33,194 bases of DNA from a virus, in IMG/VR virus record IMGVR_UViG_3300028553_000107, positions 1 through 33,194 of that record, one strand, 5' to 3'. Below the pieces are notes generated by a model. The model made no database searches and had not been told where the DNA came from. It was given only the letters and a program-made list of their open reading frames with translations. Shown here piece after piece: positions 1-33,194 of the stretch; the stretch's first letter is position 1; each line of letters opens with the position of its first letter. The translations under genes and the position numbers were made by a program.

Positions 1-123
1 CAAATTGTCTAAAACTGCAGGCTTTAACAGATTATAATTTTTTGTTGATGGTGACTTCGTTATAAGATCAGTCAAATAACCTCCAATATATCCTGATCCA
101 CCAATGATTAGTATTTTATTCAT
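1..123 (-). CDS. NAD-dependent epimerase/dehydratase, N-terminal part (cut by window edge)
   Basis: Only the first 41 codons are present, because the gene runs off the left edge. The protein starts MNKILIIGGSGYIGGYL, the classic first beta strand and glycine-rich loop (GGSGYIG) of a Rossmann-fold extended short-chain dehydrogenase that binds NAD(P). Such enzymes epimerise, dehydrate or reduce nucleotide sugars. The loop is of the GxxGYIG type and not the GHxGMVG type of GDP-fucose synthase. It is the last visible gene of the minus-strand glycan operon, 70 bases downstream of the next gene. The substrate cannot be deduced from this fragment. Confidence 0.8.
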   Translation of the reverse strand, partial: MNKILIIGGSGYIGGYLTDLITKSPSTKNYNLLKPAVLDNL

Positions 124-193
124 ATATTTTTATATACCAACTTATAAAAAATTTCAATAAGTTTAAAAAATTTTTATATTTAAATTATAATTT

Positions 194-847
194 TTATAAT
201 TTTATTTTGTAATCCATGAATGTTTCTGATTTACCTACGTCAATACTAAAAAATGATTCAGACCATGGTAGAAATTTTATATTTGTTTTTTCACCTATGT
301 TATAGTCGTAAGTTTCTTCCGGCAATAATCGTTTTACATATTTATCCTCTGGTAAATCACCATGCTCCCATTTTTTATCAAAATGAGTTTTTGTATTTGA
401 TATGTTCCATCCTGAACTCATAAGTATATAATCTATTTCAAATGAATTATACATGGCAATATTACCCTCCATCATTCTTCTTAAATAATCACAATCTTCA
501 TAATTACCACCAATGAATCTTTCATCCATAAATCCAATACGTCTAAATAATTCTTTTTTAAATCCAAAAAATCCCCATGCATATAACCCAGCAAATCCAT
601 ATCCTTGTTCTAAAAGATCAAGTACTTTTTCTATGTGTTCTTTTTTTGGTCTAGCTTTATCACTACAAATAATAATAATTTCTGTAGGTGACTCAACAAC
701 ACAATCGTTTATTAGTTTTGAAAATGATGGATAACCATGACCATTTTTCCAAATTGATTCTTCACCTATGTTTTTCAAATGACTGATTAATTCATCTTTC
801 AAAGCGTCCCTATTGCTTGGTACTATTATCGTATAATTTTTATTCAC
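194..847 (-). CDS. GT-A glycosyltransferase (family 2-like), 217 aa
   Basis: This looks like a short nucleotide-sugar-dependent glycosyltransferase. Visible features are a strand IIIICSDKA near residues 57-65 at the position of the usual DxD metal site, then GFFGFKKELFRRIGFMDERF and GGNYEDCDYL (E117-D118), which match the acceptor-side 'FDE-F...EDxDL' signature of GT2 enzymes. The start codon is GTG at 847; the first residues MNKNYTIIVPSN form the first beta strand, so the start is credible. The GTG overlaps the stop codon of the gene relic at 840-929, which suggests the gene was joined to that relic by recombination. At 217 residues it is shorter than typical GT2 enzymes (about 250-300). Acceptor and donor are unknown. 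Confidence 0.75.
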   Translation of the reverse strand: MNKNYTIIVPSNRDALKDELISHLKNIGEESIWKNGHGYPSFSKLINDCVVESPTEIIIICSDKARPKKEHIEKVLDLLEQGYGFAGLYAWGFFGFKKELFRRIGFMDERFIGGNYEDCDYLRRMMEGNIAMYNSFEIDYILMSSGWNISNTKTHFDKKWEHGDLPEDKYVKRLLPEETYDYNIGEKTNIKFLPWSESFFSIDVGKSETFMDYKIKL

Positions 848-929
848 TTTTTTCCCCTTCTTGTATGCGATATACTAGCGAATCGAAAACTGTTACATGT
901 TTCATATCGTATTTTTTATTTAATTTTTT
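840..929 (-). pseudogene. Relic: last ~25 codons of a glycosyltransferase paralogous to the one at 5388-6140
   Basis: Reading the minus strand from just after the stop of the 930-1823 gene gives about 29 open codons ending in TAA at 840-842. The translation runs KKYDMKHVTVFDSLVY then RIQEGEKSE. The intact glycosyltransferase at 5388-6140 ends KKYGMKHVTVMNSIVY then HVQEGEKSE, so 19 of these 25 positions are identical and even the last seven residues (QEGEKSE) match. No start codon or upstream domain remains. The nucleotide sequence has diverged more than the protein, so this is an old duplicate or the tail of a homologue replaced by a different gene. It is a visible scar of gene exchange within the glycan operon. 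Confidence 0.8.
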
Positions 930-1823
930 TTAAAAAACTGGTATCGTTTCGGCTTTACATCCACCAAACCACCACATACATTCCGCAAATGTACTAAGAC
1001 GACTGCAGACCAACATATCACTTTTTGCACCCAATAACATGGTTGCTGCCGAATACTGCATTTGTGTAATATGATCTGGTTTGATATATGTCACGACATT
1101 ATAATCTTTCAAATAATCAAAATATTCTGGTAAAACACTGTCTTTATCACATGTAAGAAAAATAGTTTTTGCTTTTGGTAAAAATTTATCAATTGCATTT
1201 TTATATGTTTCAAAATTATAATCTCTTATAACGCCATCACGTATTTGAGTACAATTAGGAGGATCAAGCTCATGCTTCCAGGTTCTTATTTGTATTGTTA
1301 GTAATGGATATTCAAATTGTTTAGAAACTCTATCTACTTCGGATAATACTTCATTTTTCCATTTAATCTTTTTAATTCCGCTCTGGATTCGATTATATAC
1401 TGTATCACATATAAGATTTCTGTCAAAAAACCAATCAATAGAATGTGTTGAAAACAAATATGCAAGCTTTTTATTTACTATATTAGGATGATCCCCCAGT
1501 ACTTTCGCATCATTTATTAAATCAGGTTGTTCTGTCTCTTCTGATTTTAAAATAAGAAGTCTTGCTGAAATGACAGATTCTCCGAATTCATGAGGACCAT
1601 GGCAAATTAAAGAATCATCAAAAATTTCTCTACAATCAGCAACAAACTCAAACCAATATCTAACTGTCGGTAATACAAAAGATTCTCCAAATTCATATGG
1701 ACTGTATCTAATTAAAAAATCATTAACTCTTGGTAATATATTGGTTTCTCCTATGCTTAAAGCTGTAACAAACGACTTAAGAAAATTACATAAACCAGAT
1801 TCTATTTGAACTGTAAATTTCAT
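930..1823 (-). CDS. Putative fucosyltransferase-like glycosyltransferase, 297 aa
   Basis: The C-terminal half has the layout of the NodZ/alpha-1,6-fucosyltransferase and protein-O-fucosyltransferase superfamily, which transfer sugars from GDP-fucose or related GDP-6-deoxyhexoses. The stretch LLTIQIRTWKHE sits where those enzymes have the HxRRGD-like donor site, FLTCDKDSVLPEYFDYL where they have 'FLATDD', and LLGAKSDMLVCSRLSTFAE where they have the 'GT-SSF' motif. The N-terminal 90 residues carry a repeated GE[TS]x[IV]LPxV/EFGES pattern that I do not recognise. It sits 12 bases downstream of a GT4-like gene and two genes from GDP-mannose dehydratase, which fits a GDP-6-deoxyhexose donor. The family call is from motif layout only and could be wrong. 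Confidence 0.5.
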   Translation of the reverse strand: MKFTVQIESGLCNFLKSFVTALSIGETNILPRVNDFLIRYSPYEFGESFVLPTVRYWFEFVADCREIFDDSLICHGPHEFGESVISARLLILKSEETEQPDLINDAKVLGDHPNIVNKKLAYLFSTHSIDWFFDRNLICDTVYNRIQSGIKKIKWKNEVLSEVDRVSKQFEYPLLTIQIRTWKHELDPPNCTQIRDGVIRDYNFETYKNAIDKFLPKAKTIFLTCDKDSVLPEYFDYLKDYNVVTYIKPDHITQMQYSAATMLLGAKSDMLVCSRLSTFAECMWWFGGCKAETIPVF

Positions 1824-1835
1824 ATAAATTAGATA

Positions 1836-2789
1836 TTATTTGACGAACTCGTTTATCATGCTTGTCCATTTTTCCCGACACCGTTCAAGTGTGTATTCTT
1901 TTGAATAAAATTTACGGGGACTAAATAATTTACGATTATTGATAACGTATCTTATTGTCTGAGTAAAATCTTCGTCATTGGCTATTAATCCCCAAGTCTT
2001 ATCGTCTTTTCTATCCAAATAACAACCCATGGGTCTTGCCACCATTGGTATATCACACGCCCCAATTTCTATCCCAGCAAAATGTCCTTCTTCATTTCCT
2101 GAAGTACAAATGCCACATACTGATGAATTAATTAAAAGTCTGACTGTATTAGTATTAACTCTGTTAAATATGCGTACACGATTTCTACTTTGATGGGGAA
2201 TTACATCCAAAGTGGTGTTATCTTTCATCACCAAGCAAAAATTAAAATCCGGCATTACTTCTATGAGATTTAAAACTCTATGAAAACCTTTTTTATGATA
2301 CGAGGAATCTCCTATAAAAAGGATTGAATTGGGTAACACATCTGGGTGTCTTTCGGGGATGGGTTTAAAAAAATTAAAATCGGATGATTGTTCAATAACC
2401 CGCACATTTTTAGGGTTGATTCTATCTTTATAAAAATTATATGTTTGCTTTGAAGCGAAAACTACACAAGTAGATGTGTTTATAACCTCTGTTTGCATGG
2501 GTTCGTTCATCATATCTTGAATTAAACAAAACGTAGGTACATCGATATTAAGTTTGCGGAAATAAGAACCGTTCCTGATAATATAATCAGGATAAGGTTT
2601 GATGGACTCTATTACATTTGCAAGTATTGAATAATCTGTATATCCATTGCATTTATCTTGAAGATTGGGAAACCAATCCAATAAATCATGCCAAAACGTT
2701 CTTGTATTAGGTATACAGGTCAAGCAATCATTTACCAGCCACCCATTTTTAGATTGTCCCCATTTGGATTTATCTACTATGTTATTCAT
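1836..2789 (-). CDS. GT-B glycosyltransferase, family 4-like, 317 aa
   Basis: The C-terminal domain is recognisable as a group 1 (GT4) glycosyltransferase. ILFIGDSSYHKKGFHRVLNL (residues 156-175) is the beta strand and basic loop that opens the donor-binding domain, and EEGHFAGIEIGACDIPMVA (233-251) corresponds to the E-x7-E nucleotide-sugar motif. The acceptor half (1-150) is shorter than in bacterial GT4 enzymes, so the whole protein is somewhat compact. It follows the gmd gene by one base (gmd starts further upstream; this gene ends 12 bases before the 930-1823 gene begins). Likely role: adding one sugar to a surface or virion glycan. Donor and linkage are unknown. Confidence 0.8.
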   Translation of the reverse strand: MNNIVDKSKWGQSKNGWLVNDCLTCIPNTRTFWHDLLDWFPNLQDKCNGYTDYSILANVIESIKPYPDYIIRNGSYFRKLNIDVPTFCLIQDMMNEPMQTEVINTSTCVVFASKQTYNFYKDRINPKNVRVIEQSSDFNFFKPIPERHPDVLPNSILFIGDSSYHKKGFHRVLNLIEVMPDFNFCLVMKDNTTLDVIPHQSRNRVRIFNRVNTNTVRLLINSSVCGICTSGNEEGHFAGIEIGACDIPMVARPMGCYLDRKDDKTWGLIANDEDFTQTIRYVINNRKLFSPRKFYSKEYTLERCREKWTSMINEFVK

Positions 2790-2790
2790 G

Positions 2791-3768
2791 TTATGTCGTT
2801 TTTTTATAAAAATCTAACCAATATTCAATCATCTCGTCCATTAATTGTTCAAACGTATAATCAGGTTTCCACCCTAATTCGGTTGTAATTTTGGTACAAT
2901 CACCTCTTAGGTATGGCAATTCTTCAGGTCTTAAAAATTTCGGATCTTGCACAATATAATCTTTGTAATTTAATTGTAATTTATCAAAAACATAGTTACA
3001 CATATCTCTAACAGAACGTGTTTCTCCTGTTGCCACTACCCAATCATCAGGTTTATTATGTTGTAATATTAAATGCATTGCCCGTACATAATCTTTTGAA
3101 TGACCCCAATCTCTTTTAGAGTCCAAATTACCCATCACTAATTTGTCTTTCATACCTAATTTAATTTCTATTGCGGTTTTAACCACTTTGTTTGTTACAA
3201 AGTTACTGCCACGTCTTGGTGATTCGTGATTAAATAAAATACCATTACTCGCAAATAATTTATATGCTCTTCTATAATTACGAACTATATTGTATCCAAA
3301 TACCTTTGAACAACCATAAGGACTAACAGGGTTCATAACTGTTGTTTCCTTTTGAGAACCATCTTCTTCTACGGATAAACCAAACATTTCTGAACTACTT
3401 GCTTGATACAATTTAGCATTTGGGCATGCATGTTTATATGCCTCCAATATATTAATAACACCCAATGCATTTGTTTGTACTGTAAATTGTGGAATATCAA
3501 AACTTATTCTGACATGAGATTGAGCGGCTAGATTGTAAATTTCATCTGGTTGTATTTCCCGCAACAACCTTTCCATTACTCCTTGATCTAACAAATCACC
3601 ATAATGCACATGTATTTTATCTCTTACCGAGTCCAATCTTGTTTGTTGATGTTCAGGCATAGAATTTCTGCGCACAATTCCATATATTTCATATCCTAAC
3701 GAAATCAGATGTTCGGTCAAATAGCTTCCATCTTGTCCATTTATACCTGTAATAAATGCTTTTTTCAT
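2791..3768 (-). CDS. gmd: GDP-mannose 4,6-dehydratase
   Basis: The enzyme converts GDP-D-mannose to GDP-4-keto-6-deoxy-D-mannose, the branch point to GDP-fucose, GDP-rhamnose and GDP-perosamine. The protein opens with the NADP loop GINGQDGSYL (residues 8-17), has the RR motif (EIYGIVRRNS), YNLAAQSHVRISF, the catalytic ASSSEMFG and YGCSK (Ser/Glu and Tyr-x3-Lys) and the substrate motif NHESPRRG, all typical of GMD. At 325 residues it is slightly shorter than the E. coli enzyme. A TATAAATA box lies 11 bases upstream of the start, the only clear one in the operon. The gene may head the sub-operon that includes the two downstream glycosyltransferases. No GDP-fucose synthase is visible, whereas an aminotransferase is next door, so a perosamine-like product is a fair inference. 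Confidence 0.95.
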   Translation of the reverse strand: MKKAFITGINGQDGSYLTEHLISLGYEIYGIVRRNSMPEHQQTRLDSVRDKIHVHYGDLLDQGVMERLLREIQPDEIYNLAAQSHVRISFDIPQFTVQTNALGVINILEAYKHACPNAKLYQASSSEMFGLSVEEDGSQKETTVMNPVSPYGCSKVFGYNIVRNYRRAYKLFASNGILFNHESPRRGSNFVTNKVVKTAIEIKLGMKDKLVMGNLDSKRDWGHSKDYVRAMHLILQHNKPDDWVVATGETRSVRDMCNYVFDKLQLNYKDYIVQDPKFLRPEELPYLRGDCTKITTELGWKPDYTFEQLMDEMIEYWLDFYKKTT

Positions 3769-3779
3769 GTTTATAGTCG

Positions 3780-3787
3780 TATTTATA
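3780..3787 (-). promoter_or_regulatory. TATAAATA late-promoter-like box before gmd
   Basis: A full TATAAATA on the minus strand ends 11 bases before the gmd start codon. This equals the T4 late -10 consensus. It is the only exact one found in the glycan operon, so gmd and the genes after it may have late expression. Confidence 0.45.
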
Positions 3788-3819
3788 ATCGCAATAAATA
3801 TTGCAATAGTTATTACTTT

Positions 3820-4428
3820 TTAAAATGTCCCATGACCAGAAAACACTGACATTTTTGTTAAATCTGGCCAATCTTGGTATTTCCATTTTCTTGGTTTTGT
3901 TTCAATCGCTTGTGTTAACTTATTAAGTCCTAACTGCGCTGTCTCTGGTGTCATATAGTAATGGTATCCCATTATCTGAATATTTTGTTCTCTCCAAGGT
4001 ATATCAGGTAAACGTCCATCATAACTCATTTTTTTGAGTATAACTGCATCTTCTTTATTATCCAGTAATATCATTCCTCCACGACCCAAGCTTAAATGTT
4101 TTTGGAATTGAAAACTTAGACACATATAAGTATTTGGGATATAGCTATTTTTTTCCCATAATACTGCAGCATCAATTATTTTTTTATCATCATAATTTAA
4201 ATTATAAAAATTATCCCATTGTTCATCTCTCCAATTTAATTTTATTTTTAATTTATTGGCCAACATGGGTATGGACAAATATGTACGTACCGGAACACTA
4301 ATTTTTGTTATATTGTTTAATCTTAAACATAATTCAATACCATGCGTACAACTATCAATAGCCACTGCATAAGGCGCATTAAAAAAAAGCGCAATTTCAT
4401 TTTCAAATTTTGTTACTGTGTTAAACAT
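3820..4428 (-). CDS. DegT/DnrJ/EryC1-type sugar aminotransferase, shortened (202 aa)
   Basis: PLP-dependent aminotransferases of this family transfer an amino group from glutamate to a keto-sugar nucleotide. Here FENEIALFFNAPYAVAIDSC corresponds to the N-terminal 'FE-EfA-ytGa-yavavsSGT', IIDAAVLWE to the PLP-ring aspartate motif 'EDaAqa', and SFQFQKHLSLGRGG to the motif with the Schiff-base lysine ('SF-p-K-lttGeGG'). All core PLP residues seem kept, but the protein is about half the usual 370 residues: the linker between the fold's early strands is compressed and the C-terminal domain is absent after ALGLNKL-like helix residues. Placed beside gmd, it could make a GDP-4-amino-4,6-dideoxy sugar as PerA does. 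Whether the short form is catalytically active is uncertain. Confidence 0.75.
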   Translation of the reverse strand: MFNTVTKFENEIALFFNAPYAVAIDSCTHGIELCLRLNNITKISVPVRTYLSIPMLANKLKIKLNWRDEQWDNFYNLNYDDKKIIDAAVLWEKNSYIPNTYMCLSFQFQKHLSLGRGGMILLDNKEDAVILKKMSYDGRLPDIPWREQNIQIMGYHYYMTPETAQLGLNKLTQAIETKPRKWKYQDWPDLTKMSVFSGHGTF

Positions 4429-4429
4429 T

Positions 4430-4954
4430 TTAGTTATTATAACTTAATTTTTTTGCATTAGAAATAGCTTTGGTGCCATCAATTTTTTTAGTTAATACTG
4501 CAGGATTTCCTTTATATACACCCCATTCTTCGGTATCACCTAATAATAAACTTCCGGCAGCCAATAATACACCTTTTCTTAATCTGGAACCTGGTAGTAC
4601 GATTGAATTTGTTCCTATATTAGAAAATTCATCCATAATTACAGGTTCTATAATTTGCTTGCCTTTTAGTTCATGCGGTATCATTGCTCCAAACAAACCG
4701 CTATCGTCAAATCTGTCAGATCCGCATATTATTCTAGCTCCTGCCATTATGTTGTTAAATCCTTTAGCAATAAAGTTAGCAGTTTTACCTCCTAAAATAG
4801 TTACATAAGGACTGATGTGTACATAATTACCAATTGATATTTGTGTTGTACAATAAAACCCTTTATCTATAGCAACATGATTATATATGATACAATTATC
4901 TTTTTGTTTTATTACAATATCTAAATCTAAAATTACATCCTCGCCAATTTTCAC
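4430..4954 (-). CDS. Left-handed beta-helix (hexapeptide-repeat) acyltransferase, 174 aa
   Basis: The sequence is a run of imperfect hexapeptide repeats of the [LIV]-G-x4 kind, for example ISIGNYVHISPYVTILGG, FNNIMAGARIICG and SNIGTNSIVLPGSRLRKG, ending with VLLAAGSLLLGD and VYKGNPAVLTKKI, the usual C-terminal cap of sugar O- or N-acetyltransferases that use acetyl-CoA. A histidine at IYNHVAIDKG is a possible catalytic base. It ends 1 base before the aminotransferase begins and overlaps the cupin gene by 4 bases. With gmd and the aminotransferase it would complete a GDP-N-acyl-perosamine-like pathway (PerB role), although a different acceptor sugar is equally possible. Confidence 0.85.
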   Translation of the reverse strand: MKIGEDVILDLDIVIKQKDNCIIYNHVAIDKGFYCTTQISIGNYVHISPYVTILGGKTANFIAKGFNNIMAGARIICGSDRFDDSGLFGAMIPHELKGKQIIEPVIMDEFSNIGTNSIVLPGSRLRKGVLLAAGSLLLGDTEEWGVYKGNPAVLTKKIDGTKAISNAKKLSYNN

Positions 4955-5364
4955 AAAATAAATCTTTTATCAATTTTTTGACCATAATACGGACCAGTTT
5001 TATATTCATAAACAAATGTATCATCTTCTAATATTAAATAATTATGCCCGCCTGCAAATGTAAAACTAGCATCTCCAGCTGATAATATCGGCTCCGCAAT
5101 TATAATATCATCTATATCATAAAAAATACATTGTACTTTTCCTTTTATAACACACCAACTTTCTTGTGGTATATAATTTTCATCATGTCTTGGATTGATA
5201 ATATGCTTGTGCGGCTTGAATGTTTGTCCTTTAGGCAGCTTTAATGCAGCACATTGCAAGTATGCTTCTTCCGAACTTAAATCTAGGCGCTTGGATACAA
5301 TGTCACTACTTCTTACAATTTGATGAAGAAGCTTACCGTTAATTTTAGAGTATATTTTTTCCAT
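4951..5364 (-). CDS. Cupin-fold protein, 137 aa
   Basis: This is a single-domain beta-barrel protein. Motif 1 is visible as PHKHIINPRHDENYIPQESW (H-x-H followed by a late E) and then VIKGKVQCIFYD, and motif 2 as GDASFTFAGGHNYLILEDD, giving His/Glu ligands for one metal ion. Cupins in sugar operons act as keto-isomerases or epimerases, or bind the product sugar. The C-terminus FVYEYKTGPYYGQKIDKRF is distinctive. The gene is translationally coupled (4-base overlap) to the acyltransferase, and 23 bases separate it from the glycosyltransferase upstream. The substrate is not evident. Confidence 0.7.
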   Translation of the reverse strand: MEKIYSKINGKLLHQIVRSSDIVSKRLDLSSEEAYLQCAALKLPKGQTFKPHKHIINPRHDENYIPQESWCVIKGKVQCIFYDIDDIIIAEPILSAGDASFTFAGGHNYLILEDDTFVYEYKTGPYYGQKIDKRFIL

Positions 5365-5387
5365 AATAAATAATTTGTTTTTATATA

Positions 5388-6140
5388 TTATTCGCTCTTT
5401 TCCCCTTCTTGAACATGATACACAATCGAATTCATCACTGTGACATGCTTCATTCCATATTTTTTTTCTAAAATGTCCTCGAAGAAATAAACATCTCCCG
5501 GTTTATATACAGGTCTGTCGTTTGGATATCCGGCGTATTTGATTCCGTCAATTTTAAATACATTTCCGGGCGGATACAATCCCGCTTCTATAAATCTTTG
5601 TTTTTCAAAAACACACGGCATAAGAAGACCCCAAGGCTTTATTTCGTCTTTGGATATTGTTTTGGTATATTTTTCAAATTCAGCACGATTGAAACTTTCT
5701 GGAGTCATTCCAAAGTTTTTTGGAATTCCATGCCGTTCTGTCGCTACATTAATTCGCCCACTTTCCACCAGTCTGCTACAGGGAATATTAATTCCGTCAT
5801 GATATTTTAATAAATTGTCCAGCCAATTTGGTGAAAATCCCATATCCGAATTTACAAAACAAATGTTGTCATATTTGCTACTGGTTGCGCCAAAATTCCA
5901 ACACCGGTAAACCCGGTTAAGATAAAAATCATTCGGAGATTTATCCCTGTAAATTGTATGGGGTATTTGCATTTCCGTAAGCGTGATTTCTATTTCCGGA
6001 GTAGGATCATTTGCAACTATCCGATAGCTTACATCCCAATCTTTGGATTTACACAAATCACTGTTCAACTGATTGTAAATAAAATTTAAATATTTTTTTG
6101 ATTTAAAAATTAAACAAACTAACTCAATATTTTTTTTCAT
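5388..6140 (-). CDS. GT-A glycosyltransferase, 250 aa
   Basis: The fold is a GT2-like nucleotide-sugar transferase: an N-terminal strand MKKNIELVCLIFKSKKYL, a metal-site region FVNSDMGFSPNWLDNLL (S98-D99-M100), and a C-terminal PGDVYFFEDILEKKYGMKH. I chose the ATG at 6140, not the longer reading that begins at 6167, because this ATG overlaps the TGA of the methyltransferase as ATGA, the coupling seen throughout this operon, and because MKKNIEL begins the first beta strand. Its last 25 codons have a diverged second copy at 840-929. The donor and acceptor are unknown. Confidence 0.8.
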   Translation of the reverse strand: MKKNIELVCLIFKSKKYLNFIYNQLNSDLCKSKDWDVSYRIVANDPTPEIEITLTEMQIPHTIYRDKSPNDFYLNRVYRCWNFGATSSKYDNICFVNSDMGFSPNWLDNLLKYHDGINIPCSRLVESGRINVATERHGIPKNFGMTPESFNRAEFEKYTKTISKDEIKPWGLLMPCVFEKQRFIEAGLYPPGNVFKIDGIKYAGYPNDRPVYKPGDVYFFEDILEKKYGMKHVTVMNSIVYHVQEGEKSE

Positions 6141-6739
6141 TTGTTTTTTACCTGAAAAATATTCCATTCAAACGAAAAAGGATCCCCGAACCAATAAGGT
6201 CCGACGGCTCTTGCCATTTTTTTATTGCTCATTTTAACTATTTCCATCATTTTTTCATAAGAATAAAAATAAATCATAGCTTGATTCAAATCACTTAAAA
6301 TTAAACTTGATAGTTTTGTTTTTTCTGGATTTAGCGAAGCAAACTGAAAACTAAACCAAGCACCTTCTTTCAGATTAACCTCATTAATAATTCTCAAAAC
6401 TTCTTGTTCGTGACAATGTTGAAAGGTAAGATGGCTAATTGCAAAGTCTACCGGTTCAATTTGTTTTAAATTTTTTGATATAACTGTTTTTAAGCATAGA
6501 GATTCCACATTTTTAAGAGCAATTTCCGAAACATCACAACCTATTACTTTATTGTTTTTTGATAATTCTTTGATTGCCTCTCCTCGTCCCACACCAATTT
6601 CTAAAATTATTTTATTTTCAGGCAAATCTAATTTGTGATAATTCAGAATTTCACCCAGTCCAGAAGATGTTACAAAGTTTTTATCATCTGTTCTGATATG
6701 AAAATCGTCCCATTGATTTTCTTTGTATGTTTTTGTCAT
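6137..6739 (-). CDS. Class I SAM-dependent methyltransferase, 200 aa
   Basis: Motif I is LEIGVGRGE (residues 46-54), the SAM-binding loop, followed by IGCDVSE with the acidic residue (D69) that binds the ribose. FAISHLTFQHC is motif IV and EVNLKEGAWFSFQF the post-motif strand, a layout like Methyltransf_11/25 small-molecule enzymes. Within a glycan operon the likely job is to methylate a sugar or a glycan end. It overlaps the following glycosyltransferase start by ATGA. A GTAAATT sequence lies just before its own start, a weak match to the TAAATA box. The target atom cannot be told from sequence. Confidence 0.85.
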   Translation of the reverse strand: MTKTYKENQWDDFHIRTDDKNFVTSSGLGEILNYHKLDLPENKIILEIGVGRGEAIKELSKNNKVIGCDVSEIALKNVESLCLKTVISKNLKQIEPVDFAISHLTFQHCHEQEVLRIINEVNLKEGAWFSFQFASLNPEKTKLSSLILSDLNQAMIYFYSYEKMMEIVKMSNKKMARAVGPYWFGDPFSFEWNIFQVKNK

Positions 6740-6764
6740 ATAAATTTACTCAGGTTTAAGAATT

Positions 6765-7547
6765 TTATTTCTTAAGCTTTTCGGCATATAATTCTATCAA
6801 TACTTTTTTTTCTTTTGGATTTGACAAATTTTTCAATTCATACCATGCAGGAATTATGTTTTCTGGCAATTTTTCCACAGTGAGCGTTTCTTCATCTATC
6901 AAACGATCCAATTCCCAGCCTTTTTGTCCCAAAGAGCGATAATTCAAATACTTTTCAACAATGTTATCGTCATTACTAAACCCCTTATGAATTACACTCA
7001 CATCTACTGGGCACCCCTTTATGGTTCCTTGAGGAACTTGACCATGATGCAATCCCTTCGTATCGGGAAACCAAAGTCTTTGAGGCTGACCCCACAATGG
7101 AAACCAATGCATATGCAAATTGTGATATCCCTGATCGACTCGATACCACACATCAGATCTCCACAAATTATAGTGTCCGAAGCAAGGAAGATCTATACCT
7201 TTGTCATCTAATTTTTTGCACAAACGCCGCAGATTGTCGTCAATCAGAAGTCTTCCATCCAGTATAAGATCTCCGTCCAGCCACAAAATCCAATTCACAT
7301 CCGGGTGTTCTTTTAATAGAAGTCTGTAAAGTTCTCCTTTGCATATTAATTCTTCATTAAAACGGTTAGTAGGACTGTATAAAACTGTGGTTTTATGCTT
7401 ATACTTTTCATATATCTCACGACTATTGTCCGTGCTGGCGTGATCCCATATGTAAATGTGGTTACACGGTTCCATGCATCGGAACCAATTTTCCAAGTTT
7501 CCTCGGGACGCTTCGTTTCTTAGTTGACCGAATCCTATAATTTTCAT
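6765..7547 (-). CDS. Glycosyltransferase, GT2/GT92-like, 260 aa
   Basis: MKIIGFGQLRNEA, then MEPCNHIYIWDHASTDNSRE and WILWLDGDLILDG (DGD at 91-93) are the N-terminal strand, the 'DD-STDgT' nucleotide site and the DxD metal site of GT-A enzymes that begin 'RNE' (Glyco_tranf_2_4 type). The start was placed at the ATG at 7547 because it lies one base after the TAA of the previous gene (TAATATG) and begins directly with the first beta strand; a longer reading from 7598 would overlap the upstream gene by 50 bases. Many Trp and His residues fill the C-terminal half (GYHNLHMHWFPLWG). The donor is unknown. Confidence 0.8.
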   Translation of the reverse strand: MKIIGFGQLRNEASRGNLENWFRCMEPCNHIYIWDHASTDNSREIYEKYKHKTTVLYSPTNRFNEELICKGELYRLLLKEHPDVNWILWLDGDLILDGRLLIDDNLRRLCKKLDDKGIDLPCFGHYNLWRSDVWYRVDQGYHNLHMHWFPLWGQPQRLWFPDTKGLHHGQVPQGTIKGCPVDVSVIHKGFSNDDNIVEKYLNYRSLGQKGWELDRLIDEETLTVEKLPENIIPAWYELKNLSNPKEKKVLIELYAEKLKK

Positions 7548-7548
7548 A

Positions 7549-7779
7549 TTAACAGATTTTTCCTCCTTGTATGCTATTTGTTCCCCAATCTTTTTCAAGT
7601 GTTTTTACAAAAATATGACTTTCATTTATTTCTTTTGTGATTGCACGGTTTTGTAAAAACTTATTTAGATTCGATCCGAAATATTCAATATCTTTTTGAG
7701 ACATAAAACTGGAGTCATTAGTATATTTAAATTCTAAATTTTTAAAATTTGTTCCTATTGCGACACAATCCATATTCAT
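7549..7779 (-). CDS. Small orphan protein in glycan operon, 76 aa
   Basis: I do not recognise this protein. It is short, soluble and without membrane segments or cysteine pairs. Its start overlaps the stop of the UDP-GlcNAc 2-epimerase gene as ATGA (a second ATG lies two codons later), and its stop is one base before the next start, so it is placed as a true member of the operon. Residues 56-76 (IFVKTLEKDWGTNSIQGGKI) look like an extended tail of a larger enzyme, so the gene may itself be a remnant that kept an open frame. Confidence 0.55.
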   Translation of the reverse strand: MNMDCVAIGTNFKNLEFKYTNDSSFMSQKDIEYFGSNLNKFLQNRAITKEINESHIFVKTLEKDWGTNSIQGGKIC

Positions 7780-8846
7780 ATTTTTTTTAATACCTCAATT
7801 ATTTTTTCAGATGTAGTTCCATTACCCAACCAGTCAATATTTTTATTTTCTTCAAATTTTTTAACAAAATTATTTATATTATCTATTTCATAACGACAAA
7901 CATGATCATTTATTTTTAACATAATCGAACAGTGGTTTTGTATGCTTTCAGGACGTTCAGTATAATCACGAGGAACAATCACAGGAACATTTAACAATGC
8001 AGGTTCTTCTTGCCCTGTTCCCGAATCACTTATAATAAAAATGGAACGATTGCATAATTTCAGATATTCATCAAAACTTTGAAGCGGTATGCAGATACAA
8101 TTATTTTTATATTCTTCGTATAATCCATATTCATCAAGTTTTTTTATTGTTCTTGGAAAGTTTAAAAATATGAATGCGTAACCATAATTCTTTTTAAAAT
8201 ATTTTATATACTCCAACAGGATTTGCGTTCGGTTTTTATACAGAAAATTTTCAGGACGATGGATATCAACTAAAACATGTTCATATGTTCTAGGAGCAAA
8301 CGTCTTTTGTTTTATAACTTCCACTATAGTATTTCCTACCACGTGAATGTTTTGAGAAGGAATGTTTTCCTTCAATAATTTATCTTTGTAGTTTTCATGA
8401 TAAACAAAATGAATATCCGATACACTATCACAAACAACCCGATTGATTTCCTCAAGCATTCTTCGGTCACCTGATCTCATTCCTGCTTCGATATGAATTA
8501 CACGATATCCTTCTTTTTTAACGGCAACTGAACATGCAACCGAATTAGAATCTCCTAAAAAGATAACCCCATCTACATTTTTTATTGTACGTAAAAGTTC
8601 AATAAGTTTTACTGAAGCTTCTGCAGTTTGATGAAAATGTTCCTTACCCTCGCCTCCAATATGAAGATTATGATCTGGATTTCTAATGGAAAGACTTTTA
8701 AAAAAAACATCAGAAAGCATAGCATCAAAATGCTGTCCAGTATGAACCATGACATGATTAAAATTATCATCAAGTTTTTTAAAAATTTCAGACATACGGA
8801 CAAAATCTGGGCGTATACCTATGACTGTAACAAATGTTTTTTTCAT
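7776..8846 (-). CDS. wecB: UDP-N-acetylglucosamine 2-epimerase
   Basis: The enzyme interconverts UDP-GlcNAc and UDP-ManNAc. Matches to the WecB/RffE family are strong: TVIGIRPDFVRM at the N-terminus (usual GTRPE-I), HTGQHFD (35-41), FLGDSNS (97-102, catalytic Asp region), HIEAGMRSGDRRMLEEINRV (118-137), VVGNT, VDIHRPENF and SDSGTGQEEPALLNVPVIVP near residues 273-292. The full length of 356 residues is near the family norm of about 375. It lies in the middle of the operon with ATGA overlaps on both sides. UDP-ManNAc is a precursor of ManNAcA and of sialic-acid-like sugars, but no dehydrogenase or NeuB-like enzyme is visible here, so the host or genes outside the window must complete the route. 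Confidence 0.92.
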   Translation of the reverse strand: MKKTFVTVIGIRPDFVRMSEIFKKLDDNFNHVMVHTGQHFDAMLSDVFFKSLSIRNPDHNLHIGGEGKEHFHQTAEASVKLIELLRTIKNVDGVIFLGDSNSVACSVAVKKEGYRVIHIEAGMRSGDRRMLEEINRVVCDSVSDIHFVYHENYKDKLLKENIPSQNIHVVGNTIVEVIKQKTFAPRTYEHVLVDIHRPENFLYKNRTQILLEYIKYFKKNYGYAFIFLNFPRTIKKLDEYGLYEEYKNNCICIPLQSFDEYLKLCNRSIFIISDSGTGQEEPALLNVPVIVPRDYTERPESIQNHCSIMLKINDHVCRYEIDNINNFVKKFEENKNIDWLGNGTTSEKIIEVLKKI

Positions 8847-9694
8847 TGATTGTACTGGGTTACTTTACGAGGAACCATCTTACCCAGACCTTTTGTGTTT
8901 TCAACCCTATAACTTGTTATTTTACATGTATATTTTTCAAATAATATACGGTTAAAATCTTGAAATAATTGAGAAAGAATAGGGTGATGTTCTGTATAAT
9001 TCCCCAAACCATGCCATTGATGTATCACAATAGGAACATTGCTGTATTCTACATTCATTTTTTTATTTAAAATTCGTTTGACCAAATCATTATCGTCATA
9101 AGCAACAGCAAAACTATAATTTTCATCAAAACCACCAAGATCATCCAAATCCTTTTTCTTTATGGCACATGCAAAATGCATTTTTGTGTCCCTATAAATT
9201 GGATGATTGTACCATGCCGTTTCTTCGCAATGGCTAACCGGACGATTCACTATTGGATTTATAGACTGATTGATGACGGAAAAATCAATTTGTTTTACAT
9301 TTTCATTTCTTATCTTTTCAGAAAGTTGCTTGTCTATGTTATAACAACTAAAAACCAAATAATCATTATCAGATATAGTTGAAGCTTTTTGAAGAACTTG
9401 ACCCATATGAAAACATTCAGGGTTTTGAAGCAGAACCACATCTCCTTTGGCATAACTAAAACCTATGTTGAATGGAATACACGGATTGGTATAAAATTTA
9501 TTTTCTTTTTCCAATCGAACTAATGTTATTGGAAAATCGTATTGTTTAAGTTTTTCCTCAAGACGATGTTCTTCTGAACTACAATCATCAACAACAACCA
9601 ATTCAAAATCGGTATATTTACTTTTTTGAATAGTTCTTAAAGTAAATTCAAAAAGATTCCACCGATTATTATAAGCTGTTATTATAGATACCAT
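8843..9694 (-). CDS. GT2 family glycosyltransferase, 283 aa
   Basis: MVSIITAYNNR with ELVVVDDCSSEE (32-43) is the textbook N-terminal half of family 2. The metal-site position reads LLQNPECFHMG, where N-P-E replaces the usual DxD, a known variation in processing GT2 enzymes. GGFDENYSFAVAYDDNDLVKR carries the acceptor-side catalytic acid motif. The start overlaps the end of the upstream transferase by 26 bases and the stop overlaps the epimerase start by ATGA. It may act with its neighbour on the same glycan. The donor is unknown. Confidence 0.88.
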   Translation of the reverse strand: MVSIITAYNNRWNLFEFTLRTIQKSKYTDFELVVVDDCSSEEHRLEEKLKQYDFPITLVRLEKENKFYTNPCIPFNIGFSYAKGDVVLLQNPECFHMGQVLQKASTISDNDYLVFSCYNIDKQLSEKIRNENVKQIDFSVINQSINPIVNRPVSHCEETAWYNHPIYRDTKMHFACAIKKKDLDDLGGFDENYSFAVAYDDNDLVKRILNKKMNVEYSNVPIVIHQWHGLGNYTEHHPILSQLFQDFNRILFEKYTCKITSYRVENTKGLGKMVPRKVTQYNQ

Positions 9695-10481
9695 TTTTCT
9701 TTATTTCTTTTAGTATTTTTATTACTTGTTCTCTGCTTGAATCTGGAACACAATTTTGCCATGCCGGATTATAACCATGTTTTTTTGAAAATAGACCGGC
9801 ACCTTTAATAATATTTTCCCGCCAATCATTACGAGGTCGGATCGAACTGCTGTGTTCTGAACACATTTGTTCACCAATAAGATCCATACTATCAGCAAGG
9901 TCTGCCCAATTCCAATAAGGAGTGGTATAACCTGCTTTGGCTATTCGATAACTATGCTCTACATGTTCAAAAGCGTTAAGAAATTGTTCATCAATAAGAC
10001 CAACCTTTTGTAATACTTCCCTGGTATAATAACAAAAAGACCCTACACATCCTTGAACAATTGCAATTTTTAGATTTTCTGGATATTCCACCACAAACCG
10101 GGGACATGTCGGACCTCCAGATAAGCCATTTTTATTGGCAGGCCCATGATAAGCAAACATAAAATGTTGAATTCCTGTAGCTTCCCTGGCTTTTATATAT
10201 TTGTTGAAAACATCAGTATTTTTAATAATCATGTCATCTTCAATTATGAAAATATGCTCAAATCCCCTTTCCAATAAGTTTTTAAATAATATATTTTTAC
10301 TTTTACCTACACCCTGATTTTGTTTATTTTGTATAAAAACATGATTTTTACGGATTGGTTCTTTAATTGGTTCACCATCATTGATTGTAACAGCAAAATA
10401 GTCTTCTGGAATGCTTGCAAGGCATTTATTGTAAAAATCCTGCCTATTGCAAGTTACTATTCCTATACCAATGTTTTTCAC
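9669..10481 (-). CDS. GT-A glycosyltransferase, first gene of the glycan operon, 270 aa
   Basis: IGIGIVTCNRQDFYNKCLAS is the family 2 N-terminal strand, and IFIIEDDMIIKN (EDD at 81-83) the DxD metal site. GGPTCPRFVVEYP and GSFCYYTREVLQKVGLIDEQF follow the usual GT2 C-terminal pattern. The start codon is GTG (10481), chosen because MKNIGIGIVT begins the first strand and no in-frame ATG fits. The GTG stands seven bases after GTAAATC, a one-mismatch version of the box seen before many genes here, and the 33-base divergent gap also serves the fibre gene at 10515. It probably starts the long minus-strand operon. Confidence 0.85.
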   Translation of the reverse strand: MKNIGIGIVTCNRQDFYNKCLASIPEDYFAVTINDGEPIKEPIRKNHVFIQNKQNQGVGKSKNILFKNLLERGFEHIFIIEDDMIIKNTDVFNKYIKAREATGIQHFMFAYHGPANKNGLSGGPTCPRFVVEYPENLKIAIVQGCVGSFCYYTREVLQKVGLIDEQFLNAFEHVEHSYRIAKAGYTTPYWNWADLADSMDLIGEQMCSEHSSSIRPRNDWRENIIKGAGLFSKKHGYNPAWQNCVPDSSREQVIKILKEIKKNGIYNNSL

Positions 10482-10500
10482 TTGTATTGATTTACTTTAA

Positions 10501-10508
10501 TATAAATA
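10501..10508 (+). promoter_or_regulatory. TATAAATA late-promoter box for the fibre gene at 10515
   Basis: An exact T4-type TATAAATA ends six bases before the ATG at 10515. The transcription start expected about 6-8 bases downstream of such a box would fall on or beside the start codon. Confidence 0.6.
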
Positions 10509-10514
10509 ATATCA

Positions 10515-11117
10515 ATGGCTGATCCGAATGTAGTTAATATCAAAGGACTACCTCGCATTGAGGAAATTGTTAATGGTAATCTTTTAATAGTGGAAAACGA
10601 ACAAGGCACAAATACGCTTGATTTTGTTAATTTTGTTATTGGTCCGAATAACACCAGTTTTTTTAATCAAATTACAAATTTATCTGCTGCCGTGGTTTCT
10701 TTAAGTGCAACAACCACCAGTCTTATTAATAGCTTAAGTGCCACAACCACAAGTCTTATTAATAGCTTATGTGCCACAACAAATGCTGAAATACAATCAC
10801 TTTCCAGCACAGTAGACACTAGACTTTTAAATGTATCTGCAATTTATTACACAACAGGAACAGTAATCATAAGCACTGGATATAACGTCAGTAATTTAGT
10901 TTCAGTCGTAAAATCATCTTCCGACCTGAATGTATCTGCAAATGATTTGACCCTGGTTTTAGGTTCTAGTGCAAGTGGAAATCCATTTATTTATATGAAT
11001 GATAATGATGTTACCAATATTGGAAATGTTGTTAATTTTTACGTGAGAACAACCAATATTGTTCAAACAAGCAGCATAAGTATTCGATACAGAATCTTAA
11101 AACCTTATTCGGTTTAA
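10515..11117 (+). CDS. Tail-fibre-like structural protein, 200 aa
   Basis: The protein is Thr/Ser/Asn/Ala rich and low in cysteine and charge, as phage fibres are. Residues 1-55 resemble the N-termini of the two other fibre-like proteins in this window (…NLLIVENEQGT…LDFVNFVIG against …DHLVGF…VADFITFIE). Residues 56-100 are a heptad-like rod made of an 11-residue repeat, LSATTTSLINS, which probably forms a trimeric coil. The remainder is beta-rich. It is the only plus-strand fibre gene and faces the end of the 11147-11944 fibre gene. It is likely an adhesin or accessory fibre; no chaperone or enzyme motif is seen. Confidence 0.65.
   Translation: MADPNVVNIKGLPRIEEIVNGNLLIVENEQGTNTLDFVNFVIGPNNTSFFNQITNLSAAVVSLSATTTSLINSLSATTTSLINSLCATTNAEIQSLSSTVDTRLLNVSAIYYTTGTVIISTGYNVSNLVSVVKSSSDLNVSANDLTLVLGSSASGNPFIYMNDNDVTNIGNVVNFYVRTTNIVQTSSISIRYRILKPYSV
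10701..10781 (+). repeat. 33-bp tandem repeat (2.5 copies) in fibre gene
   Basis: Units begin at 10701, 10734 and 10767 (TTAAGTGC.ACAACCAC... then CTTATTAATAGC); the first two differ at two bases and the third is partial. Each unit encodes LSATTTSLINS. In-frame copy number change would lengthen or shorten the rod without breaking the gene. Confidence 0.9.
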
Positions 11118-11146
11118 ATATTATAATTAATAAAGCTAAATTATAT

Positions 11147-11944
11147 TTATATAAGATTACCTGTAACTAAAACTCTACCTGATAATGCTGTATATGTGTT
11201 TGTCCCTGTGCTATCTACTCTAAACCATATTCTATTTTGCGGAGATGCATCATTACCAGAAACTAATGCTGTTCCATTTGATGCAGTTACAGATCCACCA
11301 ATTCTATAATATCTGTTTATAGTAATTAAAGTGCCAGGTGTGGTTAAGCTTAGTTGATTTGTAACTTGATTAGCTGCGTTTGTTAATGTATCACTTCTAT
11401 ATAATCTAAAGGCAGGTAAGCTAGTATCACCCACATTACCGCCTGCTACTGCATCAATAATAATGGAAAAATCTGTAGCTAAAAACACTTTACCAGCTGG
11501 AACAGTGTATAGTAACTGAGCAGATGATGTATTAAGAAAATCTATAGAACTTAAAGCTGTAGTACCTACGCCTATTTGAGTGCATATAGTTGTAGCTGGG
11601 TCTGGTATAATACTAGAAATAGAATTTACAGTGCTGTAAACACTATCCCAACTGGCACTGTTGGTTCTTACATTGCTGTATACGCTATCCCAACTGGCAC
11701 TGGCAACTTGTAATGGTGTGATATAAACGCTTTCTTCCCAAGTATCGCTCAAAGATTTTACAGTGCTGTAAACACTATCCCATCTTTCTGAAGATAATGA
11801 TGAACGTATAGAATTGTTTATAGAATTGTTTATAAAATCTGTGTAATTTATTTGAGTTTCCCGAATACCTCGATAACCCACCAAATAATCTTGAAAGGTC
11901 AAGCTTGACAATGAATCAAATGTTGCAAAAGTACTATCAGCCAT
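11147..11944 (-). CDS. Tail-fibre-like structural protein with W-D-S-V-Y repeats, 265 aa
   Basis: Residues 1-48 form an N-terminal module shared with the fibre at 17336-19069 (SSLTFQDYLVGYRG…INYTDFINN versus TSLSASDHLVGFTT…LTVADFITF). Residues 51-110 carry four copies of a roughly 14-residue repeat around SxxWDSVYSTV, which also occurs in the other fibre as W-N-S-T-Y-S-T-V. The C-terminal 150 residues are a different, beta-rich domain (LLYTVPAGKVFLATDFSIII, RLYRSDTLTNAANQV) that could be the receptor-binding tip. The gene ends one base before the membrane-protein gene upstream would continue, so the two are probably co-transcribed. Confidence 0.7.
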   Translation of the reverse strand: MADSTFATFDSLSSLTFQDYLVGYRGIRETQINYTDFINNSINNSIRSSLSSERWDSVYSTVKSLSDTWEESVYITPLQVASASWDSVYSNVRTNSASWDSVYSTVNSISSIIPDPATTICTQIGVGTTALSSIDFLNTSSAQLLYTVPAGKVFLATDFSIIIDAVAGGNVGDTSLPAFRLYRSDTLTNAANQVTNQLSLTTPGTLITINRYYRIGGSVTASNGTALVSGNDASPQNRIWFRVDSTGTNTYTALSGRVLVTGNLI

Positions 11945-11945
11945 A

Positions 11946-12857
11946 TTACATTCCTATACCTCTTACGGTTGGCTCCTTGTATATTATTTTTTCCTTTTCT
12001 TTTTCTATAACGTGGGTTTCCACATTATTTACCTTAATTTTGCGTAAATGTTGATATAAAAGAACCAAAGCAAGCGCCATTGGATCAAAAACAAAGATTA
12101 ATACCAAAATAAAGTATCGAACAGTGCGATCCAAATCCAAGCCCAATCCTTCAGAAATAAACTTAAATGTCAAAATATCACTCTTTTTCACCTGAATTTG
12201 TCTGTTTGAAAGAATCTGTGTTTCCAACTCAAGTATTTCCCTTTGAGTTTGATCATATTCTTGCATTAAATTTGTATATTCTGTATTGGCAGATTCTATG
12301 GCTTTTGATGAAACATCTATCATTCTGTCTTTGGTTTGTTGTGCCCTTTTGTCATTATAAACAATTTTATCCCCTTCTTTGTCTTTGCCTTCCACCATGG
12401 TCGTACTTTTCACAGCATCATTAAGACGTTGTTCTTGTTCTTTTTTGCTTTCATTTAATTTTTTTAAACGATCATCATATTGCACAAGAATTTCTTTTTT
12501 CTTGGCTTTGATGCTTTCCAAATTGTTTATTTTTCCTTCATCAATTGAATATTCCGCTTTACTAATAGTATACGCAGAACTTAAAAATCCGTAAATTCCA
12601 AGACTTGTGATCAGAGAAAGTGCAATTACACCTGCAACAAGATAACTGGTCAGCATTTTGTTAAGCTTGTTCCAAAGATCATGAAGTCCAATAGTGGCTG
12701 AAAATTTTGCAGCTTCTAATGCCAATCCAAGAATAATGATAGGAATGAATTGGCTTTTGAAAAGATGGGCCAGCCCATATACAGAAAAGAACGCGGCACT
12801 TCCGGCTAGTACGAAAATGCTTGCTAAAAGAGAATATTTGTACAAATCTAACTTCAC
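11946..12857 (-). CDS. Inner-membrane protein with long coiled coil, 303 aa
   Basis: Hydrophobic segments near residues 10-30, 35-54 and 70-93 are followed by a charged coiled-coil region at about 100-215 (rich in K, E and Q, e.g. KKEQEQRLNDAV) and a fourth hydrophobic segment near 243-266 ending FVFDPMALALVLLYQHL. This order (membrane helices, coiled coil, then a helix with F-D-P-x-A) resembles DUF4407-type membrane proteins of unknown function. The start is GTG at 12857, overlapping the stop of the upstream gene as GTGA. It lies between two virion-like genes. Possible roles include superinfection exclusion or envelope remodelling, but nothing in the sequence decides this. Confidence 0.6.
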   Translation of the reverse strand: MKLDLYKYSLLASIFVLAGSAAFFSVYGLAHLFKSQFIPIIILGLALEAAKFSATIGLHDLWNKLNKMLTSYLVAGVIALSLITSLGIYGFLSSAYTISKAEYSIDEGKINNLESIKAKKKEILVQYDDRLKKLNESKKEQEQRLNDAVKSTTMVEGKDKEGDKIVYNDKRAQQTKDRMIDVSSKAIESANTEYTNLMQEYDQTQREILELETQILSNRQIQVKKSDILTFKFISEGLGLDLDRTVRYFILVLIFVFDPMALALVLLYQHLRKIKVNNVETHVIEKEKEKIIYKEPTVRGIGM

Positions 12858-13297
12858 GAAAGGAATGTTATATCACCAGAACTAGGTGCAGCCCCTCCTG
12901 ATGTTACTCTTGCTCCTTGTGCATTAATAGGGAGAACGCCTACAGGCACAGTTCCAAAACTTACCCATTGTCCGCCGACATAAAAATCATATGCTTTACT
13001 AGCCCCTACAAAAACACTAGCAGCTGCAGATGCTGTTCCCAAAACAGTGTTTGTTTGAACTGGTATGGCTTTGGTAAAACCTGCCGGAGTGGTTATAACA
13101 GCATAACGGTTATAAATTAAGGGTTGAGTATCGCCATAGGCAGGATTGGCGCAAACTGAAGGATTTAACGTAGAATCTAGAACAGTGGAATTAAAAGTGG
13201 TTACAGGTGGAAAGGCAGTGCTATAGGAAAGTTCTTTAAATTTTCCTTCTTCGAATGTTTGAAAATATCTTACAGTTTGAGATGCTAATATTGCCAT
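12854..13297 (-). CDS. Probable virion-associated protein, 147 aa
   Basis: I do not recognise this family. The protein is rich in Ala, Gly, Thr, Ser and Val with few charges, as structural proteins of tails often are, and its C-terminus (GARVTSGGAAPSSGDITFL) is flexible. No signal peptide or catalytic motif is evident. It carries a CTAAATA box five bases before the start, and its stop overlaps the membrane-protein start, so the two are coupled. The context between fibre genes suggests a head or tail decoration role. Confidence 0.5.
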   Translation of the reverse strand: MAILASQTVRYFQTFEEGKFKELSYSTAFPPVTTFNSTVLDSTLNPSVCANPAYGDTQPLIYNRYAVITTPAGFTKAIPVQTNTVLGTASAAASVFVGASKAYDFYVGGQWVSFGTVPVGVLPINAQGARVTSGGAAPSSGDITFLS

Positions 13298-13302
13298 TAA
13301 AA

Positions 13303-13309
13303 TATTTAG
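13303..13309 (-). promoter_or_regulatory. CTAAATA box before the 12854-13297 gene
   Basis: CTAAATA on the minus strand ends five bases before the ATG at 13297, the commonest spacing in the window. Confidence 0.55.
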
Positions 13310-13321
13310 TAAAAATGCATA

Positions 13322-13519
13322 TTAATTAATAAAACCATTTTTTAAATTATACACACAGTTTCCATCTGTATCTATAATTTCCAAAATATCTTCACTATAG
13401 CTATTAATTTTTTCAAAAATACTTTTATGTGCCTCATAAGCATCTATGGCAGATGCATCAACTGTACGGATTTCTTTTTTCTCATTATTAATGACTTTTA
13501 CAGTGTATTTTTGATTCAT
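13322..13519 (-). CDS. Small conserved-looking hypothetical protein, 65 aa
   Basis: A short soluble protein with an alternating beta pattern at the start (KYTVKVINNEKKEIRTVDA), a helix (AYEAHKSIFEKINSY) and a final strand (DILEIIDTDGNCVYNL). The beta-alpha-beta order suggests a small compact fold, but I know of no named family. It has its own GTAAATA box five bases before the start. Confidence 0.55.
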   Translation of the reverse strand: MNQKYTVKVINNEKKEIRTVDASAIDAYEAHKSIFEKINSYSEDILEIIDTDGNCVYNLKNGFIN

Positions 13520-13524
13520 AAACC

Positions 13525-13531
13525 TATTTAC
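13525..13531 (-). promoter_or_regulatory. GTAAATA box before the 13322-13519 gene
   Basis: GTAAATA on the minus strand ends five bases before the ATG at 13519. Confidence 0.55.
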
Positions 13532-13546
13532 AAGGGTTATGCTTTT

Positions 13547-13759
13547 TTAAAGTTTGGTCTTATCTATGCCCAAAGTAAAGTTTTCACAACCCACACAATC
13601 TTCTACATTAAAAACTCTGAATCTTCCATCATTTAATTGTACCAAAAACATGCAACTATGATCCAATCCATAATCAATAACAACTACTGCTCGTCCTTCT
13701 CCATGATCTTTAGCAACGACCCAGATAGGAGGGTCCAATTGCAATAGTCTTTGATTCAT
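13547..13759 (-). CDS. Small hypothetical protein, 70 aa
   Basis: The protein is mostly beta strands: PPIWVVAKDHGEGRAVVVID and then HSCMFLVQLNDGRFRVFNVE, with two cysteines at D-C-V-G-C. The pattern suggests a small SH3-like or barrel fold. Its start overlaps the stop of the upstream gene as TAATG, so the two are translated together. No function can be assigned. Confidence 0.6.
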   Translation of the reverse strand: MNQRLLQLDPPIWVVAKDHGEGRAVVVIDYGLDHSCMFLVQLNDGRFRVFNVEDCVGCENFTLGIDKTKL

Positions 13760-14118
13760 TAAAAATTACCAAGCAATTGAACTTGTGACATTTTATTTAA
13801 AATATTGTCTTCAGTTAAAACAAAGTTGCTGTAAGCTATTTTTTCTAAAATATTTGGATTTTTTAAATTGATCATTCTGCCCAAGTTTTTACATGTTCTC
13901 ACTTCTATTATAAGGCACGGACTAAAACCGTTCATGAACAATGAAGGGCTTTTCCATTCATAAAGATACTGGTTACCATAAACCTTCTTCAAAATCAAAT
14001 TGGGGTTATTTTCACAAAAAATACGCAAATACTCTGTTATTTTTGCAGAATTTTGTTGACTTGATGTATTTTGACAATATAGTGATGCTATATTTTTATA
14101 ATCCTGTGCAAGCTTCAT
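13759..14118 (-). CDS. Hypothetical protein, 119 aa
   Basis: No family is recognised. The N-terminal third is helical (KLAQDYKNIASLYCQN and KITEYLRIFCENN) and the rest mixed (YLYEWKSPSLFMNGFSPCLI). It is preceded by CTAAATA six bases before the start and shares its 33-base upstream gap with the plus-strand gene at 14152. It is coupled to the 70-aa gene downstream. Confidence 0.5.
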   Translation of the reverse strand: MKLAQDYKNIASLYCQNTSSQQNSAKITEYLRIFCENNPNLILKKVYGNQYLYEWKSPSLFMNGFSPCLIIEVRTCKNLGRMINLKNPNILEKIAYSNFVLTEDNILNKMSQVQLLGNF

Positions 14119-14124
14119 CTTTTA

Positions 14125-14142
14125 TATTTAGCAAAATAAATA
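14125..14142. promoter_or_regulatory. Divergent pair of TAAATA boxes
   Basis: The 33-base gap holds CTAAATA on the minus strand (14125-14131, six bases before the ATG at 14118) and ATAAATA on the plus strand (14136-14142, nine bases before the ATG at 14152). Each would serve one of the two divergent genes. Confidence 0.5.
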
Positions 14143-14151
14143 ATATATAAA

Positions 14152-14598
14152 ATGTCTTTTAACATTTGTTTTACCAGCAGATTTGTTCGTTTATGTGATA
14201 AACTTGAAATACCCACGAGTTTTCTGAAACAAAAAATATATGGTTATTTAAAAGCAACAAAAAAGAAAATAAAAGGAAAACGATTATATTTTGATACACA
14301 TGGAAATCTAAAAATATCCAAATATGAAGAAACGATTCCTTTAATAGGAATTGTAACTTATTCGATAGAAAATACTAAATTAAATATTAAGAGAAAAAAC
14401 TTTTTGCGGGATCTTTTACATGAACTTAGACATTTTCAACAGAACAGAATTTATAAATGGAATATGAATGAATATACCTTAAAAGATATTGATGAAGGAA
14501 ATAGTAGATATTATAAAAGTAAAATAGAAATTGATGCCAGAAAATACGAGAAACGTTCGTTAAAACTTTATCAGGAAGTCAGAAAACTTTATGGTTGA
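14152..14598 (+). CDS. Zincin-like putative metallopeptidase, 148 aa
   Basis: RDLLHELRHFQQNR contains an HExxH motif (H-E-L-R-H, near residues 88-92), the zinc site of zincin metallopeptidases, and KIEIDARKYEKRS offers a downstream E/D-x-x-A-R segment that could supply the third ligand. The basic N-terminus (FLKQKIYGYLKATKKKIKGK) could bind nucleic acid or a membrane surface. The length is like small phage and conjugative-element zincins (ImmA or SprT-like in outline). It is a lone plus-strand gene inserted among minus-strand genes; its last 20 bases overlap the next gene tail to tail. The target is unknown. Confidence 0.6.
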   Translation: MSFNICFTSRFVRLCDKLEIPTSFLKQKIYGYLKATKKKIKGKRLYFDTHGNLKISKYEETIPLIGIVTYSIENTKLNIKRKNFLRDLLHELRHFQQNRIYKWNMNEYTLKDIDEGNSRYYKSKIEIDARKYEKRSLKLYQEVRKLYG

Positions 14599-14857
14599 TC
14601 AAATATAAAAATCCAGGAATACAAAGAAAAAATATTCCCAAATCAAAAAAGAAAATGCCAATAAACAAAGAAAGCCAAAATGAAATGCATATGTGGCATC
14701 CGCTTAACTTTGCCACAAGTGGAAATTTTAAACTCAGATAATCCTGAAACGGAAGTTTAGTAAAAATTGTTAAATCGTCCTGAATTGGACTTTTAAACCA
14801 AATAACCAAAAGTGTTTCTACAATTGCAGAACAAAGAAATAACGATTCAATCAGCAT
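14579..14857 (-). CDS. Small membrane protein with CxxC motif, 92 aa (DUF1360-like)
   Basis: Hydrophobic helices lie at about 1-20 (ESLFLCSAIVETLLVIWF), and 58-90 (FWLSLFIGIFFFDLGIFFLC and a further segment). Between them is LVAKLSGCHICISFWLS, matching the C-x-x-C-x-S-x-W pattern that I associate with DUF1360-type phage and bacterial membrane proteins. It overlaps the next minus-strand gene by 11 bases and the plus-strand zincin by 20 bases at its end. A role in the inner membrane is likely; a lysis-related or exclusion function is possible but not shown. Confidence 0.55.
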   Translation of the reverse strand: MLIESLFLCSAIVETLLVIWFKSPIQDDLTIFTKLPFQDYLSLKFPLVAKLSGCHICISFWLSLFIGIFFFDLGIFFLCIPGFLYLINHKVF

Positions 14858-15068
14858 TTTGCAAAACCAGATTCTTTTTTATGTTTTGAATGGTTTGTGT
14901 TCTTAAATTGTTATGGGCACATGGATAGCATCCACCTTGACGTTTTAGTGTTGCATTGCTTTGCACATATGAATTTCTTAAATTTTGACAATTTTTAATC
15001 TGAATTGGACAGGGTTGATCCATTTGAAAAAACTGCGTAATAATTCCATATTCTTCAACAATGTCCAT
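14847..15068 (-). CDS. Small Cys-rich protein, 73 aa
   Basis: The sequence has four cysteines arranged CPIQIKNC and later GGCYPCAHNN, a spacing that could hold one zinc ion, followed by a basic, Asn-rich tail. I place the start at the ATG at 15068 (MDIVEEYGIITQFF), seven bases after the stop of the upstream gene; a longer reading begins at 15137 but would lie largely inside that gene. The N-terminal end of the family is unknown to me. It may partner with the CxxC membrane protein encoded immediately downstream. Confidence 0.5.
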   Translation of the reverse strand: MDIVEEYGIITQFFQMDQPCPIQIKNCQNLRNSYVQSNATLKRQGGCYPCAHNNLRTQTIQNIKKNLVLQNAD

Positions 15069-15072
15069 AAAA

Positions 15073-15339
15073 TTACTTATCTGAAACTTTTGGTATATCA
15101 ATAGATTGATAATCCTGTTCTTCTTTTTTACTATCACTTATGCTTTGATCCAGAAAAGCTCGCCAAGCTATGAATCCTTGTAAAAAAAAGTTTATAAAAA
15201 TAATGGTGGTTTGCACGGGTCCGATTTCAGAAAAAAGCTTGTATCCACTCAAGTCTGACATCAGGGCAGTCAGAGACGCTATACTGATATAAAGAAATCC
15301 TCTTAAAACGTATTTTTTTAATTTAAATCTTTTTGCCAT
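15073..15339 (-). CDS. Small membrane protein with two predicted helices, 88 aa
   Basis: A basic N-terminus (MAKRFKLKKYVLR) precedes a hydrophobic helix (GFLYISIASLTALMSDL) and a second one (TTIIFINFFLQGFIAW), with a charged C-terminal tail. This shape fits a two-helix inner-membrane protein with both ends in the cytoplasm, as in some holins, but no holin family is recognised. I chose the ATG at 15339 because the codon before it is TTG and because a CTAAATA box stands six bases upstream, inside the 3' end of the nuclease gene. Confidence 0.5.
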   Translation of the reverse strand: MAKRFKLKKYVLRGFLYISIASLTALMSDLSGYKLFSEIGPVQTTIIFINFFLQGFIAWRAFLDQSISDSKKEEQDYQSIDIPKVSDK

Positions 15340-16060
15340 CAATACTATTTAGCAAAGAAATTACTTCATCCTCAAGATATGGCATGCCTATTTTTTTCCA
15401 AATTCCTTCAAAGCTTTCATAATTTTTTATATTTTTTCTTTTAAGCCAATATACAGTTAAACGAGAAGGTTTTTTTCCTGTCATTTTAGAAAACACATAT
15501 GCATAAAGACTCAATTGAAGAGCATATGTAAAATATTCATTACAAGGCAAATGGCTTATGGGGTGTGAAAAATAACTGTTTTCCCATCGACTTGTTCCAA
15601 AAGTGAACTTTTTATTTGTTTTATAATCGATAATTTCAAAAAAATTATTATCCATATACTCTGCAATCAAATCGGCAGTGCCTGCAATATGATAATCATG
15701 ATCATATATCATGGTTTCGCTCAAAACTTTTTTATTGTGCAATCGATGATCCGCATTCATTTTTTCAAGAAATGGTTTCAAAGAAGAATCACAATCATTT
15801 CCTTCCAGATAATTTTGAATATCATGATGTATTCTTGTTCCAAAACCTGTTCCTTTATTTTTAATTTCTTCCCATTCGTTAAGAACATCTTGTTTGTCTA
15901 CTCCCCGGTTTCCAGCAATACGTTCTGCTATTTTTTCGAAATCTGTTTTGGGTTTGAATTCGCCTATAAAAGTTGTTACACTTTTAAAAATCTGACCATC
16001 GGAAATTCTTGTATATGAATGTTTTTCTGAATCGAAAATAATTGGGCAAGAATTTGACAT
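15323..16060 (-). CDS. PD-(D/E)XK nuclease of the RecB/Cas4-like type, 245 aa
   Basis: The metal-dependent nuclease core is clear: GTRIHHDIQNYL (His78) is the helix motif, ETMIYDHDYHIAGTADLIAE (E115 and D130), FEIIDYKTNKKF (D145-x-K147) and YALQLSLYAYVF (Q182, Y186) follow in the order of RecB-family nucleases. It has no helicase domain, so it would act as a single-domain exonuclease or as a partner of phage recombination proteins (UvsY and UvsW are encoded in this window). No Fe-S cysteine cluster of the AddB/Cas4 type is visible. The gene starts a minus-strand run that ends at 14579. No TAAATA box precedes it, which may mark it as an early or middle gene. Confidence 0.85.
   Translation of the reverse strand: MSNSCPIIFDSEKHSYTRISDGQIFKSVTTFIGEFKPKTDFEKIAERIAGNRGVDKQDVLNEWEEIKNKGTGFGTRIHHDIQNYLEGNDCDSSLKPFLEKMNADHRLHNKKVLSETMIYDHDYHIAGTADLIAEYMDNNFFEIIDYKTNKKFTFGTSRWENSYFSHPISHLPCNEYFTYALQLSLYAYVFSKMTGKKPSRLTVYWLKRKNIKNYESFEGIWKKIGMPYLEDEVISLLNSIDGKKI
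15346..15352 (-). promoter_or_regulatory. CTAAATA box inside the nuclease gene, before the 15073-15339 gene
   Basis: CTAAATA on the minus strand ends six bases before the ATG at 15339 and lies within the last codons of the upstream nuclease gene. Confidence 0.5.
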
Positions 16061-16100
16061 TCAATTGTTATAACATAAGATAACTAAAATTCAATGGCAC

Positions 16101-16427
16101 ATGGCACATCGCATATCAAAAACATCCAAAAATTTAAAGGTTGCAAAATCGGCACCTTCAACAGAACAAGTATCAAAACTCGCCTACTCCTTGGTGAAGA
16201 ATGTCATGACTGCGTGTCTGGATTCAGAAAAGCATTATTCTGGGGAATGGTACGCCGAAGGATACAAATGGCACCTAACACGATCAATCAGGCATGCAAC
16301 AAACTCATTAATGTTGGCAGAGAAATTGGAAAAAGACTTTGATAATGAAAATGCCCTTGATCATGCAAAAGGCGCTGCAATACGTGCAATAATGGCAATT
16401 ATATGCCTGCAAAATAAAATTAAATAA
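16101..16427 (+). CDS. Hypothetical protein, possible dATP/dGTP diphosphohydrolase-like fragment, 108 aa
   Basis: A mainly helical protein with GEWYAEGYKWHLTRSIRHAT and ALDHAKGAAIRAIMAI: the pattern of H/R and charged residues on helices recalls small phage proteins annotated as dATP/dGTP diphosphohydrolase-like (DUF5664-type), but the match is by eye and weak. Two ATGGCAC copies lie in tandem at 16094-16107; I chose the second start because its frame gives normal soluble protein composition, while the first frame (82 aa) is Thr/Cys rich and looks like a shadow. Convergent with the deaminase gene; they overlap by 8 bases. Confidence 0.55.
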   Translation: MAHRISKTSKNLKVAKSAPSTEQVSKLAYSLVKNVMTACLDSEKHYSGEWYAEGYKWHLTRSIRHATNSLMLAEKLEKDFDNENALDHAKGAAIRAIMAIICLQNKIK

Positions 16428-16836
16428 AATTGTCTGATTTTTTTACTTTTACACCATAAAATTTAAATATTTCCAATCCTTCAGTGTCATTATCATATTC
16501 TTCTTGATATATTACTTCAGGAATTCCCCATGCACATATCATTCGGGCGCAGTAACTACACGGAAGAAGTGTAGATGCAATTAATCGGCATTCTCCCCGT
16601 TCAAAAAGACTTAGTAAATTAGTTTCTGCATGAATCATGTATTTTCTACGATGATTTCGGTCATTCCAAAAATTTTTAACTACATTTTTTCCAGAAACTA
16701 ATCCGTTGTAAGAAACACCAAGAACTCTGTTGTCAAAACTTAAAGCACATGCTCCTACTTTTCTGTATGGATCTTCGCTTCTTTTTGATGCTTCAATTGC
16801 AAGATTCAGAGCATATTTATTCCAACTAATTCGCAT
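16420..16836 (-). CDS. dCMP/cytidine-deaminase-fold enzyme, 138 aa
   Basis: This is a zinc-dependent deaminase of the CDA/dCMP deaminase fold: IHAETN (H69-A-E71) supplies one zinc ligand and the proton-shuttling glutamate and LLPCSYCARMI (P92-C93-x2-C96) the two cysteine ligands. Residues DPYRKVGACAL and RVLGVSYNG match the substrate-side strands of dCMP deaminases. In T4-like phages dCMP deaminase turns dCMP to dUMP to supply thymidylate. No thymidylate synthase gene is in this window. It is shorter than T4 Cd (about 190 residues) because it lacks the extra zinc insert, so cytidine or tRNA/other substrates cannot be excluded. Confidence 0.85.
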   Translation of the reverse strand: MRISWNKYALNLAIEASKRSEDPYRKVGACALSFDNRVLGVSYNGLVSGKNVVKNFWNDRNHRRKYMIHAETNLLSLFERGECRLIASTLLPCSYCARMICAWGIPEVIYQEEYDNDTEGLEIFKFYGVKVKKSDNFI

Positions 16837-16887
16837 ATTCGATTATATCATGGGAACTATATATTCAACATTTCCCTGTAAAATTAT

Positions 16888-16894
16888 CTAAATA
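16888..16894 (+). promoter_or_regulatory. CTAAATA box before the 16900-17106 gene
   Basis: CTAAATA ends five bases before the ATG at 16900. Confidence 0.55.
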
Positions 16895-16899
16895 TTATC

Positions 16900-17106
16900 A
16901 TGAAGTCTGTGGCCAAAATACTAACAGAGAATCAGAAAAAACTGAACGATGCTTCATATATTGGTTATGATGATGAAAATGATACGGTGCTAATAGTATG
17001 TCCACACGAATCAATTGAAATTTTTCAAAAAATGTTCGAAAAACACGGAAATCAAAGCATATATTATGAAGAAACTGAAACAGGTGCTGTAATGGTTTAT
17101 ATTTGA
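16900..17106 (+). CDS. Small hypothetical protein with KILTE-type N-terminus, 68 aa
   Basis: The start MKSVAKILTENQKK is a short amphipathic peptide ending I-L-T-E, like those on several proteins in this window (see findings). The rest alternates strands and a helix (DTVLIVCPHESIEIFQKMFE, then SIYYEETETGAVMVYI), which suggests a small alpha/beta fold. It is a lone plus-strand gene with its own CTAAATA box. Its TGA directly abuts the stop of the minus-strand gene at 17107 with no spacer. Confidence 0.55.
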   Translation: MKSVAKILTENQKKLNDASYIGYDDENDTVLIVCPHESIEIFQKMFEKHGNQSIYYEETETGAVMVYI

Positions 17107-17289
17107 TTATGTGTCCAAATCTTCCAAAAATTTCTCTTCAAGCGTAAAAGTTTCCTGTAAAATTTGTTTTTCTTCTTTATTCAAAAAAAGCCGTCCCACA
17201 TTGTTTCCTTGAATATATAAATCAGCATGAACTCCCCCATTGGGAAGTATTGTTATAATATCCAGAGAAACTAAAGAATTTTTCATCAT
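17107..17289 (-). CDS. Small hypothetical protein, 60 aa
   Basis: No family recognised. Residues 8-40 are beta-like (VSLDIITILPNGGVHADLYI and GNNVGRLFL) and the C-terminus is acidic and helical (KEEKQILQETFTLEEKFLED). Two consecutive ATG codons (17289 and 17286) are possible starts. No TAAATA box is present. It lies tail to tail with the 16900 gene. Confidence 0.45.
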   Translation of the reverse strand: MMKNSLVSLDIITILPNGGVHADLYIQGNNVGRLFLNKEEKQILQETFTLEEKFLEDLDT

Positions 17290-17335
17290 CTATTGATCTG
17301 TTATCAATTCAAGAATTACACAATTTAATTGTATT

Positions 17336-19069
17336 TTAGCTTTCAAATCGTTTCATAGTAAAACACGCATCTATCAAAAGCATGTTTGACAAACCAACGT
17401 TGGTTGTTACTAGTGCCCCTGACAAATGTTCTGCTGCAGTTGTGCCAAGCTGACCCCGTGCAACAGTCATCGTGGAGCTGGATCCGCCTGAGCTTACATA
17501 CATAATTTCATCATCCACTTTAACATGGAAATCATTCCCACTAAAATTAGTATTAGCAGAAGTCAGGGGTAAACTTGTTGTAATATTGTTTACGCTTAGG
17601 GAAAGATTTGCAGTGAGGAAAACAGGAAGTGTACTGCTCACTATCCGAGCTGCTCCGCCATTATATGTGAATTTTCCGTTTGAATTGCCAACCCCCACTC
17701 CGTTACTTGTTCTGCTATAGTTGCCAGATAGTGGTTTTGCTCCAATACTCAGGGAGGACGCGTGACTATTTCCCGATGTGTCTTCAAATCCAAAACTAGG
17801 AGGAGTGCTAAATAGAACACCCGTTGTACCAATGTTTGATGGATTTAAAGTTCTGCTTTTTATTATACAGGCAATATCGGTAGTAAGACAGGCACCTCCT
17901 CCTGTAAGCTCGTTAATGTTGGCGGGAATATTTACTGCACTTGTCCACGCAACTGTGGATGCTAAATTTATACCTCTTGCGTACAAATTAAATGTACCAT
18001 TGCCTGATAGAGTAGATACATTATTGTAGACATTTTCGTACTTGCCACTGTTGGTGTTGAGTGTGGTATAAGTTGATTCATACTTGCCACTATTGGTATT
18101 CAACGAGGTGTAGGTGCTGTTCCATTGATCGCTATTCCCTTCGATTGTACTGATGGTTCCAACCACAGTTAAAGCATTAGCTATGCTATCTGTGCCAATA
18201 CCCATAGCACCAGATAAGAAAAAACCATTTGTTGGTCGTATTGCAAATTGATCTGTTCTAGTGGATTTGAATTGTGCAGACACGCCATTTTGATTTGTAC
18301 CTTGCCATACCCAAGATCTACTGTGATCTGCTAATGCCAATCTACCACTTGCATAGCTGGTCACTTTAGTTGCCGAAGTGAATTGACCAGTGGCAGTGCT
18401 TCTCGTGCCAGATGCCAATGTGTCACCTCCACCTGCATAACTGGATTCTCCAGAAGCTATATTGTTTTCCCCTTGTGCATGACTGTAATTATTTGAAGCT
18501 AGATTGCCAGCACCTTGTGCATGACTTGCATAACCTGCAGCCGTATTGTTGATGCCTTCTGCGTAGCTATAATTACCAAAAGCTGTTGTGTTGTATCCTG
18601 TGGCAAAACTATAAAGACCTGTGGCCGATCCTGCTCCAAAAGAAGTTCTGCTATTATTACCCGAGAGGGTATCGGATGTAATCAGCAATCTTGAAACGGC
18701 ATTTGTTTCAAGTGATAGATTATAAGCATCGTTGGTACCAATAGAAATGTCGGATCCTTTGGTATTGCCCCCATCCAAAATATAATTTGCACTGTTGGTG
18801 TTGAGTGTGGTATAAGTTGATTCATACTTGCCACTGTTGGAATTTACAGTGCTATATGTGCTGTTCCAGTTGGCACTGCTTTGATTTAAAATTGTGTAAA
18901 GATCATTAGCACTATTGCTTTCAATGAAAGTTATAAAATCTGCAACTGTCAGCTTTATTTCTTGTCGAGAACCATCCAAATTGGTTGTAAAACCAACCAA
19001 ATGATCAGAAGCAGAAAGACTGGTTCCGGTTTTGTTTACAAAATCACCAAAATTTACAATTAAACCCAT
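17336..19069 (-). CDS. Large tail-fibre/adhesin protein with YadA-head-like repeats, 577 aa
   Basis: Residues 1-55 form the N-terminal module shared with the other two fibres. Residues 60-97 are W-N-S-T-Y-S-T-V and K-Y-E-S-T-Y-T-T-L repeats that recur at about 315-355. From about 148 to 250 there are seven or so 14-residue units of the form G-x-x-S-x-A-x-G-x-x-x-x-A (for example GLYSFATGYNTTAFGNYSYA), the left-handed beta-roll repeat of trimeric autotransporter adhesin heads (YadA/Hep_Hag). SRSWVWQG then begins a neck-like part. The C-terminal 200 residues are beta-rich (NFSGNDFHVKVDDEIMYVSS) and may bind the receptor. A GTAAATA box is six bases before the start. It is probably a trimeric receptor-binding fibre. 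Confidence 0.8.
   Translation of the reverse strand: MGLIVNFGDFVNKTGTSLSASDHLVGFTTNLDGSRQEIKLTVADFITFIESNSANDLYTILNQSSANWNSTYSTVNSNSGKYESTYTTLNTNSANYILDGGNTKGSDISIGTNDAYNLSLETNAVSRLLITSDTLSGNNSRTSFGAGSATGLYSFATGYNTTAFGNYSYAEGINNTAAGYASHAQGAGNLASNNYSHAQGENNIASGESSYAGGGDTLASGTRSTATGQFTSATKVTSYASGRLALADHSRSWVWQGTNQNGVSAQFKSTRTDQFAIRPTNGFFLSGAMGIGTDSIANALTVVGTISTIEGNSDQWNSTYTSLNTNSGKYESTYTTLNTNSGKYENVYNNVSTLSGNGTFNLYARGINLASTVAWTSAVNIPANINELTGGGACLTTDIACIIKSRTLNPSNIGTTGVLFSTPPSFGFEDTSGNSHASSLSIGAKPLSGNYSRTSNGVGVGNSNGKFTYNGGAARIVSSTLPVFLTANLSLSVNNITTSLPLTSANTNFSGNDFHVKVDDEIMYVSSGGSSSTMTVARGQLGTTAAEHLSGALVTTNVGLSNMLLIDACFTMKRFES
18046..18835 (-). repeat. Exact 46-bp direct repeat inside the fibre gene
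   Basis: The 46 bases at 18046-18091 recur without change at 18790-18835, 744 bases away (a multiple of three). They encode the S-G-K-Y-E-S-T-Y-T-T-L-N-T-N-S repeat on either side of the YadA-like block. Recombination between the copies would delete that block in frame. Confidence 0.9.
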
Positions 19070-19075
19070 TTGTAA

Positions 19076-19082
19076 TATTTAC
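19076..19082 (-). promoter_or_regulatory. GTAAATA box before the 17336-19069 fibre gene
   Basis: GTAAATA on the minus strand ends six bases before the ATG at 19069. Confidence 0.55.
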
Positions 19083-19099
19083 AAAAAATGAACAAAATA

Positions 19100-19822
19100 T
19101 TAAAGACCGAATTTTTTATATAAATCTTTTTCCCGATTTTCCTGTTGTAAAACGTCTTTTTGAATGCCAAGAAGCTCATGCATTTTTAGCATTTCTTCGG
19201 TATTTAAAACTGTTTGATCTTCTCCATAAGTGCCTCCTTCAGGAGTAATATACATCTTGGCAAGAGCTATGCGTTCCTGGGGATTGCCATGCAAGTCTAT
19301 AATAGCTGGCATATCGTCTTTTGGAAAGAAAGCGTGACAACCATCTTTGGTATATCTTGTATAAATCTCTTTAAATATATTATCTATTTCTTCCAAATAT
19401 TTAAAATCTTTTTTTGTATCATCTTCACGCAAAACAATTTTATTCATGGCACTTGTTGTTATTATAAAAATAATATCCAAATTCTTCATGCTTTCTTTAA
19501 CTGTTCCTATTGTACGTTCCATCATGATGGCATCGCATCCTTTATTACCTTTGTCATATGCCCACATGCTGTAAACCAGATTATCCAAGGGACACCGATC
19601 ATGAATCACATTGTCTGTTCTTTGATATCCTTCCACCTGTTTTACCAATGCATCCAAGTACTTTAACTGGGACTTTCCATTAGTTTTTTGACTATGCGTG
19701 TCTTCTTCAATTAAATTCCTATATGTTTTTTCTGAAGTTTTATAGGATGGCCAATTTTTTAAAAAATCATTAACAAATGTGGTTTTGCCCATTCTTCCAG
19801 ATCCGCTTACAGCTACTCGCAT
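19100..19822 (-). CDS. P-loop NTPase, nucleoside/nucleotide-kinase-like, 240 aa
   Basis: MRVAVSGSGRMGKTTFVNDF begins with a Walker A loop (GSGRMGKTT, residues 7-15). VIHDRCPLDNLVYSMW matches the 'DR-PLDxLxY' segment of AAA_28/NadR- and thymidylate-kinase-like enzymes, where the D-R pair binds substrate phosphate, and IIFIITTSA is the following strand. EDDTKKDFKYLEEIDNIF resembles the lid region. Such phage proteins are thought to phosphorylate a (deoxy)nucleoside or nucleotide, or to bind NTP during replication. The C-terminal 50 residues are charged and helical and may be a partner-binding tail. An ATAAAATA near-box is five bases from the start. Confidence 0.75.
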   Translation of the reverse strand: MRVAVSGSGRMGKTTFVNDFLKNWPSYKTSEKTYRNLIEEDTHSQKTNGKSQLKYLDALVKQVEGYQRTDNVIHDRCPLDNLVYSMWAYDKGNKGCDAIMMERTIGTVKESMKNLDIIFIITTSAMNKIVLREDDTKKDFKYLEEIDNIFKEIYTRYTKDGCHAFFPKDDMPAIIDLHGNPQERIALAKMYITPEGGTYGEDQTVLNTEEMLKMHELLGIQKDVLQQENREKDLYKKFGL

Positions 19823-19860
19823 AAGATTATTTTATCTTATGAATTGGAAATTCAATATGT

Positions 19861-20604
19861 TTATTTTGATTTAATTGAAGCTATTACTTTTACAATAAAC
19901 TTCAAAAGCTTGCTTCTTGTAATATCTTCTTCGGTAAAGTGAAAAGCATGTATTCCATTTTTATTGCTTTCTTCTGTATCAAAAGCCCTCATAATTTTTT
20001 CAAAACCTGATTTTTGAATATCTGATTGAAGACTGTCACCAATAATGAATAATTTACAATTTTTACCAAAACGTGTCAAAATGGTTACCAATTCACTATG
20101 TTCAAGATTTTGAGCTTCGTCCACAATAACCACATTGTTTGTGAATGTGGCTCCTCGAAGAAAATTAACAGGTATGCTTTTTAGATAATCGCTTTCAAAA
20201 AGCATTTCTGTAATTTGTTTCCCAACAAGTTCATCGCATTTTTCAATCAAAGGAATGCTCCATGGTTTGAATTTTTCATCCACTTCTCCTGGTAAACTTC
20301 CAAGTTTTCTTGTGGCAGATTCTACAATGCTTCTTATATAAACAATTTCATCAATCTTTTTATCCCGTAACATGCTTAGGGCAACAAAAACTGCCAGATA
20401 AGTTTTGCTGGAACCAGCAGGTCCGTCACAAAAAAGTATCTGTGAATCGTCTTCTGTTGCCTTTTCAACAAAAGCTTTATGGTGTTCGTTTAAATGAAAT
20501 TTTTGATCTATTCTAAAATTTAAGAATATATCATTTTTTATTATACCATCTTCATCACGAGCCAATTTAGCAGGCTTTTTTGCCTGTCTGTTCTTTTTTG
20601 ACAT
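19861..20604 (-). CDS. phoH: PhoH-like ATPase
   Basis: The PhoH family is an SF1-like P-loop ATPase common in T4-like phages. Walker A is GPAGSSKT (residues 61-68) preceded by ILFCD, the middle YIRSIVESATRKLGSLPGEV is the conserved PhoH loop, and VVIVDEAQN (158-165) is Walker B. KLFIIGDSLQSDI is the motif III region with Gly-Asp. At 247 residues it contains the ATPase core without the PIN domain of some relatives. The N-terminus (MSKKNRQAKKPAKLARDEDG) is basic and may bind nucleic acid. It follows the kinase in the same direction, with ATAAATA seven bases before the start. In host cells PhoH is linked to phosphate stress and RNA metabolism; the phage role is unsettled. Confidence 0.92.
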   Translation of the reverse strand: MSKKNRQAKKPAKLARDEDGIIKNDIFLNFRIDQKFHLNEHHKAFVEKATEDDSQILFCDGPAGSSKTYLAVFVALSMLRDKKIDEIVYIRSIVESATRKLGSLPGEVDEKFKPWSIPLIEKCDELVGKQITEMLFESDYLKSIPVNFLRGATFTNNVVIVDEAQNLEHSELVTILTRFGKNCKLFIIGDSLQSDIQKSGFEKIMRAFDTEESNKNGIHAFHFTEEDITRSKLLKFIVKVIASIKSK

Positions 20605-20610
20605 CTACTA

Positions 20611-20799
20611 TTATTTATCAATTTTTTGATTTAATTGTAACAATTCTTTTATAGCATCTTCAAAATTAACTGTTTGCAATGCAGTTTTGGGTATTTCTGG
20701 TTTTGGTGGTTCAAGATTGTGAACAATATTTTGCAATTTATGCATAACATCATTTTCAAACTTTTTTTTATCTAGATCGTGAATTCGATCTATATGCAT
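20611..20799 (-). CDS. Small coiled-coil hypothetical protein, 62 aa
   Basis: The protein is charged and helical (HDLDKKKFENDVMHKLQNIV) with a proline-rich hinge (EPPKPEIPKTAL) and a second helix (FEDAIKELLQLNQKIDK). This resembles a small adaptor or scaffold fragment. It starts four bases after the 20803 gene stop, is followed by phoH 6 bases later, and so probably belongs to the same transcript. No function can be assigned. Confidence 0.5.
   Translation of the reverse strand: MHIDRIHDLDKKKFENDVMHKLQNIVHNLEPPKPEIPKTALQTVNFEDAIKELLQLNQKIDK
20612..20618 (-). promoter_or_regulatory. ATAAATA box before phoH
   Basis: ATAAATA on the minus strand ends seven bases before the ATG at 20604. Confidence 0.55.
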
Positions 20800-20802
20800 G
20801 GA

Positions 20803-21135
20803 TTATTTTCCCCAGCTTGTTCCTGCAAAAGGATTGCTGAATCCACTTGTAACAGAATTTCCTACACGTGCAGGACGAGAACTTTCAGGAGATGCAATAT
20901 TTTTTGCAAGATCATGATTTTCTAATTTAACTGGATTTTCTTTTCCTGTTTCATTTAAAAGAACTTCATGTCCTGTAACTGTTTTATTTTCATTTGTCTG
21001 GTAAATGATTTCACTTCCTTCGTTACCAATAACTTTGAATATGCCAAGCTCCAAACCCAATGAGAAAAATTCTTTTAGTTTATCAACTGTAATTTTTGAG
21101 TTTTCTGTAAGAATATCTTTAATCTTTAAAATCAT
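20803..21135 (-). CDS. Hypothetical protein with possible capsid-targeting start, 110 aa
   Basis: MILKIKDILTENSK matches the short amphipathic N-terminal pattern ending I-L-T-E. After it comes a small alpha/beta segment (KLKEFFSLGLELGIFKVIGN) and a flexible Ser/Gly/Pro C-terminus ending SGFSNPFAGTSWGK, a tail of the kind seen on virion proteins. An AATAAAATA near-box is four to five bases before the start. It lies directly downstream of the large palindrome at 21185-21278. No homologue is recognised. Confidence 0.5.
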   Translation of the reverse strand: MILKIKDILTENSKITVDKLKEFFSLGLELGIFKVIGNEGSEIIYQTNENKTVTGHEVLLNETGKENPVKLENHDLAKNIASPESSRPARVGNSVTSGFSNPFAGTSWGK

Positions 21136-21184
21136 ATAGTATTTTATTCAACTATAACTTTTTTCAATAGTCCGGTATATGTTT

Positions 21185-21278
21185 CTAGATTGTTATAATA
21201 TTTTAAATATAATATATAAAATTATTATATAATATCTATATTATTATATATTACCTTTAATATTTTATAACAATCTAG
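21185..21278. repeat. 94-nt imperfect palindrome (large AT-rich hairpin) in a non-coding gap
   Basis: The left arm begins CTAGATTGTTATAA and the right arm ends TTATAACAATCTAG, a perfect 14-base inverted repeat. Reading inward, at least 35 positions on each side pair with four mismatches, leaving about 24 bases in the middle that can pair further because they are nearly all A/T. It lies in the longest gene-free stretch (21136-21329) between two minus-strand genes. It could be a structured RNA, a terminator or processing site, or a DNA element (replication or packaging). It lacks the GC-rich stem and U-run of an intrinsic terminator. Confidence 0.8.
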
Positions 21279-21283
21279 TTTTT

Positions 21284-21300
21284 TCTAGATAATATCTAGA
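21284..21300. repeat. 17-bp palindrome TCTAGAT-AAT-ATCTAGA
   Basis: Two perfect seven-base arms around an AAT spacer sit five bases beyond the large palindrome. The CTAG core also begins and ends that palindrome, so CTAG occurs four times between 21185 and 21299. A dimeric protein could bind here. Confidence 0.75.
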
Positions 21301-21329
21301 TTATTTAGAATGGGTAAAAAAAAGTCAAT

Positions 21330-21554
21330 TTATTTTTTAAATTCGTAATTCTCGGACAGTAATTTGTTTACAAAATCATCAAACTTAATGTTTTCTTTCA
21401 TGGCTTCTTTAGTGGCTGTAGCATACATGACTTCTTTGGCACGTTTTCCATAACGTTTTTTCATGCCCTTTAATCCTTTTTTCATACCTTTAACAATCTT
21501 TTCACGTTTTGTTTTTTGAGCAGAAGTCATCTTTTTTTCATTAATTGTATTCAT
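21330..21554 (-). CDS. Small basic protein, 74 aa
   Basis: Rich in Lys, Met and Gly (KTKREKIVKGMKKGLKGMKK) with the conserved-looking stretch KRYGKRAKEVMYATATKEAM, which I recognise as recurrent in small proteins of T4-like aquatic phages, function unknown. The C-terminus FDDFVNKLLSENYEFKK has the same amphipathic helix ending L-L-S-E seen at the N-termini of other proteins here. It may bind DNA or a virion protein. The start has a GTAAATA box five bases upstream. Confidence 0.6.
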   Translation of the reverse strand: MNTINEKKMTSAQKTKREKIVKGMKKGLKGMKKRYGKRAKEVMYATATKEAMKENIKFDDFVNKLLSENYEFKK

Positions 21555-21559
21555 AGTTT

Positions 21560-21566
21560 TATTTAC
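21560..21566 (-). promoter_or_regulatory. GTAAATA box before the 21330-21554 gene
   Basis: GTAAATA on the minus strand ends five bases before the ATG at 21554. Confidence 0.55.
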
Positions 21567-21569
21567 TAA

Positions 21570-22715
21570 TTATGGTTTTAATTTAGGAATCTGTTTATTG
21601 AAATTGCTGTCAAAATAAACATTTTCACCTTTTACTTTAAACAAAACTCTTCCTTTTCCATGAGGTTCTGGAAACGTATCATAACCTTTATTTTGTGCTA
21701 ATGTCTTGATGTTTTGTTGACTGGCAGCAACTTGTTTTTCATTTTTTTGTTTTTGACCGGTCTTTACTTGGATTGTACTTTTTGATGTATCTTCAACTAC
21801 CCAACTTTTTGTTGTTTTATCATAAACAAGATTTCCACTGAAACTGTCTTTCATTTTTTTGCTATCATCATAAATGTAAAAATTGGCACCTGGACTATTC
21901 AAATCAAAATCAACCAAAACTGAATTTATTTTTTCATATTGTTTTATTGGAGGATTTGCTGTTACATTTTTCAATTGAATATAAGAGTCTTTTCCAGAAA
22001 TTTTATCACCAGAAACTGTGCCTGTAATTGCATGTGTGACTCCATCTTTGTTGAAATCAATATTAAACTTTTGTCCAGATCTTGGACGATCCTTGTGAAA
22101 AATACTCGCTCTTTGTTTAAACTCAAAATCACCCTTTCCTTGAGGTCCTAGCTTTTTAAGAGTAGATCCTATTCTTGATCCAAGACCGAAAATACCTGTT
22201 AAACCTTTTGCTCCGGGTTGGCGTTCTTTTCCAAGCAAAACATCTTTTGCAATATCTGCTGTTTTGCCAACAGTCCTGCTAATAATTCCTTGTTCATTCA
22301 GGGATGATTCGTTATGAAAATTTCGATAAGCATTTTTTATATCATCATCATTTGCACCATTTTGTTTTGCTATAAGTTCAACTTCATCAAATGTTGGAGA
22401 ATTTTGTATTTGTTCCAAGGCTTGTTCTGGTATCTTGTTCAAAAGCAAACGAATAAGATTCCGTTTAAATTCATTAAGATTATTTGAAAGAACATTTAAT
22501 CCTTTGGCAAAAACAGCAGCTTGACGAACCTGATTGTTTGGATCCACAACAAGAATATTCAATACGCCTTCGTTTTCATTTAAAATGTAACCTTCATAAC
22601 TGGTGTTACCATCAAAATCTTCAAGATTGCTGATGGCTGGATCCACCTTGAAACGCATCCGACGAAGTTTCAATTTCTCGGAAATTGTTTGCAAAATGCT
22701 ATTTTCAAATTTCAT
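21570..22715 (-). CDS. Probable virion-associated protein, 381 aa
   Basis: No named family recognised. The N-terminal 100 residues are helical and charged, the middle (150-210) is Gly-rich and flexible (GKTADIAKDVLLGKERQPGA and GLTGIFGLGSRIGSTLKKLG), and the C-terminal half is beta-rich (FNIDFNKDGVTHAITGTVSG and ANFYIYDD). The start MKFENSILQTISEKLK resembles the other short amphipathic N-termini. Size, Gly/Ser/Lys content and neighbourhood fit a structural or internal virion protein. It shares a palindromic promoter region with the plus-strand gene at 22739. Confidence 0.55.
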   Translation of the reverse strand: MKFENSILQTISEKLKLRRMRFKVDPAISNLEDFDGNTSYEGYILNENEGVLNILVVDPNNQVRQAAVFAKGLNVLSNNLNEFKRNLIRLLLNKIPEQALEQIQNSPTFDEVELIAKQNGANDDDIKNAYRNFHNESSLNEQGIISRTVGKTADIAKDVLLGKERQPGAKGLTGIFGLGSRIGSTLKKLGPQGKGDFEFKQRASIFHKDRPRSGQKFNIDFNKDGVTHAITGTVSGDKISGKDSYIQLKNVTANPPIKQYEKINSVLVDFDLNSPGANFYIYDDSKKMKDSFSGNLVYDKTTKSWVVEDTSKSTIQVKTGQKQKNEKQVAASQQNIKTLAQNKGYDTFPEPHGKGRVLFKVKGENVYFDSNFNKQIPKLKP

Positions 22716-22720
22716 AATAA

Positions 22721-22733
22721 TATTTAGTAAATA
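22721..22733. promoter_or_regulatory. Palindromic divergent late-promoter pair
   Basis: The 23-base gap contains AATATTTAGTAAATATT, a perfect palindrome about a single G. It gives CTAAATA on the minus strand (22721-22727, five bases from the ATG at 22715) and GTAAATA on the plus strand (22727-22733, five bases from the GTG at 22739), sharing one base pair. Two polymerases could not use both at once. Confidence 0.65.
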
Positions 22734-22738
22734 TTAAT

Positions 22739-23050
22739 GTGCATATCATTATAAATGCACAGTTGGTCAATCCACCATCTAGTGTTAGTTGTTTTCGGAC
22801 ATTAACAATGGTTGCGCATGTATTTTGTCATCATAGTGTTCTGATTGAAACCGATTTTGAAAAAGATCCTTATTATAAATTTTTAAAGAAATTTGGTGCT
22901 ATGGATTTTGTTGATGATATTTTAAATACAGGAGAAGAAACTGGATTGAGATTTGATACTGAACCAAGATTTGCGCCTAGTCATGTTTTAGACAGGATAG
23001 ACCACGACAACCTGGATCTTTGTTTGGAACTTATGGGATATCGACGTTAA
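22739..23050 (+). CDS. Small hypothetical protein with GTG start, 103 aa
   Basis: The protein is acidic with a helix-rich C-terminal half (YYKFLKKFGAMDFVDDILNT and HDNLDLCLELMGYRR). I favour the GTG at 22739 because it stands five bases after GTAAATA, exactly the spacing seen for many genes here; the alternative ATG at 22808 would trim 23 residues and has no box. A cysteine/histidine-rich stretch (HVFCHHSVLI) could bind a metal. It is a lone plus-strand gene and its TAA overlaps the TAA of the opposing gene in the palindrome TTAA. Confidence 0.45.
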   Translation: MHIIINAQLVNPPSSVSCFRTLTMVAHVFCHHSVLIETDFEKDPYYKFLKKFGAMDFVDDILNTGEETGLRFDTEPRFAPSHVLDRIDHDNLDLCLELMGYRR

Positions 23051-23832
23051 GCCACATCTCGACCAACAGTATTGCCACCTCCAACCTGTGATGGAGGATT
23101 TTGCACATAGTTAAGTGCTGGTTTCTCACTAAACTGCCCTGCCTTTTCATCATAAGCAGGCAGAACATACTTTTTATTCACATCAATAACAATACCCAAT
23201 TGAGACAGAAACTTTTTTCCAATAAGAACGGGTTGATCGTTTTGTGTTCGATCTCCTATGCTGAAAGGAACCATCTTGTGTAATACACCCCCAAAAACGA
23301 TGTCCAATGCCACTAGGGGACGTTTTTCCTGCTCACCCGCCCCAATGTGTATGCTGACAGTATCCAACAAGGGTCTGGTCAATTCTATGTCGTTTACGCT
23401 TGTGAATTTTGCATATTTGTGTCCATTTTCTTCAATAATTTCACTGTTTACTCCACAAAGCACATTGTTGCTGTCATTGCCGCTGTCTATTTTGGCATCC
23501 ACATTACCCAAACCATCAATGTAAACTTTTTCAATCAATCCTACTGTTTTTGGACAAAACTTTTCAAAAAAGAAACGAAATGGTTTGAAACTTTCTTTAT
23601 TCAATTGTATTTCTGTTTTTTCCAATTTGTCTCCTTTTTTCCAGTGTTTGCCATCGTTGTTGGCTTTGTATTCAACTTTGTTTCCAACAACGTTTCCTTT
23701 TTTGCCTTTTATTTTACTAACTTTGGTGATAACACCTTTGCTTTTGTAGTGTTTGCATTCTGGATTGGTATTCTTGATCTTGTCACCTTTATGCACCTCA
23801 TTTGGAGCCAGTTTGCAAATACCTTTTTTCAT
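23047..23832 (-). CDS. Retropepsin-like (RimK-type zinc/ATP-dependent protease family) protein with N-terminal SH3-like domain, 261 aa
   Basis: Residues about 95-225 match the layout of the PF05618 family of retropepsin-like proteins: VGLIEKVYIDGLG, the active-site-like AKIDSGNDSN (D116-S117-G118 for D-[ST]-G), KRPLVALDIVFGGVLHKMVPF, and PVLIGKKFLSQLGIVIDVNK, which matches the 'LIGr-fL' end of the fold. In other members of this family D-T-G-A replaces D-S-G-N. The first 75 residues are lysine-rich and beta-like (KKGNVVGNKVEYKANNDGKH), of an SH3/KOW-like kind. The protein could be a prohead or virion protease, or an inactive fold used structurally; no test is possible from sequence. TTAAATA precedes it by five bases. 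Confidence 0.65.
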   Translation of the reverse strand: MKKGICKLAPNEVHKGDKIKNTNPECKHYKSKGVITKVSKIKGKKGNVVGNKVEYKANNDGKHWKKGDKLEKTEIQLNKESFKPFRFFFEKFCPKTVGLIEKVYIDGLGNVDAKIDSGNDSNNVLCGVNSEIIEENGHKYAKFTSVNDIELTRPLLDTVSIHIGAGEQEKRPLVALDIVFGGVLHKMVPFSIGDRTQNDQPVLIGKKFLSQLGIVIDVNKKYVLPAYDEKAGQFSEKPALNYVQNPPSQVGGGNTVGRDVA

Positions 23833-23837
23833 AAAGA

Positions 23838-23844
23838 TATTTAA
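23838..23844 (-). promoter_or_regulatory. TTAAATA box before the retropepsin-like gene
   Basis: TTAAATA on the minus strand ends five bases before the ATG at 23832. Confidence 0.5.
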
Positions 23845-24093
23845 CTATTTGGCAGATGCGCCTTTTTTCCAACTGATACGCTTGCTGCTTTTTTTATGAC
23901 GTTTACGACTATTACACGCACTTTTTGTTGGACGACAAGCCGGATACCCTTTACGTTTTTCACCTTTTTGACGACCACAAGGCTTTCCGGTTTTGCAGTC
24001 TATCCATCCTTTGCCTTTGTTGTGACCAAACCAGTCTCGAAGAGATTCTTCTTTTATGATCTCAAGTATTCGATTATCAAACAAAGTGGTCAT
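23845..24093 (-). CDS. Cys/basic mini-domain protein, GYPACRP type, 82 aa
   Basis: The core is WIDCKTGKPCGRQKGEKRKG followed by YPACRPTKSAC, with four cysteines amid Lys and Arg. I recognise this as a small domain shared between phages and giant viruses (likely the DUF5872-like group), function unknown. The N-terminus (TLFDNRILEIIKEES) is helical. The C-terminus is very basic (KRHKKSSKRISWKKGASAK) and could bind nucleic acid. Its start overlaps the 24090 gene's stop by four bases, and it ends 12 bases before the box of the next gene downstream. Confidence 0.6.
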   Translation of the reverse strand: MTTLFDNRILEIIKEESLRDWFGHNKGKGWIDCKTGKPCGRQKGEKRKGYPACRPTKSACNSRKRHKKSSKRISWKKGASAK

Positions 24094-24278
24094 TTCTTTT
24101 TACTTTTATTACCCCAATTAGCCGCCCCTACTTTTCTGCAACGGGATAATGCACCACTGGCATAAGCACTGGGCCAAACCTTATAGCGACGTTTTACTTT
24201 TTGATAACAAGCATCTCGTTTAGCTTTTTTCTTGGTGGCTTCTTCAAGAAGCTGACTTACTAGATCGTTGAAGTTCAT
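24090..24278 (-). CDS. Cys/basic mini-domain protein, KVWPSAYASG type, 62 aa
   Basis: RDACYQKVKRRYKVWPSAYA then SGALSRCRKVGAANWG is a conserved motif found in phages and giant viruses, with two cysteines and many basic and aromatic residues; its function is not established. The N-terminus MNFNDLVSQLLEEATKKK is an amphipathic helix like those of other proteins in this stretch. It has an ATAAATA box six bases before the start and is coupled to the 23845 gene. Confidence 0.6.
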   Translation of the reverse strand: MNFNDLVSQLLEEATKKKAKRDACYQKVKRRYKVWPSAYASGALSRCRKVGAANWGNKSKKK

Positions 24279-24284
24279 TTGTAT

Positions 24285-24307
24285 TATTTATCATAAATAA
24301 CTAAATA
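24285..24307. promoter_or_regulatory. Divergent TAAATA boxes at 24279-24325 gap
   Basis: ATAAATA on the minus strand (24285-24291) is six bases before the ATG at 24278. On the plus strand ATAAATA (24293-24299) and CTAAATA (24301-24307) lie upstream of the ATG at 24326, the nearer one by 18 bases. Confidence 0.5.
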
Positions 24308-24325
24308 ATTATTACCAATCTTTGT

Positions 24326-24592
24326 ATGCTAAATTTTACAAAAGATCATTTACACAATTTAAGAAAGAAAAATAATTTAAAAGCAGCTAAAACTTCTAAA
24401 ACATATACTGTGCAAGAACCAAATGGTAACGTAATTGTAACCAATAAATTAGTAGTATATTGTAAAACAAAAAAAATTGATTATGCTAATTTAAGAAAAA
24501 CTGAAACAGGTAAATCTAAGCAAGCGTATGGATACCGTATACTAGAGGTAAAAGAGCCGATACAAAAGGAAAAATCCAGTTTTTACAACTAA
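24326..24592 (+). CDS. Orphan NUMOD-like DNA-binding domain protein, 88 aa
   Basis: Residues 25-75 follow the pattern of the small modular domain found in HNH and GIY-YIG homing endonucleases, in which 'y-v-x-P-x-G-x-x-x-x-i-x-N-L-x-x-f-C-r-x-x-x-L' is followed by a G-[KR] turn: TYTVQEPNGNVIVTNKLVVY, then CKTKKIDYANLRKTETGKSK and QAYGYRILEV. No nuclease domain precedes it, so it may be a free DNA-binding remnant or a regulator. It is a lone plus-strand gene whose last 77 bases overlap the end of the 24516-25742 gene tail to tail. Confidence 0.55.
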   Translation: MLNFTKDHLHNLRKKNNLKAAKTSKTYTVQEPNGNVIVTNKLVVYCKTKKIDYANLRKTETGKSKQAYGYRILEVKEPIQKEKSSFYN

Positions 24593-25742
24593 AGTATTTG
24601 GCTGTACCGGGTTTTGCAGTGGAACATTTATGACGTGCCCGAAATGAACGACGTTTTTTAGGATTAGACTTTTTAATTCTTAGTTTAGGATCTCCATAAT
24701 GAACTCGTTTTAATTTTCCATCAACTTTGGCACAGCGCATATATTTTTTATCACTGCGTGTGGATTGTGTTTGACCAGTAACCTTGGTACAACGAGCACC
24801 TTTCTTTTCCATAATCACACCTTCTTTTATTTCCTCATTGTCTTCGTTTCCACCATAGTAACCATAATCTTCATCTGTTCCAAAACCTGCACTGGCAAGA
24901 GCTTCAGCATCATCGCTCATGTCATGACTACCTTGATCACCATCATCACTCATGTCATGGCTACCTTGATCACCATCATCACTACGATCATCGTTATGAT
25001 ATTCGGCGTAATGTTGTTTCAGATAATCTTTAACAGCAGAAACATAATCTTTTGCTAAAGTAACCTTGCTTTGAACCCATCCTTCAAATTGATCATTGGG
25101 TTGAATCATGGGAAGCAATTCATCAATTTCATCTCGAATTGTGCGCAATTGATATTCTATCATACGTCCTTCATCATCACCTTCTGGAACATGTGCTTCG
25201 TTTAAATTGTTCATTAATCTGTTATAAGAATTTGCAAAACTAGTTTCTTCTTTCATGCTTTCTGGATCGCTTTCAATATCATATGGTTCATCTTCAAATT
25301 GATTGTTCTTATTGTCAGAACTAACATTTTTTCTAATAAATTGTATTACTTCTGCATCTGATCTAAATTGGTAAGGAAATAGCTCTCTTGTTCGAAGTAT
25401 TAGCGGAGTTAAATCAGGTTGAGCATCTATTATTTTTGCTTTTTCCTGGTTATTTTTTTCTAAATTTTTTATTGATTCTTTTGCTTTATCCAAGTAAGTT
25501 TTGGAACTCATAGATAAAGTTGTGTTTGATTCTTCGCCTTCATTTGGAGCATATTTGTAATCTTCTGAAATAGAGTCCAGGGTTCTTTTTATAACATTCG
25601 GTTTGAATACTGAAAGCAATTGATTGTAATTTTCAAAAATATATGCAAGAGAGGGCTTTTTCTTGTGTTCTTTGACTATATCTTTTAAGATAATATTCAG
25701 ATCATTTTCATCCATATCATATTCTACATTAATGTTTTTCAT
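24516..25742 (-). CDS. Large charged protein with C-terminal ARHKC...SCKNW mini-domain, 408 aa
   Basis: Residues 1-235 are long charged helices. Residues about 245-275 are an acidic D/S/H-rich stretch with an 11-residue tandem repeat. The C-terminal part reads ARCTKVTGQTQSTRSDKKYM, then VHYGDPKLRIKKSNPKKRRS and FRARHKCSTAKPGTAKYFSC, which I recognise as a basic, Cys-bearing domain seen in aquatic T4-like phages, function unknown. That domain usually ends at S-C-K-x-W; here 19 more residues (IFPFVSALLPLVYGIHTLA) follow and overlap the convergent gene. The start overlaps the ArdC-like gene's stop by four bases. It may be a virion protein; this is inferred from composition and context. Confidence 0.55.
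   Translation of the reverse strand: MKNINVEYDMDENDLNIILKDIVKEHKKKPSLAYIFENYNQLLSVFKPNVIKRTLDSISEDYKYAPNEGEESNTTLSMSSKTYLDKAKESIKNLEKNNQEKAKIIDAQPDLTPLILRTRELFPYQFRSDAEVIQFIRKNVSSDNKNNQFEDEPYDIESDPESMKEETSFANSYNRLMNNLNEAHVPEGDDEGRMIEYQLRTIRDEIDELLPMIQPNDQFEGWVQSKVTLAKDYVSAVKDYLKQHYAEYHNDDRSDDGDQGSHDMSDDGDQGSHDMSDDAEALASAGFGTDEDYGYYGGNEDNEEIKEGVIMEKKGARCTKVTGQTQSTRSDKKYMRCAKVDGKLKRVHYGDPKLRIKKSNPKKRRSFRARHKCSTAKPGTAKYFSCKNWIFPFVSALLPLVYGIHTLA
24909..24985 (-). repeat. 33-bp tandem repeat encoding SDDGDQGSHDM
   Basis: Two almost identical 33-base units in tandem, plus a partial third, encode an acidic Ser/Asp/Gly/His tract within the 24516-25742 gene. Each unit keeps the reading frame. The aspartate-rich tract may bind metal or give solubility. 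Confidence 0.85.
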
Positions 25743-26908
25743 ATGTTTGTGTTTTTTTGCTCCACATAGTTATTTATATATTCTATAAGAATTTTTGCAG
25801 TGTCTTTGATAACATTAAAATTGTTGGTTATATGATCTGGGTCAATTTGCCAAAGAGCCAAATATTTTTCGGTGTGAGGGGCAGGAATATCATATTCACT
25901 CAAAACAAAATTAGCTACACCTTCTGCCTGAAGTTCTCGTATTTTTCTTTCAGGAACTTTATCTCGATCTTTTTGATGCAGTATTTCATGCGCAACTTCA
26001 TGAACTAATGTGCTAAGACTTTCACTAACAAGTTCAATTGTTCCACCTTTACTAACACCTCGAGCACCGCCCAACGCATCTTCGCTTTTTATATCCACAA
26101 CAATATTATTGTCTTTGGCATATTGTTTTACCGCTTCGAATATGGTTCTCATGCGATCATCCAAAGGAGCATCATCGAACCATTGTATTTCTTCTGGTAT
26201 TTCCTTTTCTCTTCCAGGAATAGGTTCAGTTTGAGAAATATCAAATACAGGAACCAAACGAAAACGCATGATTTTTGAAGATTCACCAGTAGTTGGGTCT
26301 ACTCCTACTGTTACATCTGCGTCTTTTTGTTTCACCATAATTGGTGCATAAATCCGAATGGATTTTTCTCCTGGTTTAATTTTCCGACCAAACTGACGAA
26401 ACCACATATTCTTTCCGCCTACCCTAGACGCATTTCTTCTTTGAAGAAAGATAAGAATTTGATTGTTGAAAGAATAGTTCCTAAAACGTTTTTGAAATTG
26501 AACATATTCTTGATATTCTTTGCTATTTTTAACATTTAGAACACCGCTTTTTAAAAGTTCCACAAATTTTTTGAATCGATCCTCCAAATTTTCACCACCA
26601 AATTCAGAAACGGTTGTGTCGGAAGATTCATCTTTATTAAATTCATTCAATTTAGTAATTGTATTTTTTACAAAATCATTAGATTGAGTGTCGTCTAAAG
26701 GAGATGTTTCCCAACGACGCTCCAATGCATTCCATTTAAATCCTAAAGTTTTGATAAAGTCTTTATTTTTATAAGTATCATTACCTGCTTCTTTAGGATT
26801 CTCAAGATCGCTACTTGCTATAAAAATAGTTTTTCCTTCAGGACCCGGTCTTTTTTTCAAAACTAGTTTTTCGTTTAAAATACTTTTTATATTTTTAAAA
26901 GATATCAT
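25739..26908 (-). CDS. ArdC-like antirestriction protein with possible capsid-targeting N-terminus, 389 aa
   Basis: Three parts can be seen. Residues 1-13 (MISFKNIKSILNE) are a short amphipathic start. Residues 50-70 (FIKTLGFKWNALERRWETSP) match a small domain that binds with W/RW repeats (DUF5710-like). Residues 130-200 (EYQEYVQFQKRFRNYSFNNQ and MWFRQFGRKIKPGEKSIRIY) are the ArdC N-terminal ssDNA-binding domain (DUF1738-like), and residues 300-340 carry the zincin HEVAHE (303-308) with ELQAEGVANFVLSEYDI supplying the third ligand. ArdC proteins protect incoming DNA from restriction. The stop overlaps the neighbour's start by four bases. A TAAATA box is 11 bases before the start. Confidence 0.8.
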   Translation of the reverse strand: MISFKNIKSILNEKLVLKKRPGPEGKTIFIASSDLENPKEAGNDTYKNKDFIKTLGFKWNALERRWETSPLDDTQSNDFVKNTITKLNEFNKDESSDTTVSEFGGENLEDRFKKFVELLKSGVLNVKNSKEYQEYVQFQKRFRNYSFNNQILIFLQRRNASRVGGKNMWFRQFGRKIKPGEKSIRIYAPIMVKQKDADVTVGVDPTTGESSKIMRFRLVPVFDISQTEPIPGREKEIPEEIQWFDDAPLDDRMRTIFEAVKQYAKDNNIVVDIKSEDALGGARGVSKGGTIELVSESLSTLVHEVAHEILHQKDRDKVPERKIRELQAEGVANFVLSEYDIPAPHTEKYLALWQIDPDHITNNFNVIKDTAKILIEYINNYVEQKNTNI

Positions 26909-26926
26909 GATTTACTAAGTATTTAG

Positions 26927-27151
26927 ATGGGAATGAGCAGCGATCTTAAGAAATTAGGTGATCTTTATTGTGAGAATTTAGGTCTTGGACCTCAAGCCAA
27001 CAGCACACTGAATCCGGCTGCCAGTATGCCAACTGTGGTTAAAAACGATCCAGAGAAGGTTTTAAACGAGTTTTTGACCTTTTTAAAGGGTCTACAAGGT
27101 CCAGATATTCGTAAAAAAGTAGTTTTGCGTGTTTTGGAAACTATTCTTTAA
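26927..27151 (+). CDS. Small hypothetical protein, 74 aa
   Basis: No family is recognised. It is helical at both ends (SSDLKKLGDLYCENLGLG and VLNEFLTFLKGLQG then IRKKVVLRVLETIL) with a Pro/Asn-rich middle. A second ATG two codons in is an alternative start. It is a lone plus-strand gene between the ArdC-like gene and the HTH-like genes, sharing a 18-base gap with the former; its last 11 bases overlap the 27141 gene tail to tail. No box at the usual spacing was found. Confidence 0.5.
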   Translation: MGMSSDLKKLGDLYCENLGLGPQANSTLNPAASMPTVVKNDPEKVLNEFLTFLKGLQGPDIRKKVVLRVLETIL

Positions 27152-27605
27152 GACGATAAAAATTGATATAACATATTTGTCCATTTTGATGGACCATATT
27201 ACCTTTAAAAATTTCTATTTTTTTGTTTTTATTCAAAATAGATAAAGCACGTCGAGCCGAGTCTTGATTAACTTTTAAATCTCTACAAAGCTGAGTGATT
27301 GTTTTCCAGTTTTTACCTTCAGGAAGTTTTTGACGACTTTTAACATAATCATGATAGATATTTTTCCAATTTTTTTTAATTGGTTTATAAAAAATTTTAC
27401 TGGTGATAGCCTTGCTACATGTTAGGGATGTGCCTACATTTTTTTTAATTTTTTTTGTTTTTTCGCACCATCTTAAAAATTTAATAGAATTTTCTCCACT
27501 ACATTTAATAATGTCCATAATTTCCAATCTGGTTTTCCAATTACCAGTTGGTCTTAACTCTTTTTTCTTTATTATAGCTTCTAATTGTTCAATCCATTTG
27601 GACAT
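27141..27605 (-). CDS. Tandem-module helix-turn-helix-like protein, 154 aa
   Basis: The protein has two copies of a roughly 75-residue module. The second (about 78-154) reads W…R..LPEGKNWKTITQLCRDLKVN…ALSILNKNKKIEIFKGN…YRLKE, consistent with a winged helix-turn-helix: LPxGKNWxTxxEL…, recognition-helix-like VNQDSARRALSIL, then a beta-wing (KIEIFKGNMVHQNGQICYI). The first module (MSKWIEQL…RPTGNWKTRLEIMDII) is a diverged copy. The start lies within the upstream gene, which ends at 27581, so the two overlap by 25 bases. It may regulate transcription or bind DNA; nothing indicates its target. Confidence 0.55.
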   Translation of the reverse strand: MSKWIEQLEAIIKKKELRPTGNWKTRLEIMDIIKCSGENSIKFLRWCEKTKKIKKNVGTSLTCSKAITSKIFYKPIKKNWKNIYHDYVKSRQKLPEGKNWKTITQLCRDLKVNQDSARRALSILNKNKKIEIFKGNMVHQNGQICYINFYRLKE

Positions 27606-28108
27606 AATTTATACCATATTTTACGGATTAGAAATTTTCTTTTGCTATCATATTTGTATCCATCGAAAATTTCGATCTGTTTATTCAATTTGTTTTCTCT
27701 AATAAGTCTTAGAATTTTTTGTCTGCCCAAACCTGTTTTTTCTATCAATTCACCAACCGTAAACCAATTTTTACCAATAGGAATTCTTTGTCTTTTTATT
27801 TTATAAATATTATTTACAAAAAAGTTTTTCCAAGTATCGTTTTTCAAACGATACCATACAGCTTTTTGGATATATCCGTTTTTAGATCTTATATTACCAG
27901 TAAATATTTCACATTCTTTTTTGTGAATCAATTCTGTGATTACACCACGAACCATGTGTACTGATTTATTCGAAGCATTTTGAATTTCGTATATAGTTAA
28001 CCACCCAGGTCCTTTGGGACGCTTTTCATCTTTTCTCATTTCTTGAAAAAGAAATTTTGCCCAATCATCTCTTTCAAGATTTTTTATTCTAAATTTTTTA
28101 GTGTTCAT
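27581..28108 (-). CDS. Tandem-module helix-turn-helix-like protein, 175 aa
   Basis: Two copies of the same module as in the downstream gene are visible: residues about 14-90 (RPKGPGWLTIYEIQNASNKS, then ECEIFTGN with WYRLK) and 91-175 (RIPIGKNWFTVGELIEKTGL, then QIEIFDGY with WYKL). Each module has a W-anchored N-terminal helix, a G-x-x-W-x-T-x-x-E-L helix, a candidate recognition helix and a wing ending in [FW]YRL. It is paralogous to its neighbour, so four modules stand in a row. It was probably made by duplication of a module and then of a gene. A role in transcription control is only an inference. Confidence 0.55.
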   Translation of the reverse strand: MNTKKFRIKNLERDDWAKFLFQEMRKDEKRPKGPGWLTIYEIQNASNKSVHMVRGVITELIHKKECEIFTGNIRSKNGYIQKAVWYRLKNDTWKNFFVNNIYKIKRQRIPIGKNWFTVGELIEKTGLGRQKILRLIRENKLNKQIEIFDGYKYDSKRKFLIRKIWYKLCPNGLNN

Positions 28109-28138
28109 CTACCCATGATAATAGGCACAAAACAATTG

Positions 28139-28888
28139 TCAACTATATACTTTTATATTTGTAGGTATTATATATTTTCGATTACGCTCTTTTGCTTGAT
28201 AAACTTCGTGAGATCCGTCGCTGTGAATAAGACCAAAAGCCCAACCATGCTGCCATCTCAAGCGGCGCATTTGATTTCTATTGTAGCTAGGATTTAAACT
28301 GCTAAGACATCCAATATTCCAGCATTCTCGAACATCAATACTCACACTTCGGAAATAATCGATTGCGTGTGTGTGTCCAAATAAAACATTTCCGTATGTG
28401 TCTGCATGTTGTTTGGAACCATGCATATTGTGACCATAACCATGAACAAATGAAAGGGATCCACATCTGTACACACCTTGTTTTGAATCGTAGGGAAACA
28501 TTTGTACTCTATGTTTTTTAACAAGTTCTCCTATTTCATCTGTTCCTTGTGCTGCATAATCTCGCTTCAAGCCACTTGCTGCGTTGCTTAAAAGATCATA
28601 AATTCTTTCATCGTGGTTTCCTCGTAAAAACACACGTTCTTGACCAAATGAAAAAAACTTTTTAAAAAAATCTTTACCAGCATCCCAATCTTCTGACATG
28701 CTTTGACTTTGCTCGTAGTCCGCACTTGCATTTTTTCGAATGGCACGAAAATCCCAAACGTCACCGATACAAACCGTGAGATCTGGTTTATAATCTCGCA
28801 TAAAATTAAATAAACATTTTAATGCAACTGGGTTCGACTCGTCTCCGTGCACATCACCGGCTGCAACAAACTTAATAGGTTTGGCCAT
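28139..28888 (-). CDS. Calcineurin-like metallophosphoesterase, 249 aa
   Basis: All five metal-binding blocks are present in order: AAGDVHGD (D12, H14), CIGDVWDFR (D43), LRGNHDER (N91, H92, D93), FVHGYGHN and FGHTHAID. This is the PPP/MPE dinuclear phosphoesterase fold, as in lambda PP or YfcE; phage members hydrolyse protein phosphates or nucleotide/2',3'-cyclic phosphates. At 249 residues the length is normal. A TATAAATA ends only one base before the ATG at 28888, closer than elsewhere, so either that box is not used for this start or transcription begins at the second codon. The substrate is unknown. Confidence 0.92.
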   Translation of the reverse strand: MAKPIKFVAAGDVHGDESNPVALKCLFNFMRDYKPDLTVCIGDVWDFRAIRKNASADYEQSQSMSEDWDAGKDFFKKFFSFGQERVFLRGNHDERIYDLLSNAASGLKRDYAAQGTDEIGELVKKHRVQMFPYDSKQGVYRCGSLSFVHGYGHNMHGSKQHADTYGNVLFGHTHAIDYFRSVSIDVRECWNIGCLSSLNPSYNRNQMRRLRWQHGWAFGLIHSDGSHEVYQAKERNRKYIIPTNIKVYS

Positions 28889-28889
28889 A

Positions 28890-28897
28890 TATTTATA
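28890..28897 (-). promoter_or_regulatory. TATAAATA at atypical spacing before the phosphoesterase
   Basis: An exact TATAAATA on the minus strand ends one base before the ATG at 28888, instead of the usual 5-7 bases. It may be a chance match or imply a start further in. Confidence 0.35.
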
Positions 28898-28917
28898 TTA
28901 CATGTAAAAGCGTAATT

Positions 28918-29247
28918 TCAAGCAGTAGTCTCAGGAATATATTTATTAAGTATAGGTAAAATTTTATTTTCTAAATTATTGAATGCATTATTTGCATCAA
29001 TTGTTAAATTAATCAAATCTGCTTTTTCACGATCATCTAATTTATCGATCAAAAGAGCTTTGCGAATCAGATCAACCAGATACTGAACACCTTGGGTATT
29101 TAAATTAGGTGTTTCTTCAGTTGGTTCTTCAGTTGATTGTTCTGGTGGTGTTTCTGCTTCTGGTACATCTTCTATGGAATCTAAATCTGCAGGCGGCGCT
29201 TCATTTAGAAGAGAATATTTCTTTTTTAAAATATTATTAAATTTCAT
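28918..29247 (-). CDS. Acidic hypothetical protein, possible head-core/internal protein, 109 aa
   Basis: MKFNNILKKKYSLLNEAPP begins with the amphipathic peptide ending L-L-N-E, followed by a flexible Glu/Pro/Thr tract (EDVPEAETPPEQSTEEPTEE) and a helical domain (YLVDLIRKALLIDKLDDREK). This is like T4 internal or scaffold proteins cut by the prohead protease, but homology cannot be shown. It is separated from the upstream gene by a shared base (29247), so the two are coupled. Confidence 0.5.
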   Translation of the reverse strand: MKFNNILKKKYSLLNEAPPADLDSIEDVPEAETPPEQSTEEPTEETPNLNTQGVQYLVDLIRKALLIDKLDDREKADLINLTIDANNAFNNLENKILPILNKYIPETTA

Positions 29248-29660
29248 TAAATTTTACTTAAAGTTTGATTAATTTTATTTAATTTTCCAACGAAAGCTTT
29301 CACAGTTCCTTTTACAGCAGTATCCACAACTTTTTTGTCTTGATTACTCATCAATTTTTTTACAACACCCAAATCATCGTCGTTCATTGATGCGTTACTT
29401 TCTTGAGAGTTTTCTTCATCTTCACCTTCTGATTTTTCAGATTGTTTTGATATTTTTCCAGAAGGATCAATTTTCATTTTTCCTTTCTTTCCATCTATAT
29501 CATAGCTGATAATTGCATTCATTTTTTCAATACCATCGTAATTTGCGTTTCCAGAAGAAGTCATTTGATTTACAACATTTTTTTGTAAATCGTTTAATTC
29601 ATATTCTTTAATATCTAATTTTAGATATTCTTGTTCTAAAAGGTTTTGAAATCGAGACAT
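29247..29660 (-). CDS. Hypothetical protein with acidic tract, 137 aa
   Basis: It begins MSRFQNLLEQEYLKLD, again an amphipathic start with F-x-x-L-L, then has helices, a Glu/Ser/Asp-rich linker (KSEGEDEENSQESNAS) and a final helix (KVVDTAVKGTVKAFVGKLNK). No family is recognised. A GTAAATA box is seven bases before the start. Its acidic linker resembles its downstream neighbour, and they may work together as internal head or scaffold proteins. Confidence 0.45.
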   Translation of the reverse strand: MSRFQNLLEQEYLKLDIKEYELNDLQKNVVNQMTSSGNANYDGIEKMNAIISYDIDGKKGKMKIDPSGKISKQSEKSEGEDEENSQESNASMNDDDLGVVKKLMSNQDKKVVDTAVKGTVKAFVGKLNKINQTLSKI

Positions 29661-29667
29661 ATAAGAT

Positions 29668-29674
29668 TATTTAC
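29668..29674 (-). promoter_or_regulatory. GTAAATA box before the 29247-29660 gene
   Basis: GTAAATA on the minus strand ends seven bases before the ATG at 29660. Confidence 0.5.
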
Positions 29675-30210
29675 TCTAATTTCATAGTATAATTGCGTTT
29701 TAAGACAGAATTAGATAGATTATACTGTTTAAGAATTTTTTGTATGTCTTTCATGCTGAAATTTTTACTACTTTGTGCCAATATGGAATTTATAATTTTG
29801 GAAGCAATTTTTTTATAAAACAACTTGTCGGAAAATATCAATTTACCAAAATCTTCAAACGTTCCTTCATATTCTATAAGAGTATAATTAAGATATTTTT
29901 CAAATTTTTTAAGAATATTAAAACATATTTTATATATTTCAACATCTTCAAAGTATTCTGTGAGTTCTAAATCTTCATTCATTTTTTCAGACAATATGAA
30001 AGCAATATCCTCTTTCTGACGTTTGATTACAAAATTGGAAAGAAGTAGATTGGCCAGATGATAAACAAGTATATTTTTTGCATCCTTGTTTTTATTCAAA
30101 GGCTTTTCCAATAATTTTAAATTGTGACATGAATCCAAAATCCTTTTTTCAATACGATTTGAAAAAGCATCCCAGAAATCAATAAAAACAATATTATCCT
30201 TCTTTTTCAT
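29671..30210 (-). CDS. Mostly helical hypothetical protein, 179 aa
   Basis: The start was placed at the ATG at 30210 (MKKKDNIVFIDFWDAFSNRI), which overlaps the upstream nuclease gene by 17 bases; a longer reading from 30261 would add 17 residues inside that gene. The N-terminus has an IVFIDFWDAF strand, the rest is helical (NILVYHLANLLLSNFVIKRQ and YKICFNILKKFEKYLNYT), with a C-terminal Lys/Asn-rich tail. No family recognised. The neighbour is a GIY-YIG nuclease, which suggests it may be a passenger. Confidence 0.45.
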   Translation of the reverse strand: MKKKDNIVFIDFWDAFSNRIEKRILDSCHNLKLLEKPLNKNKDAKNILVYHLANLLLSNFVIKRQKEDIAFILSEKMNEDLELTEYFEDVEIYKICFNILKKFEKYLNYTLIEYEGTFEDFGKLIFSDKLFYKKIASKIINSILAQSSKNFSMKDIQKILKQYNLSNSVLKRNYTMKLE

Positions 30211-30613
30211 TTTGGAACCAGTATTCCCGGGGTTTTCCAAGTCTGCAGTTAAGTATTCCATTGTAGTATTGCTTATTTTTTATCACTTCGTTTTCAATTT
30301 GCAACTTTATCTCTTCATATCCAAGCTCCCATTTGCTTTTGCAAAACCTTAAAATTTCAAAAGTAAAATTTTCTTTACCATATTTTTCTATATCTTCATT
30401 TAATTCCCTGCAACTTCCAGTGTAAGTTTTCCAATCACTTTCAGAATATGATACTTTCCTATTTTTACGGCTTTTTAATCTTCTGCTTTTTTTAAATTGC
30501 AACTGTTTCTTTCCAATATATTTTCTATTATTTTTTATATTGGTGATCAAATAAATGAACCCAAAACTCTCAGGTTCAAATTTTTCACAAATCCAGTGAC
30601 CATGATCACTCAT
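30194..30613 (-). CDS. GIY-YIG family endonuclease, 139 aa
   Basis: GFIYLITNIKNNRKYIGKKQ carries the two GIY-YIG strands (residues 18-37, reading F-I-Y and Y-I-G), followed by DWKTYTGSCRELNEDIEKYG and FTFEILRFCKSKWELGYEEI, a stretch I recognise from small standalone phage nucleases of this type. The catalytic Arg and Glu are plausibly K/R after Y-I-G-K and E in the ENEV segment. Such nucleases cut host or rival DNA or act as mobile endonucleases; no separate DNA-binding domain is fused. Two flanking helices fit a compact domain. Confidence 0.85.
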   Translation of the reverse strand: MSDHGHWICEKFEPESFGFIYLITNIKNNRKYIGKKQLQFKKSRRLKSRKNRKVSYSESDWKTYTGSCRELNEDIEKYGKENFTFEILRFCKSKWELGYEEIKLQIENEVIKNKQYYNGILNCRLGKPREYWFQNEKEG

Positions 30614-30616
30614 GAA

Positions 30617-30865
30617 TTACATTCCCCGTCTTTGTATCAAAATATTTCTTTTTTTCTTTTTCTTTTTACCTTTTTTTGAAATTTCAGTTGCTCCAAATGC
30701 AAAAGGAATTCTGGCATCTCCTGGTGCATATCTGTCTCCACTGGAAATAGTTCCAGGAGGATTAAAAATTCCTCCTACGCTTGGACCTGATCCAAACACA
30801 CCACCTGTTCCGGAGACATTATCTTCGGACAGCATTTTAACAAAAATATTTGAAAAAAGACTCAT
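30617..30865 (-). CDS. Small Gly/Lys-rich probable virion protein, 82 aa
   Basis: MSLFSNIFVKMLSEDNVSG begins with an amphipathic peptide ending M-L-S-E. SGDRYAPGDARIPFAFGATE is a stretch I recognise as recurring in T4-like aquatic phages, function unknown. The C-terminus is a lysine run (KKGKKKKKKR). Short basic Gly-rich composition fits an internal head protein that binds DNA. An ATAAATA box lies six bases before the start. Confidence 0.5.
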   Translation of the reverse strand: MSLFSNIFVKMLSEDNVSGTGGVFGSGPSVGGIFNPPGTISSGDRYAPGDARIPFAFGATEISKKGKKKKKKRNILIQRRGM

Positions 30866-30871
30866 ATAAAC

Positions 30872-30878
30872 TATTTAT
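30872..30878 (-). promoter_or_regulatory. ATAAATA box before the 30617-30865 gene
   Basis: ATAAATA on the minus strand ends six bases before the ATG at 30865. The same 18-base gap also leads to uvsY, which has only an imperfect ATGAATA before it. Confidence 0.5.
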
Positions 30879-30883
30879 GAATA

Positions 30884-31276
30884 ATGGATCCTGAAAAACT
30901 ATTAGAAGAAATAAAACAATTTTTACAATTTGATGAATTGAATTTGAAAGAAAAACAATTAATGCTTCCCAGCATTAAACATCGTTATGCCACCATTTTC
31001 ATACACACCAAAATGCAACTTGGCAATTTGTATACAGAACGCAAACGAACAATTCGAACTATTGTGGATGAAATCAACAAAGAATCTGCTATCAGATTGT
31101 CTGTTCCTGCCGCAGAAAAACTGGCATCAGATCATGAAACCATAGTTGACATAGATTCTAAAATTAGAAATTGTGAAGTGATTCTTGAGATTTGTGAAAA
31201 ATCTGAAAAAATTTTAAGTTCTGCAAGCTATGACATTAAAAACTTGGTGGAACTAATCAAACTCGAAACAAATTGA
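30884..31276 (+). CDS. uvsY: UvsY-like recombination mediator, 130 aa
   Basis: UvsY in T4 loads the UvsX recombinase on gp32-coated ssDNA. The C-terminal half aligns well with T4 UvsY by eye: EKLASDHETIVDIDSKIRNC matches 'LSADKDVLKVDTSLQYW', followed by EVILEICEKSEKILSSASYD and IKNLVELI ('LLDFCSGALDAIKSRGFAIKHI'). The N-terminal helices contain LLEEIKQFLQFDEL. Its length is close to T4's 137 residues. Its TGA overlaps the next start codon, matching the uvsY-uvsW order known in T4. It acts in recombination-dependent replication. Confidence 0.8.
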   Translation: MDPEKLLEEIKQFLQFDELNLKEKQLMLPSIKHRYATIFIHTKMQLGNLYTERKRTIRTIVDEINKESAIRLSVPAAEKLASDHETIVDIDSKIRNCEVILEICEKSEKILSSASYDIKNLVELIKLETN

Positions 31277-32688
31277 ATACCATATTCTTGGAAAAATCCA
31301 AAAGATTTGGAATGATAGAATCTCCTCATATAAGGATGATTCGAAATCATTTTTCATGTGAAAATAAAAATGCAAGACATATGCGCCGAAAAGGATATTT
31401 TGTTGCGGATCGTTTTTATTCTATAACTCCTTCTGGCAGATTTGATATAGGTCTTTTCTTTCCCATTTACAAGTATATGAAAGAAGTTCTTGGCTTGGAT
31501 GATATTTGTGTGGATAAAGAATTATTAAAAAAAACTAATCCAATTCAATCTGATATAGAAATTGAATATTTACATTATGAACCCCGGGACTATCAAAAAG
31601 AAATGTGTGAAAAGGCATTCAAATTTGGTCGAGGAATATTTGAAGTGGCAACAGGAGGTGGAAAAACTTATGGCATGGCTGTTATTTGTCATAATTTAAT
31701 TAAAAACAAAATAGCAAAAAAAATATTGGTGATTGAACCGGATTTGGGACTTGTGGAACAGGTTTATGATGAATTTGAAAAAAGTGGAGTTAAGAATTAT
31801 GTTAAAAAATATACAGGAGAACATGATTTTGATGGTGATTGTGAAATTGTTATTGCTAATATGGGTGTTCTTAATGCCAGAGGAACAGAGAAAATAGATG
31901 ATTGTGATGCCATATTGATGGATGAAGCTCACAAATATAAAAGAGGAAACAAAATAAATAAAATTTTAGACAAAATGGACGCATCTATTCGTTTTGGATT
32001 TACCGGAACCCTACCAGATGAAAAGGAAAATGTACTTTGTATTGAAGGAAAAATCGGCCCAGTAATTTACAAAAAAACATCTGTTGATTTGAAAGAATAT
32101 TTGTCTTCAGCAATCTGTAATGTGATTGAATTAAACTATGAAAATGAACCAGAATGGCTTCCTCCAGACGATTTGAAGCGTTATCGGCAAGAATATCAAT
32201 TTCTTGTTGAAAACAATTCTAGAAATAAAATAATAAGCACACTAAGTTGTAATTTACAAAATAACACTCTGGTTCTTATTGATAGAATTCAACATGGATT
32301 AGAATTGGAAAACATTTTAGAAAGAACATGTGAGAACAAAAAAGTATTTTTTATACGAGGAAACGTAGATGTTGAATCCAGAAATGAAATCAGAAAGCTT
32401 ATGGAATCAAAAAATGATGTCATATGCATTGCTATAAGTAGTATTTTTGCAACTGGAGTAGATATTCGAAATTTGCATAATATTATTTTAGCAAACGCAG
32501 GAAAAGCTAAAATTCGTCTATTGCAAAGCATCGGTCGTGGGTTAAGATTACATCCCAACAAACAAAAACTAATGCTTATAGATTTAGCCGATCAATTATA
32601 TTACGGAAAAAAACATTTTGATAAACGAATGGAAATTTATAACAAAGAAGAAATAGAAACAAAAATAACAAAATATAAAATTATATGA
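31273..32688 (+). CDS. uvsW: UvsW-like DNA/RNA-DNA helicase, 471 aa
   Basis: The SF2 helicase motifs are in order: VATGGGKTYG (Walker A, about residue 128), IANMGVL, MDEAHK (Walker B, about residue 215), GFTGTLPDE (motif III, as SAT/SGS), IRGNVDVESR, ISSIFATGVDIRNLHNIILA and QSIGRGLR (motif VI, about 417). These match T4 UvsW, which unwinds branched DNA and R-loops and turns off origin replication. The small N-terminal domain (DRFYSITPSGRFDIGLFFP) is also present. The reading starts with TTG at 31273, overlapping the TGA of uvsY as TTGA; the ATG at 31312 would begin the protein 13 residues in and is a fair alternative. Confidence 0.9.
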   Translation: MNTIFLEKSKRFGMIESPHIRMIRNHFSCENKNARHMRRKGYFVADRFYSITPSGRFDIGLFFPIYKYMKEVLGLDDICVDKELLKKTNPIQSDIEIEYLHYEPRDYQKEMCEKAFKFGRGIFEVATGGGKTYGMAVICHNLIKNKIAKKILVIEPDLGLVEQVYDEFEKSGVKNYVKKYTGEHDFDGDCEIVIANMGVLNARGTEKIDDCDAILMDEAHKYKRGNKINKILDKMDASIRFGFTGTLPDEKENVLCIEGKIGPVIYKKTSVDLKEYLSSAICNVIELNYENEPEWLPPDDLKRYRQEYQFLVENNSRNKIISTLSCNLQNNTLVLIDRIQHGLELENILERTCENKKVFFIRGNVDVESRNEIRKLMESKNDVICIAISSIFATGVDIRNLHNIILANAGKAKIRLLQSIGRGLRLHPNKQKLMLIDLADQLYYGKKHFDKRMEIYNKEEIETKITKYKII

Positions 32689-33194
32689 AAAAAAAACGAG
32701 GACGTAAACCAAAAAATCAAAACTCATCAGACGAAATTCTTGATGAAAACAAAGAAGAAATTAAGAAAAAAGCAGCCAAAGTAAAAAAAGAAAAAATTCA
32801 TTATGTAAATGCCAAAGATTTTGAGGACGGCATAAGAACTTTTTATGGATCAGGAACACTGACACAATATCTTGGAGAAAGTGTGAGCAAGATAGCAAAT
32901 GGATTAAGCTATGCACCAAATTTCATAAATTATAGCTATCGTGATGAAATGGTAGGAGACGCCATAGTTAAAATGATGACCGCATTAAAACATAAGAAAT
33001 TCAATCTTGATTCTGGTTATAGTCCATTTAGTTATTTCACAACGATTGCATTTCATGCGTTCATCAATCGAATCAAGAAAGAGAAAAAACATCATGAAAC
33101 TCTGGAACAATATAAAGAAAAAGTTTATACTGATAAAATGAATGAAGGAATGATTTCAACAGGAACTCGGGTTTATATTGATCAAGACAATTAC
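32685..33194 (+). CDS. 55: gp55-like late-transcription sigma factor, N-terminal part (cut by window edge)
   Basis: All 170 codons to the window end are open. KIHYVNAKDFEDGIRTFYGS, then LSYAPNFINYSYRDEMVGDA and SYFTTIAFHAFINRIKKEKK, match the region-2-like core of T4 gp55, the phage sigma subunit that directs host RNA polymerase to TATAAATA promoters with the sliding clamp. The lysine-rich N-terminus (KKKRGRKPKNQNSSDEILDE) is longer than in T4. It starts with ATG overlapping the helicase TGA (ATGA). The many TAAATA boxes in this window are its likely targets. Confidence 0.85.
   Translation, partial: MKKKRGRKPKNQNSSDEILDENKEEIKKKAAKVKKEKIHYVNAKDFEDGIRTFYGSGTLTQYLGESVSKIANGLSYAPNFINYSYRDEMVGDAIVKMMTALKHKKFNLDSGYSPFSYFTTIAFHAFINRIKKEKKHHETLEQYKEKVYTDKMNEGMISTGTRVYIDQDNY

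Follow-up and report, generated by a model that had tools for sequence, protein, structure and literature searches.

Probable TAAATA late promoter boxes 5-7 nt before start codons predict leaderless late messages in an uncultivated clade of T4-like phages

The TAAATA boxes that precede many start codons in an uncultivated phage distantly related to T4 are very probably late promoters of the gp55 type whose +1 falls at or near the start codon, giving leaderless messages for the genes that head transcription units, with early promoters of the sigma70 type placed alike. In the proposed mechanism TAAATA would serve as a T4-like gp55 late promoter with +1 on the first base of the start codon at a spacing of 5, and one to two bases before the start codon at spacings of 6-7, leaving late leaders of 0-2 nt. 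Early promoters of the host sigma70 type, set one base further out, would likewise place +1 on the start codon. The genes that head units would be translated from leaderless messages, and operon-internal genes and gp23 would be reached via coupling or Shine-Dalgarno sites. Leaderless late mRNAs had been predicted by a first-pass annotation of this DNA, and the prediction is upheld by box position relative to shuffled sequence, spacing in homologs, the split between late and early genes, the concentration at unit heads, the absence of Shine-Dalgarno motifs, the purine at the predicted +1 and the contrast with T4. The existence of such mRNAs is strongly supported by sequence, with no experimental demonstration.

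Boxes in the window and across the clade

The window, meaning the whole stretch of DNA that was analysed, is a 33,194-base IMG/VR virus fragment from a distant T4-like phage. Its marker genes are as follows.

32685..33194, plus strand: gp55-type late sigma factor (phrog_234, E=2.8e-26), cut off by the contig end
31273-: UvsW
30884-: UvsY
20604, minus strand: PhoH

The profile match confirms the gp55-type sigma gene that had been claimed at 32685. The window also encodes dCMP deaminase, thymidylate-kinase-like and metallophosphoesterase genes, and a block at 194-10481 was assigned by reading as sugar/glycosyltransferase-like. Judged by protein identity, the nearest cultured relatives are remote: gp55 of the window has a best isolate match of ~38-43% identity, and the clade portal protein is 32-34% identical to those of HTVC008M and cyanophages, HTVC008M being its top isolate match at 32%. 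Uncultivated relatives, a large group, were collected from IMG/VR via PhoH (53-100% identity) and UvsW, and a pooled clade set was formed from the window and five large records (G010, G002, G005, G003 and G006), with 839 distinct gene starts.

At all 15 starts listed in the first-pass annotation TAAATA does end 5, 6 or 7 nt upstream of the start codon, the spacing being 5 nt in seven cases, 6 nt in six and 7 nt in two.

10503..10508, plus strand: TAAATA box, spacing 6 to ATG 10515; 15 of 23 homologs at 6
13303..13308, minus strand: TAAATA box, spacing 5 to ATG 13297; 2 of 2 homologs at 5
13525..13530, minus strand: TAAATA box, spacing 5 to ATG 13519; 1 of 2 homologs at 5
14125..14130, minus strand: TAAATA box, spacing 6 to ATG 14118; 2 of 2 homologs at 6
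15346..15351, minus strand: TAAATA box, spacing 6 to ATG 15339; 2 of 2 homologs at 6
16889..16894, plus strand: TAAATA box, spacing 5 to ATG 16900; 2 of 2 homologs at 5
19076..19081, minus strand: TAAATA box, spacing 6 to ATG 19069 (tail-fibre-like protein); 3 of 3 homologs at 6
20612..20617, minus strand: TAAATA box, spacing 7 to ATG 20604 (PhoH); 46 of 47 homologs at 5-7, 37 of them at 7
21560..21565, minus strand: TAAATA box, spacing 5 to ATG 21554; 5 of 5 homologs at 5
22721..22726, minus strand: TAAATA box, spacing 5 to ATG 22715, divergent pair with 22739; 17 of 32 homologs at 5
22728..22733, plus strand: TAAATA box, spacing 5 to GTG 22739; 10 of 13 homologs at 5
23838..23843, minus strand: TAAATA box, spacing 5 to ATG 23832; 9 of 9 homologs at 5
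24285..24290, minus strand: TAAATA box, spacing 6 to ATG 24278; weakly conserved, only 1 of 7 homologs
29668..29673, minus strand: TAAATA box, spacing 7 to ATG 29660; 6 of 6 homologs at 5 or 7
30872..30877, minus strand: TAAATA box, spacing 6 to ATG 30865; 9 of 15 homologs at 6

The GTG start at 22739 is genuine, GTG being kept in 13 of 13 homologs. Three boxes absent from the earlier list lie at 14152 (spacing 9; 2 of 2 homologs), 26908 (spacing 11; 7 of 8 homologs) and 3768 (spacing 11).

As a word TAAATA is not enriched overall in the window (70 occurrences against 70.85 expected), and its signal there is positional only. Sixteen of the 1,327 ATGs in the window have a box at 5-7 nt, compared with 4.33±2.18 and a maximum of 12 in 300 dinucleotide-preserving shuffles of the window; the real distribution of box-to-start distances is sharper than the shuffled one, in a comparison named beforehand as the refuting test. 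Gene calls made blind to the box place it at 5-7 nt before 12 of 53 window genes, with just eight boxes at all other distances up to 39 nt. In the clade pool TAAATA is found at this spacing 168 times, against a median of 19 for six-letter words made by permuting its letters. That the box is simply the preceding gene's stop codon was ruled out, as this holds for only 22 of these 168 boxes. That the pattern reflects chance, or an artefact of calling genes in AT-rich DNA, would fit the overall frequency of TAAATA, which equals expectation, but is excluded by the shuffles, the letter permutations, the box-blind gene calls and the conservation in homologs, and we attach virtually no probability to it.

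When all hexamers were scanned, unsupervised, at all distances before the 839 clade starts, TAAATA at 5 nt was the top signal (96 against 3.7 expected), and TAAATA at 6 nt was also strong (53 against 4.5). The histogram of distances contains 1, 3, 1, 3 and 2 starts at 0-4 nt and then 96, 53 and 19 at 5-7 nt. The same cluster is present, in small numbers, at loci whose PhoH is just 53-61% identical. The placement of the box is a trait of the entire uncultivated T4-like clade. No gene in T4, S-PM2 or the examined half of Syn9 has TAAATA at 5-7 nt. The clade box consists of a TAAATA core without a -35 element, positions -13 and -12 being relaxed with A preferred.

Inferred starts of late and early transcription

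In T4 the late box occupies -13 to -6 (PMC1524935; see also PMC2988020) and so ends five bases before +1, which means that a spacing of 5 puts +1 on the A of ATG and leaves a leader of 0. Five is both the modal spacing in the clade and the hard edge of the distribution. TAAATA-N5-ATG and TAAATA-N5-GTG are both enriched (126 against 18.6 and 52 against 8.6, respectively) and TAAATA-N5-TTG is not (23 against 23.0), a preference that follows if transcription begins at the codon's first base, where a purine would be required. Among the 19 starts with spacing 7, box+6 is a purine (A or G) in 17. The preference is weak at spacing 6, where just 53% have a purine at box+6 and 45% have T, A often standing one base earlier; some one-base slippage is therefore likely, and some starts may lie at box+5 or box+7. 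Both the edge at 5 and the purine rule agree with transcription starting 6 nt after the box, no RNA 5′ end having been mapped in the clade. The +1 offset is borrowed from the geometry of T4 and E. coli; where +1 really lies, and that translation begins at a 5′-terminal AUG or GUG, are inferences drawn from the observed box, its spacing and conservation, the split between gene classes and the lack of Shine-Dalgarno motifs.

In clade genes without a box the strongest upstream signals are TTGATT/TTGATA, which ends 28 nt before ATG, and TATAAT/TAATAT/TATTAT, which ends 6 nt before it. When full -35/-10 pairs were scored across the clade, the -10 box ended at exactly 6 nt in 45 of 104 matches, a sigma70 peak not seen in T4, S-PM2, P-SSM2, Melnitz or immuto. 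The standard position of the -10 hexamer is -12 to -7, and a spacing of 6 therefore puts +1 on the A of ATG, again with a leader of zero. The two promoter types are unrelated and differ by 1 nt in their textbook geometry, and by that same 1 nt they are offset before ATG. Leaderless placement is not specific to gp55, since the early sigma70-type class, missed by the first-pass annotation, shares it. The window holds five such early sites, the best of them before 28108.

28115..28142, minus strand: sigma70-type promoter TTGACA-N16-TATCAT, 6 nt before ATG 28108; 10 of 10 homologs at 6
28895..28921, minus strand: sigma70-type promoter TTGAAA-N15-TAATAT, 6 nt before ATG 28888 (metallophosphoesterase); 8 of 9 homologs at 5-6
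19829..19855, minus strand: sigma70-type promoter TTGAAT-N15-TAAAAT, 6 nt before ATG 19822 (thymidylate-kinase-like); 26 of 51 homologs at 5 or 6
16842..16868, minus strand: sigma70-type promoter TTGAAT-N15-TATAAT, 5 nt before ATG 16836 (dCMP deaminase); 2 of 3 homologs at 5
21141..21167, minus strand: sigma70-type promoter TTGAAA-N15-TAAAAT, 5 nt before ATG 21135; weaker, homologs at 5 and 7

A TAAATA that overlaps the promoter at 28895..28921, with spacing 1 to ATG 28888, is not conserved.

Gene class, transcription units and alternative readings

Core genes were classed as late or early with S-PM2 genes as guides. The leaderless box precedes 18 of 36 late and 1 of 50 early core genes, and the sigma70 type 0 of 36 late and 15 of 50 early ones (Fisher 8e-8 for the box and 1e-4 for sigma70). 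No leaderless box precedes the other half of the late core genes, among them gp17, gp23, gp4 and most gp20. Gaps of 10 nt or less to a gene on the same strand are found for 33% of box genes and 21% of sigma70 genes, against 68% of the others (p~1e-10): genes with either promoter head transcription units, and most of the rest touch or overlap the gene upstream. Shine-Dalgarno motifs follow the same division (0.6% of box genes, 1.4% of sigma70 genes and 11.6% of others) and are commonest, at 19%, in overlapping genes. Their claimed near-absence is borne out in the window, where 2.1 of the 53 genes would be expected to follow a motif of this kind and 4 do. An exception is gp23, the gene for the major capsid protein, which has no box close to its start; it has a conserved GGTCGAC-like element, a hairpin-like stretch upstream and, in most of the five records, SD-like sites of the AGGA or GGAG type. 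Given these sites, the ribosome is probably able to use Shine-Dalgarno motifs, and promoter-proximal genes offer none.

The earlier note named a role in translation as the alternative for TAAATA, and the evidence speaks against it. The tight spacing to start codons and the scarcity of Shine-Dalgarno motifs would suit an AU-rich element of the mRNA for ribosome binding or standby, rather than a promoter. Against this, the box gathers at the heads of transcription units and not in operon-internal genes, marks late and not early core genes, and coincides with the core of the T4 late promoter. Early genes moreover have, at the corresponding leaderless distance, an unrelated sigma70 promoter with -35 and -10 elements, and TTG is not enriched among the starts, so that a role in translation initiation keeps only a very small share of our credence. 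It could instead be that the boxes are late promoters whose starts lie further downstream or upstream, or that a different gp55 offset yields short functional leaders. Room for this is left by the high divergence of gp55 (best isolate match ~38-43% identity), by the failure to find gp33 and gp45 in seven clade records and by the 41 clade genes with spacings of 8-12. Against it stand the left edge at exactly 5 and the purine start codons favoured at box+6, which fit +1 = box+6, and with a larger offset the messages of 96 genes would lack their start codon; we consider a different offset improbable.

If the gp55 late promoter reading with +1 at or near the start codon is correct, its most far-reaching form is that across the whole clade both temporal promoter classes have moved onto the start codon, with promoter-proximal genes leaderless genome-wide and gp55 present without recognisable gp33 or gp45. 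This extension is possible but on balance doubtful. Late transcription in T4 is a textbook system in which messages from late promoters normally have leaders, mostly with Shine-Dalgarno sites. The convergence of gp55-type and sigma70-type promoters on one +1 would be a clear natural case in which promoter placement sets the mode of translation, and should the phage also turn host ribosomes toward leaderless initiation, it would amount to a takeover strategy via message architecture. The spacing also offers a practical rule for locating late promoters and the starts of genes in phages that have not been cultivated; promoter searches in a related group had failed, late promoters in pelagimyophages not being findable with the cyanophage method in a published survey (PMC7029224). 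The existing culture of HTVC008M makes the idea directly testable.

Late machinery, host and known systems

Activated late transcription in T4 needs the co-activator gp33 and the sliding clamp gp45. Homologs of the gp55 family are present in G002, G003, G005, G006 and G010. The gp33 profile (phrog_254) matched in none of seven clade records, with a positive HTVC008M control, and in a protein of 80 aa divergence cannot be excluded as the reason; the profile of the gp45 clamp (phrog_223) likewise gave no match in the seven records, the HTVC008M control scoring E=6e-82. Some clamp is to be expected, since the clamp loader gp44 is present in the clade. A clamp gene beside gp44 was sought, and the neighbours are dUTPase-like and virion-type genes, none recognised as a clamp. 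The late machinery of the clade may differ from that of T4.

The host would be constrained to one with efficient translation of leaderless messages. An actinobacterial host, considered via WhiB, is not supported, WhiB being absent from 15 clade records, and is not excluded. The GDP-mannose dehydratase of the window has a 68% match in a WhiB-positive small-genome MAG, which itself has a leaderless TANNNT peak at 6 nt, and also a 67% match in a MAG labelled Gammaproteobacteria, whose own family members reach only ~38-50% in full-length matches. Host assignment through this gene, which looks horizontally moved, was dropped. A Bacteroidota host, suggested by tail matches to a Flavobacterium phage, was rejected on the early promoters, which are TTGAxx/TATAAT and differ from the upstream motifs of the Flavobacterium phage immuto. 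The tRNA content gave no clue to the host.

Among known systems, the gp55-dependent late promoters of T4 (TATAAATA, -13 to -6) share with the clade the TAAATA core, a gp55 homolog, the lack of a -35 element and late structural genes downstream. They differ in that gene-near boxes in T4 lie 14-52 nt upstream, with Shine-Dalgarno motifs in 74% of those genes, whereas the clade has its boxes at 5-7 nt and no such motifs; in the clade, moreover, positions -13/-12 are relaxed, and gp33 and gp45 went undetected in the seven records. Relaxed letters before TAAATA are also a feature of the late promoters of Aeromonas phage Aeh1 (CTAAATA) and cyanophage S-PM2 (NATAAATA) (PMC1524935, PMC2984593), a likeness to the clade, although for Aeh1 pattern counting alone found no excess (2 against 4 in the control). 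Bacterial leaderless genes, common in Actinobacteria and Deinococcus-Thermus, have a TANNNT box ~12 bp before the start codon (PMC3160421), the same geometry as the early sigma70 class of the clade. The bacterial case concerns host sigma70 promoters, whereas the clade places the promoter of a phage late sigma factor likewise. The Thermus phages P23-45 and phiYS40 have leaderless middle and late mRNAs on a genome scale. These phages and their promoters are unrelated to those of the clade, and the Thermus host is itself rich in leaderless genes. A literature search limited to open-licence papers found no description of leaderless late messages in T4-like phages.

The cultured Pelagibacter phage HTVC008M carries a partial form of the clade pattern. 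TAAATA stands exactly 5 nt before ATG in ten of its genes, among them those at 31132, 49760, 75830 and 142360 on the plus strand, mostly without Shine-Dalgarno motifs. It differs from the clade in that box genes make up only ~6% of its genes, leadered late genes with Shine-Dalgarno motifs are common, and there is no early sigma70 peak at 6 nt. Within HTVC008M, Shine-Dalgarno motifs are found in 18% of genes with the box at 5-7 nt against 92% of those with the box 12-50 nt away.

Variants and exceptions among the upstream elements

Across the related T4-like clade records, TAAGTA lies 5 nt before the start codon of 11 genes (0.7 expected), as at gp20 in G002, and is a minor variant of the late promoter. 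Some TAAATA boxes are not late promoters, since the box at 28890–28895 of the window, spaced 1 nt from the ATG at 28888, is not conserved in homologs of that gene, which carry a sigma70-type promoter at a spacing of 5–6 in its place.

The gp23 gene is an exception, with a leader inferred from sequence. In G002, G003, G005, G006 and G010, five large records from the same clade, a GGTCG(AC) element is conserved about 30 nt upstream of gp23, with a hairpin-like stretch farther 5′; most of the five also have a Shine-Dalgarno-like site before the gene. These upstream elements are perhaps an attenuator or a processing site.

In the Flavobacterium phage immuto (MW353175, L206–L213), a long motif near GTATCAATAATTAAAAC...AAAAGTT-ATG is repeated 5′ of about 10 genes, apparently a promoter specific to that phage.

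The gp55 late sigma factor of G010

L161 of G010 (IMGVR_UViG_3300013131_000036), ~11152–12694 of the strand read, minus strand: gp55 late sigma factor ORF, 513 aa

An intein-like insert splits the sigma factor in this ORF between ...NFINY and SYRDEM; it begins with CVDTQTEALTQRGWLKYSEL at its N-terminal end and finishes with ...YVTGN before S. The gp55 of the window has no insert at the corresponding position.

A tmRNA call and a sugar gene block

L186 of G006, 283–688, minus strand: tmRNA predicted by ARAGORN
Window, 194–10481: block of sugar-nucleotide and glycosyltransferase-like genes

The tmRNA call, whose predicted tag is unusually long, is doubtful. Clade loci hold few or no relatives of the genes in the sugar block, and the GDP-mannose dehydratase encoded there shares 68% identity with one from a WhiB-positive MAG.
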